A DNA stretch of 64,000 bases. Origin: Lacibacter luteus (GTDB lineage Bacteria > Bacteroidota > Bacteroidia > Chitinophagales > Chitinophagaceae). Positions 1 to 64,000 of this stretch are shown here, one piece after another; position 1 is the stretch's first letter; every line of letters begins with the position of its first letter. Where the stretch lies: NCBI RefSeq assembly GCF_004118265.1, contig NZ_SDHW01000001.1, positions 496,001 through 560,000 on the forward strand. Direction: 5' to 3'. A model generated the notes under the pieces. That model saw only the letters and a list, made by a program, of their open reading frames with translations, had not been told where the DNA came from and searched no databases. Both the position numbers and the translations under genes were made by a program.

Positions 1-1268
1 CATCGTAAACCTTCAAAGCCCTGGCGTTTGGCAATGAGCTTTGCTTTTTCTGCAACAGAGAAATACCAGTCTAAACTTTTTTCCATCAGCTCAGGTCTCC
101 CCCATTGTGCAAAATGTACCGCATGCCACCAATGCATTTCAAGGTGTGGTTTACCAAACCAACTGTTATACGTTAAACCTGTTTCCTGTGGCGGATAAGC
201 AGATGAACAATTTACTTTGGTGAGATATTGCGACAGCACCACTCTTCTTTCCATTTCAAATGCACGTGGATTTTTTGTAGCAGAAAAATCAACTGCACCA
301 CCACTTAGCCAGAATTTCTTCCAGCTCACTTCACTGCTTTGTTTTGTTTTGAAGAAGTTGGTGATGGTGGTTACAGGTTTCTTTTCAGAAAAACTGAAGC
401 TGCATTCAAAGGAACCTTTTGCTGTTGGTTGCAATACGAAATAATGGGCAGCTATTTTTTTGATGGTTGCAGAAGAAGTCCAGTTTACATCCACATAATA
501 GTTGGTTGTATCGAGTGTGCGTTTGATGAGTGCAGAACCTGTACTGCTTGTAAGGGATGATGAATGTTTATCATCGCTTTTGTAATTGTCGCCAACATCT
601 TTAAACTGACCATTTGGGTAAGGAAAACGCAGACGTACTGCAATGCGGTTACTATTTAACAGCGACGATTCGATACGAAATGAAACAGCATCATGCAGTT
701 GATGTGCAGCTGTTGTTATTTTCACAGGCACACCCTCTACTTTAAAACTGCTCGTGATAATTCCTGACCAAACATTCAGTTCCTGTTTGATCTGTTGAAT
801 ATCATTTGCCATTGCAAGCGAACCATCTTTCTTCTTTATTTCCAATCCAATATTGCCTAACTGCAAACGATGTGGATTCACACGGAAATAATCAACGGTC
901 TTTCTGCCAAGCTCCGGTTCCTTTACCTGAACCGTGTAAGAAATTTTTCTTCCTTCCAGGTCGTAGGTTTTTAATGCATCCTTTACGTTTAAATTTTCTG
1001 TGTTGGGAAAACTGTGCCAGCCCCATGCAGATTGTGTACCTAATGGAACTCCTTTGGCATATGCTTCAGGAAAACTCTGCATACCTGTTGCATCAACAGT
1101 AAAAGCAAAATTGCCATTACCAACAGTAAGCGAAGAAAGCGAATCGATCTTATTCACTTTTACATTGTGCCGTTTAACGACTGCTTCACGGTTGATGGTT
1201 TGTGATTGAACCACAGAGGCACTAAGAAAGAAAAAAGCGAAAAGAAGAAAAGAAGTTTTAAGTTTCAT
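1..1268 (-). CDS. Six-hairpin glycosidase-like protein (GH65-like), 3' end outside window
   Basis: The start codon is at 1268 and the reading frame stays open to the window edge, giving about 422 visible residues. Residues 1-23 form a signal peptide ending in VVQSQ. A beta-sandwich-like N-terminal half (SLTVGNGNFAFTVDATGM near residue 45) is followed near residue 370 by PQETGLTYNSWFGKPHLEMH, the start of an (alpha/alpha)6-barrel of the kind seen in GH65 and related clan GH-L enzymes. Substrate and catalytic residues cannot be assigned because the barrel is cut off. It is the most downstream visible gene of the PUL and lies 10 bp after a small membrane protein. Its signal-peptide coding region resembles a dispersed repeat (see findings). 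Family assignment is by resemblance and moderately sure; that it is a periplasmic carbohydrate enzyme is an inference. Confidence 0.6.
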   Translation of the reverse strand, partial: MKLKTSFLLFAFFFLSASVVQSQTINREAVVKRHNVKVNKIDSLSSLTVGNGNFAFTVDATGMQSFPEAYAKGVPLGTQSAWGWHSFPNTENLNVKDALKTYDLEGRKISYTVQVKEPELGRKTVDYFRVNPHRLQLGNIGLEIKKKDGSLAMANDIQQIKQELNVWSGIITSSFKVEGVPVKITTAAHQLHDAVSFRIESSLLNSNRIAVRLRFPYPNGQFKDVGDNYKSDDKHSSSLTSSTGSALIKRTLDTTNYYVDVNWTSSATIKKIAAHYFVLQPTAKGSFECSFSFSEKKPVTTITNFFKTKQSSEVSWKKFWLSGGAVDFSATKNPRAFEMERRVVLSQYLTKVNCSSAYPPQETGLTYNSWFGKPHLEMHWWHAVHFAQWGRPELMEKSLDWYFSVAEKAKLIAKRQGFEGLR

Positions 1269-1278
1269 TCGTACTATT

Positions 1279-1779
1279 TTATTTAAAACCGCTGACGGGG
1301 TTAACAACTGAATTTGATAAGTTTTCGTAAAATTTATTAATTCGAGGAGATAATAAAATCAAAAGAGTCCAAAGAATTGGTATAACAACTGACCATACCA
1401 GTCCCCAATAACCCGACTTTATAAATCTCCCGCCATCATGTATAATATTTAGATACATTAAGCAGCAAAGAAAAACTCCAAAAATTAACGGTGACAAGAT
1501 ACCCCATCGTATGACAGCAAGCCTAATCTTGAAATCAGAAGAAATTGGCAAGAACACAAATATCAAGGAAAACATATACGAGCCACTTGTTGATACTCCC
1601 ATCTTTTCTGCGTAAGCAAGTCTTATTTCAAACGGACAAAAAAACATCACTACAAATTGAGTTATTACAGTCGCTAACGCAAAAAACATAAACAGCTTCA
1701 TTTCTGTAGGTGCAGAAGCCATTTTTTTAAAGATATTATCTGCACGAGTTGGATTTACTTGTTCTTTCCTTTTTGTCAT
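1279..1779 (-). CDS. Small multi-pass membrane protein of unknown function
   Basis: A 166-residue protein with a charged N-terminus (MTKRKEQVNPTRAD) and about four hydrophobic segments near residues 28-52, 66-80, 92-112 and 125-145, so probably an inner-membrane protein. I do not recognise a family. It sits between GH2 (27 bp upstream) and the GH65-like gene (10 bp downstream) and is probably co-transcribed, but it has no motif tied to glycan breakdown. It looks more A/T-rich than the flanking enzyme genes, which could mean later insertion. The function is unknown. Confidence 0.6.
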   Translation of the reverse strand: MTKRKEQVNPTRADNIFKKMASAPTEMKLFMFFALATVITQFVVMFFCPFEIRLAYAEKMGVSTSGSYMFSLIFVFLPISSDFKIRLAVIRWGILSPLIFGVFLCCLMYLNIIHDGGRFIKSGYWGLVWSVVIPILWTLLILLSPRINKFYENLSNSVVNPVSGFK

Positions 1780-1806
1780 AGTTTTTTTTAGGTTGTTGAG
1801 TGATCC

Positions 1807-4668
1807 TTAGAATACATTATCAATTGCAGGCCGACTGTAATTCTCTTTTGAATCTGTTGTCTTTGGCAAACCGAAATAAAAATACAATGTACGTTTCTTA
1901 CTGCCGCTCACATGATTCAGTTCACTCATTGGCCCGTACACTCTTGTATTGGTAGTTAATCCTGTTGCCAGCTTGGTTCCTATTGGCGGAATACAATCTA
2001 AGAAGGAAATATTACCAACAGGAATTTCAGGATGTGGTTTGGCTGCCGCACTCAACGCATAAAAATCAAAGAGACGAACAAACAAACCATTATCAGGCGA
2101 GGCAATGTAGAGTTTGCCTTCTACCGTACTCAACTCCATCCATGTAACATCACCATAGTAACCTTTGAACTCCGGATATACCACCGGCGAATAACCCGTA
2201 TGCGTATTGTTGTAAACATTCTGCCACACATTTACAGGTGTACCGGCCATACGGTTTTTCCATTGGCGTGAAGGGCCTTTACCCAACCAACGTGCACCCA
2301 ACACATAATTTTCCGGATAATTAAAACTGATACCCGTAAATGGAAGATCACCTTGCACCGCATATTCATACTCCATCGTTGTCCAGCCGCTTGCATTCAT
2401 TTTCCATTTCACTGTTTTCAGATCGCCGGTATATGTAAACTCAACAACAACATCATTGCCTTCTTTGTATGCTTTTGATGATGCAACTGTGGCCGTTCCT
2501 TTTACCAGCACAGGACCATTGTTGAATGAAAGCACATAATCGTTCGATGTATTTTTTGTTGTAACAAGATTGCCTGATTTTTTATCGAGTACAACTGTTA
2601 CATCACCCCCGGTGATCGCATAAACCGTATCGGTTTCTTTAATGGTTGCTGCTTCATTCGTTGCTGTAACAAAACCACTCAGCTGTACCTGTTTTGTTTT
2701 GATCTCGCTTGTCCATTTGTAGATCTCTTTTCCAAACTGATCTCTTGCAACAATCACCAAGGCATCATAGTTTTTATAATCAGCAGGTAATTGTAATTGC
2801 AGTGTGCCTTGCTTTGTTGCAGCAATATCCGGAGATGTAATGGTTCCTTTTTGTTTGACGATGTATCCATCAAAACGATCGAATGGTTTACTGAAATCAA
2901 CCAATGCCCAATAGAAACTGCATTGTTTGGTATTGGTGAAATGAAAACGGTTGTCGAGTTCAATGCTGCCGTTGAATGTTGCAGGTAATTGTGCTGGCAG
3001 TTTTAATTGAATGGGTGAAAATATTTCACGCAATGCATAATAGCTTCCCTCTTTCTCTCTGTGCGGACCAAGAATACCATCGTTGGCATTCAGTCCATTT
3101 GCATCAAGCATATTGTTGAGATCGGTACGAACAACCGATTCATCCACCAATGCCCAGATAAACACACCACCACTCTTCTGCGATTTCCAATGCAGGTTCC
3201 AGAAATCCTGCATAGCTGCACCTGCACCACCATCATCCTGCGCATGCAACATTTCTGTTGGCATGTAGATCAATGAATCGTTCAATATTTTTTCAGTGCT
3301 GTAATAATCTTCGTAGTGATTGCAATCAATTCCGTTAATGGCATTACCCGGACGATGATGCGCATGAATAACCGTACGGTTCGAGAAATCATATTGTGCA
3401 TAATCATCTACCAGCTCTTTGTTATGTCCACCTTCGTTACCATTACTCCAGAAAATGATCGAAGGATGATTCAGATCTCTTGTCACCATTTCTTTTACCA
3501 ATGGTGTACCGGCTTTTGTACTGTATGCTTTTTGCCAACCGGCTAATTCATCAATTACATAAATGCCCAACGAATCACACAACTGCAAAAAATATTTATC
3601 CGGTGGATAATGACTGCAACGCACAGCATTCATATTCATTTCTTTGATGATCAAGGCATCCATCAACTGCTGTTCGTTGCTTAAGCTACGTGCCGTTTCA
3701 GGCCACCAGCAATGACGGTTAGCACCTTTCATTTTCACCTGCACACCATTGATGTAAATGCCCATACCATGACGCACTTCAATGGTACGGAAACCAAACT
3801 TCTCAACAACTTGGTACTTTTCTTTTCCGGCTAATAATGTAACTCTGACAGAATAAAGATTTGGAGTTTCGCTTGTCCATTGTTTAACGTTATCCAACTT
3901 AGCTTCAAGTATTGTAATAGAATCTCCACGAAGTGCTTTCCCAAGAATTGTTTTAACAACATTGCCCTTGCTGTCAAGAATATCGGCTGTCAAAATAGAT
4001 GTAGCGCTAATATTCTTCATCAATACTTTCATTCCAAACTTACCGTCAGCCTTTGCATCTATTCCCACATAGTCGATAAATTGTTTTGGTGTTGCTTCTA
4101 AAAACACCGGGCGAAAAATGCCGCCAAACACCCAATAATCAGCGAGGCGTTCTGCGTTGTTCACACTGGCATCGCTGCTCATCTTGCTCACTGTTACTTC
4201 AAGCGTATTCGGTTTATCATAATTCAATAAAGAACTGATATCATATTTGAAACGATAAAATGAACCACGATGAATTTCACCTGCGCTCTTACCATTGATC
4301 TTTACTTCTGTATCCGTCATGCTCCCATCAAACACAATGTTGATGTTCTTTCCTTTCCATGCAGCAGGCACGTTGAATTGATACTTGTACATTCCCTTCT
4401 CATCATAAAAACGAAAATTCTTTCCATTGGTTTTGTAATCACGACCATAGTTGTAATTACCAAAACCCTGCTGCTCCCAGCAACTCGGCACCTGTATCTT
4501 TTTCCATTCGCCGCTGTTACGACCAGCCGTGCAAAAGAAATCCCATTGCACCGTATGTGTAGCATCCGTACCAGAGAGGAATTGAATTTGCTTTTGTTGC
4601 GAATGCAAAGAAGTTATGAGTAATAAGTTAAGAGTTACGAGTAACCCAAGTTTGAAAATTCTCTTCAT
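1807..4668 (-). CDS. GH2 family glycoside hydrolase (beta-galactosidase-like)
   Basis: A 953-residue secreted enzyme. Residues 1-23 are a signal peptide. The GH2 sugar-binding jelly roll covers about 35-195, the immunoglobulin-like domain about 197-295, and the TIM barrel about 297-560, opening with the MKGANRHCWWPETARSLS block. The acid/base is Glu412 in WSNGNEGG, and Glu472 in PTEMLHAQ is the likely nucleophile. Long C-terminal beta domains follow, as in large bacterial beta-galactosidases. GH2 enzymes remove terminal beta-linked sugars; galactose is most likely here given the pectin/arabinogalactan context, but beta-glucuronidase or another specificity is possible. It lies 104 bp downstream of GH115, with a dispersed repeat between them. 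The signal-peptide core is encoded by a TAACTCATAAC-like repeat. Confidence 0.88.
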   Translation of the reverse strand: MKRIFKLGLLVTLNLLLITSLHSQQKQIQFLSGTDATHTVQWDFFCTAGRNSGEWKKIQVPSCWEQQGFGNYNYGRDYKTNGKNFRFYDEKGMYKYQFNVPAAWKGKNINIVFDGSMTDTEVKINGKSAGEIHRGSFYRFKYDISSLLNYDKPNTLEVTVSKMSSDASVNNAERLADYWVFGGIFRPVFLEATPKQFIDYVGIDAKADGKFGMKVLMKNISATSILTADILDSKGNVVKTILGKALRGDSITILEAKLDNVKQWTSETPNLYSVRVTLLAGKEKYQVVEKFGFRTIEVRHGMGIYINGVQVKMKGANRHCWWPETARSLSNEQQLMDALIIKEMNMNAVRCSHYPPDKYFLQLCDSLGIYVIDELAGWQKAYSTKAGTPLVKEMVTRDLNHPSIIFWSNGNEGGHNKELVDDYAQYDFSNRTVIHAHHRPGNAINGIDCNHYEDYYSTEKILNDSLIYMPTEMLHAQDDGGAGAAMQDFWNLHWKSQKSGGVFIWALVDESVVRTDLNNMLDANGLNANDGILGPHREKEGSYYALREIFSPIQLKLPAQLPATFNGSIELDNRFHFTNTKQCSFYWALVDFSKPFDRFDGYIVKQKGTITSPDIAATKQGTLQLQLPADYKNYDALVIVARDQFGKEIYKWTSEIKTKQVQLSGFVTATNEAATIKETDTVYAITGGDVTVVLDKKSGNLVTTKNTSNDYVLSFNNGPVLVKGTATVASSKAYKEGNDVVVEFTYTGDLKTVKWKMNASGWTTMEYEYAVQGDLPFTGISFNYPENYVLGARWLGKGPSRQWKNRMAGTPVNVWQNVYNNTHTGYSPVVYPEFKGYYGDVTWMELSTVEGKLYIASPDNGLFVRLFDFYALSAAAKPHPEIPVGNISFLDCIPPIGTKLATGLTTNTRVYGPMSELNHVSGSKKRTLYFYFGLPKTTDSKENYSRPAIDNVF

Positions 4669-4731
4669 CGTATCGTTTTTAGTATCATTTTTTTGAACAA
4701 CAAAGACAGAAAGACATTAAGCAGCACAAAG

Positions 4732-4772
4732 TCTTTGTGTTCCTTTGTGCTTTTGTGGCTTAGTGGTTCAAC
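4732..4772 (+). repeat. Dispersed CTTTGTG-type intergenic repeat
   Basis: A 41-bp stretch built from CTTTGTG/CCTTTGTGC/TTTTGTGG units and ending in TTAGTGGTTCAAC. It directly abuts the stop codon of the GH115 gene. Closely related sequence occurs inside the signal-peptide coding regions of the genes starting at 1268 and 31217. Confidence 0.65.
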
Positions 4773-7280
4773 TTACTCCACTTCCACTTTTCTCAACGCC
4801 AATCCCGTATCTAAAAAATAAACCCTCACCGTTGTCACTCCTTCTTTCGTTATACTCAACGGCAACACGGCTTCGGTATAACCTCTTAAAATATCAGTCT
4901 TCCATCGCTTATCTTCCTGCGGATTATCAATATCTGCAAATTGTACTTCAGCATTGTTGATGGATACTGCAAGTCCGAGGCTTCTTCCTTTATGAATCGC
5001 ATGCGTTGGCAAACATTTCAACACCAACTTGTAACTACCCGGCTTTACGTTGAATGTATAATCAACATACGGCGCTTTGCTCCATTCTTCTTTTTTGAAT
5101 GAAGTGCCTGTAAACGGATAACGTGCAATACTTTTTCCACCAGCACCTAAACCTGCAACAGTAATGATCTTTTCTGTTGCAATTTCTTTTTTCAGTTTAT
5201 AATCACCAGCATACAAACTCAGCAGTGAAGCTTTGCCTGTTTGCACACCAAAGGAGTCAACTGTTCTGTCTAAATATCTTCTGTCGTAAACAACGGTTTT
5301 ATTTACGCCGCCTTCCAGCACTTCAGGTGCAGCAACAGCAGGCATACCAAACACCGAAAGGTTGCGTGGCATATCGCTCATCATGCCATTCCATTTTCCG
5401 TTTTCAATACCGGTATTGTAGTGCAGTGTTAATTGTTTGATTGTTTCATACGCTTGTTTCGATTTTAACGAATACTCTTTTGCCTGTGCAGGAAATTCAT
5501 AACTCATCTGCGCATAAATGATTTTTTGATTAATGAGAGCTGCACCTTTTACCGGGTATTCGATCAATTCAAAAAATGCATCCATCAACTGTTGCGGAAT
5601 TTTCTTTTTGAGTGCTTCTGTTTTTGCAAACAGTTTTTCATACGCCAGTAAACGTTCTGTTCTTGCAGCAGGCACATAGGTGAGCATACGCATGAACTCC
5701 GGTTTACCTTCCTGTGCCAAACGATAATATTCATTTTTGACCGCTGCAATTTCAGGCGCTAATGTGTTTCCAAAATTCTGCGTTGCCCAGTGCAACACAT
5801 ACTGCTGTGCTTTTTCAGGTGTCCATGCATGGATGTCCCATGCAAGATCTAAGAAGAACTGTGTTTCCAGTTCGGCAGGTTTAATGTCGCCAACATTCAC
5901 CACCCACAAACGATTTGCACCAAACTGGTAAGCCTTCGTCATTTCATAAGAGATCAATGAAGGCGCTGTTGTTGACAACCATGTATGATCATGTGGGCCA
6001 CCTAAGTAAGACAAGTGATAATACACGCCACTGCCGCCACTGCGTTTTTGTTCTTCGGGTGTACTCAGCTGACGGATATAACCAAAATTTTCATCGGGCC
6101 AGATGATGGTAATATCATCAGGCAGTTTCATACCCCTGCGGTACAAACTCAACACTTCTTTGTAAGGAACAAATATCTGCGGTAGTTTTTCTGCAGGCTT
6201 TTTAAAATGATTTTGCAAAATTCCACGTTGATCGCTGATGATCGTTTCCAGCAATTTTACTTTTTCACCCGGATCATTCGGGCCGGGCATACCACCATCG
6301 TGCACACCACGCATACCAATTGTCACTACCGATTCATAATTCACCGCTTCTTTAATACGATCATCCCAATAGGTATAGATCTCATTCTTGTTTACATCGT
6401 AACGCCATTCACCGGGTTTGCGTTTATATTCTTCTTCATAGCCATGCTCCCATTCACCTACGTTGTTACGCAACATCGGTTCGCAATGACTGCCGCCAAC
6501 TGCAATCGCATAGTCATTGGCCAGCTTCGGATTTTGTTTGTAATAATAAAATGCTTTCGTACTGTCGTGCATCGCCGGCCAGATATAGTTTGCTTTCAAA
6601 CGCAGCAATAGCTCAAACACTTTGGCATAAGTTTTCGGGCCTATGTTTTGTACATCGGTATCAATTGTGCGTTTTGCCCAGGGAAACAATCCCCAGTCTT
6701 CATCATTAATAAAAATACCACGATACTTCACCGAAGGTTCTTTCGACGCATAACTACCGGAAACGTACAACTGCTTTTTCTTTTGCGGCGTTACATCGGC
6801 CCACCAAACCCACGGAGACACACCCAACATTCTCGACAAATGAAAAATACCATAAGCCGTTCCTCTGCGGTCGCTTCCTGCAATAATGAGTTTGTTACCG
6901 GATGTTTTAATCAGAAAACTCTCCCACTTGTTGTTGATGGACGACACATCGAGTTGTTTTGATCTGATCAGTTCATCTATCAAAGCTGAACTCCCAACCG
7001 TACCCGCCACAATGGAAAAATCTTTTGTTGGAACAGCTGACAATACCTGCATCTGCCGACCGCTTATTAAAGCAATATCATTTGCAAGTGCATTGGCAGC
7101 AATGCTCACCACTTTTGCATCTTGTTCATCCACACAAATGGAAGCAACAGACGAAGAAGTAAATAAAGTAAAGGAAGATGTTTTTTCTGAAACAGTTAAC
7201 TGATTGGTCTGCGACCAACCATCATTCACAAAAAGAAAAAAGAGACAAGAGCAAAACAGCAGTTTCGTAATCTTCAGCAT
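4773..7280 (-). CDS. GH115 xylan/glucuronan alpha-1,2-glucuronidase
   Basis: An 835-residue secreted enzyme of usual length for GH115. I chose the ATG at 7280 rather than the one at 7343 because it places a normal signal peptide (MLKITKLLFCSCLFFLFVND) at the N-terminus. Family landmarks include GIFINDEDWGLFPWAKRTI near 205, LKANYIWPAMHDSTKAFY near 245, GSHCEPMLRNN, the GMRGVHDGGMPGP block, IIWPDENFGYIR and LWVVNVGDIKPAE. The C-terminal beta domain is complete. GH115 enzymes release glucuronic acid or 4-O-methyl-glucuronic acid from xylan or, in some members, from arabinogalactan. Given the pectin-directed neighbours, decorations on arabinogalactan or rhamnogalacturonan side chains are at least as likely as xylan. 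Confidence 0.9.
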   Translation of the reverse strand: MLKITKLLFCSCLFFLFVNDGWSQTNQLTVSEKTSSFTLFTSSSVASICVDEQDAKVVSIAANALANDIALISGRQMQVLSAVPTKDFSIVAGTVGSSALIDELIRSKQLDVSSINNKWESFLIKTSGNKLIIAGSDRRGTAYGIFHLSRMLGVSPWVWWADVTPQKKKQLYVSGSYASKEPSVKYRGIFINDEDWGLFPWAKRTIDTDVQNIGPKTYAKVFELLLRLKANYIWPAMHDSTKAFYYYKQNPKLANDYAIAVGGSHCEPMLRNNVGEWEHGYEEEYKRKPGEWRYDVNKNEIYTYWDDRIKEAVNYESVVTIGMRGVHDGGMPGPNDPGEKVKLLETIISDQRGILQNHFKKPAEKLPQIFVPYKEVLSLYRRGMKLPDDITIIWPDENFGYIRQLSTPEEQKRSGGSGVYYHLSYLGGPHDHTWLSTTAPSLISYEMTKAYQFGANRLWVVNVGDIKPAELETQFFLDLAWDIHAWTPEKAQQYVLHWATQNFGNTLAPEIAAVKNEYYRLAQEGKPEFMRMLTYVPAARTERLLAYEKLFAKTEALKKKIPQQLMDAFFELIEYPVKGAALINQKIIYAQMSYEFPAQAKEYSLKSKQAYETIKQLTLHYNTGIENGKWNGMMSDMPRNLSVFGMPAVAAPEVLEGGVNKTVVYDRRYLDRTVDSFGVQTGKASLLSLYAGDYKLKKEIATEKIITVAGLGAGGKSIARYPFTGTSFKKEEWSKAPYVDYTFNVKPGSYKLVLKCLPTHAIHKGRSLGLAVSINNAEVQFADIDNPQEDKRWKTDILRGYTEAVLPLSITKEGVTTVRVYFLDTGLALRKVEVE

Positions 7281-7916
7281 ACACAATCGTTTAAAACAGC
7301 ATGTAAATTTAACGCACAGGAATGCTAAGCTATCCTGCGGCATCCTGCAATGAATAGTGGGTATCTTTTCAATACATTAACCAGGCGGAGCAGTCTTTGT
7401 GCAGGAGTTGTGCCGAAGCAATGGGCTGTGAATGATCTTAGGCATGCCATACCAGTTCAACTTTGTAAGCAATGATGTAAAAACAAGAAAGCGCTTTCTC
7501 AATAACACATTACTCCGTTCGATTCAGTCTTCTATTCACTTTATCTGTCATCATCACTACTCAAACAAAGGAAATTGGTGAACGCTATCCTGAGTTTGCA
7601 ACGCCAGATTTAACGATTGTTGCACACCGTTTTGTTTCTTTCACCTCGTCCTTTCTTACCAACAATTACCCTCTCTTCAAAAATTGCAAAGACTTGATTC
7701 CATTTCCAACAGAGTAAAACACTTAGTTGGGTTAGTCAATTACCAATACATTTAAAAAATAACGATATATTGAACACAAACACACTTTCATAAACAACAG
7801 GCAGCAGTTATTTTTAACCCATCCCGCAATTGATTGTTTCGGATAGTATACAAAACTGAATGCAGATTCAGTCTATTCAGCAGCTCAATTGTTCCACATT
7901 TAAAAAATCCAATAGC
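7281..7916. other. Divergent intergenic region, no gene
   Basis: About 640 bp between the minus-strand GH115 start and the plus-strand T9SS gene. I see no coding frame with a convincing start and composition, and no exact TAnnTTTG promoter in either direction. It probably carries the start signals for both genes. Confidence 0.5.
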
Positions 7917-10235
7917 ATGCAAAATCCATTTCGGTTATTCGGCTTGTTACTCCTCTTTGTGTTCTCACACATGCAGCTTTCTGCTCAAACGCAATTCTGG
8001 TCAGATGATTTTGAAGATTCCGGTTCACCTTCCAGCGGAACCAGAACTCCTTCCACTACCGTTTTATGTGGCGGGCCGCCGGCAACAGCCTATTTTAACC
8101 GGGTAGTTACTTCTTCTATTTGAACAGGAACTGTTTATACTGGTTTCTCCGGCTCCAAATTCTGGGCATCAGAAGATGTAGACAAAGGACCTACCTGTGT
8201 TAACAATTCAATCACTGCACATCAAAACATTGCATGGTCATCCATTAATATCTCAGGCAAAACAGGTTTAACATTTAAGGGCTTGTTTGCAGTAGGCACT
8301 ACTACAGCATTTGATGGATTTGGAATAGTCAATTCCGGCGGCACTTCTGTTTATGATTATTTGATTGTACAATACCGGATCGATGGAGGTGCATGGACAG
8401 ATCTTATCCGTTTTTTCCCGTCTATCAACAACGCAGGCAATGGTACTTTAGCTGTTGAAACTACCGGCGATTCAGTTGCGCAGGGAGAAGGAACAGGTTT
8501 AACCACAACTGCTGCAGAATTTACAGCCAACATTATCGGCACGGGAACAACCCTGGAACTGCAGGTAAAATTGCACAGCAACAGTGCAGCAGAAGAAACA
8601 TTGATCGACAACTTCCGGTTGTTTGAAACACCGGCATGCGCTAACCCAACCATTACAAGCCAGCCGTCGAACGCTTCTGTTTGTAACGGAAACAATACTT
8701 CATTTGCTGTTACTGCAACCGGCGCAACAGGTTACCAATGGCAGGTAAACAGCGGCTCTGGGTTTTCAAATATTTCAAACGGGGGCGTGTATTCAACTGC
8801 CACCACTTCATCCCTGACTATAACAGGGGTAACCAGCGGAATGAATGGATATACGTATCGCTGTGTTACAACAAACAGCACCTGCTCTACAACCAGCAAT
8901 GCTGCCACACTAACAGCATCAACACCATCGCTTACCGCTGCTTCACAAACCAACCTGGCCTGTTTTGGCGGAGCTACCGGCTCTGCAACAGTCAATACTG
9001 CAACAGGTGGTATTGCCGCCTATGCCTATAACTGGACACCCGGAAACCCAACGGGTGATGGTACCGTAACCGTAACCGGTTTAACAGCAGGTACATGGAC
9101 TTGTACCGTAACAGACAATATTGGTTGTACTGCAGAAAGATCGTTTACCATTACACAGCCCGCATTAACTCCCGGCTCCGGCTCTTACTCGTTACCAACA
9201 ACCAACCAAGCGATAACACAACCTGTAAACAACTATAACTATTCAAACGGCACATGCGAATTAATGACAGCCGTGGTTGCCTCAGGAGCAAGCCCGGTAA
9301 GCGGTGAAGTTGCCAACAAAGTGTGGATTGAAAGCAGTGTTCCAACCCATGCATCCATCCCATTTGTACAACGTCATTACGAAATAACACCCACAACAAA
9401 TGCAGGCACCGCCACAGGTACAGTAACACTGTTTTTTACCCAAACCGAATTCGACAATTTCAATGCACATCCCAACAGTGGCATGAAATTGCCAACAGGC
9501 CCTGCCGACAACCTAGGTAAATCCAATTTGCGTATCGGCAAATACAGCGGCGTTTCCGGAAACGGTACTGGTCTGCCGGCTTCTTACAGCAGCTCTGCAA
9601 TAGTAATCGATCCGGATGATGCAAACATTATATGGAATGCAACGGCCTCTGCCTGGGAAGTAACGTTTACAGTAAACGGCTTCAGTGGCTTTGTTGTTCA
9701 AACAGTATCGGCCACGCTACCTGTTACGTTTCGTTCGTTCGCAGTAAGCCAAAAGGGGGAAAATGTATTACTGAACTGGGTGACTGAAATGGAACAAAAC
9801 GGCCATACGTTTCAGGTACAACACAGTTTCAATTCAATGAACTGGACGACTCTTTCAACTGTTGCAGCAGCAGGTAACAGCAATACAGTAAAAAACTATG
9901 TATACCTGCATCGCAACGCTTCTGCCGGAATCAATTATTACCGGATTGTGCAACAGGATCTGGATGGCAAAACGTTCTACAGTGAAGTAAAAACAATACG
10001 GATTGAAGCACAAACAGCAGCCATTCATATTGTAACAACACCGGTGCAGAACGGGCAGGTTCAATTAACGGTTACCGGTAACGCTCAAACTATCCGCCTG
10101 TACAACATGCAGGGATATTTACTGTTAACCCGTTACCTCGAGCCGGGTACACATCGTTTAAATGTAAGCCATCTTGCAAAAGCAATGTATTGGCTCAAGG
10201 GTGAACAGAATACAGAAAAACTGATCATTCAGTAA
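7917..10235 (+). pseudogene. T9SS-exported Ig/SprB-repeat protein gene broken by an in-frame TGA
   Basis: From the ATG at 7917 (signal peptide MQNPFRLFGLLLLFVFSHMQ) the frame runs to 10235 except for one TGA at 8121-8123, codon 69. Translation on both sides fits one protein: a metal-less jelly-roll-like N-terminus (FWASEDVDKGP, then the VDNFRLFETPAC type end), an Ig-like domain with ITSQPSNASVC, an SprB-like repeat (LACFGGATGSATVN to FTITQPA), and a C-terminal type A sorting domain (IRLYNMQGYLLLTRYL to LIIQ). The intact product would be a roughly 770-residue surface or secreted protein exported by the type IX system. No ATG for re-initiation lies soon after the stop; the downstream part would start from a TTG at 8283. 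It could be a recent nonsense mutation or a base-call error. Confidence 0.8.
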
Positions 10236-10276
10236 AGGATAAAAGCACTGCTTACCCGCAAACTAATTCGTTATAC

Positions 10277-10317
10277 AAAGCTGCCGTGGATTGTGAACAA
10301 ACCACGGCAGCTTTTTT
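10277..10317 (+). terminator. Rho-independent terminator of the T9SS protein gene
   Basis: A perfect 13-bp stem (AAAGCTGCCGTGG with CCACGGCAGCTTT), a 12-nt loop and a T run, 41 bp after the stop codon at 10235. The 3' arm is included in a 64-bp segment duplicated at 10463-10526. Confidence 0.85.
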
Positions 10318-10351
10318 CATGACAACCGCTTCATGCGTAGCAATAACAAAC
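10288..10351 (+). repeat. 64-bp direct repeat, copy 1
   Basis: Identical to 10463-10526. It starts inside the terminator loop side and ends with CAATAACAAAC. The two copies flank a REPIN-like element. Confidence 0.9.
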
Positions 10352-10355
10352 ATTA

Positions 10356-10458
10356 CTGGTGCAGGTCTCCCGACCTGTACCTATCCGTTACTTATTTTGG
10401 AATAGAATGTTGTGGTAAGATTAGTAACGACTGGACACAGGTCAGAGACCTGCACCAG
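10356..10458. repeat. REPIN-like 103-bp palindromic element, copy 1
   Basis: The ends are a perfect 13-bp inverted repeat (CTGGTGCAGGTCT and its complement). Each end also folds alone into a 6-bp hairpin (CAGGTC with GACCTG), and the inner part carries CGTTACT paired with AGTAACG. Two inverted hairpins joined by a short spacer are the layout of a REP doublet (REPIN). A second copy of exactly the same length lies at 14426-14528. No RAYT transposase gene is in the window. Confidence 0.8.
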
Positions 10459-10462
10459 AGGA

Positions 10463-10526
10463 GGATTGTGAACAAACCACGGCAGCTTTTTTCATGACAA
10501 CCGCTTCATGCGTAGCAATAACAAAC
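10463..10526 (+). repeat. 64-bp direct repeat, copy 2
   Basis: Identical to 10288-10351. It carries only the 3' half of the upstream terminator hairpin, so it should not terminate by itself. Confidence 0.9.
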
Positions 10527-10688
10527 CTTTGCCATGGTTCGTGTCTTCACGAACCACTTGTTATGTTTCCTGTTTTTTCTTAGTGGTTGAAGTCTCCTCC
10601 AATCACTTCTATAAATACATTTCGGTTGGTGGCGACAACAACCGATAAAGAAGAAATATCCCGTCAATTCAAAGCTCCTTACGAAGCC

Positions 10689-10830
10689 CGTCATGTCGAC
10701 GAGAGGAGACATCTCTACATTCGCAAACTGTTCCATTGCAATCAACCCGACAAACTATCAACTCACAAAGAACGTAGAGATCCCTCGTATCCTCCTACGT
10801 TACAGTCGGAGTTCTAAACTCGGGATGACG
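10689..10830. repeat. Dispersed hairpin repeat (CGTCATGTCGAC...CTCGGGATGACG), copy A
   Basis: The outer ends CGTCAT/ATGACG and inner blocks (ATCTCTAC with GTAGAGAT) are complementary, so the segment can fold into a long hairpin. Related copies are at 12531-12604 and 18229-18300, with a half copy near 24490-24519. Confidence 0.65.
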
Positions 10831-10884
10831 TTCTATTGAGCAACATCATAAACCTCATCAATAAACAAAGCTCCCCACGAAGCC

Positions 10885-10971
10885 CGTCATTGCGAGGAAC
10901 GAAGCAATCTCACGCAATCAAGAAATATCAAAGTCAGATTGCTTCGCCAAACAACAAGGCTCGCAAAGACG
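10885..10971. repeat. Dispersed hairpin repeat (CGTCATTGCGAGGAACGAAG...)
   Basis: Begins CGTCATTGCGAGGAACGAAG and ends with a near-complement (AGATTGCTTCGCC to CTCGCAAAGACG). It is a variant hairpin repeat of a type common between genes in bacterial genomes; only one copy of this variant is in the window. Confidence 0.6.
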
Positions 10972-11022
10972 CTTCGATTGTAGCATTTCCGTCTGCCGGT
11001 ATTCCTTTACTACAACACATCA

Positions 11023-12471
11023 TTACTCTTTGCCCAAATCCCTCAACGCAACCACCTTAAAGCCCCGTTCCTTCATAAAATCAAGATACTGCGTAAACAC
11101 TTCAACCGAGGTTGTATAATCAGGATGGGCAATATCCGGCACACCATGAATGGTGAATAACAATACCTGCCCCGGCTTCACTTCTTTCAATGCTTTCCAT
11201 GTACGTTCCTGCAGTTTTTCTGTTGAACCCATTGTAAAGGTGGGCAACTCCAATACCGCATCAGTTGCAGGATGATAATACCTGCTTCCTCCTGCCCTTG
11301 CATAACGGTAACCCATTTCTTTCAATACCACTTGCGACAACGAATCGGCACGGTTGCCGGGATAAGCAAATGAAATGGGTTTGGGAATACTGTATCGTTT
11401 GCACATGGAATCAATATAGCCGATCTCCCGTTTCATTTCTTCACGGTTGAGTTTGGTCATGTTCTTATGATGACCGGTGTGGTTACCAATTTCAAAACCC
11501 ATGTTGTGTAAAGCAGCGATCTGTTGCCAGTTCATGTAATACTGCGTATCGCTTTTTGCTTTCAAAGGCATTTCACATACAAGAAAGGTGGCATCAAAAC
11601 CATATTTCTTTAACAGCGGTGCCACAATGGTATAATGACTGATCTCCGCATCATCAAAACACAACACAACAGCTGCTGGTTTTTGAACTGCTGTTGTTTT
11701 CATTTGCTGCAGTTGAAGCATGGCTGTTGCATAACGTTTACCCAACTCTCTTGCAGCTGCTGTATTGAAATGCAGACTGTCACCTTTATGTTCCAAACTG
11801 TTTGCAGAAACAACAGCAGTGTTGGCAACTTCAATCGGCAGACGATTAATTTCTTTATTGATAAAATTTACTTTGTTGAAATAACCGATCTCACCTGCAA
11901 CAAAAGGAAGGTTGGGCATTTGCAGATCGCTGCGTAAACGATTCACCAATGCAACCAGTTTCTTTACATAAAGTTTTGCTCTTGCAGAATCATTATCCGA
12001 TTCGCCCTGGTGCCAGAGTACGCCTTTGAGCACACCTGTTTGCATTGCCATCTTTATTCTTGCAATAGCATCATCATAAAGATGTGCTGCAAAATAACTT
12101 GCGCCCGGTTCCCATACTTTTATGGGCGAACCACCCCATGCACAAGGCACCAATGCAATTTTGATGTTCTTGTTATTGCCTTTCATCTGTTTTGCAAAAC
12201 TGATCGCCGGGCCAACGCCTGCAATGGGTTTATCGAAATGCACAGGATCAGTTGCAGGCCGCCACTTGTTTTGTGAATCGAGCATGATGATCTGCGGATC
12301 GATCTGTTTGCTTTCTGCATCAACTTGTCCACGTCCGGCCATGTTACTCTGACCAATGAGCAAATACACATGCACATTGCTGTCGGATTTTGTTTGTTGC
12401 GCATGGCTGAATATCGCAAGCAGTAACAAACAAATTGTAAAGAATGATTTTATGATCTGTTGAATCTTCAT
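11023..12471 (-). CDS. Secreted sialate O-acetylesterase-like (SASA/CE6-type) and NodB deacetylase fusion
   Basis: A 482-residue protein with a signal peptide (1-24) and two catalytic domains. Residues 33-255 are an SGNH-type acetylesterase of the SASA/CE6 group: nucleophile Ser42 in LIGQSNMAG, HQGESD at 154-159, and the catalytic Asp231/His234 in DSLHF. Residues 266-480 are a NodB-homology polysaccharide deacetylase: Asp273/Asp274 in CFDDAE, metal-binding His331 and His335 in HTGHH, and FAYPGN. All key residues of both halves look intact. The enzyme probably removes O-acetyl groups from a plant glycan and may de-N-acetylate or de-O-acetylate with its second domain. It lies 301 bp downstream of GH28 in the same direction. 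Exact substrates are unknown. Confidence 0.82.
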   Translation of the reverse strand: MKIQQIIKSFFTICLLLLAIFSHAQQTKSDSNVHVYLLIGQSNMAGRGQVDAESKQIDPQIIMLDSQNKWRPATDPVHFDKPIAGVGPAISFAKQMKGNNKNIKIALVPCAWGGSPIKVWEPGASYFAAHLYDDAIARIKMAMQTGVLKGVLWHQGESDNDSARAKLYVKKLVALVNRLRSDLQMPNLPFVAGEIGYFNKVNFINKEINRLPIEVANTAVVSANSLEHKGDSLHFNTAAARELGKRYATAMLQLQQMKTTAVQKPAAVVLCFDDAEISHYTIVAPLLKKYGFDATFLVCEMPLKAKSDTQYYMNWQQIAALHNMGFEIGNHTGHHKNMTKLNREEMKREIGYIDSMCKRYSIPKPISFAYPGNRADSLSQVVLKEMGYRYARAGGSRYYHPATDAVLELPTFTMGSTEKLQERTWKALKEVKPGQVLLFTIHGVPDIAHPDYTTSVEVFTQYLDFMKERGFKVVALRDLGKE

Positions 12472-12772
12472 ATTAATAATTCATGGCCTTATTTTTTTCC
12501 TAATGGTTACAGTCTCCTCCAACACTTTTTGTCATTCCGACGAAGGAGGAATCTGCCCACTGTTGTACTACTGCCCAACAGATCCCTCGTGCCTCGGGAT
12601 GACAAACAGAATGGAACTACATTGAAGTCTTCTGCATCCTTCGATAAAGAAACATTTTAAAAAACCTAAACCCATTTGCCACAGCGGAGTGTGGCGTTTC
12701 TCCCCTCCTGGGAGGTAACCAAGCATAGCGATGGTTAGGAACACAGTTCGGGGGTGGGTTTTCTCATGCTCC
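12472..12772. other. Intergenic region with dispersed repeats
   Basis: Contains the hairpin repeat at 12531-12604 and, at about 12699-12763, a CCCCTCCTGGGAGG-type segment followed by a GGGGGTGGG motif that recurs in varied form near 31276-31340, 36012-36050 and 42616-42645. No gene seen. Confidence 0.5.
12531..12604. repeat. Dispersed hairpin repeat (GTCATTCCGACGAAGG...CTCGGGATGAC), copy C
   Basis: GTCATTCCGA at the left pairs with TCGGGATGAC at the right, and GGAATCTG pairs loosely with CAGATCCC. Same family as 10689-10830 and 18229-18300. Confidence 0.65.
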
Positions 12773-14326
12773 CTAATACACAATCCCCGTACTATTCTTC
12801 ACCTCATACACCGGCTTCCCAGCATCCACCATCTTCACCTCTTCAAACCTCACCTGCTCTGCATCGTTGATCACTACTTTTGCATTTGCAGGAAGTTTGA
12901 TATTACTAAACACAACATGCTTTAATTTATGTGCAGGATCGCTGAACCCGTTGATATTGATCACCGGTTCTTTTGTATTCGCCTGGCTCAGATCAATATG
13001 CTTAAACACAAAATTTTCAAACACAGGTAACACGGGTGCCGCTTCCCCATCGTTGTTATAATTCACCGCAGAAAAAATAGTGATCTTGAGTAACTGGCAA
13101 TTCAGCACCGTTACATTCTTTACATAACCGCCACGGTCTTTCGTGCCTTTGATCTGCAGTCCATGCAGCAAAGCACCTGCTTTACAATCCTGCACCAGCA
13201 CACCACTAACACCACCACTCATTTCGCTGCCAATGGAAATACCATGACCACGTTTAAAGTCACAATCGCTGATACGCACATTCACCGTTGGCTTGCCCAC
13301 ATAATAACCTTCGGGATTTTTGCCTGATTTGATGGCAATGCAATCATCGCCTGTATCGAATATGCAGTTGAAAATATAGGAGTCGATGGAAGAATCAGGA
13401 TCAATGCCATCGCCATTGTGAATGCCATGTGTTTTAATCGTTAGATCATGACAACTGATATTATTGCTGTACACATAATGCAATGTCCAGCAAGGCGGCT
13501 CTGTTAATGTAAGATGATCGATGCTGACGTTCCGGCAATTCATGAGTAAGATCAAACGTCCCCTGCTGCGGATGCCTCTTGCGGCTTTGCAGGCAAGCTC
13601 CAGTTTTTTACCACCGCCTTTAATAGTGCCGCCACCGGTAATACGCAGGTTCTCTACATTGTACGAACCATCACGGTTGAGCGTACCGGCGTTGATGAGA
13701 CTTGCATAAGTGTCCATCTCCCAACCTTCAAAACGGTTTTTGATGAGGGGCAGGTAATCGCTTGTATCAATGGAACCCTGCAACACAGCACCTTCTGCAA
13801 TATGCAGGGTCATATTACTTTTTAAAAACAGTGCGCCCGTAACAAAGTTGCCTTTGGGAATATACAGCGTGCCGCCTGCTGTGCAGGCATCAATGGCTTT
13901 TTGAATTTGTTTTGTGTTGATGAACGTTGAATCGCTCTTTGCGCCAAAGTCGAGGATATTGTAAACCTTTCCTTTGGCTGCTGTTGTAAAGTGTAATGCA
14001 AACAGTGCTTTGCTCTTTTCGTTTTTCAACCGGAGCGAAACGGTATAACCCGTTCCGGCTTTCAACCGAAGTGAAACGGTATAACTTGCACCGGGTTTCA
14101 ACCCGGTGATTCTATAATTTGTTTTGGTAGTTGATCCATGCAGTTTGCCATTGAGCTGCAGTTCGTATTCAACAGCAGTGTTGCGAAACTGTTTATCCCA
14201 CAATACCACCACCGATGTTTCGGATAAGGTGCCGGGAGCAATGAGTAAGTTGTAGTTATTTGTTGGGGCAGCGAACGCTGGTACGGCCAATACAAAAAGA
14301 AGAACAACACAGAAGAAACGTTTCAT
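12773..14326 (-). CDS. GH28 polygalacturonase-family hydrolase with N-terminal FN3 domain
   Basis: A 517-residue secreted protein. The signal peptide is 1-19, a fibronectin type III-like domain covers about 25-115, and a right-handed beta-helix runs from 120 to the end. GH28 catalytic motifs are present: NGDGID with Asp306, TGDDCIAIKSG with Asp327/Asp328, GHGISIGS with His361, and LQIKG replacing the usual RIK. GH28 enzymes hydrolyse galacturonan or the galacturonate-rhamnose backbone. Since the PUL encodes rhamnogalacturonan enzymes, exo-polygalacturonase or rhamnogalacturonase action are both possible. The FN3 domain holds an exact repeat of YTVSLRLK 12 residues apart (83-90 and 94-101), caused by a 36-bp tandem duplication. 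It is the last PUL enzyme before the accessory island. Confidence 0.9.
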   Translation of the reverse strand: MKRFFCVVLLFVLAVPAFAAPTNNYNLLIAPGTLSETSVVVLWDKQFRNTAVEYELQLNGKLHGSTTKTNYRITGLKPGASYTVSLRLKAGTGYTVSLRLKNEKSKALFALHFTTAAKGKVYNILDFGAKSDSTFINTKQIQKAIDACTAGGTLYIPKGNFVTGALFLKSNMTLHIAEGAVLQGSIDTSDYLPLIKNRFEGWEMDTYASLINAGTLNRDGSYNVENLRITGGGTIKGGGKKLELACKAARGIRSRGRLILLMNCRNVSIDHLTLTEPPCWTLHYVYSNNISCHDLTIKTHGIHNGDGIDPDSSIDSYIFNCIFDTGDDCIAIKSGKNPEGYYVGKPTVNVRISDCDFKRGHGISIGSEMSGGVSGVLVQDCKAGALLHGLQIKGTKDRGGYVKNVTVLNCQLLKITIFSAVNYNNDGEAAPVLPVFENFVFKHIDLSQANTKEPVININGFSDPAHKLKHVVFSNIKLPANAKVVINDAEQVRFEEVKMVDAGKPVYEVKNSTGIVY

Positions 14327-14425
14327 ACAGCAAACTTTAGCAATCGGATAAAAATAAGTTGCTTGGGAGAAAGGAACATCCTGTACTGTTACGGGAGAAG
14401 TTAATGTAAACCGATTCGTTTTTTA

Positions 14426-14528
14426 CTGGTGCAGGTCTCCCGACCTGTACTTATCCGTTACTTATTTTGCAATAGTATGCTGTTGTTGGATTAGTAACGC
14501 TTGGACACAGGTCAGAGACCTGCGCCAG
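14426..14528. repeat. REPIN-like 103-bp palindromic element, copy 2
   Basis: Same length and architecture as 10356-10458, with scattered differences in the centre and one change in the right terminal repeat (GCGCCAG instead of GCACCAG). Its right end truncates the nucleotidyltransferase gene and supplies that gene's present stop codon. A lone 13-nt end of the same element (CTGGCGCAGGTCT) lies at 16950-16962. Confidence 0.8.
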
Positions 14529-14751
14529 AGAGGTTAATTATTGTTTTATTTAAATTGCTTGTTTGTTTTATGTCATCAGTGTCAATCAAAAATAAATCGA
14601 TGTCTGAATTTTCAGAAGCTTCTAAACGTCCGTAGCTTCCTGTTGCAAATACGCAAAGGGATGAGTCTTTTAACTGGGGTATTTGAGACATACGGTTTGA
14701 AATTTCCTTAAGTCTTAACTTGCTAAAGTCTCGATGTTTTTCTATTTCCAT
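14512..14751 (-). pseudogene. Nucleotidyltransferase-domain remnant truncated by the REPIN-like element
   Basis: A 79-residue frame with a clear nucleotidyltransferase active-site signature: GSYGR at 38-42 followed by SDIDLFLID with Asp50 and Asp52. Proteins with this signature are normally much longer. Here the last seven residues (NLSGAGL) and the stop are encoded by the end of the 103-bp element at 14426-14528, and no continuation is found beyond it. It is therefore the 5' remnant of a larger gene. What the full protein did (nucleotide second messenger, tRNA-like or antibiotic modification) cannot be told. Confidence 0.65.
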
Positions 14752-14971
14752 ACTGATAAAGTTAAGGGATCAATTGCATTAAAGCTAACGTTAAAGGATT
14801 GGGAAGGTGGCTTGATTCTGAGTTCTGCCAGTCCGTTGTCGTTGCTGATTAAAGATTCTAAAGCTAAACATTTATTCTTCTGTTCGGCACCATTCGTCTG
14901 TTGAAATTGAAGGTGATTATCGAAAAAAAGTTGAAAATAAAAACGTCGCCCCGCCATATTGCCAATTCAAT

Positions 14972-14985
14972 GTTAGCGGTAGTGC
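14972..14985. repeat. 14-bp inverted repeat bounding a two-gene cassette, left copy
   Basis: GTTAGCGGTAGTGC, matching in inverted orientation (13 of 14 positions) the sequence at 16629-16642. The pair brackets the membrane-protein/metallo-hydrolase genes with little extra DNA on either side. Confidence 0.6.
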
Positions 14986-14990
14986 TTCTT

Positions 14991-15572
14991 TTATATATTA
15001 TTTATTTTACAGTAAACGTTCAATACTTCTTTTGCATAATAGTAGCCACGTTGTTTACAGCGAAGCCACAATGTTAGAATAATCGGAATCAAGACAGCAT
15101 AATATTTCCAGTCAGAATAATTTTTTGTCATAATTAAAATACTCCCAATAATAACAGTAGTAAGTAAGGTTCTTGAAAATGCGTAGATAGCATTAAAGTC
15201 TTCTATTCTCGAATCCTTTTGTCCATTGACATTTCTCATAGCGATCGAGAACAATTCGTCATTAGTAGCATTTGCATTAGTTGTTTTTTGAGAAAGATGC
15301 TGATGAATTTGCACATGATTATAAACTCTTATTTTCCATACTTTTTTGCCACTAAGAAGTTGTGACGATGGCTTGCCTCCCCATGTAAAAAAATAAAAAT
15401 GTTCAAGCCAACTGCCAATAGTGTTTAAGACGTAGCCTAGCAAAAAAGCCAATGCTGTGTACCCAATAACAAAATCTTTGTCATAAGGTATGTTCAAAAA
15501 GTAAAGTAATCCAAGTAACATGATGAAACCTGGAACTAAAGAAGAGAATATGTCGTAAGCTTTGAATGTCAT
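14991..15572 (-). CDS. Uncharacterised membrane protein paired with a metallo-hydrolase
   Basis: A 193-residue protein with two N-terminal membrane segments (about 11-27 and 34-53), a central soluble stretch of about 75 residues starting at WGGKPSSQLL and containing NDELFSIAMRN, and two C-terminal membrane segments (about 132-148 and 153-168). I do not recognise the family. Its start is 2 bp after the stop of the metallo-hydrolase gene at 15575-16594, so the two are almost certainly translated from one mRNA. Pairing of a short membrane protein with a soluble enzyme, in an island and between inverted repeats, is a layout often seen in phage-defence modules, but that role is only an inference. 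Confidence 0.75.
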   Translation of the reverse strand: MTFKAYDIFSSLVPGFIMLLGLLYFLNIPYDKDFVIGYTALAFLLGYVLNTIGSWLEHFYFFTWGGKPSSQLLSGKKVWKIRVYNHVQIHQHLSQKTTNANATNDELFSIAMRNVNGQKDSRIEDFNAIYAFSRTLLTTVIIGSILIMTKNYSDWKYYAVLIPIILTLWLRCKQRGYYYAKEVLNVYCKINNI

Positions 15573-15574
15573 TT

Positions 15575-16594
15575 TTATGCGTTGTATTGTATAATACCGT
15601 ATGCTTGAAATTTAGAATTATAAACTGGTTCACTCCAACCTCGATTATGCAAAAAATTGCGAGCAAATTCAAAATTCTTTACGTATAGAACTACTTTTTC
15701 AGGTGATATGTCCATTATAATATATCCAGCTTGATTGTTGGTTATTCTTAATGATGCAGCATAAGAGCTATATGCAAGATGCTTGGAACTCGCATTCCCA
15801 AATAAAGTGACCTTAGGTTTTACTGTTTTTAAAAACTCATAGCTCCTTCCAGAATCTCTGCCATGATGTGGTGCAAATAGAACATCCACATTTGCTACAT
15901 CTTCTTTATGGTTAGATAAAATATATTCCCATGAGTTGTCCTCGCTATCGCCAGCAAATAGAAACTTCCATTTGCCGCCGTTGGATTTAGGCGGCGTATA
16001 AAGCAAGACATAGGAAGAGTCGTTATAATTTCCACATTCATTTGCGTTTCTCAACAGTTCAGGGGTTGGACACAAAATTTTTAGATTGTCTTCATTGTAA
16101 TAAAGATTATCATTTTTAGCAAAATATGTGAGTCGTTTGGTTGTATTTACTTGCCCGTTTCTTAGTTTTCTGTAGAATTGCCAATCTTCTTTGTTATAGC
16201 CTGCAAAATTTGCATCGGCATCAATTGATTTTTTGTTATCTGTATCCCATGTATTAGTAATGCTGAACTCTGAATACAAATCTTGTATGCCATCCAGATG
16301 GTCCATATCAGGGTGTGTAATGATGAATCTAAAAATATCACTAATTCCATACTTCTTTAAGTAAAGAATTGGATTGTCGGGCGTTTTCTTTTGCCCATAG
16401 TCAATTTTATCAGTTGGAACTTGAGTTCTTAATCTCATAATTTTCCTCACTTCTGAAGCCTTCACCCGTCTTTCTTCTTCGGTGTCTATGTCGTTATAAG
16501 CATTGCTAACGTCAATAACAGAAACTCTGCGTGTATCGTGTTGAATAATATTGCAATCACCTTCAAGTACGTTCAAAAAATGGATAACTGACAT
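15575..16594 (-). CDS. ComEC-like metallo-beta-lactamase-fold hydrolase
   Basis: A 339-residue soluble protein that starts HFLNVLEGDCNIIQH, the opening beta strands typical of ComEC/Rec2-type MBL hydrolases. Metal-site motifs are THPDMDHLDG (His94, Asp96, Asp98, His99), LFAGDSED (Asp216) and FAPHHGRDSG (His243/His244). The HPDMDH form, with Asp in place of the second His of HxHxDH, is usual for this subgroup. No DNA-channel domain is attached, so it is not a competence channel. It probably hydrolyses a phosphodiester bond, with nucleic acid or a nucleotide as a guess. It is first in a two-gene unit with the membrane protein 2 bp downstream. Confidence 0.82.
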   Translation of the reverse strand: MSVIHFLNVLEGDCNIIQHDTRRVSVIDVSNAYNDIDTEEERRVKASEVRKIMRLRTQVPTDKIDYGQKKTPDNPILYLKKYGISDIFRFIITHPDMDHLDGIQDLYSEFSITNTWDTDNKKSIDADANFAGYNKEDWQFYRKLRNGQVNTTKRLTYFAKNDNLYYNEDNLKILCPTPELLRNANECGNYNDSSYVLLYTPPKSNGGKWKFLFAGDSEDNSWEYILSNHKEDVANVDVLFAPHHGRDSGRSYEFLKTVKPKVTLFGNASSKHLAYSSYAASLRITNNQAGYIIMDISPEKVVLYVKNFEFARNFLHNRGWSEPVYNSKFQAYGIIQYNA

Positions 16595-16628
16595 TTATAG
16601 TATGATTTAATTATTTTGGGTTGTCGCT

Positions 16629-16642
16629 GCATTACCGCTAAC
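16629..16642. repeat. 14-bp inverted repeat bounding a two-gene cassette, right copy
   Basis: GCATTACCGCTAAC, the inverted partner of 14972-14985, 35 bp upstream of the metallo-hydrolase start. Confidence 0.6.
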
Positions 16643-16746
16643 AAAAATATTTATGCTATTAGACGCTACAGCTAAAAAATTAGTGCTATTGATTACTATT
16701 TATTGTTCAACATTTTGTGCCATTGTTCGCATAACCAATTCTTTCA

Positions 16747-16932
16747 TTATCCATTCGAAACGTTTTTAAACCTACAAGCACTGAAACTTGCATTAAAAAA
16801 CATTATCACTAAAATTTTCTTGTAGTATCCCGGCACATCATCCCTACTCTTCTCCTGCGCAGCAATCAAAATAAAATTGTCCGGGGTGTAGCGTGGAGTT
16901 TGGGTTAGCTCTGGCTGTTCCGGTGGTTCACG
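16747..16932 (-). pseudogene. Possible C-terminal gene remnant, no start codon
   Basis: An open stretch of about 61 codons without a plausible start. It reads as a proline-rich linker (EPPEQPELTQTP) running into a coding-like segment with TPDNFILIAAQEKSRDDVPG, then degenerates. No family is recognised. It may be the tail of a gene whose front was lost at the repeat near 16932-16962. Low confidence. Confidence 0.25.
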
Positions 16933-16980
16933 TTAGCAGTTTCACAATGCTGGCGCAGGTCTAAAATAAATAAAAAATCA

Positions 16981-17205
16981 TCAACTTGTTTTAAAATCAA
17001 CAAGTGAGGTAATGGAAATATCCAATGCCTTGGCTATTTCATAAAGTGTGTAAAGTGTAGGGTTTACTTTTCCGCTTTCCAATTTCTCAATAGCCTGCCT
17101 GTCTTTACCGCAGGCTCTTGCTAAATCTGCCTGTGTAAAACCCTTCTTTGTCCGCTGGTCAATAATTCGTTGTCCGATCTTCTTGTTTAAATCTGTTTTT
17201 TTCAC
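16981..17205 (-). CDS. XRE/Cro-CI family helix-turn-helix regulator
   Basis: A 74-residue single-domain DNA-binding protein: IGQRIIDQRTKKGFTQADLA, then the recognition helix region RQAIEKLESGKVNPTLYTL and the IAKALDISITSLVDF end. The start is GTG at 17205. It is divergent from the 102-residue gene at 17315. Between them lie a 9-bp-arm inverted repeat and a good Bacteroidota promoter, so it most likely represses itself and/or the divergent gene. There is no effector or sensory domain. Confidence 0.88.
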   Translation of the reverse strand: MKKTDLNKKIGQRIIDQRTKKGFTQADLARACGKDRQAIEKLESGKVNPTLYTLYEIAKALDISITSLVDFKTS

Positions 17206-17232
17206 AGCACAATGTGCTGAAAATAATTTTGA

Positions 17233-17260
17233 ACATTGTCATATTAAAAGTTGACAATGT
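17233..17260. promoter_or_regulatory. Probable operator for the XRE regulator
   Basis: Perfect inverted repeat ACATTGTCA (17233-17241) and TGACAATGT (17252-17260) with a 10-bp spacer. The half-site TTGTCATATT occurs again at 17279-17288. The right arm overlaps the -33 element of the plus-strand promoter, so binding should block transcription of the 102-residue gene. Confidence 0.65.
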
Positions 17261-17281
17261 AAAATATTGTTTTTAAGTTTG
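17250..17281 (+). promoter_or_regulatory. Bacteroidota-type promoter for the 102-residue gene
   Basis: GTTG at 17250-17253, a 20-nt spacer, and TAAGTTTG at 17274-17281, an exact match to the TAnnTTTG -7 consensus. Transcription should start near 17288, leaving a leader of about 27 nt before the ATG at 17315. Confidence 0.6.
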
Positions 17282-17314
17282 TCATATTCTTTGCTGACTA
17301 CTAAAAAATAACCA

Positions 17315-17623
17315 ATGCTATACCATCAACTTCCCCCGCAATTCAACAACACACCTGTCCGTTTAAGCAAAAAGGAAGCAAAACTAGCCGGCAACTTCAT
17401 CCAAAAATTTTTCGGCGCTTATCATCTCCACGAGATCCGTCGTTCACTCGCCGCACTCACCGAGATAGCCCTTACCACCAACAACACCCATTTCGAAGAT
17501 GCCAAAGAAAGAGACAGCATCCTCTGGTTCTACTACGAATTGGAGATTTTCATCGAAGCCGCATGGTTTCAAAACCAGCACAGCATCAAACACAAACCAA
17601 AACCCAAAAAGAAAAACAAATAA
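17315..17623 (+). CDS. Small alpha-helical protein of unknown function
   Basis: A 102-residue soluble protein, predicted mainly helical, with a segment rich in acidic and aromatic residues (RDSILWFYYELEIFIEAAWF near 67-86) and a strongly basic tail (KPKPKKKNK). The tail could bind nucleic acid. I do not recognise the family. It is preceded by an operator-controlled promoter and lies divergent to an XRE regulator, the usual layout of a tightly repressed small-gene module. Confidence 0.7.
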   Translation: MLYHQLPPQFNNTPVRLSKKEAKLAGNFIQKFFGAYHLHEIRRSLAALTEIALTTNNTHFEDAKERDSILWFYYELEIFIEAAWFQNQHSIKHKPKPKKKNK

Positions 17624-17716
17624 CATCTGTGTTAATCAGCGTTCATCAGTGGCCTCGTGTCAATTAGTGCCCCGTCCTCCGAAGTTTTAACGCAGGAGGG
17701 CATTCGTGGTCACCAC

Positions 17717-17744
17717 ACTTAACCCATAACTCTTAACTCATAAC
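17717..17744 (+). repeat. TAACTCATAAC-type low-complexity repeat
   Basis: CTTAACCCATAACTCTTAAC-like units just before the ATG at 17753. Similar runs occur at 35981-36009 and 36114-36150, and on the minus strand inside the GH2 signal-peptide coding region at 4611-4645. Confidence 0.5.
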
Positions 17745-17752
17745 ATTTTCCC

Positions 17753-18172
17753 ATGACTTACTCCGAACAAGAATTCATCAAACTCCTCTTCCTCCTTTCC
17801 GACACACAACAATGGCTCACCCAAATGAGTCATGACCTATTTGCTCAGTTACCAAACTCAAGCCGCCTAAAACAAAAAAGCTATTATCTCAGCATCACAG
17901 CATTTGCACACATTATTGAAAGGCACTACTACCGCATCGAAAGACATCCAGGTACAGGTAAATTCGCCATCCCCATCCACGACATCATTCAACACATCAA
18001 AGAAGCAAAAGAAGAAACAACACAACCCGTACACGGCACATTAAATCATTACCGCACCAAAGACACAGGCACCATTATCGGTCATGAACGGAACGGCACA
18101 CCCACTTCGTTCATCACCGTCATCACCTGCCCCGCAGGCAATATCATCACCGCTTTCCCCGGCATTCCTTAA
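17753..18172 (+). CDS. Small protein of unknown function with a possible RNase-toxin-like C-terminus
   Basis: A 139-residue protein. Residues 1-60 look helical. The C-terminal part (about 95-139: GTLNHYRTKDTG, then FITVITCPAGNIITAFPGIP) resembles the last strands of BECR-fold RNase toxins such as those ending in GNIITAYP. That resemblance is short and not proof. It has no signal peptide. It follows the 102-residue gene by 130 bp in the same direction. No partner resembling a known immunity protein is identified. Confidence 0.65.
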   Translation: MTYSEQEFIKLLFLLSDTQQWLTQMSHDLFAQLPNSSRLKQKSYYLSITAFAHIIERHYYRIERHPGTGKFAIPIHDIIQHIKEAKEETTQPVHGTLNHYRTKDTGTIIGHERNGTPTSFITVITCPAGNIITAFPGIP

Positions 18173-18213
18173 CTGTATTTCATCAGTGATCTTCAGTGTA
18201 ATCCGTGAGCAAC
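18166..18213 (+). repeat. 48-bp direct repeat, copy 1
   Basis: Starts TCCTTAACTGTATTTCAT and ends GTGAGCAAC. The partner at 18327-18374 differs at about three positions. The pair flanks the hairpin repeat at 18229-18300, which may thus sit in a small duplication. Confidence 0.75.
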
Positions 18214-18228
18214 AGCCCCCCTCTTCTT

Positions 18229-18300
18229 GTCATTTCGACGTTAGGAGAAATCTGCCTGGCCTTTGCACTTCAGCAGTTCCCTCGTACCCTCGGGAAGACA
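18229..18300. repeat. Dispersed hairpin repeat (GTCATTTCGACG...CTCGGGAAGAC), copy D
   Basis: The same family as 10689-10830 and 12531-12604: GTCATTTCGACG at the left, CCCTCGGGAAGAC at the right and GAAATCTGCC in the left arm. Confidence 0.6.
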
Positions 18301-18326
18301 ACAATATTGAGCAAAAAAGCCGGTAC

Positions 18327-18374
18327 TCCTTAACTGTATTTCATCCGTGATCTTCTGTGTAATCTGTGAGCAAC
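18327..18374 (+). repeat. 48-bp direct repeat, copy 2
   Basis: Partner of 18166-18213; it ends 31 bp before the start of the gene at 18405. Confidence 0.75.
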
Positions 18375-18404
18375 CATTATTCTCATCATCTCAAAAAACA
18401 TCCC

Positions 18405-18710
18405 ATGAGCACTCTCCCCAAAACCCTCCGCAACTACAAACAACAGCTTACAGAAAACCCCACCAAACAGCAACTATGGGCAATCATTCAGGATTATATC
18501 CGCTACTATTCAGCGGAAGGCATTAAAGAAGAACTCTGGATGCTCACTATTGGTGTTCTTTCCAGCGATCACATGGATGAAGTGGAAAAAGGCCTCGACC
18601 GCCACAACCGTATTTTCTTTTACGAACACAGCCTGCTCTTTATCGATGCAGTACACCAATTGTATCAACAGCAGGAGAAGAAAAAAGCTAAACGGAAATC
18701 AAAATCGTAA
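18405..18710 (+). CDS. Small helical protein of unknown function
   Basis: A 101-residue soluble protein starting MSTLPKTLRNYKQQL. I preferred the ATG at 18405 to a GTG at 18366 because the extra N-terminus would be encoded by the 48-bp repeat. The protein is predicted all-helical and ends in a basic tail (KKKAKRKSKS), like the 102-residue protein at 17315. The two proteins may be distant relatives or share a nucleic-acid-binding tail. No family is recognised. Confidence 0.65.
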   Translation: MSTLPKTLRNYKQQLTENPTKQQLWAIIQDYIRYYSAEGIKEELWMLTIGVLSSDHMDEVEKGLDRHNRIFFYEHSLLFIDAVHQLYQQQEKKKAKRKSKS

Positions 18711-18784
18711 TACAAAACAGCCCACACAACCGTAAGCATTGTTTTCTATCTAAGCTCCATATAGAAATTTCTGGTAATCGTTGT

Positions 18785-21376
18785 TTACTTAGGCCTGAGT
18801 TTTAAGCGGGTAACAGCACCGCTATAAGGCATTGTGCCGAGTATTTCAATTTCAGTTTCTGTTAATGAGATAATTTGAAAATCAAAATTTTCGCCTTTAA
18901 CCAAATCCAGAGCATCATCATCATCTGTATTTGTAACCCTCACTATTTTTAAGGAAGGGATATACTCCCATTTCCAGGCAAGGGGTATTGCCTCTGTTTT
19001 ATTATTCCACTCTACCCGCACTATTTGGCAAGTTGAATCGTTTACTAAACTATCTCCTTTATAACTACCCTTAAAACTCCATTTAAAATCGCCGGAAGGA
19101 ACAAATGTCGTGTAGATCTCTTCAAATACCATTTGATAAGATATAGTTCCGCACGGCCCCACATCGTCCGAAAAATCATTCCAGGCTCCTAATTGAAAAT
19201 TCATCCATAAAGCTTCAGTAGATTTCCATGTTTGAGATTGCAGAATAGCTAAAGTGTCGAGAGCAGTTGTAGCTTTGAATATAATTACATTGCTTTTTAT
19301 AGGCCAATTGCAATATTTGGCAGTAATGGTTGCTTCCATTACCTGTTCTCCTTCTTCAGGCCCCAATTTCCAATAGTAACTGATATTATCAGGAGAGGTT
19401 TCCCGTACACTTCCTGTCCCTTTAATATTTTTCCAACTTACAGAATAGTAACTCTTCGGTAAAATATCAGTGAGCCCATTTCCATATTTAACAAAGATAA
19501 ACAAGGGGTATTCCAAGTCCTTGGATGGTGATCCAACTTGCTCATTATTCGAACTTACCGTAATTAAATCGGGAATTACTGTTTTTGTTGCAAATAAGTT
19601 ATCTGGTGGCGTGTAGGGATGCGATATTCCAAATGTCACACCAGCTTTTACTTCTCCAGCAGTGCAAGGCATAAACCAATTAATACTGGCTTTACCTGAA
19701 AGATTTGTTTTCCCTTGGTACACAGGGCCAGAAGGAACTCTTTCAAAACCACCTCCGCCTTTCAAATCAATCCAATAAAAGTCAACACTTTTTGGATTTC
19801 CTGTTTCGTAAGGATAATACTTTGGATCTGCTTCGGTCAGAATTTCAATCTTTACGGAATCACCGGTAAAGTATTCCTGTTTTAGAGAAGTCTGGCTCTT
19901 CACGATGAAACAATCGACTGCTTTATTTTCATACAATATAGAACAGTAGTCTCGTTTTTTATCACCATTAACCCAATCAAAGTAACCAAAAGAAACTTTT
20001 TCCAACCCTTCTAACTGTTTATACAGGTTAATGACTTTAAACACGTATTTAAAAAATTTGAAAAAAGGATTCACATCATTATTGCAATCCACCAGGGTTG
20101 TATAAGTTTCAGTCAAAAACGGATCGTACACATCCTTAATTAAATTTGTTTTAGGATTCAATGCAACAGCTGAACTGATATGTGATTTCAAGCTTGAGAT
20201 AACCGCACTTCTGCAATCATTGTTGGTAATGTTAGAAATATCAGGGCTAATAAGTTCAAACAAGGTCATTGTTAGTTCGTACGTGTTTTCATCCAATGCA
20301 AGTTTATCTTCATCTGAATTGTCAAAAGCAAGACCACTTCTGAGCCTTATTTCGTATTTGGTGTTTTGATAACCGAATGAACTCAAATCAAATGTTCTGA
20401 TAAAATCCATATCATCCTTGTCTAATTTATATTCGGCTGGCCTCCCATATTTTAAAAAACTTGAGTTATACAAGATCGATCCGGCAACCATAAACGGCTT
20501 TACATTGATATTCTCCGGCATTTTGTAAATACCACCTACAAAAGTATAACTTCCCAAATTGTCAACCGCCACAGTAGAACCGGTAATGCGGAATTGTGGT
20601 TTCCCTTCCGCATTACGAAGTCTTATTTTATTATAATCCCTTTTAAGTAGAACTAAAGAAGCGTCAGCAAGATCTTTATTGGTTTCTGAAAAAAGCTTTC
20701 CGCTTCCTTTTATCACTTTATTTATTTCATCCTGTAATTTTTGAAACGACGTATCTGACTTAAATTGATTTATCAGCGTTGGCTTTTTTTCTGTTGCAAT
20801 TGGTTTTTGAAATGGGTAGATCATTAAAAGGGCAATACCAGTTGATTCTGTAGTAATTAAGTATTGTGTTTGGCTACCTATAAAATAACCTAACATTAAA
20901 ATATCTCCTTTACCATCTACTGCAAATAACAAATTCTCTTTTATTGTGTCGGCAATAAGTAATTCAAAACTGCTATCCTGTCTTATCTTACAACTATCCA
21001 GCGTAGAAAATGCAGTTAAACTTTCAGGGTTTATTACTGAGCCGGAAGGCAATACTATTTTGCCCGTTATTAACCTTGCACTTATAATAGCTTTATCCTG
21101 GATAAACGCCGCTTTAACACCGCTATATATGGGAGAACATCCTTGCTCAGTAATTTTAGCTCTGTAATAAGTTGTCTTAGAGGGCTGTGTCGTAAAGTTA
21201 GCGGTTGAAGCGCCTGTAATATTGGTCCATGTTATTTTATCGTACGATTGTTCCCACTGAACGTCTCCACGATAATTATCTAGTTTTAAAGTAAAATCTT
21301 TTGTTTGCGCCTCAACAACACCCGCACTCACCAATGCCAAACAAAAAAATAACCAATGAACAAATTGCTTTCTCAT
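18785..21376 (-). CDS. Large secreted protein of unknown function
   Basis: An 863-residue protein with a signal peptide (1-23, ending in VVEAQ). The N-terminus resembles an Ig-like SprB/PKD-type module (WEQSYDKITWTNITGAST, then YYRAKITEQGCSP). The middle part (about 200-470) is mixed alpha/beta, and the C-terminal half is mostly beta with several Cys. No catalytic motif and no obvious T9SS sorting domain are seen. It lies 18 bp downstream of the T9SS protein gene at 21395-22015 and is probably expressed with it. Function unknown; perhaps a cell-surface or extracellular protein. Confidence 0.75.
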   Translation of the reverse strand: MRKQFVHWLFFCLALVSAGVVEAQTKDFTLKLDNYRGDVQWEQSYDKITWTNITGASTANFTTQPSKTTYYRAKITEQGCSPIYSGVKAAFIQDKAIISARLITGKIVLPSGSVINPESLTAFSTLDSCKIRQDSSFELLIADTIKENLLFAVDGKGDILMLGYFIGSQTQYLITTESTGIALLMIYPFQKPIATEKKPTLINQFKSDTSFQKLQDEINKVIKGSGKLFSETNKDLADASLVLLKRDYNKIRLRNAEGKPQFRITGSTVAVDNLGSYTFVGGIYKMPENINVKPFMVAGSILYNSSFLKYGRPAEYKLDKDDMDFIRTFDLSSFGYQNTKYEIRLRSGLAFDNSDEDKLALDENTYELTMTLFELISPDISNITNNDCRSAVISSLKSHISSAVALNPKTNLIKDVYDPFLTETYTTLVDCNNDVNPFFKFFKYVFKVINLYKQLEGLEKVSFGYFDWVNGDKKRDYCSILYENKAVDCFIVKSQTSLKQEYFTGDSVKIEILTEADPKYYPYETGNPKSVDFYWIDLKGGGGFERVPSGPVYQGKTNLSGKASINWFMPCTAGEVKAGVTFGISHPYTPPDNLFATKTVIPDLITVSSNNEQVGSPSKDLEYPLFIFVKYGNGLTDILPKSYYSVSWKNIKGTGSVRETSPDNISYYWKLGPEEGEQVMEATITAKYCNWPIKSNVIIFKATTALDTLAILQSQTWKSTEALWMNFQLGAWNDFSDDVGPCGTISYQMVFEEIYTTFVPSGDFKWSFKGSYKGDSLVNDSTCQIVRVEWNNKTEAIPLAWKWEYIPSLKIVRVTNTDDDDALDLVKGENFDFQIISLTETEIEILGTMPYSGAVTRLKLRPK

Positions 21377-21394
21377 CTTCTTGTGGTTTAGGTA

Positions 21395-22015
21395 TTATTG
21401 AACAATTATTTTATAAGCAGTATTGATCTTTGTGCTCGTAAACTTCAGCAGGTAAAGCCCTTTCGAAAACGAACCCAGTTCAATCGTTTGATTGAGCGTT
21501 GCAGTTCCATTCACCTGTCTTGCATACACTTTCCGGCCATGCACATCATACAATTCAAGCAACAATAATTTATCAGCGAATGCTCTGCTTGTTCTGATAT
21601 AAATACGATCACTTACCGGGTTTGGAAATATGCGCAAACCATACAAAGCAGAAAATTCATCAACAGATGTAGCAAATGAAACTTTCAGATTCACTGCCGA
21701 AGTTTTTATACAACCCAAACCATCATTAATGGTTAACGTATAAGTAATATCCTGGTTAACGGTTGCCGTTGGGTGAGAAATATCCGTTTTATCAAGTCCG
21801 GTAGCTGGCGACCATGCATAAGTGTAAGTACCGGAACCTCCACTTGCTGGTGAAATTCCTCCTAATACGATCGAACTGCCTTTAATAACAGTACTGTCTT
21901 TGCCGGCATCCGCTTTCAGTAACGGGAGTTGATTAACTGTAAATTGAATAACTGATTGTGCTTTTGTTGAGGAAATAAAACACAGAAATACAAAAGCAAG
22001 ATAGAGTTGCTTCAT
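21395..22015 (-). CDS. Short T9SS-exported protein with a PKD/Ig-like domain
   Basis: A 206-residue protein: signal peptide 1-19, an Ig-like/PKD domain (ADAGKDSTVIKGSSIVLGGI to LTINDGLGC, about 33-112), and a C-terminal type A sorting domain (LRIFPNPVSDRIYI to YKIIVQ, about 127-206). Such a domain directs the protein through the type IX secretion system and is removed at the surface. Only one small domain remains as cargo, so it is probably a surface adhesive or structural module. It is first in a two-gene unit with the 863-residue protein. Confidence 0.82.
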   Translation of the reverse strand: MKQLYLAFVFLCFISSTKAQSVIQFTVNQLPLLKADAGKDSTVIKGSSIVLGGISPASGGSGTYTYAWSPATGLDKTDISHPTATVNQDITYTLTINDGLGCIKTSAVNLKVSFATSVDEFSALYGLRIFPNPVSDRIYIRTSRAFADKLLLLELYDVHGRKVYARQVNGTATLNQTIELGSFSKGLYLLKFTSTKINTAYKIIVQ

Positions 22016-22250
22016 AATGCAGAGTTTTGGGAAAGAACAAGATATTTACAAATAGAGGCAATTCCAATACCGCCAAAGGAGTATTTTCCCCCTGTTTTTT
22101 TCTAAATCAGTGGAGTCTTTTGCAGCTTTGTTTCCGTTAGTGAAGAGAGCACTTATAATGGATGTTAAAACTCCCTTCCAGCCTCACCGCCTTCCCGGCC
22201 TTGGCAATTACCCATTGCCTATTGTTTAGTGCCCACACCCTTCGTTGTTA

Positions 22251-22311
22251 AAGGCAGGATACTCCCACTTTACTACCAAGATAAAGCGTATCGGCAGTAT
22301 AAATCCAACAG
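22251..22311 (+). repeat. AAGGCAGGATACTCCCAC repeat, copy 1
   Basis: Shares its left end, GATAAAGCGTATC and TATAAATCC(A/G)ACAG with 23573-23655. This copy has a single AGATAAAGC unit. Confidence 0.65.
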
Positions 22312-22426
22312 AAAAACCCTTGCCCAAACCAAAAACACTTACAACATCATCATTACTTTCCAGGGCCTGCCATAGCTCTTTTTATCTGTGGCTCTCCTGT
22401 GCAATCCATGAGCTATATTGAATAAC

Positions 22427-22461
22427 AAAAAAGGCCGCAACAATTGTCACGGCCATTTTTT
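22427..22461 (-). terminator. Terminator downstream of the 316-residue lipoprotein gene
   Basis: A GGCCG/CGGCC stem with an inner ACAA/TTGT extension, flanked by A and T runs on both sides, 18 bp after the stop at 22479. It could also act on the opposite strand. Confidence 0.7.
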
Positions 22462-22478
22462 TATAAGTTCATCAAAAA

Positions 22479-23429
22479 TTATGGGCACGTTGTACTAAAT
22501 GAGTTCGAAGAACCACCTTGAGTAAGGATCGCAGAGTTGACCTGCGTTTCCTTTAATATTTCACCTAACAGCCCGGCACTGTTAATAGTGCCGATATTCG
22601 GCCAGTATGCGTATGGCTTGTTAATAGGAAGGCCGCCCAATAACAAGATATTTACAGCGTAATCCACATTGTTATTATAAAAAAAATGATAAGTTGGGAA
22701 AACAGTTAAGCTATGCCTGGCATAATTTAGAATATTTGCAAATTGTGTGCTGTTAACACCAAATGTCAATGCCACATCATAAGACTTGTTACTCTTATCA
22801 AGCAATACTCCCGTTGCAGTTTGAGTGCTGTTTTCATTTACAGGAGAAGAGGGATAAAAACCAAATACCCGTGTATAAGAGCCTTGCTGAATTTCAATAA
22901 AAACATCACCAACATTTGCGGTTGAGCTACCTAAGTCCTGCCATAACTGGTCAGTATTGGCAGTTGGCTGGTCAACGTAAACAGTGATAGTTGCTGAACT
23001 GTTAGGATCAAGGCATTTAAAGTAATCGTGTATACTGCTGATGCTGCTGCCATTTAAAGAATTGAAGGTTGAGGTGTTGGTTCCCCATAATGCTGTTCCT
23101 CCTGAACCATTGGGTGGTGCAGTGCCGGATGAAGGTGATACTGACCTGCAAACGGTGTATGAAACGTTCGTATAAGCTGCATACCATTGACCATATTGGT
23201 TTTGCTTTAATTCCCAGGTATAATCATTTACTTCATGACATTCAACATCAAAAATGTCTGTTGATTCTTCCCCCGGAGATTGTACCAGCTCATCCTTAGC
23301 TTGGTGCTTTTCTTCTAACGATGATTTTTGGCAGCTGGTAATAATACTGCTAATGGAAATCATGAGCAGGAATAAAACTTGTAACGTCTTAATTGAGAAG
23401 CGGTTTTTGCTTTGCTTTTGTAAATTCAT
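22479..23429 (-). CDS. Lipoprotein of unknown function
   Basis: A 316-residue protein with a 32-residue signal ending in a lipobox (IITSC, lipid-modified Cys33). The mature part begins with an acidic/Gln-rich linker, then a Gly/Ser/Thr-rich beta-type body with several aromatic residues (YTWELKQNQYGQWYAAYTNV near 70-88). Four Cys in the mature part may form disulfides. No family is recognised. It stands alone between non-coding stretches and is followed by a terminator, so it is probably monocistronic. Confidence 0.72.
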   Translation of the reverse strand: MNLQKQSKNRFSIKTLQVLFLLMISISSIITSCQKSSLEEKHQAKDELVQSPGEESTDIFDVECHEVNDYTWELKQNQYGQWYAAYTNVSYTVCRSVSPSSGTAPPNGSGGTALWGTNTSTFNSLNGSSISSIHDYFKCLDPNSSATITVYVDQPTANTDQLWQDLGSSTANVGDVFIEIQQGSYTRVFGFYPSSPVNENSTQTATGVLLDKSNKSYDVALTFGVNSTQFANILNYARHSLTVFPTYHFFYNNNVDYAVNILLLGGLPINKPYAYWPNIGTINSAGLLGEILKETQVNSAILTQGGSSNSFSTTCP

Positions 23430-23572
23430 AGATTTTTTTTTAAATATATGGCTTGGGAACTATGTATTGTCAGAAAATTTAATAAGTGTGGGGTTTTAGG
23501 AATAACTGTTCCCGTGGATAGCTAATCAGGGGTTTATTCACTCACCTGTATAGCTATTTTAGGACTAGACAA

Positions 23573-23655
23573 AAGGCAGGATACTCCCACCTTAAAGCAT
23601 AGATAAAGCATAGATAAAGCGTACATAAAGCGTATCAGACGTATAAATCCGACAG
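23573..23655 (+). repeat. AAGGCAGGATACTCCCAC repeat, copy 2, with an 11-bp tandem expansion
   Basis: As copy 1, but the middle is expanded to three 11-bp units (ATAGATAAAGC twice, then GTACATAAAGC) at 23599-23631. Confidence 0.7.
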
Positions 23656-23714
23656 GGTTCAACTCCGTTTCCGGGCCAGATAAGGTCACTCCCATATCAC
23701 TCACAATGGGGATA

Positions 23715-24137
23715 TCAAATTGAATTGGGAGGAAGAAGGTCTTTTAAATTGACACCCGCATTTTTAGCCAGTTTTTCCAGCTGTTGCAGCAGCTTTTCCT
23801 CCATTGAAATGCTGTTGTCTTCCACATCAATACCAAGTATATCGCCTATTTGGCCATACAACTCATAACAAAACTCTCTGTCTTCAGTATCTAAAGGATG
23901 GTCTTCAATTTTATCAAGCGAGTTGCGGACTGTTTCTTTCAGATCCGCATCAGTAATACTTGCTTGCTTCAGTTGTTGTAAAAGCTCCGTACAGAAGGCA
24001 TTCATTTCGGCATTAACAAGGGTCTTGGTTTCTTCCGTTGAATTTTCTACAGCCGGTTGCAAATATTGGTACTTCACAAATTTATCAGCAGCAATAAATG
24101 TTTCAAGCCCTGCTCTGATTTCTTCGATATTGTTCAT
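23715..24137 (-). CDS. DUF4844-like small acidic protein
   Basis: A 140-residue soluble, acidic, mainly helical protein without a signal peptide. The LDTEDREFCYELYGQIGDIL segment near 82-101 resembles the most conserved stretch of the DUF4844 family as I remember it; this could not be checked. DUF4844 has no firmly established function. The gene stands alone, with repeats on both sides. Confidence 0.65.
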   Translation of the reverse strand: MNNIEEIRAGLETFIAADKFVKYQYLQPAVENSTEETKTLVNAEMNAFCTELLQQLKQASITDADLKETVRNSLDKIEDHPLDTEDREFCYELYGQIGDILGIDVEDNSISMEEKLLQQLEKLAKNAGVNLKDLLPPNSI

Positions 24138-24606
24138 ATGCTTGCTTGTTTCGTTATCATTTGTTTCCTGCCGGTAAGACGGGAAGACGAAAAGCCTTTC
24201 TTCTAAGTCCCGGGGGCGGCTAAGGCCAGACCCCGGGCTGGCGTTGATTAATCAACCTGCTTCACATAGGATGTTTGTGCAGGCAGTAAAGCAATTAATT
24301 ACAGTAGCAGAAAAGCTAAATCAGGGCGCAAACCGAAAACCAGGTTGTATATTGGTTTTCGGGGTCTTTTTTGTTTCTTTTTGGACAAGCAAAAAGAAAA
24401 GAAAGAAGCTTGAAGTTGCACGATCAACATGCAAATTCCCACTTAACCTGTAACACATAAACTCTTCTGTTTATCTGTTGTAATGTTGCCCAACAGATCC
24501 CTCGTACCTCGGGAAGACAAGCAACATGCAGCAGCAGAACAGCTATTGAACTGATGAGCAAAGACAAAATCAGTATTTATCTTTCTGATCCGTGTCATCT
24601 GTGTTT
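24138..24606. other. Repeat-containing intergenic region without a gene
   Basis: Contains a CCCGGGG/CCCCGGG hairpin at 24209-24237, a hairpin with a T-rich tail at 24333-24372, a half copy of the CTCGGGAAGACA repeat at 24490-24519 and a CCGTGTCATCTGTGT motif just before the GH78 stop. The possible 69-codon frame on the plus strand (24244-24453) is spanned by the hairpin and a Lys-rich tail and is not accepted as a gene. Confidence 0.5.
24333..24372 (+). terminator. Terminator-like hairpin
   Basis: 10-bp perfect stem CCGAAAACCA/TGGTTTTCGG with a 10-nt loop, followed by GGTCTTTTTTG. No plus-strand gene lies close upstream, so it may be a repeat rather than a working terminator. Confidence 0.4.
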
Positions 24607-27345
24607 CTATTGCTTCGCTGTATACGCCGTACTAAACTCATATTTCCCCGAACCAACTTTCACTACCACATATTCTTTCGCCTTACCAACTACTTCAATC
24701 TCTTTGACTAACGCTAACGGCTGACCGCTTTCCAGCACATCGGTTGCAGCAGCTGCAGGAATATAAATGGTGGCCGTTGTGTTGGCCGGAACGAATGCAT
24801 GCAGGGTCAATTTTCCATTCTCAATTTTCCAACCACTGCTGAGTGTACCATATTGTGTAATGTAATCGGCATATGCATGTGTAAACTTACCACCGATATG
24901 TGGCTTGATGCGGATCTGTTTGTAACCAACTGTTCCGTCTTCCACATCAATACCCACCATTACACGATACATCCAGTCGCCAATGGCACCGTATGCATAA
25001 TGGTTGAAGGAGTTCATGGTAATGGCCTGGAAATCGCCGTTGGTGCGGATACCATCCCAACGTTCCCAAATGGTAGTGGCGCCTTTTGTTACCGGATACA
25101 ACCACGATGGATAGGTTTTCTGCAACAGCAAGGTGTAAGCCACATCGCTATAACCATAACGACTCAACACATGACAGAGATAAGGCGTTCCTAAAAATCC
25201 GGTGGTTAAATGATTACCGTATTGTTTGATGTTGTTCACCAAACGATCGGCCGCCTGCTGACGTAATGCTTCAGGAAACAGATCGAACTGCAAAGCGAGT
25301 ACATACGATGTTTGTGTGTTGCTCATGGTGGCACCATTGGGCGTTGTGTATTCTTTTAAGAACGCTGTTTTGATGCGTTGCAGTAAGGCGGTGTAAGTTG
25401 CCACATCATCGGCCTTGCCTAATTCCTTTGCTGCATTGATGAGTAACTGTGTAGAGTAAGCGTAAAAGCATTGTGCAATTAAATATTTATTGGTGATGGC
25501 TGCATTGCCATCGTTATCATCGGCCATGGTATAAAACAACCAATCGCCGAAATGACTGCCGGTATTCCACAGGTCGTTCTTGCTTTTGCTTTGCATATAA
25601 CCCACCCATGCTTTCATACTGCTGTACTGGTTTTCTAAAATGCGTTTATCGCCATACACCAAATACATTTCCCATGGAATGATGGTTGAAACATCGGCCC
25701 AGCCTGCACTGCCGCCTGCTGCCCATCCTTCTTCGCCCAATACATTCGGAATAACATGTGGTATGCTGCCGTTTTTAATTTGATCGGCCGACACATCTTT
25801 CATCCATTTGGTAAAGAAATTATTGACGCCACGTAAGAATGTTGCAGTGCGGAAGAATGCTTGTGCATCACCTGTCCAGCCCATGCGTTCATCACGCTGC
25901 GGACAATCGGTTGGCACATCTACGAAATTTCCTCTCAATCCCCATTCAATATTATGCTGCAGTTGATTGATGAGGGAATCGGATGAAGTGAAGCTGCCTG
26001 TTTGCTGCATAGCCGAATACAAAGCAATGGCTGTAAAATTCTGTGGTTGCAATTCAGTTGCAACACCTTCTACTTTTATGTAACGGAAACCAAAGAAGGT
26101 GAAATGCGGTTCAAAGATTTCTTCGCCATTTCCTTTGAGTATATACACAGCCTGTGCTTTTGCATTACGCAGATTCTCGGTGTAAAAATTTCCGTTCTTG
26201 TCTAACACTTCTGCATGCGATACTTTGATGGTATCGCCTGCTTTGCCTTTTACTTTTAACTGCACCCAACCCACAAGGTTTTGTCCGAAGTCGATCACTT
26301 TTTCTTTTTTGGGTGTAGTGATGACTTTTAATGTTGCAAATGTTTCGTGTTTTTTGATGGGCTCGTTATAAGTGGCTACTAAAATATCTTTTGATGCGTT
26401 GGATGTTTTTACTGCAGACCAGTTCTTGTCATCATAGCCTGCAACTGTCCAGCCAATCTTTTCTTTTGTTGCATCCACCACTTCACCTTGATAAATTCCA
26501 TTGGAGCGGATGGCACCGGTTGATGATTTCCAGCTTGCATCAGAAGCAATGGTTGCTGTTGTTCCATCGGTATAAACGATATCGAGCTGAAGCAAGAGTG
26601 CAATATCTTTTCCGTAAATATTTCTGCGGTGATCGAATGAGAAGTTACCACGATACCAACCATCGCCCAATGTAACAGCAATAGCGTTGGCGCCATCTTT
26701 CAACAGATTGGTTACATCGTATGCCTGGTATTGCAGGCGTTTGTTATAACTCGTCCAGCCGGGTGTGAGATAAGCATCTCCAACACGTTTGCCATTGATC
26801 TGTGCTTCGTACAAACCATGTGCAGTGATGTAGGCTGTTGCTGATTTTATTTTTTTTCCGGTGCTGAATTCTTTGCGCATGAGTGGTGCTGCAAATTCTT
26901 TGTCTTCGGTATAGCCGGGTTCGATCCATTGTGCTTTCCAGTCTGTTGGTTTTAATAAACCCATTTGCCAATGATTCACTGCACTCCATGCTGATGCTTT
27001 ACCATTATTATCCCACACACGCACCTGCCAGTAATATTTTTTTCCTGCTGTCAACGCAGCGCCTTTGTAGGGTACATGAATGGATTGATTGAAACTGATC
27101 TTTCCGCTTGCCCAGCTGCTGCCTTTTGTTAGTGCTGCTACATCTTCTGCTACTCTTATTTCATACGCTGTTTGTGCAATATTCCGTTGATCGGAAATTA
27201 ATTGCCAGCTGAAGTATGGTTGCACAACATCAAGCCCGATGGGATTGCTGAGGTTTTCTGTTTTGAGATGATCGAGTTTTACCTGTGCAAGCAGGGATAA
27301 GGTGATGCATTGAAAAGCGAGAAGGAGCAAGCTTATTTTTCTCAT
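24607..27345 (-). CDS. GH78 alpha-L-rhamnosidase
   Basis: A 912-residue secreted enzyme. Signal peptide 1-20, an FN3-like domain (about 24-130), a galactose-binding-like domain with DGWYRGNFSF (about 165-330), a beta-sandwich (about 335-445), and an (alpha/alpha)6 catalytic barrel from about 450 to 800. The barrel contains the family signature from Asp480 to Asp493 (DCPQRDERMGWTGD), which supplies the acidic active-site residues. A C-terminal beta-sandwich follows. GH78 removes alpha-linked rhamnose from rhamnogalacturonan or glycosides. A 92-bp gap upstream holds a perfect 48-bp palindrome. It is the first PUL enzyme on the right side of the accessory island. Confidence 0.92.
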   Translation of the reverse strand: MRKISLLLLAFQCITLSLLAQVKLDHLKTENLSNPIGLDVVQPYFSWQLISDQRNIAQTAYEIRVAEDVAALTKGSSWASGKISFNQSIHVPYKGAALTAGKKYYWQVRVWDNNGKASAWSAVNHWQMGLLKPTDWKAQWIEPGYTEDKEFAAPLMRKEFSTGKKIKSATAYITAHGLYEAQINGKRVGDAYLTPGWTSYNKRLQYQAYDVTNLLKDGANAIAVTLGDGWYRGNFSFDHRRNIYGKDIALLLQLDIVYTDGTTATIASDASWKSSTGAIRSNGIYQGEVVDATKEKIGWTVAGYDDKNWSAVKTSNASKDILVATYNEPIKKHETFATLKVITTPKKEKVIDFGQNLVGWVQLKVKGKAGDTIKVSHAEVLDKNGNFYTENLRNAKAQAVYILKGNGEEIFEPHFTFFGFRYIKVEGVATELQPQNFTAIALYSAMQQTGSFTSSDSLINQLQHNIEWGLRGNFVDVPTDCPQRDERMGWTGDAQAFFRTATFLRGVNNFFTKWMKDVSADQIKNGSIPHVIPNVLGEEGWAAGGSAGWADVSTIIPWEMYLVYGDKRILENQYSSMKAWVGYMQSKSKNDLWNTGSHFGDWLFYTMADDNDGNAAITNKYLIAQCFYAYSTQLLINAAKELGKADDVATYTALLQRIKTAFLKEYTTPNGATMSNTQTSYVLALQFDLFPEALRQQAADRLVNNIKQYGNHLTTGFLGTPYLCHVLSRYGYSDVAYTLLLQKTYPSWLYPVTKGATTIWERWDGIRTNGDFQAITMNSFNHYAYGAIGDWMYRVMVGIDVEDGTVGYKQIRIKPHIGGKFTHAYADYITQYGTLSSGWKIENGKLTLHAFVPANTTATIYIPAAAATDVLESGQPLALVKEIEVVGKAKEYVVVKVGSGKYEFSTAYTAKQ

Positions 27346-27380
27346 ATCAATTGTAATTTATTTAAAGGTCTTGTTTTTTT

Positions 27381-27428
27381 GCTGCTTTGAATTGCCCCGG
27401 GCTTAAGCCCGGGGCAATTCAAAGCAGC
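27381..27428. repeat. Perfect 48-bp palindrome in the GH43-GH78 gap
   Basis: Every base pairs; the centre is GCCCCGGGCTTAAGCCCGGGGC with flanks GCTGCTTTGAATT. In RNA this gives a 22-24-bp hairpin with almost no loop, 9 bp after the GH43 stop. There is no T run, so it is more likely an mRNA-processing or stability element, or a dispersed REP, than a terminator. Confidence 0.85.
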
Positions 27429-27437
27429 TAAATATAT

Positions 27438-28835
27438 CTATTCAACAACTACAACATTGTTAATCGAAATATAATGGCCTTTGCTTCCTGACAATCGTCC
27501 CGACTTTTCTTTCCACCACCATTTTTCGCCCAATACTTTTACGGTAACAGTGTACGTATCTTTTTTCATTGACGGACTCATAAACTTCGTTTGCAGTCTG
27601 GCATATTTCGAATAAAAATCTACATTGGAAGTGAGTACGGTTTCGCCTTTGCTGTTTTTGATGATGATGCTGGCATAACCACCATCTGGCCTCGACAATC
27701 CATAAATACCGATCTGTGTTGCTTTTACCGTGACGGAGAAGGAAGCACCTTTTTCATCAGTACTTTTTAGAGACAATGTATCATTCTCCCAGTTACCATT
27801 GTACACAATTCGTTTATCAGCAGCGTCAATCGTTTTTCCTTTAATGATTACAGGTGCAGCAATGCCTGTTTGCTGATCGATCTTCCATGCTTCCCAGAAT
27901 TGAATCAATGAAACAGTATAACCCGAAACCGATAACGGCTGCCACACATACGTAGCAGCTGTTGTTTGTTTGGGAAACGACCAACGATCGCCCATGAACA
28001 TATAGGTTGTTTCTTTTGAACCTTCAATGGGTAATACAAATGTTGTTTGTGAATTCCAGGTAAGCGTTCCTTCCGGCGCAAAGAATCCTCTCTTTATCCA
28101 CGGGCCTTTTAATGAAGTGGCGGTGAAATAATAATTATCATTCCGCTCCCATCCCGTCAGATCAGAACCAAGGAAATAATATAAACTGTCTTTATGAAAA
28201 ATAGCAGGCGATTCAAAACCTCTTTCAAATGCTTTGTTCACCTGTTCGCTGATGCTTTTATAATCATCATTTAATTTGTAAATATCACCACCATGCAACA
28301 ACACATAACCGCTGCCGTCTTTATCCTGGAATGTGCCCATGTCCCATTTCTTAATGGGCTTGCCATTAAATAACAATGGACCATGAAATGTATAAGGCCC
28401 GGTGATATTGGTTGCAGTTGCATAACCTACAAACTGGTCAACATAACCCAGTGTATCTGCATGCATGTACATGATGTATTCACCTGTTGATGGACATTTC
28501 ATCACTTTGCAACGTTCGCCTACACGGTTTGGCCCAAGCTTACCCACTGTTTGTTGTGGCAAGGCAATGCGTTCAAATTTCCAGTTATAAAGATCAGTTG
28601 ACGAATAACAATTGAAGCCAACGAAGTCGTTGCTGCTATCGTCGTGACGTTCGCCAAACAAATAATATTTGCCGTTCTCTTTTATAATGTTAGCGCCATG
28701 TGCACTTACGGTATTTCCTTTTTCATCGTACCAGGGAACGCCGGAGACGATGGCGGTGTTTTTCTTTTGTGCAGATGAATCGATTTCAGCAAAACAAAAA
28801 AGAAACAACAAGATCAGCTTGCACAACAGCTTCAT
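27438..28835 (-). CDS. GH43 beta-propeller hydrolase (exo-beta-1,3-galactanase-like)
   Basis: A 465-residue secreted protein. I chose the ATG at 28835 over 28856 because it opens directly on the signal peptide (MKLLCKLILLFLFCFAE). A five-bladed propeller covers about 30-310 and a C-terminal beta-sandwich about 325-465. Blade I reads VSAHGANIIKENGKYYLFGE. This resembles the AHGGG form found in GH43 subfamily 24 galactanases, which lack the usual catalytic-base Asp, rather than the DPxI form. ERGFESPAIF carries the probable general acid Glu. A role on beta-1,3-galactan side chains of arabinogalactan is an inference; the subfamily was assigned by eye. Its start lies 23 bp after the PL9 stop. Confidence 0.75.
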   Translation of the reverse strand: MKLLCKLILLFLFCFAEIDSSAQKKNTAIVSGVPWYDEKGNTVSAHGANIIKENGKYYLFGERHDDSSNDFVGFNCYSSTDLYNWKFERIALPQQTVGKLGPNRVGERCKVMKCPSTGEYIMYMHADTLGYVDQFVGYATATNITGPYTFHGPLLFNGKPIKKWDMGTFQDKDGSGYVLLHGGDIYKLNDDYKSISEQVNKAFERGFESPAIFHKDSLYYFLGSDLTGWERNDNYYFTATSLKGPWIKRGFFAPEGTLTWNSQTTFVLPIEGSKETTYMFMGDRWSFPKQTTAATYVWQPLSVSGYTVSLIQFWEAWKIDQQTGIAAPVIIKGKTIDAADKRIVYNGNWENDTLSLKSTDEKGASFSVTVKATQIGIYGLSRPDGGYASIIIKNSKGETVLTSNVDFYSKYARLQTKFMSPSMKKDTYTVTVKVLGEKWWWKEKSGRLSGSKGHYISINNVVVVE

Positions 28836-28858
28836 GTGATTTTTATTTAAGAGCATCT

Positions 28859-30214
28859 TTATTTCATTACTTCAAAACATCCAAGGTCTGGTGCTTTGCC
28901 TTTGAAGGGCAACCCAACATTCACACCTTTATCAATTAAAACACTTCCCGGTTTTAATCGCATAAAATCAATATCAGGCAAACTGCCATCCGGTTTTCTT
29001 GGAGCAGTTAGAAGCGATGTATCCAGGCTGATAAAATCTTCTTTAGATATCCTGATCTCATTATTCAAAAAACTATTGTATTCAATTGTACATCTTGCCG
29101 GATCATAGTTTGTAATATCATTACTTGCCGAACGTGGTGAAAAACTGATATTGTTTTTTAACACATGATCGTAACCCGGCCCATCAACAAGATATTCTGT
29201 TTCTAACTTTCCTTTTCGATTTAGCATGTTATAGTTGCTGCCGTTTTGATAAGCAGTATTGTTAAACCAATCACTTCCATTCAGGTGATGATTGGAATAA
29301 AACCCATTGGCCTTATTCATTACAGAAAGACAATTGCGGATGCTGTTTCTTGGAATAACAGGAGGAAGCAGGTTTGGAGCTCTTGCACCATAACCACCGG
29401 CTTTAAATCCATTACCATCTGCACGACTAATAAAACCAACAGAATAACCATTATAAAACGCCCAGCAATTTTCAAATACCGTTGATTCAAATGCAGAGAT
29501 ACAATCATATCCATCATCACTGTTTAGCCATGCCCTGCATCCCCTGAAAACATTATTGACACTTCCCGCCGAAGGATGATTACCAAATCCATCTACATTA
29601 CCACCGTTTCTTCCACCTCCTCCCTGCGATACATAATCATAGTTTCTGTAAGCATCACAATTGAGAATAAGATTATTGGAGCCCGCTGTTAGAAAGAAGC
29701 CAATGGCTTGCCCATCATGCATGTTTAACTGCTCGTATATATTGTTGCTGCCACCATCGTTTGAAAAGCAAATGGATTGTGTATTCACATTTGTAATGGT
29801 TACTTGCACACCAACTACTTCCAAGCCTTTGAAATGAAGCCAGGAGCCTGTAACCTCAAATGCATGTACACGATAATTTGCCGGCTTGATATTGCTGAAA
29901 TCAAAAACTGGTTTTTCATCTGGATATGCCCAATAGTTGATGCGTTTATTTTCAGTTCCACTTTTATCCAACAAAATAACATAGGCCCAGATCCTTGTAT
30001 AAGTAGCGATCTGCGATTCCTGCATCATGTATGTTCCGCCACGTATATAAACAGTATCGCCTGCAGAAACAAGTGATTGAGCTTTTTGTATGCTTTGCAA
30101 AGGTTTCTCTTTTGTACCCGGGTTTGCATCATTTCCATTTGTTGCTACATAAAAAACGGATGCATGTGAAACAGCGCAACTCAACAACCCAATAAAAACT
30201 GCAATGAATTTCAT
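28859..30214 (-). CDS. PL9-like pectate lyase (right-handed beta-helix)
   Basis: A 451-residue secreted protein with a signal peptide (1-18) and an N-terminal strand typical of this group (FYVATNGNDANPGTKEKPLQ), then a parallel beta-helix. RADGNGFKAGG carries Lys271, matching the catalytic-base lysine of PL9 enzymes. Acidic residues for calcium are in ILNCDAYRNYD (Asp187), GGNVDGFG (Asp208) and LNSDDGYDCIS (Asp233, Asp234, Asp237). PL9 enzymes cleave polygalacturonate or rhamnogalacturonan by beta-elimination, producing unsaturated ends that GH105 and PL22 products in this locus could then handle. It starts 1 bp after the preceding GH43 gene stop, so the two are translationally coupled. Confidence 0.82.
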   Translation of the reverse strand: MKFIAVFIGLLSCAVSHASVFYVATNGNDANPGTKEKPLQSIQKAQSLVSAGDTVYIRGGTYMMQESQIATYTRIWAYVILLDKSGTENKRINYWAYPDEKPVFDFSNIKPANYRVHAFEVTGSWLHFKGLEVVGVQVTITNVNTQSICFSNDGGSNNIYEQLNMHDGQAIGFFLTAGSNNLILNCDAYRNYDYVSQGGGGRNGGNVDGFGNHPSAGSVNNVFRGCRAWLNSDDGYDCISAFESTVFENCWAFYNGYSVGFISRADGNGFKAGGYGARAPNLLPPVIPRNSIRNCLSVMNKANGFYSNHHLNGSDWFNNTAYQNGSNYNMLNRKGKLETEYLVDGPGYDHVLKNNISFSPRSASNDITNYDPARCTIEYNSFLNNEIRISKEDFISLDTSLLTAPRKPDGSLPDIDFMRLKPGSVLIDKGVNVGLPFKGKAPDLGCFEVMK

Positions 30215-30215
30215 T

Positions 30216-31217
30216 TTATTTTTTTAATTGAATGATAACCGGTTCATTACGATCGCAGACAACTTCACCGTTTACATATTTCAACTCGGCCAATTGTATC
30301 ACACTTCGTTTATCATCAAACGAACCTCTTGGAGCAGGATTGGCTTTACTTCTTCCGGGGTGAGTGAAATAATAAACATAGGCTTTACCATTGTTTATGA
30401 TCACATCACAATGCCCACCAATGGCCTGGTCGTCTTTTCTTTTGCCGGGATTTTCTAAAATGCGGTTGGGTTGTTTTGTCCACTTTAACAGATCATCAGA
30501 CGAGTACACTTCCATTCCTTTCCATGCATCCACGATCATAAAATATTTTCCCTGCCAATAAAATGTTTTAGGCCCCTCGCCTCTTGCTGCAATGGCCTTG
30601 CCTTTATCCACCCAATTGTACAGGTCTTTGCTGTCGGCATAATAAATACTCTTCCCATCTTTCTCATTATTGTACCACATGCGGAAAGTTGTATCGTTGA
30701 TCTTGTACACCGATGCATCAATGACCTTTTCATTCACCAGTTTTAATGTTGATTGATAATTCCAATCTTTCAGATTCTTACTTGTGAGATGAACGATCAC
30801 TCTCGGATGATTCCAGTCTTTGAATGTGCCAGGCACGTAGGTGAGATACATGTGATACGTTCCTTTGTGTTCAATTACATCAGGCGCCCAATGTGTATAA
30901 CCTGCATCAGGACGATAATTGACGTTTGCTGTATCAACATATTTCCATTGTACACCATCATTACTTTCAGCGATACCAATCCGTGTGCCATGCACCCATT
31001 GCACTGTTGAATCTTCTATTGAAGCACGACGATTGGTGTACAGCATCCACCATTTCTTTTTTGCTTTGTTGTAGATGATCACGGGATCGGCAGCGCCATG
31101 ATAAACAGGATCATCGAACAAAGGTTTTGGCACAGTGTTGTTTTGTGCTGAAGAAGTTTGAACCACGAAGGCACAAAGAACACAAAGAATCACAAAGGAG
31201 AATTTTAATTTCGTCAT
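30216..31217 (-). CDS. GH43-type five-bladed propeller glycosidase
   Basis: A 333-residue secreted protein, signal peptide 1-24. The single propeller carries likely catalytic acids in GAADPVIIYN (Asp near 45), WAPDVIEH (Asp near 113), KVIDASVYK (Asp near 168) and GEGPKTFYW (Glu near 210). The fold is that of GH43 or a related clan-F family; the exact substrate (arabinose, galactose or xylose) is not readable. It is translationally coupled with PL9, 1 bp apart. Its signal peptide (LCVLCAFVVQTSSAQ) is encoded by DNA matching the CTTTGTG-type dispersed repeat at 4732-4772. Confidence 0.72.
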   Translation of the reverse strand: MTKLKFSFVILCVLCAFVVQTSSAQNNTVPKPLFDDPVYHGAADPVIIYNKAKKKWWMLYTNRRASIEDSTVQWVHGTRIGIAESNDGVQWKYVDTANVNYRPDAGYTHWAPDVIEHKGTYHMYLTYVPGTFKDWNHPRVIVHLTSKNLKDWNYQSTLKLVNEKVIDASVYKINDTTFRMWYNNEKDGKSIYYADSKDLYNWVDKGKAIAARGEGPKTFYWQGKYFMIVDAWKGMEVYSSDDLLKWTKQPNRILENPGKRKDDQAIGGHCDVIINNGKAYVYYFTHPGRSKANPAPRGSFDDKRSVIQLAELKYVNGEVVCDRNEPVIIQLKK

Positions 31218-31386
31218 TTTGATACAGCTTTTGTTTGCCCGTCTGACGCCCTCGTCTGACGGATTTTAATCACCCTTGCCAACCCACCCCTTTTTATCAA
31301 TCCAATTTGTAAGTTGTAGCCGCCCCTCCCAGGAAGGGATTGACATGCTGTTTGTTCATCACTCATTATTAATCATTCATCACTCA

Positions 31387-33045
31387 TCAACTAATTATCT
31401 TCAACGCATTTGCATAAAACTCTGCAGCCCTGTTCTCTGGAAATGTTACAAGCAATCCATCAACTGTTTGTTCAAATGCAAGTGATTGTTTTGTGCTCAG
31501 CAATTCAACTTTGCTGATTTTCTTTTTGTAATGCTTGCTATTGCTGCCAAGATTTTTAATCATCACTTTTCCATTCTCCGGCCAGCCCATTACTGTTGCA
31601 TACAATACATCTCCTTTTGTAACAAAACGAATATCTGCAGCTTCAAAAGGTTTTCCTTTGCCTTCGTTAAAACCTTGCGCTGATAATGGCGCTGTGTTTT
31701 CCAGTGCAGGCCCTTCACCAAAAATGGTCCAAGATCTTGTATCGTAAATACTTTCACTATTTGCTTTCATCCAACGGCCGATCTCTTCAACGATCTTTCG
31801 TTCATCACTATCAATGGTACCATTTCCTTTAACAGGTACGCTTAACATCAGGTTCCCATTCTTGCTCACCACATCAACCAATGTATGCACAACTGTTTTT
31901 GCAGACTTGTAACGATGATTATCGAAAATGGGCTTGTTGTAATGCCAGCTGCCGATGCAGGTATCGGTTTGCCAGGGCAATGGTTCAATGCTGTTGCTTT
32001 GGCCACGTTCAATATCCCATACCATACATTTACGTTGCTGCTCATTCAATATTTTACCATTGATGACAGCCTGCAATGATCCTTTTGTCTTGATACTTTT
32101 ATTATATAGATGAGCAGCGATCTTCAATCCCACATCACTAATAGGATATAACGGCAATACCGTATCATCGAAATAAACAACATCAGGATCGTATTTGTCA
32201 ATAAGATCAATGGTGCGTTTAAAAAATTTATCACAGTAGGCTTTATCCGGAACACTCACACCAGCACCCCAATCCCACTGCGCATGGATCACTGCATTAT
32301 CAGTACTTTCTTTACTTAACGGATGATTTTGTGCATAGAGTTCCTGCGGATCCAATCCTTCCCACCATTTTCCTTTGCCATCTTTCTTTGTGAGTTTACC
32401 ATCGTAGGGAATTCCTGCTTTCGGTCCGTTTTTATCCGATCGTTGTGCTGTTTCGTACCAGCTCCATGCATGCGCCGCATGTACACTCACACCAAAATAC
32501 AATCCCTGTTTGCGTGCAGCTTTAGCCCAACCTCCAACCAGATCTTTCTTCGGTCCTATTTTGGTTGAATTCCATTTGTGATATTTACTGTCGTACAAAT
32601 CGAAATTATCATGATGGTTGGCCAGTGCCATAAAATATTTGGCACCTGCATTTTTATATAATTCCAATAACTCTTCAGGGTTCCATGCTTCTGCTTTCCA
32701 TTTGTTGATCACATCTTTAAAACCAAACGCCGAAGGATGACCATACTTTTCTACATGATAGTTGTACTTGCCATTTCCTTCCATGTACATCTCCCGTGCA
32801 TACCAATCGCCAAACTCGGGTTCGCATTGCGGTCCCCAATGTGCCCAGATTCCAAACTTTGCATTGCGATACCAATCGGGAGTTTTGTATTGCTGCAATG
32901 AATTCCAATTTGACTGAAAAGGTCCGTCTGCAATTCGTAATTCATCTGATGAAAAAAAAGAGGCAGCATCTGCATGTTGTGCCAACCAGATTGCGGGCAC
33001 AGATGCAGCCAGTTGTTTGATGAGGGCTCTGCGGTTCATGTTCAT
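31387..33045 (-). CDS. GH29 alpha-L-fucosidase
   Basis: A 552-residue enzyme. I chose the ATG at 33045, which overlaps the stop of the GH106 gene as TAATG, over the longer frame from 33102. The N-terminus MNMNRRALIKQLAASVPAIW has a twin-arginine-like pattern followed by a hydrophobic stretch. The GH29 barrel shows WYRNAKFGIWAHWGPQCEPE (57-76), MALANHHDNFDLYDSKYHKW, and the nucleophile Asp293 in DVVYFDDT. A C-terminal beta-sandwich follows. GH29 removes alpha-linked fucose; fucosylated pectin or arabinogalactan side chains fit the locus. The 1-bp overlap indicates coupling with GH106. Confidence 0.88.
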   Translation of the reverse strand: MNMNRRALIKQLAASVPAIWLAQHADAASFFSSDELRIADGPFQSNWNSLQQYKTPDWYRNAKFGIWAHWGPQCEPEFGDWYAREMYMEGNGKYNYHVEKYGHPSAFGFKDVINKWKAEAWNPEELLELYKNAGAKYFMALANHHDNFDLYDSKYHKWNSTKIGPKKDLVGGWAKAARKQGLYFGVSVHAAHAWSWYETAQRSDKNGPKAGIPYDGKLTKKDGKGKWWEGLDPQELYAQNHPLSKESTDNAVIHAQWDWGAGVSVPDKAYCDKFFKRTIDLIDKYDPDVVYFDDTVLPLYPISDVGLKIAAHLYNKSIKTKGSLQAVINGKILNEQQRKCMVWDIERGQSNSIEPLPWQTDTCIGSWHYNKPIFDNHRYKSAKTVVHTLVDVVSKNGNLMLSVPVKGNGTIDSDERKIVEEIGRWMKANSESIYDTRSWTIFGEGPALENTAPLSAQGFNEGKGKPFEAADIRFVTKGDVLYATVMGWPENGKVMIKNLGSNSKHYKKKISKVELLSTKQSLAFEQTVDGLLVTFPENRAAEFYANALKIIS

Positions 33046-35885
33046 TATTTTAATGAAGTTAAGGTAACCGGCCCTATCAATCCCGATGACAACGGACTCC
33101 ATGCAGCTGCTGTAAAGATGCCCTTCTTGGCATTCTCCGGTTTGCGTGCAGGCATGTTGGTGTTATAAAATATTTTCCAGGGAAGATTGTTTTGATCCAT
33201 GTAAATAATGCGGTTGGCCATTAAGTTGGCAACAATAATTTCAAGCTTGTTATTCGCCTGCATGGCTGATGCAGGAATGACACATTGAAATACAGGTCCG
33301 ATCACTGTTGCGATCTTTTTGCCATTGAGAATTACTTCTGCTGTCTCATCTACATTACCGAGATCGAGCAGGTATGAACCTGCAGTACCGGTTGGCTTTG
33401 CAAAGGAGATACTGTACTTCGCTGTGCCGGAAAAATGTTTTACATCAGCTGCACCTAATTCTGTCCACGATTTTAATTGTGTTGTTGTGATGGCAGCAGG
33501 AATGGCTGGTCCGCCTTCAAGGAAGTTGATCGTCCACTCTCCTTTTATTTCCTGTGCTGTGCCGTTTGTTTCTTTGTAAGGAAATGCTTCGCCTGTTTTC
33601 TTTACAGTATAAGATTGTACAATGATTGATTCGAATGATTGTAATTGCAGCAACACTTCTATTGCACCATTGCTGTTCTTACGAATTTTTGCCAAACCTT
33701 TCTTACCGGTCATTGCATCAAACAAGGCAAACGAAGCTGCATTGCTATTGAGTTCGATCCATTCTTCGAATGGTTTATCGGTGCGGTTGTTGATGAGCCA
33801 GATAGTTCCATCATTGTTTTTCCGGCGCAATACCGACAATCCTTTTTCTGCATAGCTTTCTTTTCTTACTTTGGCAACCTGCAACAATGCTTCCATATCA
33901 TCACTCACAACAAACTTTCCTTTACCAACTGTTGCCTGTTGCACATTGTTTGCTGTTGCAAATTTTAAACGACCGATCAGTTGCTGAAATGTTTTTCTTC
34001 TTGCATCAAGCTGATTAAAACCCGGCACATCCTGCGGCAGATTTTTATACACTAAGATAGTTGCACCTTGTTCAGCCAGTTTCATTATCTGGGAAAATGC
34101 TTTTTCATTGATTAGTTTATTGGCAGGCAATAAAATGGTGCGATATACATTACCACTGCTAATGATATTGTTTCCATTGTTGGTAAAATTCTGCAGCTGA
34201 CGTTCGCTAAAGAAATCGAAACTATATCCTTTCTCCACCATCCATTTTGATACATGTTCAAAATCGGTGTTCACAAAATTCCGTTCCATGCCATCAAAGT
34301 GTTGCAGCATGACGTTGCCCGGCTCTGCATAACGATCAACAATGGGATAATAAACCAACACATCATTATCAGGCTTGCCCTTCTGTAAAAAACTTTGTGT
34401 ACGGGTGATGTAGGTATTCAACGCATGAAAATCTTTCCACTGCGGATTGGTTGGTTGAAAATGCACGGCTGCATAAAATAACCAGCCCGGCCATTTTGCT
34501 TCCTTTGGCGAATATTCTGTACCGTGATAAAAAATATGATTCACACCGCCGAGGAAATACAGATCAATGATCTTCTTTACATCGCCCCAGCTTGATAAGA
34601 AATGTTCATTGAGCCATGTTGCCGATTCAGATGATACGAGTTGTTTGCCCGATACATTCGCTGCTGATGTTGCAAATTTGAAACGAAGAATATCTGTTCC
34701 TTCTGTTTCCGGAATATCAACCACGCTGTACAAGTCTAATGTATTTGCAGGAGAACCATGCGATTGGTTACGCAACATCTTTCCTTTTGTGCCTGCCCAT
34801 TTTTTCCAGGTAATGGTGAAATGTTCCAGCAGCAGTTCATCAATTACCGAACGGTAATCGTAGATGACACGACTGTTTTTCTCTTGTGTATCTTTTCCAA
34901 ACAGTGCAGGCAATTGTGTTTTAAGATCGTAGCCTTTGCGTTTTATGAACTCTGCAAAGAAATCCGGCGTCCAGTTACTTTGTCCTCTTGCATCATCCAC
35001 TTCATACGAATCGTTGAAGAAAGAACGGAGATAAGAAATATCATAACCTTTGAACGATGCATCAAACTTTTTAAAATAGTTGTTGGCTGCATTCAATGAA
35101 AAGTGATCGATGGCATATCCTTCCCCGCCGGGTGCTGCACGTTCCACCATCTTACCATGCAAGCCCTGGAATAATGCGTACAATGTCCAATTGCCTGTTG
35201 GAGCAGTCCAATTTAGTTTTCCGTTTGCATCAACTTTTGTTGTGAGATCAACCGTTTCATTTTTATCAGAATAAGCGATCAATGTCTTTAAAGACAATTT
35301 GCCGGGATATTGAATCTGATCCAAGGCCAATGCCTGTAGATTTTTATTCGTCCACACAGGCTTTAATACTTGGTCGAATGTTGCAGGTTTATTATTGGCT
35401 GTGCGAATGAACCCTTCGTTTTTGTATTCAACAGCTTCACTTAATTGTTCGCCACCTTTAACGTTGAATGTTTTATAGAAAATACTTTTGCTTGCATCTT
35501 CATCTTTCACCCATGGTCCGCCGAAAGGCCAGCCTGTTCCGTTTGCCAGGTCAACACCTAGACCCAAACGTTTTGATTCATTGAGCGTGTAAGAGAACAT
35601 CTGCATCCATTGTGGCGAGAGAAAATTGATGAACTGATTTTCGTAACCTTCCACACCATAAATGGGTGTTAATTCAACGCCACCTAATCCGGCTTGTTGG
35701 TATTGTTGAAGATTCCATGTAAGATCGGCTTTGTTTACTGCACTTCCTTCCCACCACCAACGTGTCCAGGGTTTGGTGACATTTGTTACAGCAGGCCAGT
35801 TGATCTGTGCTGTTGCTGCAAAACCGTGTGCTACAATCGCCGATGCAAGAATTAATTTTCTCAATGTTTTTTGTTTAGGATTCAT
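33045..35885 (-). CDS. GH106 alpha-L-rhamnosidase
   Basis: A 946-residue secreted enzyme, signal peptide 1-26. The N-terminus of the mature protein carries the GH106 hallmark run KPWTRWWWEGSAVNKADLTW and GLGGVELTPIYGVEG (about 38-80), then DLANGTGWPFGGPWV. Further family regions are SYLRSFFNDSYEVDDARGQS and the C-terminal galactose-binding-like domain (LLDLGNVDETAEVILNGKKI, about 865-885). GH106 members remove alpha-rhamnose from rhamnogalacturonan I or II chains. With GH78 the locus has two unrelated rhamnosidase families, likely for different linkages. Confidence 0.9.
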   Translation of the reverse strand: MNPKQKTLRKLILASAIVAHGFAATAQINWPAVTNVTKPWTRWWWEGSAVNKADLTWNLQQYQQAGLGGVELTPIYGVEGYENQFINFLSPQWMQMFSYTLNESKRLGLGVDLANGTGWPFGGPWVKDEDASKSIFYKTFNVKGGEQLSEAVEYKNEGFIRTANNKPATFDQVLKPVWTNKNLQALALDQIQYPGKLSLKTLIAYSDKNETVDLTTKVDANGKLNWTAPTGNWTLYALFQGLHGKMVERAAPGGEGYAIDHFSLNAANNYFKKFDASFKGYDISYLRSFFNDSYEVDDARGQSNWTPDFFAEFIKRKGYDLKTQLPALFGKDTQEKNSRVIYDYRSVIDELLLEHFTITWKKWAGTKGKMLRNQSHGSPANTLDLYSVVDIPETEGTDILRFKFATSAANVSGKQLVSSESATWLNEHFLSSWGDVKKIIDLYFLGGVNHIFYHGTEYSPKEAKWPGWLFYAAVHFQPTNPQWKDFHALNTYITRTQSFLQKGKPDNDVLVYYPIVDRYAEPGNVMLQHFDGMERNFVNTDFEHVSKWMVEKGYSFDFFSERQLQNFTNNGNNIISSGNVYRTILLPANKLINEKAFSQIMKLAEQGATILVYKNLPQDVPGFNQLDARRKTFQQLIGRLKFATANNVQQATVGKGKFVVSDDMEALLQVAKVRKESYAEKGLSVLRRKNNDGTIWLINNRTDKPFEEWIELNSNAASFALFDAMTGKKGLAKIRKNSNGAIEVLLQLQSFESIIVQSYTVKKTGEAFPYKETNGTAQEIKGEWTINFLEGGPAIPAAITTTQLKSWTELGAADVKHFSGTAKYSISFAKPTGTAGSYLLDLGNVDETAEVILNGKKIATVIGPVFQCVIPASAMQANNKLEIIVANLMANRIIYMDQNNLPWKIFYNTNMPARKPENAKKGIFTAAAWSPLSSGLIGPVTLTSLK

Positions 35886-36180
35886 CTTGTTTATTCAATT
35901 CAAGCGTGACTACGGCACGCAAATATGATTTATTATTTTTCTAGTAATCAGTTGTTCCTACGGAACAGGGTGATGCACGTAACATTTAACTCATAACACA
36001 TAACTTCTTTAAATCAAACCCACCCCTAAATCCCCTCCCAAGAGGGGAAGCTCTCACACAGCCCTCGCTTCTCAACCTATCTGCTATTACTCTTGCTCAT
36101 CTAGTTTTCAGACACTCATAACACATAACCCTTAACCCGTAACTTCTTTCATTCACCACTCACTATTCATCACTCATCAT
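35886..36180. other. Repeat-rich intergenic region
   Basis: Contains TAACTCATAAC-type runs (35981-36009, 36114-36150), a CCCCTCCCAAGAGGGG hairpin (about 36027-36042) and a CATTCATCACTCATCA run directly at the PL22 stop codon. No gene. Confidence 0.5.
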
Positions 36181-37410
36181 TCATAGTTCCACCGCATACA
36201 CATTCTCTATCCCTTCAAAGTTTGCACGAAAGATCACCCACTTTCCATCCGGACTGAAATGCACATTGGGTTCAAGGCGATAATTGTGATGTTTCATATT
36301 CACCAAACGTGTTGCTGTAAATTTATCGCCATCGGGTTTAAATAAATAGATCCACATACCATCTTTTGCTCTTGCTACCTGTCCGGCATCACCACCATCA
36401 CCACAAAACAAACTATTGTCTTTATTGCTGTTGAAATGAATACTCCATTCATCACGCTGCAATTCGTACTTTGTTTTTGCGCCGGTGTTTACATTATGAC
36501 CTTCCACATAAAATTTGGTGCTGCGTGGTTGTTGAAGATCGTACCAAATGGTTTGTCCATCAACACTGGGCCACTCATGACCTGCAATTTCCATATCCAT
36601 AATCCGCTTATGAATCTGTGTGATCTTTTTTGTTTTTACATCGATCGTCCAGATACGGTTCACTTTATGCCAGGGGCCTTCGTGACAAAACATCAATAAG
36701 TTGGGATCGGTTGAAGAGAACTGCACATGATTCAACCATGCACTATCACTATGTACTTTGTCCAGTTCTTTTGTTTTTACATTGATCGTAAACAAAGTGC
36801 GTGGCAACTTTGCTTCGTAGATGATGTTGAAGTAACTTGATTTGTTGGGATATTTTTTGAACAGTTCTTTTTCTTCGTCACTTGATTTGGCACCACCCAG
36901 CAAAGTACCATCAGCATTGATGGCTGTAACTGTTCCTTTAAAATCGGCAGGAAAAACAAATACCTGCTTTACTTCTTTTGTTTTTGCATTTACACTGAAT
37001 ACAGTATCCCTTATCTGGTAATAAACAATTCCCTTTTTGTTATCAACGATCTCACCATTCATGGGCAAGCGATGATAAGTGAGCTGCTCTGTCTTTAATG
37101 TTTTCAGATCAAGCAAATGAATTTGTCGGTTGCCCGATATAACAGTGGAGATCTCCTGCTTGCGTACACTATCTACATTGTTTTTGTTGCTGCTGTAAAA
37201 CACCATCGAGTTACCGATGAAGGGATTGTTGTGAAAGTAAAAGCTGAGATTGCTCCTGCCTTCCAGTCTTGTTAATTTGATGATGCGATGTTTTGTGTCT
37301 TGATCGATCCATTCGTCCGGCATCTTTTTACCACCGGTTTCGAGGACTTCCTGTGCATGCAGGCACAATACAGTAGCGAACAGCAGAGCAACCGTTGAGA
37401 GCAATTTCAT
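36181..37410 (-). CDS. PL22 oligogalacturonate lyase
   Basis: A 409-residue protein with signal peptide (1-19) and a seven-bladed propeller. Conserved lyase features are LNHVQFSSTDPNLLMFCHEG with His228 and His243, WHKVNRIW with His248, and IAGHEWPSVDG with His278; these His residues are candidates for the catalytic metal site. PL22 enzymes split short oligogalacturonates into unsaturated monouronates. The signal peptide suggests periplasmic action after import of oligomers through the SusCD pairs. A small membrane-protein gene lies 69 bp upstream. Confidence 0.85.
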   Translation of the reverse strand: MKLLSTVALLFATVLCLHAQEVLETGGKKMPDEWIDQDTKHRIIKLTRLEGRSNLSFYFHNNPFIGNSMVFYSSNKNNVDSVRKQEISTVISGNRQIHLLDLKTLKTEQLTYHRLPMNGEIVDNKKGIVYYQIRDTVFSVNAKTKEVKQVFVFPADFKGTVTAINADGTLLGGAKSSDEEKELFKKYPNKSSYFNIIYEAKLPRTLFTINVKTKELDKVHSDSAWLNHVQFSSTDPNLLMFCHEGPWHKVNRIWTIDVKTKKITQIHKRIMDMEIAGHEWPSVDGQTIWYDLQQPRSTKFYVEGHNVNTGAKTKYELQRDEWSIHFNSNKDNSLFCGDGGDAGQVARAKDGMWIYLFKPDGDKFTATRLVNMKHHNYRLEPNVHFSPDGKWVIFRANFEGIENVYAVEL

Positions 37411-37479
37411 TTTATACAGCTTTTAAACAGCCTATAAAGTAAAGCTTTAATGGCAGGATGGTTGTCCTGTACAATCCTG

Positions 37480-37680
37480 CTATTTCCCGGCCTGTTTCAG
37501 TGCACGGTACCTTCTCCGTACATCGGGGAAAAAGATGAAATTAAAGTAAAGGAAATTTACGACAATGATAATGTAAGCGACATTAAAGGGGAACTTCGAA
37601 CGATACCTTACCATGGTGCACTCCAGCGCAATGATGGTGAGTGCCACGGTAAACAATTTTGGATTAATCACTTTTCTCAT
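37480..37680 (-). CDS. Small two-segment membrane protein (tentative)
   Basis: A 66-residue frame with two hydrophobic stretches (about 9-22 and 33-50) and a basic C-terminus (PDVRRRYRALKQAGK). It fills most of the gap between GH43 and PL22 and has a purine-poor but normal-looking start for this genome. No family is recognised. It may be a genuine small membrane protein; composition alone supports it only moderately. Confidence 0.45.
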   Translation of the reverse strand: MRKVINPKLFTVALTIIALECTMVRYRSKFPFNVAYIIIVVNFLYFNFIFFPDVRRRYRALKQAGK

Positions 37681-37713
37681 AAGAATTGGTTAAGTCGTTC
37701 GGCTGCAAGTTAA

Positions 37714-39294
37714 TCATTTTGCCCGTACCAGCATTACATCATCCACATAACAAAAGGCATTGGCGGCCCCTTCTGCCACAAAACCAATTTCCACTTTCCC
37801 TCCTTTCACTAATACACGTTCAATGGTGATTGTTTTCCAGTTTGCATTTTCTTCTTTGATGGAATAAAAGCGAACCTTTTCATTACTCTGTGCATACATG
37901 TTCAATACCGTAAAGCCGCTGCTGTTTTTCACTTTGGCTGTTAATGTATAGTTGCCATCTTCCAGTTTTACATAGGGTGATGAGGCGATGACCTGATGCA
38001 CTCTTCGATTAAAGCCAACCTTATCACTTATCTGCAAACTCTTTTCTCCGATCACTGTTTTACGATCGGTTGCTGTGTTGAAATAATTCAGCACAGGTGA
38101 ACTGTTACTGTCGAGTGAAACTTTGTTGCCTTCAATTACAGTCGTTGTCCAGCCAAGCAAAAACTCCTGCACAGGTTTTACATGACTTGGAATACGTTTC
38201 CTGTCTGCTTCAAAACTTCCATTCATTACGTAGTTATGATCGGCAGCAGTTTTCCACTCCCCTGTTTTTGCATTTACATTCCATGAGCTAAGTGAATTGA
38301 AATAAGGTTCGGCGCCGTTAAATGAAAGCGGAAACCATTGATTATAACCCAAACCATTACCTGCAAAGTTTGCCCAACGATCACCGCAGTAAACAACTGT
38401 TTCCTGTTTACTTCCTTTGATGTTGAAGAAAAATCCTGTTTGTGTTACATGTGCATAATCATTCTCGCTTCCTTTCATCACCTGCATATTGTTTACTGGT
38501 GTGTAAGGCCCACGAATATCATCGGCAACTAAATAGTAAGCATACGATGCATCCCATCCATAAATGTTTGATGCCGCCATATAATACTTTCCTTTGTATT
38601 TGAACATGCAGTTGCCTTCCCTGCTTTCGCCCTGGAATACTTTAATGCAGTCCAATAAATTCACCATGCCATCTTTTGCACCAATTTCAGAAACATAAAT
38701 TTTATTTCTGCCGCTGCCATAGGAATAAATGAGATAAGATTTACCACTGTCTTCATCGGTAAATACTGTTTGATCGCCGGTGTTGGTTGTACCAATCATC
38801 TCTTTCATATTGATACGTTGGTGCGAGGTGAATGGACCCGTTGGCGAATCAGCAACTGTGATCAATACCTGGTTGCCATGTTGCACAATCATGGTATACT
38901 TATTCAACTCTTTGATGTAAGCAACACCTAAACGACCAACCCATGTTTTAGGAACTGTTTTAAATGCTTCTTCTTTTGTAAACACATCTGCTTCAAATAT
39001 CCAGTTTACTAAGTCGGTTGAACTGTAACAGGTAACCGATTCAAACGTAGCATTGGGCAATGTGATAGAAGGATCGTTGCGATAAATCGCTGCTTCTTTG
39101 TATTGAACACCGTACCAATAATATTTTTGATTGCCGGTAGCATCTTTAAATTTAAAAATACCACCGCCCTGACTATAGATGGGTTTGCCATCTTTCGTAT
39201 TCCAGAAAACATCGTTCTTGATGTTGAGGAATTGTGCATGCACACTATTAATGAACAGCAGCACAACAACGATGTGTATTGAAAATCCTTTCAT
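37714..39294 (-). CDS. GH43 hydrolase with C-terminal carbohydrate-binding-like domain
   Basis: A 526-residue secreted protein; the ATG at 39294 was chosen since it opens on the signal peptide (MKGFSIHIVVVLLFINSVHA) and lies 2 bp after the upstream stop. The propeller covers about 20-345. Blade I reads IYSQGGGIFKF then KYYWYGVQYKE, again the SQGGG/AHGGG form without the usual base Asp, as in the other GH43 at 27438. SREGNCMFKYKGKYYMAAS carries the likely general acid Glu. Residues about 355-526 form a jelly-roll-like domain (MNGSFEADRKRIPSH, then FCYVDDVMLV), typical of carbohydrate-binding modules. An exo-beta-1,3-galactanase-like activity is an inference. Confidence 0.75.
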   Translation of the reverse strand: MKGFSIHIVVVLLFINSVHAQFLNIKNDVFWNTKDGKPIYSQGGGIFKFKDATGNQKYYWYGVQYKEAAIYRNDPSITLPNATFESVTCYSSTDLVNWIFEADVFTKEEAFKTVPKTWVGRLGVAYIKELNKYTMIVQHGNQVLITVADSPTGPFTSHQRINMKEMIGTTNTGDQTVFTDEDSGKSYLIYSYGSGRNKIYVSEIGAKDGMVNLLDCIKVFQGESREGNCMFKYKGKYYMAASNIYGWDASYAYYLVADDIRGPYTPVNNMQVMKGSENDYAHVTQTGFFFNIKGSKQETVVYCGDRWANFAGNGLGYNQWFPLSFNGAEPYFNSLSSWNVNAKTGEWKTAADHNYVMNGSFEADRKRIPSHVKPVQEFLLGWTTTVIEGNKVSLDSNSSPVLNYFNTATDRKTVIGEKSLQISDKVGFNRRVHQVIASSPYVKLEDGNYTLTAKVKNSSGFTVLNMYAQSNEKVRFYSIKEENANWKTITIERVLVKGGKVEIGFVAEGAANAFCYVDDVMLVRAK

Positions 39295-39296
39295 AT

Positions 39297-40664
39297 TTAC
39301 TTGTACTTTCTTTTCAACCATTCTTCCGGCAGGTAAATGATGCAGATGTTCATGGAGCGATTGTCGGCCGACAACATCGCCGATTGAATTTGAATTTTTG
39401 TTCCGTCATCACTCATTGTTGGATGCGGATGATCGGCTGCAGTTGTTTTATGACCTGCAGATAATAACATCATTTCATTTGTATGACGGTCGATGAGATA
39501 AATGTTGCGGGTAAAATCATCACCTACTGCCCAGCGACCATCAGGCGAACCCGTTACATGCCACAAACCGCTACCACTTTTTGTTTGCCCGGCAATATAA
39601 CTTTCTCTTGTGCGGAGATTCACAATAGCAAGACCTGTTGGTTTTTCTCTTGTACCGCTTGGTCCCCATGCAGCATCCTGTCCGGGGTTTGCACCACCAA
39701 CGCCCGTACCTGTTGTATCAACGCCACCGATCTTACGGTGACCCATAATCGCAATTGCCACTTCATCTTTACCGATCACCGCTTCATGTGTTACCCATTC
39801 GTATGCTGCTTCGGGATAAAGAGGACGAAGACCTGAACCATCACGCTTCACCGTCCATGTACGTTGCGGTGATTTGCCACCTGTCTCCCAACAGAAAACA
39901 ATTTCACCCGACATCCACGGATTGCTTTGTATATGACCTATCTGAAAAGGAACCGATACAACATATTTTATTTCGCCTGTCAATACATTCATTGCGGCAA
40001 TACCATTTGGTCCTGCACCCATGTTGCGTGGCCCGAAATTATCTGCAGGTTTTGTTCCTGCTGCCAACTGTTTTGCTGCTGCATTTTTTCCCACACGGAA
40101 ATAAGCCCACTCTTCATCGCCATCCAATGCCATATCGCCACCACCTTCCAGTTCAATGGGAATAGTTCCGCAAATACGTTGATAGATATGTACAGGTTGC
40201 ATCTTGCCTGCTTTGCTGTCGGCAAAAACTTTTGCAAGATCAACTTCTACTATTTGTAATGGGATTTGATTTCTTCTGCGTGTTGTATCAGTCGTTGTTC
40301 TTCTTGCAGTATCACGCTCTGGCATCCGCATAAAATAAAGCTTCATGCTTTTGCGTGCAATGTTGAGCATGCCGGTGTAACCACCTTCTGTTACCTGCAC
40401 CATCTCGCCGGTTTTTTCATTCACCGCCATTGCTTCGCCACGAGTACGGCTGCTGCGGAAGATGAGCCATTCACCATCACTCGTCCATTGATTATGCGTT
40501 TGATAAATTTTTGAATCACCTCCGGGTGTGGAAGTTAAAAACACAAGTCTTGCACCTGTTACAGGGTCTTTTATTTCTTTTCGTTCCGATGGAAAACGTT
40601 TGCCGATCTGTGCCGATGCAAACATTGAAATACACATTGCTGCAAAGAATAAAATCTGTTTCAT
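39297..40664 (-). CDS. PL22-like/oligogalacturonate lyase-like beta-propeller protein
   Basis: A 455-residue secreted protein starting at the ATG at 40664 (signal peptide MKQILFFAAMCISMFASA). It forms a WD/TolB-like propeller with the opening HNQWTSDGEWLIFRSSRTRG, VTEGGYTGML, and late His-containing blades (QIGHIQSNPW, YEWVTHEAV, DHPHPTMSDDG). These His positions resemble the metal site of oligogalacturonate lyases, but the sequence differs clearly from the PL22 gene at 36181. It may be a lyase for another uronate-containing oligomer. A Thr/Arg-rich insert (TARRTTTDTTRRRNQ, about 118-132) is unusual. The start is 48 bp after GH39 with a palindrome between. Confidence 0.65.
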   Translation of the reverse strand: MKQILFFAAMCISMFASAQIGKRFPSERKEIKDPVTGARLVFLTSTPGGDSKIYQTHNQWTSDGEWLIFRSSRTRGEAMAVNEKTGEMVQVTEGGYTGMLNIARKSMKLYFMRMPERDTARRTTTDTTRRRNQIPLQIVEVDLAKVFADSKAGKMQPVHIYQRICGTIPIELEGGGDMALDGDEEWAYFRVGKNAAAKQLAAGTKPADNFGPRNMGAGPNGIAAMNVLTGEIKYVVSVPFQIGHIQSNPWMSGEIVFCWETGGKSPQRTWTVKRDGSGLRPLYPEAAYEWVTHEAVIGKDEVAIAIMGHRKIGGVDTTGTGVGGANPGQDAAWGPSGTREKPTGLAIVNLRTRESYIAGQTKSGSGLWHVTGSPDGRWAVGDDFTRNIYLIDRHTNEMMLLSAGHKTTAADHPHPTMSDDGTKIQIQSAMLSADNRSMNICIIYLPEEWLKRKYK

Positions 40665-40680
40665 GTTTTTGTTTTTTTTC

Positions 40681-40710
40681 ACTTGCCCCGCCTTTAAAGG
40701 CGGGGCAAGT
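40681..40710. repeat. Perfect 30-bp palindrome in the GH39-lyase gap
   Basis: ACTTGCCCCGCCTTTAAAGG followed by its mirror complement. It lies 2 bp after the GH39 stop and 17 bp before the next ATG. Its GCCCCG/CGGGGC core is shared with the 48-bp palindrome at 27381-27428. Confidence 0.85.
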
Positions 40711-40712
40711 AA

Positions 40713-42374
40713 TCACCAATCAAGTTTCAATAAACTAACTCCCTGTTGCGGTAAGGAAATATTCATCGTCAATACGCCATTTGTTGTTTTTAATTTCTTT
40801 GGTTGTCCTGTTGTTTTTAACTGACCTGCTTTTTCCAATACAGCAATTTGTTCTTTCGTTGGGTTTTGTGGTGAACCCATTTTCTTCCATACTTCGTAAC
40901 TATTGCTATGCTCATTATCGATGCGGTACTCGGTGACAGTTACATTCGTTGCAGGAACACCATCTACTGTTACCCGTACAGGCAATGCAGGTTGCTGCAC
41001 ATCGTTATCATGATAGTTCCAGATCATGACTGTTGCAGAACGTTTATCTTTTGCTGCCAATCCACCAACATCATTATAACTTTTGCGAACACTTGAATCA
41101 ACCATGGTTTTCAGATCATACATCTGGCTGCCCTGCAACAACACCCTGTTACCTTTCATCATACCAAACATGCGAAACACATTCAGCACCGGTTTATCTA
41201 CACCGTTCGTTGCAAGGTCACGAAAGCCATAGAACCAGGGTTGATTCTCAAATTCAAATGCCCATGATACTGCACCAAGAAAATTTATTTTGAATGAATC
41301 GGCCAGTAGATACTTGCGTGCAAACGATGCAGCGGTGTAACTGGAGAACATCGTTCCGTTACGATACGCATTCTCAGGATTGGTGTGCATACCACAGGCC
41401 GCACAACCTTCAGGATCACTTTCGCCAATGATGATGGGCAGATGTTTTAACTGCGGATAAGATGCGACAAACTTGAACCCTGCATTGATATCACGCAACT
41501 GCGTACCCATATTCATTTGCACATGACCATTTACAACACGTGGTGATCCTTTTGCATGAAACAAAATTGCATCAACAGGTGAGCCGATCTTCTTTGTTAC
41601 ATAATTCGTATCGCTGTAACAATGTTTTACAAATGCATGCAACCATTCCTGTGCTCCTTTGCCTGCAGTGCCTGCAATATTTATTCCACCGATCTTTGCA
41701 GTTGGCAATGCACGCTTCGCAGCATCGGCGGTATAATCATACAGTTTAAAGAACTCTTCTTTTGTTCCTTTCCAGTAACCATTGGGCTCGTTCCACAATT
41801 CCCAATACCAACTCTCCACTTCCTTTTGTCCGTAACGTTCTACACTATGCTTCACCCACTGGTAAATTAACTCGGCCCATTTGTTATAATCCTTCGGCGG
41901 ATAAGCCCAACCTGTAATGATCTTGAAATAAGGATCACCAGGTTTCCAATCATGTTTGTATGGTTGAGGATTGGTTGATAATGCTTCGGGCATAAAACCA
42001 ATTTGCGCCAATGGTTTCATACCACGTTGTATGTAGGTATCAAAAATACTGTCGATGATGCGCCAGCTGTAAACAGGATTACCATTTGCATCTTCGGTGT
42101 AAGCATTGGTGCTGCCCCATTTCAATGCAGGTGTTCCATCGCCTGTAACCAATAAACTATGTGCCCGTACATAAACAGGAACCGGACTTAATGCAGCGAT
42201 CTCCGACAACAACTTCTTTCCATCTTTCATGTACGTATAGTTTGGTTCATCGTAACCAAACCATGCCCAAACAGGTTTCATTGCACCCACTTCTTTTTTC
42301 AGATCAACTTGTATTGTGGGCGATTGTGCAGATGCAACTGAACAAATAAATAATGCAAGGAAAAGATGTTTCAT
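40713..42374 (-). CDS. GH39 family glycoside hydrolase
   Basis: A 553-residue secreted enzyme, signal peptide 1-16. The TIM barrel carries WYWELWNEPNGYW with acid/base Glu196 and HLPIIIGESDPEG with nucleophile Glu318, both as in clan GH-A family 39. YVRAHSLL and HAKGSP match conserved positions. A C-terminal beta-sandwich covers about 450-553. Characterised GH39 enzymes include beta-xylosidase, alpha-iduronidase and, in gut Bacteroides, activities on rhamnogalacturonan or arabinogalactan side chains. The substrate here is not readable. A CGACGMH segment (about 323-330) may form a disulfide or metal site. Confidence 0.82.
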   Translation of the reverse strand: MKHLFLALFICSVASAQSPTIQVDLKKEVGAMKPVWAWFGYDEPNYTYMKDGKKLLSEIAALSPVPVYVRAHSLLVTGDGTPALKWGSTNAYTEDANGNPVYSWRIIDSIFDTYIQRGMKPLAQIGFMPEALSTNPQPYKHDWKPGDPYFKIITGWAYPPKDYNKWAELIYQWVKHSVERYGQKEVESWYWELWNEPNGYWKGTKEEFFKLYDYTADAAKRALPTAKIGGINIAGTAGKGAQEWLHAFVKHCYSDTNYVTKKIGSPVDAILFHAKGSPRVVNGHVQMNMGTQLRDINAGFKFVASYPQLKHLPIIIGESDPEGCAACGMHTNPENAYRNGTMFSSYTAASFARKYLLADSFKINFLGAVSWAFEFENQPWFYGFRDLATNGVDKPVLNVFRMFGMMKGNRVLLQGSQMYDLKTMVDSSVRKSYNDVGGLAAKDKRSATVMIWNYHDNDVQQPALPVRVTVDGVPATNVTVTEYRIDNEHSNSYEVWKKMGSPQNPTKEQIAVLEKAGQLKTTGQPKKLKTTNGVLTMNISLPQQGVSLLKLDW

Positions 42375-42642
42375 GTATGTTTTGTTTACCGGCTTTTGTA
42401 TTTCATAGCATCGTCTGTTGTGTCACTCACTTGTGCGTTCAGTTTTCATAGCAGCAGACCTCATCCTCTTATCCTTCTCCTTTAGAGAAGGACGGCACTT
42501 CTATCTATATCCAAACTTTATCACTTCCACATCGGCTTAAATTCTTTAATCATCTATCTTAAAACGTTTAAGTGTCATCAGCACTTTCATAAAGCCAGGG
42601 CTGTGCGTTGACTTCTCCCCTTTCAGGGGGAGTTAGAGGGGG
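42375..42642. other. Intergenic gap CE12-GH39
   Basis: Carries a CTCCCCTTTCAGGGGGAG hairpin with TTAGAGGGGG (about 42614-42643) next to the CE12 stop. No gene and no exact promoter match seen. Confidence 0.45.
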
Positions 42643-43971
42643 TTAATTCCCATCCGGCTTCGTACTCGTCATAAACGAACTCAACGGCCAATAGAATTGT
42701 TCAAATGCCAATGGTTTTGCTGGATCATAAACAGGTACATCTGTTTTAATAAATTTCTCTAATGGCAAATGCTGTTCACGAATACTTTGCACAATACATT
42801 TTGCTAACTCATACGCACCATACGTACTGAAATGTGTATTGTCTTCCAACTTGGTTGTTTGTCCGGGAAATGTATTGGCAGGATAATGCACAAATGCTTT
42901 GATGGAGTTTGTTGGCCCCCACGCTTCGTACAACACTTTGCTCATCGCATTCAAATCAACAACAGCTACATTTTCTTCTTTCGCTGTCTGGCGAACAGCT
43001 TCCGGATATTCCAGCAATGTATTGATGATCTTTCCGTCTTTATCAAAATTGCGGCGATGCATAGATGTAACCAGTACAGGAATACCGCCTTTCTTCTTTA
43101 CTTCAGCAATGTATTGCTTTAATAACTTTTTGTACGAAGTAAAAGGACCGATACCCGGGCCTTTCTGCTTCATATCATTATGTCCAAACTCAATGAACAA
43201 ATAATCACCAGGTTTCATTAAGCTCAATATCTTTTCCAAGCGTCTTGCACTTAAAAACGAATTGAGTGCTTCACCACTCTCTGCATAATTGGCAACAGCT
43301 ACACTACCCGGTGCTAAAAAGCGTGGGATCATTTGTCCCCATGCAGCCCAGGGCTCACGACTTTGATCAACTACTGTTGAATTGCCAGCCAGGAAAATAG
43401 TGGCAGCTGTTTTGTTAGGTGTGATCTCTATTGCACACACTTTCGGTAACGAATCATTGAATTCAATAGTGAGAAAATTATCCCAATGCAGGTATTCGTA
43501 TTCACGTGGCTTTAGCTTCACTGCTTTTACAATGTTGCCTTTTGCATCACGGATCAAACTGTCACGCACATTCACCGTAAATGTTTCGGTAACAATTTTT
43601 CCTTTTGCAGTGCGGATATTCTCAAGCATTAAGCGCCTGCATTCAGCACGCACTGTTGTAGCCGACGTTCCTTTCTTATCACCGAAAATAATTTTTACAT
43701 CATAATTGCCATCAGGAAGATTTACTGAAAAGTAAAACGGCTTTGTGGATGTGATGTAATCATCATTCACCGTTTTACCGCCACGATCAACAGCGGTCAC
43801 TTCCGACTCAGCAGTAAAACCATATCCTTTTTCATTGGCGAATTTCGAATCGGGTGTAACAGCGGTATAACCTTTCTTTACACGACCATTACCAAAATCG
43901 AACTTATATGTTTGTGCGTTTACAGCAACACTTAATAATACAACAGCAACAGAAACAACAATATATTTCAT
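42643..43971 (-). CDS. CE12 rhamnogalacturonan acetylesterase with N-terminal beta-sandwich
   Basis: A 442-residue secreted protein. Signal peptide 1-19; residues 22-185 are a galactose-binding-like beta-sandwich beginning YKFDFGNG; residues 190-435 are an SGNH hydrolase. Block I AGNSTVVDQ holds Ser198, block II YAESGE holds Gly233, block III EFGHNDM holds Asn265, and block V EDNTHFSTYGA holds Asp377 and His380. This is the typical CE12 arrangement for removing acetyl groups from galacturonate in rhamnogalacturonan. It follows GH105 by 3 bp, so the two are coupled. Confidence 0.9.
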   Translation of the reverse strand: MKYIVVSVAVVLLSVAVNAQTYKFDFGNGRVKKGYTAVTPDSKFANEKGYGFTAESEVTAVDRGGKTVNDDYITSTKPFYFSVNLPDGNYDVKIIFGDKKGTSATTVRAECRRLMLENIRTAKGKIVTETFTVNVRDSLIRDAKGNIVKAVKLKPREYEYLHWDNFLTIEFNDSLPKVCAIEITPNKTAATIFLAGNSTVVDQSREPWAAWGQMIPRFLAPGSVAVANYAESGEALNSFLSARRLEKILSLMKPGDYLFIEFGHNDMKQKGPGIGPFTSYKKLLKQYIAEVKKKGGIPVLVTSMHRRNFDKDGKIINTLLEYPEAVRQTAKEENVAVVDLNAMSKVLYEAWGPTNSIKAFVHYPANTFPGQTTKLEDNTHFSTYGAYELAKCIVQSIREQHLPLEKFIKTDVPVYDPAKPLAFEQFYWPLSSFMTSTKPDGN

Positions 43972-43974
43972 GAT

Positions 43975-45333
43975 TTACTTTTTCGACAGTTGCAGCGAAC
44001 TGTCATTGATCTCGAATTTAAATTGATTGAGTAATTGATAAATTTCAGCACCTGCCATGATCACCGGGCCGTAACCGTGTGCAGCAAACACGTTCACCGG
44101 ACGGTAATAATAAAACGCAGGATCAAACGCCATTCCTGTGCCCACACAAGTTCCTTCCACCTGTCCCTGTGCATTTACTTTTGTTGTTACAGCATTCCAC
44201 GCAAGAATTGCGGTTGGAGCGTATGTCATTGCATCGATCCATCCTTTATTAATCGCATGTGTAATGCAGTATGAATAAATGGCAGTGGCAGATGTTTCCA
44301 GGTAAGAATCTGTACGATCAAGCAACTGATGCCAGAAGCCGGTACCATCCTGGTATTGCATCAAACCATTTACATGCGCTTTGAACTGCTGCAACACAAA
44401 TGCTCTGCCCGGATGTGTTTCAGGTAATGCATCCAGCACTTCGCACATCGTTAATAATGCCCAGCCATTTGCTCTTGCCCAACGAAATTCAGGATGATGT
44501 TCCATGCTTTCTACCCAGCCATGCATAAACACACCTTTGTCTTTGTTGAACATGCGCTTGCTGTACAACTGTATCTGGTTCACTGCATCATCATAATATT
44601 TTGTTTCGCCTGTAAGCTTACCCATGAATGCCATGGTAGGCACACCCATGTACAGATCATCGAGCCATAATGTATTTGCCTGCGGACGCATACGTGCAAG
44701 CGTTCCGTCTTTCAAACGGTATTCTTTGTTCACAACATAATCCGACAGATGATCAATGATCGGACGAAGATTATTACTCAAGCCACTGTTCTGTGCTTTG
44801 ATCATGGATGCGCAAACAGCACCTCCATCATCCAAAGCATGCGGCGCAATGGGCTGCGACAGCAATCCTTTCTTACGGATATAATCTAACGGAAATTTAT
44901 TCTTGATTGCAGGTATCCATTTCGCCAGGAAATCATATCTCGTCTTCACGTACGCTGCATATTTCTGATCACCTGTTGTTTCAGCAGCACGTTGAAATGC
45001 AGAATAGGTAACACCCCATTCGTAACTGGTTAAACGGAAATCGCCTTGCTTCAACACGGTGTTTGTATCCAATGCATTTACATCGGTTACTGCAGCACCG
45101 GTTTTCTTATTCATCATTTCTGCAGGCGTAACGGCATTGAGATAGTTGTACACTTTATCTACTACAGCCTTTACACTTTCTTTAGTAGGTGCACCATATG
45201 GCGAAGGATAATCCACCTTCATGGCATGCAGTGGTGTGGTTACATCGTTTTGTTTCTGTTGAGGCTTTGGTTTAACCTGTGCATTGGCTACAGCTGCAGT
45301 AATAAGCGCAGCAATAAAAAGATTTCTTTTCAT
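43975..45333 (-). CDS. GH105 unsaturated rhamnogalacturonyl hydrolase
   Basis: A 452-residue secreted protein; I use the ATG at 45333 (MKRNLFIAALITAAVANAQ) rather than a TTG nine bases upstream. The (alpha/alpha)6 barrel carries the family motif QANTLWLDDLYMGVPTMAFM with Asp225/Asp226, plus EWGVTYSAF, EFRWARANGW, and YLETSATAIYSY. GH105 enzymes hydrate the double bond left by pectate or rhamnogalacturonan lyases and release the unsaturated uronate. It lies 236 bp after the small lipoprotein and is the first enzyme gene after the uptake module. Confidence 0.92.
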   Translation of the reverse strand: MKRNLFIAALITAAVANAQVKPKPQQKQNDVTTPLHAMKVDYPSPYGAPTKESVKAVVDKVYNYLNAVTPAEMMNKKTGAAVTDVNALDTNTVLKQGDFRLTSYEWGVTYSAFQRAAETTGDQKYAAYVKTRYDFLAKWIPAIKNKFPLDYIRKKGLLSQPIAPHALDDGGAVCASMIKAQNSGLSNNLRPIIDHLSDYVVNKEYRLKDGTLARMRPQANTLWLDDLYMGVPTMAFMGKLTGETKYYDDAVNQIQLYSKRMFNKDKGVFMHGWVESMEHHPEFRWARANGWALLTMCEVLDALPETHPGRAFVLQQFKAHVNGLMQYQDGTGFWHQLLDRTDSYLETSATAIYSYCITHAINKGWIDAMTYAPTAILAWNAVTTKVNAQGQVEGTCVGTGMAFDPAFYYYRPVNVFAAHGYGPVIMAGAEIYQLLNQFKFEINDSSLQLSKK

Positions 45334-45569
45334 AACAAACAATTCGGTTTCGTACTTATTCCGCTAAATATATTATGTCTTTAACTAACGCTATGAAACT
45401 TCCACTTAATCGATTTCGTTAATCTGAATATTTTTTTATGAATGCTTTAAATGAAAAAGACAGGTACTTTATTCCCTGCCCTTTTAATACTTTGAAAAAG
45501 TGAATAGCCCATATGCTATTCTATAAAAGTTATGGATTCGAATTAAAAATATTAATCTAAAATTCGATA
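45334..45569. other. A/T-rich gap between lipoprotein and GH105
   Basis: No gene. The likely place for a promoter driving the enzyme module, but no exact TAnnTTTG element is seen on the minus strand. Confidence 0.4.
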
Positions 45570-46190
45570 TTAATACCCACAACCAGCTTCGCATGTATAT
45601 AACTCGTTGCTTGCATAATTATATGCCGAAATGATTGGATTTAGCCTTGTGGCGTAGTCTGTGGCAGCAGCATTCTTACAACTATCTCGCTGATTATTAT
45701 TAATAAAACTATCGTTACAAAGATTTATAGCTGCCGAATAATCAACATAGGCTGCTTCTTCTTCCATCATCAGAGCATCTGCTAGCATATAATATTTCTC
45801 CATACAAAATGACATACATTCAGTACGCCAAAACTCCCGACAACCAACAGGATCATTTTCAGAGTCACAATAACTCGGAATGTAACTCCATGGACCAAAT
45901 TGACGTCCAGAGATTGCTGAAGAACTATTACTTCCATTGTTACGCTTGTAAGGTTTTATTAAACCCTGTAATTGGGTATAAAATTCTTCAAAGCTAATAG
46001 TTCCCGCTTTTAATTTATTAACTAATAAATTGTAATCCTTTGGCAATTTATTAGGGACGGGCTTAGAGAACAAAAAAAGGGGTCCGCTATTTTTCTCATC
46101 TTGAACTTTGTTTGGTTTCAGCGGGTCAGATTTTGCACATGAGATTACGGTTACAAACAAAACGATTGCGATAGGTAAGATAATTTTCAT
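45570..46190 (-). CDS. Cys-rich lipoprotein of unknown function, downstream of SusD
   Basis: A 206-residue protein with a short lipoprotein signal (lipobox VISCAKS, Cys18). The mature part has a basic/Pro-rich linker, then a C-terminal half (about 100-206) with eight cysteines, including YCDSENDPVGC, TECMSFCME and a final CEAGCGY. It lies 39 bp after SusD3, a position often taken by SusE-like surface glycan-binding lipoproteins, but it lacks beta-sandwich features. The gene is more A/T-rich than its neighbours. Function unknown. Confidence 0.68.
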   Translation of the reverse strand: MKIILPIAIVLFVTVISCAKSDPLKPNKVQDEKNSGPLFLFSKPVPNKLPKDYNLLVNKLKAGTISFEEFYTQLQGLIKPYKRNNGSNSSSAISGRQFGPWSYIPSYCDSENDPVGCREFWRTECMSFCMEKYYMLADALMMEEEAAYVDYSAAINLCNDSFINNNQRDSCKNAAATDYATRLNPIISAYNYASNELYTCEAGCGY

Positions 46191-46229
46191 AATTATAGGT
46201 TTTGAGTTTTTTTTATTATTATAAGGGTA

Positions 46230-47978
46230 TTACCATTTAAACGGTAAATACCATTCTTTTGCCATTAACTTCGAACGAGCTGCTGAAGCAGAAGACGATG
46301 AAATGCCTGATTTCATAAGTTTAACATAAACTCTATCAGCAAGAAAAGAAGGGTCATTGTTTCGAATCGCAATACGTAGTAAATCTGGCCAGCGTGTGCC
46401 CTCAAATGCATTCTCTAATGCACCTTCTTTAATTAAAGCACTTTCTATAGTCATCAAGCTGTCATTAGCAGGTACAGAAATGTTCACCAGATTCGCCCTC
46501 GCTCTTATACCAAGATTTCTACACCAGTCAGCACGATAATATGGAACGCCGGAATTACCACTGTTACGAGCGTCAATATTAAAGGGATAAGGTTCGTTCA
46601 ATGTGTTATGATAATTAGTAACATCATTCCCAGGAGCTGGATAGGTACCTGCAATTCCATTATTCAATAACCCACATGATAAACGATATTTACCTGAACG
46701 GTTCGCTGCTTCAATAAAACGTAGATGCAAATGTGTTTGACGAAATAAAAACCATTTCCCATTTTTTTGCAACGGATTTAATGCCGTACCGGTATTCCAT
46801 CCAATATAATTATACAAATACTTCATTGCCACCGGCTGGCCGCCGATTGTCATTGTACTTAATAATTTACGGGCATCATAAGGAATTGAACCTCCCTGAG
46901 CCGGGCGTTGAGTCTCCCCATCCCATAAATCAAATACTTGTTGAGAAGGACGAAGTAAATAGTTTCCACCAACCGGAGAGAATAATTTGATCATCGGATT
47001 TTGTGGATTAAACTTGTTATCGAACGGCATTACCCATAACCATTCATAGTTTACGTTGTCCGAACCAATGGGCGCTTCAAAAATCTGCCTCCATCCCACA
47101 GTATAATTTAAAGATGTCGCATCACCCGCACTTCCATATCGAATATTTTGTCCAGCCAAATCATCCTTCATACTTCCCATTTTATACATCCCAAAACGAA
47201 TCCTGTCATCGGCAGAGCCTGTATTTTCTTCCATTACTTCACGATAATACGTAGCAGCTTTTTGATAATTCCCTTTCCACAAGTACAAATCTCCTAATAG
47301 CGCTCGCTTATGTATGTAAAATTTCTGGGTTTGATAGGCATCGACTGAAATGTTTAAATTCGTTCCTGTAGGATAAATACCTTTAAACGGAATAGACTCT
47401 GTTGTACTGATCAAACTATCGAGCAATACATTAAACGGTAAACGTTTGAAATTAGCTGTATTCTTTACTTCATCTACATTTTTTAATGAACTTGTTACGT
47501 AAGGCACTTCACCAAAATGAATACCCAACTGTAAATAAAGAAACGAACGCAGAGATTTAATATCAGAAAAACGCTGGTTAAACTGATCTTCATTCATTTT
47601 CTTTTCCTGTACCATTACTTTAAAGTGCTCAAGCACATCGTTACAGTTCAGGATCAGTTCGTAGAATGCTTTAGGACTTGCATAAGGATTGTTTTCGGTA
47701 ACTGTATGTGTATTGATCTGGCGTAAAGCCTCGTTTGAATTTGCTGTAACATCCAGCAAATCGGCACGCAGTTCATTTAACACAACATATTGTTCAGCCA
47801 ATCCCATAAACTTTCCATAAATACCAATTACTGCAGCATCGGCATCGTAAACGTTTTGGTAAGCATTCGCTTCGTCTAACTGATCTTCCGGCTGAATGTC
47901 GAACACTTTTTTACAAGCCGACAAACTAACCAGCATCATCAGCACTAACACAAATTCGGGCAAATTAATTTTCTTCAT
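46230..47978 (-). CDS. susD: SusD/RagB-family glycan-binding lipoprotein (pair 3)
   Basis: A 582-residue outer-membrane lipoprotein, lipobox LSACKK with Cys22. The N-terminal start FDIQPEDQLDEANAYQNVYD and helical TPR-like scaffold (RALLGDLYLWKGNYQKAATYY near 220-240) are typical SusD, as is the C-terminal ALENAFEGTRWPDLLRIAIR segment. SusD caps the SusC barrel and delivers oligosaccharide. It follows SusC3 by 47 bp. The particular glycan cannot be read from sequence; pectin-derived oligomers are inferred from the adjacent enzymes. Confidence 0.93.
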   Translation of the reverse strand: MKKINLPEFVLVLMMLVSLSACKKVFDIQPEDQLDEANAYQNVYDADAAVIGIYGKFMGLAEQYVVLNELRADLLDVTANSNEALRQINTHTVTENNPYASPKAFYELILNCNDVLEHFKVMVQEKKMNEDQFNQRFSDIKSLRSFLYLQLGIHFGEVPYVTSSLKNVDEVKNTANFKRLPFNVLLDSLISTTESIPFKGIYPTGTNLNISVDAYQTQKFYIHKRALLGDLYLWKGNYQKAATYYREVMEENTGSADDRIRFGMYKMGSMKDDLAGQNIRYGSAGDATSLNYTVGWRQIFEAPIGSDNVNYEWLWVMPFDNKFNPQNPMIKLFSPVGGNYLLRPSQQVFDLWDGETQRPAQGGSIPYDARKLLSTMTIGGQPVAMKYLYNYIGWNTGTALNPLQKNGKWFLFRQTHLHLRFIEAANRSGKYRLSCGLLNNGIAGTYPAPGNDVTNYHNTLNEPYPFNIDARNSGNSGVPYYRADWCRNLGIRARANLVNISVPANDSLMTIESALIKEGALENAFEGTRWPDLLRIAIRNNDPSFLADRVYVKLMKSGISSSSASAARSKLMAKEWYLPFKW

Positions 47979-48025
47979 ATCTGAAGCAGCATTTTTTCGT
48001 TCAATAATTTAAACTTCAATCGTTT

Positions 48026-51000
48026 TTATAAACCAAGTCTTGCACCTAAAATAAACGAGCGGAATAACGGATCGAGTCCGGCATCGGTACCTTGAGCAAA
48101 CAAAGAAGGTGATGCACTGAATTCGGGATCGTAACCACTGTATTTCGTTAATGTAAAGAGATTGGTTCCGCTTACATAGATGGATGCGTTCTTAAAGAAT
48201 TTTTCTTTAAACGGAATATTGTATGTAAGCGATGCACTGCGCAGGCGGAAGTAAGAACCATCTTCGATCCAGCGTGTACTGAAACGGTTATTACCCATTG
48301 GGTCGCCATACGTAGCTTTCGGCATATTTGTTTTCTGACCTTCTGCTCTCCAGCGGTTTACTACACTGTTCAATTGATTTTCTACCGTGCTTGATGATTC
48401 AAGTTTGTAACGGAGATAATTAAACACATCATTTCCCTGCGAGAATGTAAACAACGCATCCAATGTAAAGCGGCCATATTCAAGACGGGTTGTTACACTT
48501 CCAAAAATATCCGGTGTAGGAATACCGATAACAGTTCTGTCTTTTTCATCAATGATGTTGTCTTTGTTTATATCAAGAAACTTAACATCGCCGGCATTAA
48601 AATAGCTATAAGAACCATCTGCATTTTTCTTTCTTAAACCATTTGCCGCCGGTTGCGTACTGTAAACACCCTGTGCTACATAACCGTAAAAAAGTGTTGA
48701 ACGAAGTCCCTGGCGTGTTAAGATTGTTGCACCTGCGTATTCTGTAGTAATTTCTTTATTAGGAACAGCTACCACACGGTTTTCGTTGTGGGCAATGGTA
48801 ACACCTATATCCCACTTCAATTTACGCTTATTGATGATGCGGACATTTGCACTTGCTTCAATACCTGTATTCAACATGCTTCCGCTGTTAGTAGCCACTT
48901 TGCTGAAACCTGAAGCAACGGGTACATCTTCGTACACCAGCATGTTTTCAGTTTTATTGCGATAGACATCTACACTAAAATTCAAACGCTCGTTCCATGT
49001 AGAAAGGTCTGCACCTGCATTAAACTTTTTATTGGTTTCCCACTGAATTGCAGGATTGGCAATACCACTGCGAACCAAGCCCTGCATACCTAACAGGTTT
49101 TGCGATGTATAGGTTTGGCGTGCAGTATAGTTACCAATATCATCGTTGCCGGTTAAACTAAAGCTTGCACGAAGTTTCAACAGATCGATGCTTGATGTTG
49201 CCATAAAACGTTCGGATGATAATAGCCATGCAGCAGCAACAGATGGCATGATGGCATAAGTAACACCGCCCATTGAAACACCGCCTTTTGCTTGCGAACC
49301 AAAACGTGATGAACCATCCATTGCAGCATTAACAGATAAGAAGAGTTTGTCTTTATAACCGTAATCGAAATTAAAATAAGTGTTCATCCAGTTCCACTCA
49401 CCTATTCCGCCACCTGTTTGGCGTAAAGCATTTACACCATTCTGTACACTGATGAGCTCGTCTGTTGCCGAGTTATAACCCAACGTAAAATCCTGTTCTG
49501 CACGGTTTTGCTGATAACGCAAACCTAAACGGGATGCGATACTGTGACGAAGCTGATACGTACGTTTAAATTCAATACGTGTATCAGAATAAACAGAGAA
49601 CAAACGGCGAACCTGTGTACCTAAACGACTGTCGGCAATAGCGTTGCTTAATGTATCGTCTGCTACACCTTTACGTGGCACAAAAATATTTTCACGGTTT
49701 TTATCGTACACAATACCAAGTAACGAAGAGGCTGATAAGTATTTATTGAAATCGTACTTAAAGGTGTAAGAACCCATAAAACGATAGTAGCGGTTATACG
49801 CCTGCATATTTTCAATCAATACCGATGGATTGCTGATACCGAGAATATCTGTATCCTCAAAGTTTGGTGACAGCACCCCTTTCTCGTTCATTTCGTTTGG
49901 AGCTAAGAAAGGCGACTTGGTTAAAGCTGTGTACAACGCACCGGTTTTATTAACTACTCCCTGGTATTTAAGATCGGCCTGGTTGTAAGTAAACGCAAGG
50001 CTTGCAACACCTGTGAATTTTTTAGAAAAATTAAACTGTGCGTTAAAACGGGTGTTGTAACGTGTAAGACCTGTATTGTTAATTGTACCTGCATTACGGC
50101 TAAAGCCAACACTTAATGCATATGTAGCAATATTATCACCACCGGTTACTTTTAAATAGTAATTCTGGCTTACGCTGTTACGTAAAACATTTTTTTGCCA
50201 GTTGGTGTTGTTGTGATAACGATAATACGCCGCATTGCTGCTTGTATCGTCGTTCATGTAAGGCATTGCTGCAATTTCAGCAGCACTTAAGCCTTTGCTT
50301 TGCAGAATATCGCCAAGATAAGAACGGTAAGCAGAAGCGTTCATTACATTCAAAGGCTGTGGTGCCTGGTTGTAACTTGTGTATACACCAAAATCGATAC
50401 TGGTTGCTTCCTTTCTGGCACGTGCGGTGGTAATGATGATGGCACCATTTGCACCTTTCGTTCCGTAAATAGAAGATGCATCTTTAATTACCGTGTAGTT
50501 ATCAATATCGTGAATATTGATCAAGGATAACGGGTTGGTATAATTATTTGCAATGATGCTGTTTCCATAATCATTCATATCATACACGATACCATCAACA
50601 ACAACAAGTGGCGCATTTGTACTGTACAACGAATTGTAACCACGCAAAAACATATTAGCGCCAATGCCCGGTGTACCCGAACGACGGATAACATTTAAAC
50701 CGGCTGCCTTACCCTGCAAAGCAGCATCACCTGTTTCAAACGGACGTCCCCAATCGCTGTTGGCATTAAATGCTGTTACAGCACCTGTAATATTCCGTTT
50801 GCGCATTGTACCAAATGGCATCATCACATCTTCCTGGAAGGTTGTTGCCGACTCTGAAAGCAGTTCTGCTGTTACGGCATTCTTCCCTTTTAACGAAACC
50901 TGTTTCGATGCAAATCCCTCACCACTGATCTCTATATCGGTATAATAAGAAGGAACTTTTAATGTAAACTCGCCATCATCATCGGTAATAGCAGCAGAAA

Positions 51001-51208
51001 AATTCTTTACTTCAACACGTATACCTGCCAAAGGCTTTTTACCTGCAGCATCGGTAACCTTGCCGGTAATTACAATTTTTTGGGCAGCGGGTAAACTGTC
51101 TTTTTTTGTTGTATTTGTTTGCTGGGCAACAACTTCCTGCGGCGAGCTTAACGCTGCTGCAACAAGCATTGCTATAACCAGACTATGTACATTCTTTTTT
51201 ATCATCAC
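48026..51208 (-). CDS. susC: SusC/RagA TonB-dependent outer-membrane transporter (pair 3)
   Basis: A 1060-residue protein. Signal peptide (about 1-29), carboxypeptidase-D regulatory-like domain (VITGKVTDAAGKKPLAGIRV, about 45-120), plug domain (about 130-255, with GTPGIGANMFLRGYNSLYST and YGTKGANGAIIITTAR), and a beta-barrel ending in RSFILGARLGL. The barrel extracts energy from TonB and imports oligosaccharides with SusD. It has no N-terminal STN signalling domain, so it does not itself drive an anti-sigma/ECF switch. It starts 24 bp after the FAS1 gene at 51233, in one operon with both FAS1 genes and SusD2. Confidence 0.94.
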   Translation of the reverse strand: MMIKKNVHSLVIAMLVAAALSSPQEVVAQQTNTTKKDSLPAAQKIVITGKVTDAAGKKPLAGIRVEVKNFSAAITDDDGEFTLKVPSYYTDIEISGEGFASKQVSLKGKNAVTAELLSESATTFQEDVMMPFGTMRKRNITGAVTAFNANSDWGRPFETGDAALQGKAAGLNVIRRSGTPGIGANMFLRGYNSLYSTNAPLVVVDGIVYDMNDYGNSIIANNYTNPLSLINIHDIDNYTVIKDASSIYGTKGANGAIIITTARARKEATSIDFGVYTSYNQAPQPLNVMNASAYRSYLGDILQSKGLSAAEIAAMPYMNDDTSSNAAYYRYHNNTNWQKNVLRNSVSQNYYLKVTGGDNIATYALSVGFSRNAGTINNTGLTRYNTRFNAQFNFSKKFTGVASLAFTYNQADLKYQGVVNKTGALYTALTKSPFLAPNEMNEKGVLSPNFEDTDILGISNPSVLIENMQAYNRYYRFMGSYTFKYDFNKYLSASSLLGIVYDKNRENIFVPRKGVADDTLSNAIADSRLGTQVRRLFSVYSDTRIEFKRTYQLRHSIASRLGLRYQQNRAEQDFTLGYNSATDELISVQNGVNALRQTGGGIGEWNWMNTYFNFDYGYKDKLFLSVNAAMDGSSRFGSQAKGGVSMGGVTYAIMPSVAAAWLLSSERFMATSSIDLLKLRASFSLTGNDDIGNYTARQTYTSQNLLGMQGLVRSGIANPAIQWETNKKFNAGADLSTWNERLNFSVDVYRNKTENMLVYEDVPVASGFSKVATNSGSMLNTGIEASANVRIINKRKLKWDIGVTIAHNENRVVAVPNKEITTEYAGATILTRQGLRSTLFYGYVAQGVYSTQPAANGLRKKNADGSYSYFNAGDVKFLDINKDNIIDEKDRTVIGIPTPDIFGSVTTRLEYGRFTLDALFTFSQGNDVFNYLRYKLESSSTVENQLNSVVNRWRAEGQKTNMPKATYGDPMGNNRFSTRWIEDGSYFRLRSASLTYNIPFKEKFFKNASIYVSGTNLFTLTKYSGYDPEFSASPSLFAQGTDAGLDPLFRSFILGARLGL

Positions 51209-51232
51209 AACTTTCTTTTAATGGTAGTTCGT

Positions 51233-52681
51233 TTATAAACTTGGCACCAGCTTAATATAATCGCATGAAAGCGGGTTAACAGCTGCTGTTGTACTATTAG
51301 CTCCCACCAAATACACATTGAGCACAGGCGAATAAAATGTGAGCGGAATTTCGCCAACATATACTTCGCTGTAAACATTTGGATTCACAACAGCAGACAG
51401 CGCCGGAAGTACTGCACCTGTACCCCAACCCAACCTTTGTGTATAAGCTGCGGTTTGAAAATCGTTCAATGCTACCCAGTAAGCTTTGTATTTAATAGAA
51501 GGCACTTCAGGAACTTCGTAACGAAGCCAAAAATTAGATACACCATGATTGAATACGTTTACATCGGTAAAATCCAATCCTGTAAGCGGATTAAACCTGT
51601 CTCGGAAATAAGTATTACTTCTCCTGTTTACACTTTGCGCAATATAACTTTCGGCCTGAATGGTAATTGTTTTAAACTTACTTGCGGGCAATACATTCAT
51701 CTGGCTCATTACGTACACAATACCATTACTTGTTTTAATGGTACGTACGATAGCCGATTTATTAACCGGAAGTTTTGTTCCAAACTTTGATACAACCGTA
51801 TCGGGAATGGAGTTGGGTTGATAAACTGTATCTACTGCAAAATCTTTTACAACATTCCAGCTTGTAACAAGTGTATTACTGTCTGCAGTATTGGTTACGA
51901 AATAGGGCATGTACTTTGTTATTTCTGCATCCCATGCTGCATCTGTAAGCATGAATAGTGTAAACTGTTTTTTCTCAACTTTCAGATCGTGTACACGATT
52001 CCAGAAAAGATTGGTAAATACCGAATCTGTTCCTGCCTGGTAAATCGGTTCACCTGTTACAGGGTTAATGCTAGTAACAACCGCATTTGTTGGATCAAAT
52101 ACTTTACGGAAAAGCGAAAGCATAAATGTTTTTTGCTTTACAGGTGCGTTGCTGCTGTTATTTAAAAACTCCCAGCAATTATCCAAAGCAGGCAGTGCCT
52201 TATCTATAACCTGCAGCAAACCGTTACCTGCATATTTATCCGCTGTAGTAATGGTTGCATCTTCAATTTTTTTGCCTTGCATGTTATTGTACTTATCGTT
52301 CAACATACCAATACGTGTAGGCTGTACAATTTCGCTGGTACGGTATTGTTGCAATGCAATGTGGTTACCAATAAAGCTTTTGAGTTTTACCGCATCGTTT
52401 ACAATTGCAGGATCGAGTGAAGAAAGTGCACTGTTAACAGGCGCAAAAACGGTGTAATTGCGTGATGAACTAATAACTTTATCGTAACCCGTCTTCACCA
52501 GGTATTCTTTAAAAGTACTTAACTGGGGATTGGCGTTTACAAGATCCAGTACTGTCATTTGCAACGCAGGATCCGTAATATCGTTTCGTTCGTCTTTTAC
52601 TTTACTGCAGCTGCTTAAAAGCTGCAAAGAAAGTAACCCCGACACCAGTAAGAGAGAGGTATGCCTGATCTTCATGTTCAT
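51233..52681 (-). CDS. FAS1-domain lipoprotein with C-terminal beta-sandwich (FAS-C)
   Basis: A 482-residue lipoprotein, lipobox LSSCSK with Cys25. Two FAS1 (fasciclin) domains cover about 38-165 (FKEYLVKTGYDKVISSSRNY, FAPVNSAL, NGLLQVIDKALP) and about 170-330 (TLFMLTDAAW, SNGIVYVMSQMNVLP). Residues about 335-482 form a beta-rich domain opening with ITIQAESYIAQS and closing with LSCDYIKLVPSL, a pattern of galactose-binding-like carbohydrate-binding modules. FAS1 domains are adhesion folds; the C-terminal domain suggests glycan binding at the cell surface. It lies between FAS-B and SusC3, in a position where SusE/F-like proteins are not found, and may take their role. Confidence 0.82.
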   Translation of the reverse strand: MNMKIRHTSLLLVSGLLSLQLLSSCSKVKDERNDITDPALQMTVLDLVNANPQLSTFKEYLVKTGYDKVISSSRNYTVFAPVNSALSSLDPAIVNDAVKLKSFIGNHIALQQYRTSEIVQPTRIGMLNDKYNNMQGKKIEDATITTADKYAGNGLLQVIDKALPALDNCWEFLNNSSNAPVKQKTFMLSLFRKVFDPTNAVVTSINPVTGEPIYQAGTDSVFTNLFWNRVHDLKVEKKQFTLFMLTDAAWDAEITKYMPYFVTNTADSNTLVTSWNVVKDFAVDTVYQPNSIPDTVVSKFGTKLPVNKSAIVRTIKTSNGIVYVMSQMNVLPASKFKTITIQAESYIAQSVNRRSNTYFRDRFNPLTGLDFTDVNVFNHGVSNFWLRYEVPEVPSIKYKAYWVALNDFQTAAYTQRLGWGTGAVLPALSAVVNPNVYSEVYVGEIPLTFYSPVLNVYLVGANSTTAAVNPLSCDYIKLVPSL

Positions 52682-52711
52682 TATATTTTTCAGTACTTCT
52701 GTCGTTAGTTA

Positions 52712-54403
52712 TTATTGATAAATCATTGTGCCATCCGGACGGAAACGTGGCAACACCTGATCCTGATCGATCGGAATAAAATGGATCATATCAAGGTTGT
52801 TATTGTTCTGCGTTCCTGTTAATGCTGTAATACGGATGAGTTGTTGTTTGGTTGTTGTAAACTCAATTACACCTACCTGGCGTGCAGCCCAAAGATTGCT
52901 TGTGTTTTCGGTATAACGTTTCCAACCGATTGCTTCCAGTTCAGAGTCGGTACCTGCAGGACGTGTATCAGTAAAGTTCATTGTACGTTGCATAATGGTG
53001 CCGTTTACACTTACCTGGCAAAGCATGTTGGAGCTGCTCGATTGTTTTTGCTGACGGTAACAAACCCATACTTTGTATTTACCTTTTACAATGGGCGGCG
53101 TACGCATTTCCCACCATGGCGGACGGTTAGGTAAACCGAGCGGCAGCATATTGATATCTGCATTATAAGCATAGTTGGTAATACTGCTTGCTGCAGAATA
53201 AGTATAAGTAAGTGTGTTTGTACTTGCTAACGGACCCCAACCCCAGTAATGATCTTTAATTGGATTATCCGCTTCTGTTGCACGGGTAAAATTGTAGTTC
53301 GCTTTTTTGTAATAAGCTGGCAGCTTTTTAATTTCATCGAAAGAAGACACATCCCAATACAAAGCCGTTGGTTTACGGAATTTCACCATAAAGTGCGCAG
53401 CTGCATCGTGCCATACGCCATTGGTTGCAGCAACATCGCTCTTTGCACGTGTCAGCACCACACCTTTTTCCAATACACCATTAAACTCATCCTGGTTAAG
53501 TAATACCTGTTGATCGATCAACTTAATACTTACCACTTCCTGAGGTTGTAATGTTTCGTGTGTTGGCGTTGAAATAATATCGCCAAGGAATTTCAAACCT
53601 TGCGAAATATGATAAGCTACATAAATGTGCAGGCTATCGTTGTCGTTTGCAGGATTACCTGTTTTAGAATATTTCGCTTTTAACGCAGCATATGTTGCAA
53701 AACCGCTATCGGCTAACGCTTTATTACTTTCTGCAAATACTGTCATCCAACGTTTCGATGTGTCGGCATCCACAGCATTCAGTTTCGCATAATAGCCTGT
53801 TTCCTTTAATGCCTGTACAAAAATGGAATACTCAGGTTTTTCTTCCAACTGTTGTGCAATGGTTTTAACAGCAGGTTTCAGCACATTGTCGATTACATGA
53901 ATGACACCGTTACCAACACGTACGTTAGAACGAAGAACTGCACCTTGTCTGTTAATAAGATAACTTGATACACCGCTTACATTGGCAACCGATGTTACGA
54001 GGTACTGACCGTACATGGTAACAACGGGCAATTTACCATCTGTAAACGAGTTGGTATAAACCGTATCGCTCAACAAATGCAAACGCACCATATCTTTTAA
54101 TGTGTTGATATCGGCAGCTTCAACAGAAGCAGCACCAAGACCGGCCAGGTATGTTTTTACACCACTGTTTGTTGGTGCAAAACAAGTGTAGGCTCCATAT
54201 GCATTGAGGAATGCAGCGTTGCCTGTTCTTTCCAGAATCTGGCGAAAGAGTGAAAACGAATCAAGATTTTTATCGAGATAGCCTACAATATTTACGTCAC
54301 CCGTTGTAGATTCCTCGATCTTGATTTTTCTGCAGCCCGGGGCCGACATAAGCAGAGCTATAACTGCAACCGAAGCTAAGGCAAGAACAATGTTTCTTTT
54401 CAT
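52712..54403 (-). CDS. FAS1-domain lipoprotein with C-terminal beta-sandwich (FAS-B)
   Basis: A 563-residue lipoprotein, lipobox SAPGCRK with Cys24. Two FAS1 domains cover about 42-185 (FRQILERTGNAAFLNAYGAY, FAPTNSGV, NGVIHVIDNVLKP) and about 187-350 (YSIFVQALKETGYYAKL). The C-terminal domain (about 400-563) contains VKGKYKVWVCYRQQKQ and ends LDMIHFIPIDQDQ, again like a galactose-binding-like module. FAS-B follows SusD2 by 14 bp and precedes FAS-C by 30 bp, so all are in one operon. Both FAS-B and FAS-C share the two-FAS1-plus-sandwich layout and are probably paralogues. Confidence 0.82.
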   Translation of the reverse strand: MKRNIVLALASVAVIALLMSAPGCRKIKIEESTTGDVNIVGYLDKNLDSFSLFRQILERTGNAAFLNAYGAYTCFAPTNSGVKTYLAGLGAASVEAADINTLKDMVRLHLLSDTVYTNSFTDGKLPVVTMYGQYLVTSVANVSGVSSYLINRQGAVLRSNVRVGNGVIHVIDNVLKPAVKTIAQQLEEKPEYSIFVQALKETGYYAKLNAVDADTSKRWMTVFAESNKALADSGFATYAALKAKYSKTGNPANDNDSLHIYVAYHISQGLKFLGDIISTPTHETLQPQEVVSIKLIDQQVLLNQDEFNGVLEKGVVLTRAKSDVAATNGVWHDAAAHFMVKFRKPTALYWDVSSFDEIKKLPAYYKKANYNFTRATEADNPIKDHYWGWGPLASTNTLTYTYSAASSITNYAYNADINMLPLGLPNRPPWWEMRTPPIVKGKYKVWVCYRQQKQSSSSNMLCQVSVNGTIMQRTMNFTDTRPAGTDSELEAIGWKRYTENTSNLWAARQVGVIEFTTTKQQLIRITALTGTQNNNNLDMIHFIPIDQDQVLPRFRPDGTMIYQ

Positions 54404-54417
54404 AATGCAGGTTTCAA

Positions 54418-55974
54418 TTATTTATAGAAAGGGTTTTGTACTAATTGTTTATTGGTTTGCATTTCGTAGAGGTAGATCGGCAGGTAATGACTGTTTTGAT
54501 CTTTAAACTTTGCCTGCGCCGATTGCTGCATATTGGATGGTACGCTGATAGATACCATACTTAACAGGATGCCGATACGTTCGTATTTATTACGTTTTGC
54601 ATTGCGCAATACATCGAACCAGCGTTTACCTTCAAAACAAAATTCTCTTGCACGTTCTTCCAGAATAAAATCCTGGATAAGATTTTTATCGGAAGCTGCG
54701 GGTGTAAGATCTGTTGCATCCAATGCATTTGCACGTGCACGGATTGTATAAACAATATCCAGGGCTTCCTGTCCACGACCAAGCTCATTCAATGCTTCTG
54801 CTTTCATTAATAAAATATCTGCATAGCGATAGAAGAACCAGTGTGCATAGCTTTGATCAAGAGCACGGAGCCCGGTAGCATTTGCACCAACATATTTCCA
54901 TACGGTAGTTGTTGCTGCACGAACTGAAGCACCATCGCCACGGATATCGTAGTTCTGATCGTTGGTGTAATCAACAGTAAACACACGATCCATCAGGTCG
55001 GCTGCAGCAGTCCATCTTCTTGCAGAAATACTTGAAGAAAAAATAGTGAAGTAAGGATTTAAACGTTGCTGGCTGAACTGCAATTCAAAAATGCCTTCGT
55101 TTGAATTACCGTTATAGTACAAGGTATTAAACCATGCATCGTTGTACTCAACAATTGGTCCGTTTTGCGTTGCACCACGGATTAAACCGAATTTACCTGA
55201 GTTAATAACTTTATCGCAGGCCGCAATACTTTCGGTATATTTTTCCATCCACAAATACACATCAGCTAAAATAGCATTGATGGTATAAACAGTAACACGG
55301 CCTTTATCAGAAGCTGCGTCGCCATAAGTTGTAACAGCTTTCGCTTCTGCTGCAGTAAGATCTTTTACTACCTGTGCAAATATTTCAGCTTGCGCTGTTT
55401 TAGGAATAGGAGTAATATTTTCATCACTCAACGTTGCATCAAGTTTTAACGGCACATCACCAAAAGTGCGGGCCAGGTAAAAATACATGAGTGCACGAAC
55501 GGTTAATGCTTCGCTTAAATAGTTATCGAGTTGTTTTTGTGTAAACGTATTATCGTTTGCCAACACTTCGGGAGCCTTTTCAATAACGGTGTTACAGAAG
55601 TTGATGGTTCTGTAAAAAGGACGCCAGTTGGCATTTACGTTTGTTGGTTGAATATTGGCATTGATCAATGCAATATCATCGGCACTGGAAGCGGTGGCAG
55701 ATGCAATATGATCGGCCCTGCTTTCGCCCCAAACAAAAAACAGCTCGGCCATTGAAGGCACATAATTTGTCGGGTTACCATACGTGCCGCTGGAATATTC
55801 CATCATCGATGAATAAATTCCGATAACGGATGCCTTTACCTGTTCTTTTGTTTTCCAGAACTCTTCTTTTACAATACCATCCTGCGGTTTCAGAGCCAGC
55901 CATTTTTTACAGCTGCTGAAACTTACTGCGAACAGTACCAAAAGCGAATATGTAAGAAATTTAATCTGTTTCAT
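54418..55974 (-). CDS. susD: SusD/RagB-family glycan-binding lipoprotein (pair 2)
   Basis: A 518-residue lipoprotein, lipobox SFSSCKK with Cys22. Typical SusD features are WLALKPQDGIVKEEFWKTKE at the N-terminus, SEALTVRALMYFYLARTFGD (about 150-170), the ADILLMKAEALNELGRGQEA helix (about 385-405) and the C-terminal FCFEGKRWFDVLRNAKRNKY. It follows SusC2 by 10 bp and is followed by FAS-B after 14 bp. Role: surface binding and delivery of oligosaccharide to SusC2. Confidence 0.95.
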   Translation of the reverse strand: MKQIKFLTYSLLVLFAVSFSSCKKWLALKPQDGIVKEEFWKTKEQVKASVIGIYSSMMEYSSGTYGNPTNYVPSMAELFFVWGESRADHIASATASSADDIALINANIQPTNVNANWRPFYRTINFCNTVIEKAPEVLANDNTFTQKQLDNYLSEALTVRALMYFYLARTFGDVPLKLDATLSDENITPIPKTAQAEIFAQVVKDLTAAEAKAVTTYGDAASDKGRVTVYTINAILADVYLWMEKYTESIAACDKVINSGKFGLIRGATQNGPIVEYNDAWFNTLYYNGNSNEGIFELQFSQQRLNPYFTIFSSSISARRWTAAADLMDRVFTVDYTNDQNYDIRGDGASVRAATTTVWKYVGANATGLRALDQSYAHWFFYRYADILLMKAEALNELGRGQEALDIVYTIRARANALDATDLTPAASDKNLIQDFILEERAREFCFEGKRWFDVLRNAKRNKYERIGILLSMVSISVPSNMQQSAQAKFKDQNSHYLPIYLYEMQTNKQLVQNPFYK

Positions 55975-55984
55975 GCGTTTGTAA

Positions 55985-58900
55985 TTAGAATGCTGCTACT
56001 AAACCAATTGTAATATTTTTTGCCGGCGGCGTCATTGAATAATCGTAAGATACACGGAACGGATCGGAACCACGGAATGATACTTCGGGATCCTGACCGA
56101 GATAGTTGGTGAATGTGAAAAGATTTTCTGCGGTTACATAAAAGCTTGCTGATTTCATTTTCATTTTCTTCAGCGCTTTCTTATCGAAATTATAACGCAG
56201 TGTAACAGTTCTGAAACGGATATACGATGCATCTTCAACATAACGGTCGCTGCCAAGCCAGTTATAACCACCTGCAATTAATGCACGTGGCATATCAGTT
56301 ACATCGCCTTCTTTTCTCCAACGGCTTAACACAGCTGTACTTTGGTTATCGAAACCGTACATGTTGGTTGTATTCATTTTGGTGCCGTTAATTACATCGT
56401 AACCCCAACGGAAGCTGAAGAACGATGTTAAGCGGAAATTCTTCCATGTAACTGATGGACCAAAACCTCCCGATAATTTAGGATTACTGTTACCGAGATA
56501 AACAACATCCATGTAGTTAATGTTACCATCATGGTTAATGTCTTCATACATCGCATCACCCGCCTGGAAAATATAATCTGTTTGCGGATAGTTAAAGCGC
56601 ATGTAAATTGTTTGACCATTAGGTCCTACAATTGGATTTCCTTTTGCATCTGTTGCAACAGTTGCAGATTTGTTTGCGTAAACTCCTTTGTACTTGTAAC
56701 CATAGAACGAACCAAACGGATTATTGATCTGCAACAGACGGAGATACTCACCATTCTTCGTTACATCACCTCTTTGGTTTGGATAGAATTCAGAAATTTC
56801 ACGAATTACGTTTTGGTTGGCCGAAATATTAAAGTCGAAACCAATCGTTAATGTTTTTGTTTTATAAGGCTGCGTCCATACCGCCAGTTCCCAACCCTGG
56901 TTATCCATTGTACCAACATTCATGAACAAGGAATTGTAGCCCGTGTAAGAAGCAATCTGTAAACCATCCATAAAGAGGTCTTTAGTACGGTTACGGTAAA
57001 TTTCACCATCCATACGCACACGACCTTTAAAGATGCTTACGTTGTAACCGATGTTACTTCCACGCAATGTTTGCCAACGCAGATTTTTCAATTCCATACG
57101 TGATGAAATGATACCTGCCTGATCGAGATAAGTATAATCGTAGGTACTGTATGTGTTGTAAAATAAATAATCGTAACGAGGAACCTCACCCGCAATACCA
57201 TAGCTTGCACGTAAACTCAAATCATCAAGCCACTTTGCATCTTTCAGGAATTTTTCTTCTGAAATGCGCCAGCGTGCCGAAATAGAAGGGAATACACCAT
57301 AGCGATAGTTTGGACCAAAACGTGAATTACCATCTGCACGTATCGTAGCATTGATAAGGTACTTATCGTTAAACCCATATTGTGCGCCAACCAATGCACC
57401 AACCGAACGGTTTTGTGTTTGTCCGGAAACTGCACGCAAATCGCTGTTTTGTGTACGTGATGCAATAGAAGGATCAACCAACAATGAAGATGCCGTATTC
57501 GACGACATTACTTCCTGGTAAACTGCAGTATAATCGTTTGTAAGAATGTTCATGTACGCCTGTACATTGTGTTTCTCCGATTTTAGCTGCGGCGTATAAA
57601 TCAAACTTGTTTTTGTACCAACACTAAAAGCATCAATATCGCCATCGTATGCACGGTTAACTACAGTTTCTGTGTTAGGACGACCGGTAGCGATTTGTGG
57701 AAGAAAACTGTTGTTCTTTGTATTATTAATATCGAACTGTACATCGAAAGTTGCTTTCAGCACACGTTTGATGATATCGTAATCAACCTGGAAACGTGGA
57801 ATGATACGATCGCCCAATACACCATACTTTGCTTTGTCGGCCATTGCAACAGGATTGTACACACGGCTGTATTGACCTTGTACGTTTGCGGCAGGCGAAA
57901 AATAGTTAGTGGTAATATCGCCGTTTGCATCGTATTCAAACACACTCATGTTTGGCATCTTAATGTAAGCCATACCACGAATAGAAGATTCGCTGCTTGA
58001 GAGATAATGACGAACCTGGTTGGAGTGTGTGTACGAGAAACTGGTAAAGAATTTGATTTTTTCTGATACGGTATAATCAAGATTGATACGTGTATTGATA
58101 CGTTGTAAACCTGTACCAATGGTAATACCTTTTTGATCGAACCAACCAACCGATGCAAAGTATTTTGCTTTTTCACCACCACCGGTTAAGCTTACAGTGT
58201 GATCCTGGATATAACCTGTTCTCGAAATGGCATCGATCCAGTTTGTATTGTTACTGTAATTATGATACCAGTATGGATCGTTGGGATCGTAGTTAAACTC
58301 ACGGTTAACGGTTGTGTTCAACGTAGTACCAATACGGTTCATAAACGCTTCAGGAATCAATGAAGAATACTGATCGCCATTTAATAACGGAATAGCCTTG
58401 GGCACCAAAGAAACCGAACCTTTAAATGTATAGTTAATGGTAGGTTTACCAATACTGCCACGCTTGGTTGTAATTACCAATACACCGTTTGCAGCTTTGG
58501 CGCCCCATATAGCAGTTGCAGCAGCATCTTTCAACACAGTGATATCTTTAATATCGGCAGGCGAAATATTTAATAACTGTGCATAGCCTTGCTCATCGGC
58601 AGTACCAAAATTAAAGTCACTTGGAATTTCTGTTTCATAAGGCATACCATCCAAAACAATCATTGGTATACCGGTAGAGTTGATTGATGATACACCACGA
58701 ATACGAATGTTCATAGCAGCACCGGGATCGCCACTTGAAGCTGTAATATCAACACCACTTAAACGACCTTGCAATGCCTGATCGATACTTGGCGCCTGCA
58801 TCTCTTCCATTTCTTTTGCGTTGATGCGTGACACAGCGGTTGTAAGATTTTTCTCCGGTACATTGATCATACCGTTTGAAGATGACGGGCGTGCAATTAC

Positions 58901-59245
58901 CACAACTTCACCTAAATCGGCCTGCGAATCTTCTAATGAAAAGTTGATGGATGTACGTCCGTTAATGCGTTGCGTTACGCTTTTGTAACCGATATACGAA
59001 AGTGAAATTCTGTTTTTGCTGTTTACATTCTTCAAAACAAAAAAACCTTCAATATCGGTTTGTGTACCACGTACAATCCGGTTATCTGCATCCAGTTCCG
59101 ATACCGATACACCTTGCAGCGGCTTACCGTCTTTATCGGTTACTTTACCACGCAGTACATCCTGTGCAAATACCGATACAGCCACAAGAAGAAATAATGC
59201 AGTGAAGGAAAACAGTTTCGTTAATTTATTCCACATACTATGCAT
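55985..59245 (-). CDS. susC: SusC/RagA TonB-dependent outer-membrane transporter (pair 2)
   Basis: A 1086-residue protein. The signal peptide ends near residue 28 (an alternative ATG at 59236 gives a slightly shorter one). Carboxypeptidase-D regulatory-like domain: DVLRGKVTDKDGKPLQGVSV (about 29-48). Plug: QALQGRLSGVDITASSGDPG and TAIWGAKAANGVLVITTKRG (about 155-270). The barrel ends KNITIGLVAAF. There is no STN domain. It pairs with SusD2 and sits 17 bp after FAS-A, an unusual FAS1-SusC-SusD order. Substrate is inferred to be a pectin-derived oligomer. Confidence 0.95.
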   Translation of the reverse strand: MHSMWNKLTKLFSFTALFLLVAVSVFAQDVLRGKVTDKDGKPLQGVSVSELDADNRIVRGTQTDIEGFFVLKNVNSKNRISLSYIGYKSVTQRINGRTSINFSLEDSQADLGEVVVIARPSSSNGMINVPEKNLTTAVSRINAKEMEEMQAPSIDQALQGRLSGVDITASSGDPGAAMNIRIRGVSSINSTGIPMIVLDGMPYETEIPSDFNFGTADEQGYAQLLNISPADIKDITVLKDAAATAIWGAKAANGVLVITTKRGSIGKPTINYTFKGSVSLVPKAIPLLNGDQYSSLIPEAFMNRIGTTLNTTVNREFNYDPNDPYWYHNYSNNTNWIDAISRTGYIQDHTVSLTGGGEKAKYFASVGWFDQKGITIGTGLQRINTRINLDYTVSEKIKFFTSFSYTHSNQVRHYLSSSESSIRGMAYIKMPNMSVFEYDANGDITTNYFSPAANVQGQYSRVYNPVAMADKAKYGVLGDRIIPRFQVDYDIIKRVLKATFDVQFDINNTKNNSFLPQIATGRPNTETVVNRAYDGDIDAFSVGTKTSLIYTPQLKSEKHNVQAYMNILTNDYTAVYQEVMSSNTASSLLVDPSIASRTQNSDLRAVSGQTQNRSVGALVGAQYGFNDKYLINATIRADGNSRFGPNYRYGVFPSISARWRISEEKFLKDAKWLDDLSLRASYGIAGEVPRYDYLFYNTYSTYDYTYLDQAGIISSRMELKNLRWQTLRGSNIGYNVSIFKGRVRMDGEIYRNRTKDLFMDGLQIASYTGYNSLFMNVGTMDNQGWELAVWTQPYKTKTLTIGFDFNISANQNVIREISEFYPNQRGDVTKNGEYLRLLQINNPFGSFYGYKYKGVYANKSATVATDAKGNPIVGPNGQTIYMRFNYPQTDYIFQAGDAMYEDINHDGNINYMDVVYLGNSNPKLSGGFGPSVTWKNFRLTSFFSFRWGYDVINGTKMNTTNMYGFDNQSTAVLSRWRKEGDVTDMPRALIAGGYNWLGSDRYVEDASYIRFRTVTLRYNFDKKALKKMKMKSASFYVTAENLFTFTNYLGQDPEVSFRGSDPFRVSYDYSMTPPAKNITIGLVAAF

Positions 59246-59262
59246 TGTTTGGGTAATGAGTT

Positions 59263-61506
59263 TTATTTATAGCGGAGGTAGTTATCGATCAAATGAATCG
59301 TACACCTTGTGCTTAATTGGTTACTTGATGCAGTTACTACAGCGCCCGATCTGCTCTTCATATCGTTTAAGGTGATGCTGTTTGGCGTGCTGTTGTTCAC
59401 GAAGATGGTTGAAGGATCGCCATTCGGAAACTTATATAAAGTCTCGAACGTGCCACTCTCCTGCCCGTCTGTTGCAATATTTTTCTTGTTAAGAATATGA
59501 TAGTAGATAAATGCATCAACCTGTTCACGTTCCGCAAGGGTTAAGCCTGTGTACTTTGGTACTTTGTTTGGTGCAGTTCCAGTACCCGGTAAATCGCCTG
59601 CATTTACAGCAGCAAGAATAGCTGTATTGCTTGGTATAAAGAACGTATAGAACGAACCCGATGCTACCTGTACAATTTCGCCTGTTGTTGTATTAAAAAT
59701 TGGTGACGCCTTCAGGTAATTCCAGAAATAATTATACGGCGAAGTTGTTGGTGTACCCAATGTTTCAATGTGTTTACCAATTATTTTTTCGCTGAATTCC
59801 AGAATACGATCGATATAATAAACGGTACCGTTCTTCGCTGTTTTTTTGTTAACAACAGTTGCCTGGTTACCTGCATCGTAGTTACCTGCAGCAGCAACTT
59901 TGTTGTTATCAAATTTTATAAACTCTCCCGAGTTAGACATAGCAACACCTGCAGTTGTAAGTGAAGTAATGTCTCTGCCCGGTACTACATGCATATTTAA
60001 AATACGTTGCAAACGCACCAATGCAGATGAACCTGTTAATTGTGTACCACCAGCCGGAGGCGTGTAACGCCATTGTTCATTTATATTATTGCTTACAGTT
60101 GCATCAGCATAATAACCGGCAGCATTAAATGCAGTGTTGCTGATGAGGAACATGGTGTACTTCTGATAAATATTTGAGATCTGAAATTTAAGATCAAGAT
60201 TCAGTAAGCTTGTCATGATCGAATATTTCGGATCGAGATAAGCTTTACCATACACACTGCTGAACACGTTTGCTTCCTGTACTTTATTGGTACCGTAAAA
60301 CACCCCGTTACTCAACACCTGCTTGTCTACAACATCTGTTGCTGAATTAAAGCGTGCTTCTTCGCCAACAGAGTTGTAAGTAGTGGCAAACTTCGAAGGC
60401 CAAACCACTGTACGCCACATATGCGCATTCATAAAATCATAAATTACATTAATCGGTAATGCATCCACACTTGAATAGTGCTCGAGCAATACGGTATTGA
60501 TGTAATTAAGTAATGCCGCATTTTCAGGAACAAACATGGTGTAACTGTCCGACTGACCATCATTATCCTGCAATTTCAAAAAGTTTTCGTTATTGGGCGA
60601 AAATGCCAAACTGTTATTGTACACTTTAGTAAACACATCTGCCGCAGTACCGTAAATGGCTTTATAGTTTTGCGATACAGTTTGGTTTAACACATACTGT
60701 ACAAGAAACTTATCCATGAGTTTTTTAAACTCGCTGTAACGAGGGTTGGTACCAATGTACTGATCGATGCTGGGCAACACGGTAATAACCCTGTCTATCA
60801 CATGGATAACGCCGTTTTCAGCGGCAATATCTTTTTCTGTAACCTTTGCATGCGCAACGTTAAAACCTGCGTAAGTGGAGTTTGGATAGAAGTAATTGTA
60901 ATCAGCAGCCGTTAACGATTTTCCGCTCATATAAGCAGTTTCAAAAACAGGAACATACTTGTTGTTGTTATCTGCATCCACATAGTATAACGCACCTGAA
61001 TTATTACGGTTTGATGCAATTGCTTTGATATCCTGGCCACTGAGGTTTTTAGTTTCGTAGATGCCTGTATAATTAGCTGTACGTCTGCGGAACGAAGCCC
61101 CTTCTACCCAACCAAGATTACTTTGATAATCGGAAATTCGCTCCTGTTTAAATGCATTATACACAAGGCTGTAAGTAACGATCTTACGTGCGGTTGAAGA
61201 GTCGATTGCATCTACATTCGCAATACTGTTCTGTGTAAGATAAACAGTAACAGCAGAGTCGTGTGGTGCAAAAATTGTCCAGTAACCTGCAGCAGACAGC
61301 GTTTGTTTATAACCGGCCTTGTCAATCAGTTTTAAAAACTGTGTAAAGCGGCCTTTAGCCTGCAATTGCTGATAAATGGGTTGTTCAAGAGTGTCGGGCC
61401 TTTGATAAAATTCATCGAATTTCTTTTGGCATGCAAACGTTATAGCTGTAAGCGCAAAAAAAAGGCAAAACTGTTTGATAAGCTTAAACATAAATCTACA
61501 GTTCAT
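59263..61506 (-). CDS. Four-FAS1-domain lipoprotein (FAS-A)
   Basis: A 747-residue lipoprotein, lipobox ITFACQKK with Cys26 (an alternative ATG at 61491 keeps the same lipobox). Four degenerate FAS1 domains are visible, each ending in a strand resembling the FAS1 H2 box: NGVIHVIDRVITVLP (about 231-245), NGVFYGTNKV, NGTVYYIDRILEF and CTIHLIDNYLRY at the C-terminus. The N-terminal domain has FTQFLKLIDKAGYKQTL and WTIFAPHDSAV. Unlike FAS-B/FAS-C it has no C-terminal sandwich. It lies 17 bp before SusC2 and is preceded by a 356-bp gap with a promoter and terminator, so it begins its operon. A surface adhesion or glycan-binding role is inferred. Confidence 0.82.
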   Translation of the reverse strand: MNCRFMFKLIKQFCLFFALTAITFACQKKFDEFYQRPDTLEQPIYQQLQAKGRFTQFLKLIDKAGYKQTLSAAGYWTIFAPHDSAVTVYLTQNSIANVDAIDSSTARKIVTYSLVYNAFKQERISDYQSNLGWVEGASFRRRTANYTGIYETKNLSGQDIKAIASNRNNSGALYYVDADNNNKYVPVFETAYMSGKSLTAADYNYFYPNSTYAGFNVAHAKVTEKDIAAENGVIHVIDRVITVLPSIDQYIGTNPRYSEFKKLMDKFLVQYVLNQTVSQNYKAIYGTAADVFTKVYNNSLAFSPNNENFLKLQDNDGQSDSYTMFVPENAALLNYINTVLLEHYSSVDALPINVIYDFMNAHMWRTVVWPSKFATTYNSVGEEARFNSATDVVDKQVLSNGVFYGTNKVQEANVFSSVYGKAYLDPKYSIMTSLLNLDLKFQISNIYQKYTMFLISNTAFNAAGYYADATVSNNINEQWRYTPPAGGTQLTGSSALVRLQRILNMHVVPGRDITSLTTAGVAMSNSGEFIKFDNNKVAAAGNYDAGNQATVVNKKTAKNGTVYYIDRILEFSEKIIGKHIETLGTPTTSPYNYFWNYLKASPIFNTTTGEIVQVASGSFYTFFIPSNTAILAAVNAGDLPGTGTAPNKVPKYTGLTLAEREQVDAFIYYHILNKKNIATDGQESGTFETLYKFPNGDPSTIFVNNSTPNSITLNDMKSRSGAVVTASSNQLSTRCTIHLIDNYLRYK

Positions 61507-61693
61507 TTAATAAATCAAATGTGATCGATGGAAAATAAATACGATTCGTACGTGACTGGAAGAAATAAATAACCGGAGAATGACCTTTACGTCAAAGAAA
61601 GGATCTGTGGCAAAACAGTTTTTTTCTACAAAGCATAGCAGTTTATGCAATTGGGTCATACAGCAGCAATCTTTTTCAATCAGCAGTTATTGG

Positions 61694-61724
61694 CAAATAT
61701 TATATTACCGTTAACAGCACCAAA
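61694..61724 (-). promoter_or_regulatory. Candidate promoter of the FAS-A/SusC2/SusD2 operon
   Basis: On the minus strand: TTTG (61724-61721), a 19-nt spacer, and AATATTTG (61701-61694), 7 of 8 positions of the TAnnTTTG -7 box. The predicted leader is about 180 nt. Confidence 0.4.
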
Positions 61725-61813
61725 TTATTGCACACACTGCATTTAACCGTCATGTGCCATCCTGAGTAATTCCTGCTTTTTACGCAATCGATGTCGAAAA
61801 CGGATTTCGATAC

Positions 61814-61844
61814 AAAAAGGGCTGCCTGTTGGGCAGCCCTTTTT
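61814..61844 (-). terminator. Terminator downstream of SusD1
   Basis: Perfect 13-bp stem AAAAAGGGCTGCC/GGCAGCCCTTTTT with a 5-nt loop, 18 bp after the SusD1 stop. With A and T runs on both sides it should work in both directions. It separates the first SusC/D pair from the FAS-A operon. Confidence 0.88.
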
Positions 61845-61862
61845 GATTATTTTAAGTCGTCC

Positions 61863-63818
61863 TTAGTAACCGGGATTTTGCATTGCCTGCTTTTGTGCGG
61901 CAGTTAAAGCTAAACCTCCCATTTGTATACCATCAAGGAATGTTTGCGGTATAGGGCGTAATAAATGTTTATCCTGGATATTGGGTGCAGCATCGGGGTT
62001 AAATGCTTTTGCACGGGCAATTAATGTTTTTGTACGAGACAAATCCTGCCAGCGTAAATATTCGCCTGCAAGCTCACGTGAGCGTTCGTTCAACAGGAAA
62101 CAAAGCATCCTGTCGTATGCAGCAGAATAGCCCAACAAGGTAATAATGTATTCATCTGCTGCAGGTAATGCAGCAACGTTTGTAACTGTTAAACTTGCAG
62201 AAGCTGCGGTTGTAACCGGAATATTGTTTGATTCGTAGTAAGAGTTTTCAGGAAAGAATGACGGAGGAATTGATTGCGGAACACTGCTGGGCGCTGCACC
62301 ACCATCATAATATACCGAGCGATTTTCGCCGTTTGCATACTGTGCTCTTACACGCAGAGGATTAATATATACTAATGCATCAGCATAGGTACCAACACCG
62401 GCTTTTGCCTGGCGAATTTTTGCTTCTGCAGCAATCAGGTATGTTTCAGCAGAACGTGCCAATGTAATATCACGTAAACCTCTTACATCGTTAAAGCCGG
62501 CTGTACGTGAACCATCCATAAACTTACTCAGCGATGGAAAACGACGGGTATCGTTCCAGCCGCCATCTGCTGTAACACCATTTTTATACGCTACATAAAC
62601 ATGCGGAATGGTTTTTCCCGTGCCGCTGTAAGTAACAGAATTGTTTAACAGGTTTGCAGAAAAACGAGTATCGCCGGGCTGATTAATTACATACATAATA
62701 CCCAAATCACCCTGTACATAACCACTGGTTGGTGCATTAGCATTTACCTTATGCTTTGTTCTGAAAGTTTTCCAGAAACGTGAATCGTTTTGCATATCGT
62801 AAATGCGATACATAAAGAATGTTGGAGATAAACGGCTGAATGGACGATCACCACTTAAATCACGCTGCATTTGAGCGATATCTTCATAACGTGATACATA
62901 ATACAAATGCTGTGTATTTTGGCCGCTTGCCGTTAAATCCGATGTAAACTGAGCTGACAAAATAACTTCACGCAGATTTTCATTTGCACTATTTGGAGAT
63001 GTATAACGCCATAGATCTCCGTAGTTTGGAGCCAGTGCATGATTTGCAATTACGGCATCACACAAAGGTATAATCGCTGCTAAATCGGCTGCTTTTGTTG
63101 ATCCATTCCACGAATCATTAATTTCACTTGTACGACTCAAATAAGCTTTTGCAAGAAAATGTGCTGCAGCATCTTTTGTTATTCTTGCCGGAGAGCCGGT
63201 ATTCGTTAATAAATTATAAGCCTGTGTAAAATCAGCAATAATTAAATCGTACACTTCTTTAGGATTAGCACGGGTAAATTCCAGGTTTACAGTTGTAATT
63301 GGTGAAGTTTGTAAAGGAACTGCACCATACTGGCTTACTAAACGTAAATAGTTATAAGCTCTTAAAAAGTAACCTTCGCCTAAAGCTGTTTTCTTAATTG
63401 CATCAGCTGTAGATGCACTGGCTGTTGCATTTTGAATGATAATGTTAGCTTGACCAATACCAATGTATAAATTATCCCACTGTGCTTCAGCAGCCACCGT
63501 ATTACCGTTGTTTGGTGTTACGAATGAGCCAAAAGTGTTACCATAAGAATTATACATACCGTTTGATGGGTCTCCACCTACACGAAACTCATCTGTACCG
63601 TAACACATATTGGAAAAGGCCATTTCGCCGTTAAACTGAGTGGCAAATACCTGGTGATATGCACCATTAACCAACTGCTGAATACCGGCATCTGTTTTAT
63701 AAAACTCCAGATCTCTGGATGTTTTTAATGTTTCATTTAAAAAACTCTTTTTACAAGATGTAGCCAGCGTCATTACCAGAACGCTAACCAATGCTATATT
63801 TAATATTCTATTTTTCAT
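61863..63818 (-). CDS. susD: SusD/RagB-family glycan-binding lipoprotein (pair 1)
   Basis: A 651-residue lipoprotein, lipobox ATSCKK with Cys22. N-terminal FLNETLKTSRDLEFYKTDAG, the ALGEGYFLRAYNYLRLVSQY helix (about 155-175), AETYLIAAEAKIRQAKAGVG (about 460-480) and the C-terminal ERSRELAGEYLRWQDLSRTK are SusD-like. At 651 residues it is longer than pairs 2 and 3. It follows the SusC1 stop by 20 bp and is followed by a strong terminator, so the first pair ends its own transcription unit. Confidence 0.93.
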   Translation of the reverse strand: MKNRILNIALVSVLVMTLATSCKKSFLNETLKTSRDLEFYKTDAGIQQLVNGAYHQVFATQFNGEMAFSNMCYGTDEFRVGGDPSNGMYNSYGNTFGSFVTPNNGNTVAAEAQWDNLYIGIGQANIIIQNATASASTADAIKKTALGEGYFLRAYNYLRLVSQYGAVPLQTSPITTVNLEFTRANPKEVYDLIIADFTQAYNLLTNTGSPARITKDAAAHFLAKAYLSRTSEINDSWNGSTKAADLAAIIPLCDAVIANHALAPNYGDLWRYTSPNSANENLREVILSAQFTSDLTASGQNTQHLYYVSRYEDIAQMQRDLSGDRPFSRLSPTFFMYRIYDMQNDSRFWKTFRTKHKVNANAPTSGYVQGDLGIMYVINQPGDTRFSANLLNNSVTYSGTGKTIPHVYVAYKNGVTADGGWNDTRRFPSLSKFMDGSRTAGFNDVRGLRDITLARSAETYLIAAEAKIRQAKAGVGTYADALVYINPLRVRAQYANGENRSVYYDGGAAPSSVPQSIPPSFFPENSYYESNNIPVTTAASASLTVTNVAALPAADEYIITLLGYSAAYDRMLCFLLNERSRELAGEYLRWQDLSRTKTLIARAKAFNPDAAPNIQDKHLLRPIPQTFLDGIQMGGLALTAAQKQAMQNPGY

Positions 63819-63838
63819 TTTGTTGAAAATTTAATGAT

Positions 63839-64000
63839 CTAGAAACCTGCGTTAATACCTACAGTAAATCCACGATTTGAAAACATCGAAACCGCATCCA
63901 TATCCATAAACTTAATTTGTGAATACAGCATTGCCGGGTTAGTAGCCTGGAAGTACACACGTAGGTTTTGCATATGCATCGATTTGATCATTTTACTATT
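63839..64000 (-). CDS. susC: SusC/RagA TonB-dependent transporter (pair 1), C-terminal fragment
   Basis: Only the last 53 codons are in the window. They read MIKSMHMQNLRVYFQATNPA and MFSNRGFTVGINAGF, ending in an aromatic residue as outer-membrane barrel proteins do. Together with the SusD 20 bp downstream this identifies a SusC. The rest lies beyond the right edge. Confidence 0.8.
   Translation of the reverse strand, partial: NSKMIKSMHMQNLRVYFQATNPAMLYSQIKFMDMDAVSMFSNRGFTVGINAGF

Follow-up and report, generated by a model that had tools for sequence, protein, structure and literature searches.

Gene content of the locus

The window analysed here is a stretch of 64,000 nucleotides from Lacibacter luteus (contig NZ_SDHW01000001.1, positions 496,001 to 560,000). 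Seven genes in the order FASA-SusC2-SusD2-FASB-FASC-SusC3-SusD3 occupy its minus strand from 61506 to 46230, upstream of genes for rhamnogalacturonan and pectin enzymes. The intergenic gaps, in coding order from FASA, are 17, 10, 14, 30, 24 and 47 bp. The features are listed below.

61863..63818, minus strand: SusD1, belonging to a separate SusC/D pair of ordinary type that lies upstream of the conserved unit and outside it (PF07980, 1.7e-27)
59263..61506, minus strand: FASA, first gene of the cassette, a 747-residue lipoprotein with about four FAS1 domains
55985..59245, minus strand: SusC2, a SusC/RagA-type transporter with N-terminal extension, TonB box (GEVVVIA), plug and barrel
54418..55974, minus strand: SusD2, a SusD-type lid lipoprotein (PF07980, 6.1e-33; PF14322, 2.5e-14)
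52712..54403, minus strand: FASB, a 563-residue lipoprotein with two FAS1 domains and a predicted CBM35-like C-terminal sandwich
51233..52681, minus strand: FASC, a 482-residue lipoprotein with two FAS1 domains (the second weak) and a predicted CBM6-like C-terminal sandwich
48026..51208, minus strand: SusC3, a SusC paralogue with N-terminal extension and plug and a degenerate TonB-box segment (QEDVMMPFGT)
46230..47978, minus strand: SusD3, a divergent SusD-type lipoprotein, last gene of the cassette
4773..45342, minus strand: enzyme genes assigned by Pfam, a pectin and rhamnogalacturonan-I (RG-I) set with other genes between them

The initial annotation described FAS1, SusC and SusD genes interleaved on one strand with gaps of 10 to 47 bp, and the open reading frames and their coordinates agree with this. 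It also counted three SusC/D pairs, two of which indeed lie in the seven-gene unit, whereas the first is separated from it by 356 bp between SusD1 and FASA. The SusC partner of SusD1 is located outside the window (L009, 1842-4946) and has a TonB box. A SusC-SusD pair at the SusD1 position was found in 4 of 73 FASB loci (L045, L046, L048 and L050), all of them close relatives; the conserved unit does not include the first pair.

Both SusC proteins of the cassette scored above the TIGR04056 cut-off of 368 bits (741 bits for SusC2 and 652 bits for SusC3), and both are directly followed by a SusD gene, the arrangement that defines a SusCD transporter of a polysaccharide utilization locus (PUL). 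SusD3 was barely above the Pfam cut-offs, with 31.5 bits for PF14322 (2.7e-07, cut-off 27) and 26.6 bits for PF07980 (5.8e-06, cut-off 23.1). The genome contains 53 SusC genes over the cut-off and nine genes with PF02469, five of which lie immediately next to a SusC or SusD gene, including the three of the cassette. No SusE/SusF family match was obtained in Pfam or NCBIfam among the ten window proteins scanned, as the initial annotation had also proposed.

The three FAS proteins belong to the FAS1 family, with PF02469 scores of 115.3 bits for FASA (2.6e-33), 87.1 bits for FASB (1.4e-24) and 70.9 bits for FASC (1.4e-19) against a curated cut-off of 22 bits. In FASA, which has a lipobox-like stretch before a cysteine, Pfam detected the domain in four stretches, and a purpose-built FAS1 profile gave five pieces along residues 48-747, two of which are probably parts of the first domain. 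FASB showed FAS1 pieces at residues 44-180 and 186-338, together with a DUF5108 match under the cut-off. Cys24 of FASB and Cys25 of FASC were invariant among the aligned relatives (24 of 24 and 23 of 23, respectively).

The AlphaFold2 models of FASB and FASC had mean pLDDT values of 85.8 and 88.8. Foldseek matched FASB to TGFBIp/periostin and the CBM35 structures 2w1w and 2w47, and FASC to periostin/TGFBIp and the agarase CBM6 structures 2cdp/2cdo. These matches bear out the carbohydrate-binding-like sandwiches that had been suspected on two of the FAS1 proteins. Their C-terminal location was inferred from the model strands, since the Foldseek tables give no aligned range. The same lists also contain sandwiches of xylanase, GH115 and Cry proteins, so the CBM-like matches speak for a fold and not for binding. 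As lipoproteins encoded beside susC/D with a predicted carbohydrate-binding fold, FASB and FASC resemble surface glycan-binding proteins (SGBPs) in the SusE/SusF role, and the modelled CBM6/35-like folds fit such a role.

The best structural matches of the FAS1 parts were TGFBIp, periostin and Fasciclin I, and FAS1 is a known adhesion fold. The lipoproteins might then serve as adhesins, anchoring the cell to insoluble material of plant or host origin, with co-expression as their only tie to the importers; in one paper, high transcription of a FAS1 gene in a Bacteroidota symbiont was taken to indicate cell adhesion (PMC10199937). We consider this very unlikely here. The cassette proteins have the FAS1 fold in common with TGFBIp, periostin and Fasciclin I, but they are bacterial lipoproteins encoded in a nutrient-uptake operon. 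Their genes hold fixed positions among the SusC and SusD genes and are inherited with them, and predicted CBM-like folds end two of the three proteins.

Conservation and joint inheritance of the cassette

Bacteria of a single phylum, the Bacteroidota, share this gene order across soil, water and the gut. Among 73 genome loci found with FASB, 60 were complete, 13 were cut by a contig end and none contradicted the order. These 60 were counted from six-frame labels, with a middle stretch of more than 2,300 bp required to count as two FAS genes and with L087 and L184 added by hand from their labels. When all loci were pooled, the complete order was present in 102 of the 143 examined, three of the 102 being second views of loci already counted; L068, L112 and L120 were dropped as loci seen twice. 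The relatives are not independent of one another, and counts over them should be read in that light. L109 is probably a frameshifted locus, and two Mucilaginibacter loci (L099 and L105) carry an extra FASB-like gene after the cassette.

In a family centred on Bacteroides, fasciclin genes occurred in 186 of 251 genomes. Thirty-seven FAS1 places, hand-picked among the stronger matches listed, were sampled from this family; 31 showed the same cassette, two were contig-cut and four were not linked to SusC/D. In draws at the class and phylum levels (one full set of matches plus 20 hand-picked from another listing), 15 of 33 FAS1 places were not linked to SusC/D, one of the 15 having a pair on the other strand. 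The initial annotation had named rare adjacency of FAS1 and SusC genes in relatives as grounds for rejecting its idea of a defined FAS1-SusCD module. Cassette-type FAS1 genes are not rarely adjacent, although other FAS1 genes are often unlinked, and the module exists far more widely than could be known from the window. The survey of relatives rules out a chance neighbourhood of FAS1 and SusC/D genes.

Across 80 cassettes, the median intergenic gaps were 14-31 bp and the pairwise distances of the seven proteins correlated at 0.93-0.98, showing that the seven proteins are inherited together. In a tree of 139 SusC sequences, for which 54 of 82 cassettes were used, SusC2 and SusC3 each formed one clade (support of 99 and 100, respectively), and the two were sister clades apart from 31 other SusC proteins (support of 82). 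SusC2 and SusC3 thus trace to one old duplication.

The flanking enzymes, however, vary by locus, with RG-I, xylan-like and N-glycan types. In the window, Pfam assigned GH105/88, a GDSL esterase, GH39, three GH43, PL22, GH106, GH29, PL9, GH78, GH28, a SASA esterase and GH115, whereas other cassettes have GH92/GH38 or GH43/GH5/GH31 genes nearby, which rules out a pectin-only function. We listed 51 downstream and 50 upstream neighbour proteins, of which 50 and 46 were aligned and scanned; those left out were the L105 FASB-like gene and the SusD1 counterparts of L046, L048, L050, and L104. A further 20 flank proteins, hand-picked from 93 listed, were also scanned. With its enzymes changing from locus to locus, the cassette resembles a chassis that is not tied to one substrate and is combined with different enzymes, in this case those for RG-I.

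The TonB box in SusC2 and SusC3

Between the N-terminal extension and the plug, SusC2 of the window carries the TonB box GEVVVIA; by sequence motif, SusC3 has no such box there. We compared 82 cassettes with 31 of the 51 other SusC proteins of this genome over the cut-off, mostly the best-scoring ones. A strict motif, written only after the alignment was seen, was present in 65 of 82 SusC2, 3 of 82 SusC3 and 26 of 31 other SusC proteins. A loose motif was found in 77 of 82 SusC2 and 14 of 82 SusC3, the latter close to the shuffled rate of 16%. With a seven-column profile, 29 of 31 other SusC proteins exceeded the 95% null level compared to 53 of 82 SusC2, a low rating due in part to differences in the last two columns (GY). 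The two motifs and a four-residue core were applied after this profile. With the four-column profile, 28 of 31 other SusC, 53 of 82 SusC2 and 4 of 82 SusC3 were above the 95% shuffled level. SusC2 scored above SusC3 in 77 of 82 loci, and SusC2, with 17 of 82 lacking the strict motif, was itself weaker than ordinary SusC. In a second set of 13 extra cassettes, scored with the motifs unchanged and leaving out L173, L176 and L177 for their SusC genes split across frames, the strict motif was present in 9 SusC2 and 1 SusC3, and the loose motif in 5 SusC3.

The plug and the N-terminal domain of SusC3 were preserved. The Plug domain E-values in the window were 1.9e-19 for SusC2 and 2.2e-11 for SusC3, and among 20 cassettes chosen of the 82, the plug was kept in all SusC3 and all SusC2, and the N-terminal domain PF13715 in 19 SusC3 and 20 SusC2. 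A proline occurred near the box site in 62 of 82 SusC3, compared to 11 of 82 SusC2 and 1 of 31 other SusC. Many SusC3 retain a residual segment at the box position, such as EDVMMPFGT or YDxAxLPxG, and several SusC3 of the Bacteroides-centred family showed nothing box-like in the aligned stretch. The comparison shows that the two paralogues are not equivalent and that, as judged by these motifs, almost all relatives have a SusC3 in which no TonB box is recognisable. SusC3 would most likely draw no TonB power. For a levan SusC, deletion or mutation of the TonB box is described as giving a growth defect like that of SusD deletion (PMC7782687). TonB boxes vary in sequence, as noted in a passage of PMC11658791, and an absent motif is therefore no proof of absent power. 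Elsewhere in this genome, three tandem SusC/D loci (L188, L189 and L028) likewise combine one SusC that has the box with one that does not.

This variability leaves room for two ordinary SusCD homodimers that are independently powered, each with its own FAS1 glycan-binding proteins and serving two products of one polysaccharide, with SusC3 relying on another TonB or on a box that has diverged in sequence. The retained plug and N-terminal domain and the residual segments agree with such an arrangement, and the paper on the Muricauda beta-mannan PUL proposes that its two SusC/D pairs target different oligosaccharides (PMC6298971). We nevertheless regard it as unlikely: 79 of 82 SusC3 lack the strict motif, the proline is frequent near the site, several SusC3 of the Bacteroides-centred family show nothing box-like in the aligned stretch, and the joint inheritance of seven genes exceeds what two separable transporters would need.

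Another reading, to which we give still less weight, is an ordinary PUL in which FAS1 is one more spacer module in SusE/F-like proteins and the SusC3 box was lost by neutral decay. DUF1735 proteins sit at susE/F positions and have been proposed as spacers, and SusE/SusF and DUF1735-type SGBPs have features in common with the cassette, namely lipoproteins directly beside susC/D, one or more N-terminal spacer domains and a C-terminal carbohydrate-binding fold (PMC11216935). The cassette differs in having FAS1 instead of Ig-like spacers, in the missing SusE/F family match and in genes that also precede susC. SusC3 is somewhat more diverged than SusC2 (mean p-distance of 0.562 vs 0.497), in keeping with this reading. 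However, neutral decay explains neither the kept plug and N-terminal domain nor the presence of SusC3 in all 60 loci of the FASB scan whose contig spans the whole cassette. A box-less SusC as part of a BAM complex, after the BAM canopy of F. johnsoniae, was also considered and dropped, since BamG there is FadL-like and not SusC (PMC12611786).

A proposed lopsided utilisome

We favour the interpretation, with a probability of roughly 0.6, that all seven gene products belong to a single uptake machine of the outer membrane, a lopsided utilisome made of a powered and an unpowered SusCD pair together with FAS1/CBM lipoproteins. Surface exposure, glycan binding and complex formation of the cassette proteins are inferred. 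FASA, FASB and FASC would replace the SusE/SusF-type surface glycan-binding proteins, with about eight FAS1 domains in all as rigid modules for docking and spacing; the polysaccharide would be held by the CBM6/35-like ends of FASB and FASC. SusC2-SusD2, with its TonB box, would be the powered importer. SusC3-SusD3 would be a duplicated pair that kept the barrel, plug and N-terminal domain and lost the recognisable TonB box, most likely an unpowered partner beside SusC2 that holds substrate or lipoproteins. A more specific version, which we put forward tentatively and at somewhat below even odds, has the two pairs in an obligate hetero-complex with one TonB-powered barrel, the other being a fixed unpowered receiver or scaffold where the FAS1/CBM lipoproteins hand over long branched glycans.

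The closest known systems are the levan and dextran utilisomes of Bacteroides thetaiotaomicron, composed of SusC, SusD, GH and SGBP. The paper describing them (PMC7618045) presents a comparable SusC/D core, with additional surface lipoproteins encoded by neighbouring genes and multi-part glycan capture at the outer membrane; its main text does not contain the word "fasciclin". The levan utilisome is described there as containing SusC, SusD, a surface hydrolase and an SGBP, each of them twice, whereas the cassette has two non-equivalent SusC/D pairs, three FAS1 lipoproteins and no enzyme within the conserved unit. The Muricauda PUL likewise has two SusC/D pairs in one locus, but the relevant part of the source describes no fixed cassette, FAS1 or box-less SusC, and the cassette SusCs stem from one old duplication, with one lacking a recognisable box. 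A FAS1 gene is named in one figure legend for a Gramella PUL (PMC4891872). Among the matches listed in the open-access literature, we found no description of a FAS1-SusCD module.

If the interpretation is correct, many PULs of gut, soil and freshwater Bacteroidota would use an uptake machine unlike the homodimeric SusCD utilisome model, with about eight FAS1 docking domains and one SusC that TonB apparently cannot energise. The order FAS-C-D-FAS-FAS-C-D also provides a sequence rule for finding further loci. Should the hetero-complex exist, asymmetric SusC pairs would be a general design, in line with the three other tandem loci of this genome. The interpretation would also be relevant to the question of why SusCD transporters form dimers and to the handling of very complex glycans such as RG-I, N-glycans and branched xylans.

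Gene order, spacing and distribution of the cassette

The seven genes FASA to SusD3, encoding three FAS1 (fasciclin, PF02469) lipoproteins and two SusC/D pairs, lie on one strand of the window (G000:C11:496001-560000), which is part of a 5.07-Mb genome.

Genes at the locus (window positions)
63818-61863, minus: SusD1, of a separate upstream SusC/D pair
61506-59263, minus: FASA
59245-55985, minus: SusC2
55974-54418, minus: SusD2
54403-52712, minus: FASB
52681-51233, minus: FASC
51208-48026, minus: SusC3
47978-46230, minus: SusD3
45570-46190, directly after SusD3: lipoprotein-like, cysteine-rich protein of 206 aa without Pfam family
after the 206-aa gene, minus: GH105/88 gene

The gaps within the unit were 17, 10, 14, 30, 24 and 47 bp, and 356 bp separated the upstream SusD1 from FASA. 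The seven proteins of Lacibacter cauensis (L045) shared 77-94% identity with those of the window, which marks the host as Lacibacter-like, within the Chitinophagaceae. Further downstream on the same strand lay genes for a GDSL esterase, GH39, three GH43, PL22, GH106, GH29, PL9, GH78, GH28, a SASA esterase and GH115; this enzyme set fits pectin and rhamnogalacturonan I as substrates.

A four-sequence FASB alignment served as the query against a collection of 84,980 species genomes, and the 73 loci retrieved were labelled in six frames with profiles for FAS1, SusC and SusD. Their titles named Chitinophagaceae, Flavobacterium, Sphingobacterium, Mucilaginibacter, Arcicella, Chryseosolibacter, Bacteroides and Phocaeicola, among others. 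The complete order FAS-C-D-FAS-FAS-C-D was present in 60 of the 73, a count that describes the surroundings of FASB and not the general linkage rate of FAS1, because the loci were found through FASB; the remaining 13 were ended by contig boundaries and were consistent as far as covered. Two Mucilaginibacter genomes carried an additional FASB-like gene a short distance past the cassette (L105, 19024-20736; L099, 3' end). In four copies (L109, L173, L176, L177) SusC was split across frames, as were the FAS genes of L109; these are draft errors or decaying copies.

The family of the Bacteroides hit G463 (source of L115), assumed to be GTDB Bacteroidaceae, was represented by 251 genomes, and PF02469 was matched in 186 of them. 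Among the matches listed, 37 places were drawn: 31 carried the complete cassette, two were cut by contig ends yet consistent with it, and four had no SusC/D. FAS1 proteins of 686-737 aa also occurred outside the cassette in this family (L185, L196, L205, L206), adjoining GH20 in L185, GH43 and a hybrid two-component regulator in L196, and GH127, close to a dockerin-bearing protein, in L206. Class and phylum draws gave 33 places, picked up by similarity to FASB, with the seven-gene cassette at 11, a six-gene form with a single middle FAS gene at two (L036, L122), a simple C-D-F order at three, FAS1 adjoining a SusC-like match only at two, and no SusC/D found on the FAS1 strand at 15. The second SusC of the six-gene forms was shorter (919 and 933 aa). 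Full-length FASB matches numbered eight copies in 7 of 296 phylum genomes by a profile that may miss divergent forms, and one genome, G277, carried four cassettes (L035, L037, L038, L044). No description of this module was found among the matches listed from the open-access literature searched; one figure legend, in an excerpt of PMC4891872, lists FAS1 among the genes of a Gramella PUL.

Joint descent of the seven genes

Median gaps ranged from 14 to 31 bp across a non-redundant set of 80 seven-gene cassettes. Pairwise-distance correlations among the seven proteins were 0.93 to 0.98, which gives no hint that parts were exchanged. In a SusC tree built by a quick method from 139 sequences (54 SusC2, 54 SusC3 and 31 other SusC of the source genome), SusC2 and SusC3 each formed a single clade (support 99 and 100, respectively), and the two clustered together, separate from the 31 others (support 82). 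This fits a single ancient duplication, with joint descent and transfer thereafter.

Loss of the TonB-box motif in SusC3

In SusC proteins the TonB box follows the N-terminal extension and precedes the plug. As controls we used 31 of the 51 other SusC of the source genome, mostly the best-scoring. Near the aligned site, the strict motif was present in 65/82 SusC2 and 26/31 controls, as opposed to 3/82 SusC3. The loose motif was found in 77/82 SusC2, 30/31 controls and 14/82 SusC3, with shuffled rates of 33%, 28% and 16%, respectively. A four-column profile built from the controls exceeded the 95% shuffled level in 28/31 controls, 53/82 SusC2 and 4/82 SusC3, and SusC2 outscored SusC3 at 77 of the 82 loci; an earlier seven-column profile gave 29/31, 53/82 and 3/82. 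In 13 additional cassettes of the Bacteroides-centred family, SusC2 and SusC3 scored 9 versus 1 with the strict motif and 10 versus 5 with the loose one. A proline lay close to the box site in 62/82 SusC3, 11/82 SusC2 and 1/31 controls. The plug was present in all 20 SusC2 and all 20 SusC3 scanned, and the N-terminal extension in 20/20 and 19/20, respectively.

According to an excerpt of PMC7782687, deleting or mutating the TonB box (VDEVVV) of the B. thetaiotaomicron levan SusC causes a growth defect resembling SusD deletion. As the sequence of TonB boxes varies (PMC11658791, in the part seen), our claim for SusC3 is restricted to the loss of a recognisable box and does not amount to proven loss of power. 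The main rival explanation holds that both transporters are separately powered and that SusC3 carries a diverged box.

In the source genome (G000, contig C11), there were two tandem SusC-SusD-SusC-SusD loci without FAS1 in which no box was visible in the first SusC, while the second had both an N-terminal extension and a visible box.

L188, G000:C11:310001-326000: SusC genes 9658-12456 (first) and 4875-7949 (second)
L189, G000:C11:1140001-1156000: SusC genes 9266-12151 (first) and 4337-7459 (second)

A third locus (L028, G000:C11:1528001-1546000) had the order SusC-SusD-FAS1-(350 aa)-SusC-SusD-FAS1-like, again with no visible box in the first SusC (11061-14066) and one in the second (4392-7610). 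The pattern was read by eye at these three loci. The family-profile matches of the three first SusC began only at positions 84, 86 and 107, and thus these proteins lack the N-terminal extension too.

Predicted folds, enzyme neighbours and proposed mechanism

Pfam matched Fasciclin in four stretches of FASA, and our own FAS1 profile covered its residues 48-747 in five pieces. The same profile placed FAS1 at 44-180 and 186-338 in FASB, and at 48-168, with a weak match at 187-335, in FASC. AlphaFold2 models built on alignments of 24 (FASB) and 23 (FASC) sequences had mean pLDDT values of 85.8 and 88.8, and Foldseek matched them to TGFBIp, periostin and Fasciclin I. Among the 50 matches listed, FASB also matched CBM35 structures 2w1w (TM 0.65 by target length) and 2w47, the latter a complex with unsaturated galacturonic acid, and FASC matched the agarase CBM6 structures 2cdp (TM up to 0.78) and 2cdo, and likewise CBM35. 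These predictions therefore support the initial annotation, which had proposed carbohydrate-binding-like sandwiches at the ends of two FAS proteins. They speak for fold and not for binding, because xylanase, GH115 and Cry-protein sandwiches appeared in the same lists. The CBM-like match would lie in the strand-rich C-terminal parts, at about 385-544 in FASB and 339-481 in FASC; this placement is our own, and the Foldseek tables give no aligned ranges. The putative lipidation cysteine was invariant in the FASB and FASC alignments, and a simple lipobox pattern matched 61/80 FASA, 42/80 FASB and 68/80 FASC, counts probably lowered by miscalled starts.

Gene order, spacing, joint descent, domain content and the loss of the box motif are direct results, and the folds are predictions. 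On this basis we favour a mechanism in which FASA, FASB and FASC, as lipoproteins at the cell surface, would bind glycan for capture and dock onto SusC/D, SusC2-SusD2 would be the TonB-driven importer, and SusC3-SusD3 would be an unpowered partner, perhaps within a hetero-complex. Known utilisomes are homodimers, as described in the part of PMC7618045 seen, whereas a hetero-complex may take that place here.

Neighbours of cassettes from the FASB scan and the draws included, among 50 downstream proteins, GDSL esterases (7), GH88/105 (5), GH106 (4), GH115 (4), SASA (4), PL11 (3) and GH28 (2), and, among 46 upstream proteins, GDSL (8), FGGY kinases (3) and PL11 (2). For eight cassettes of the Bacteroides-centred family we surveyed neighbours up to ~18 kb away. 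G634 had GH92 (two of three scanned proteins) and GH38 directly upstream on the same strand, and a PNGase F gene lay downstream past two opposite-strand genes. Two GH43 proteins (one also with GH5) and GH31 lay downstream in G704; GH106-, GH105- and GH28-like proteins and a SASA esterase surrounded the cassette in G565 (contig C2). A GH115-like protein lay near it in G673 and an alpha-amylase in G648; the neighbours scanned were a peptidase in G621, housekeeping enzymes in G592, and CotH or housekeeping proteins in G658. Since the enzyme neighbours differ, the cassette chassis is not tied to pectin.
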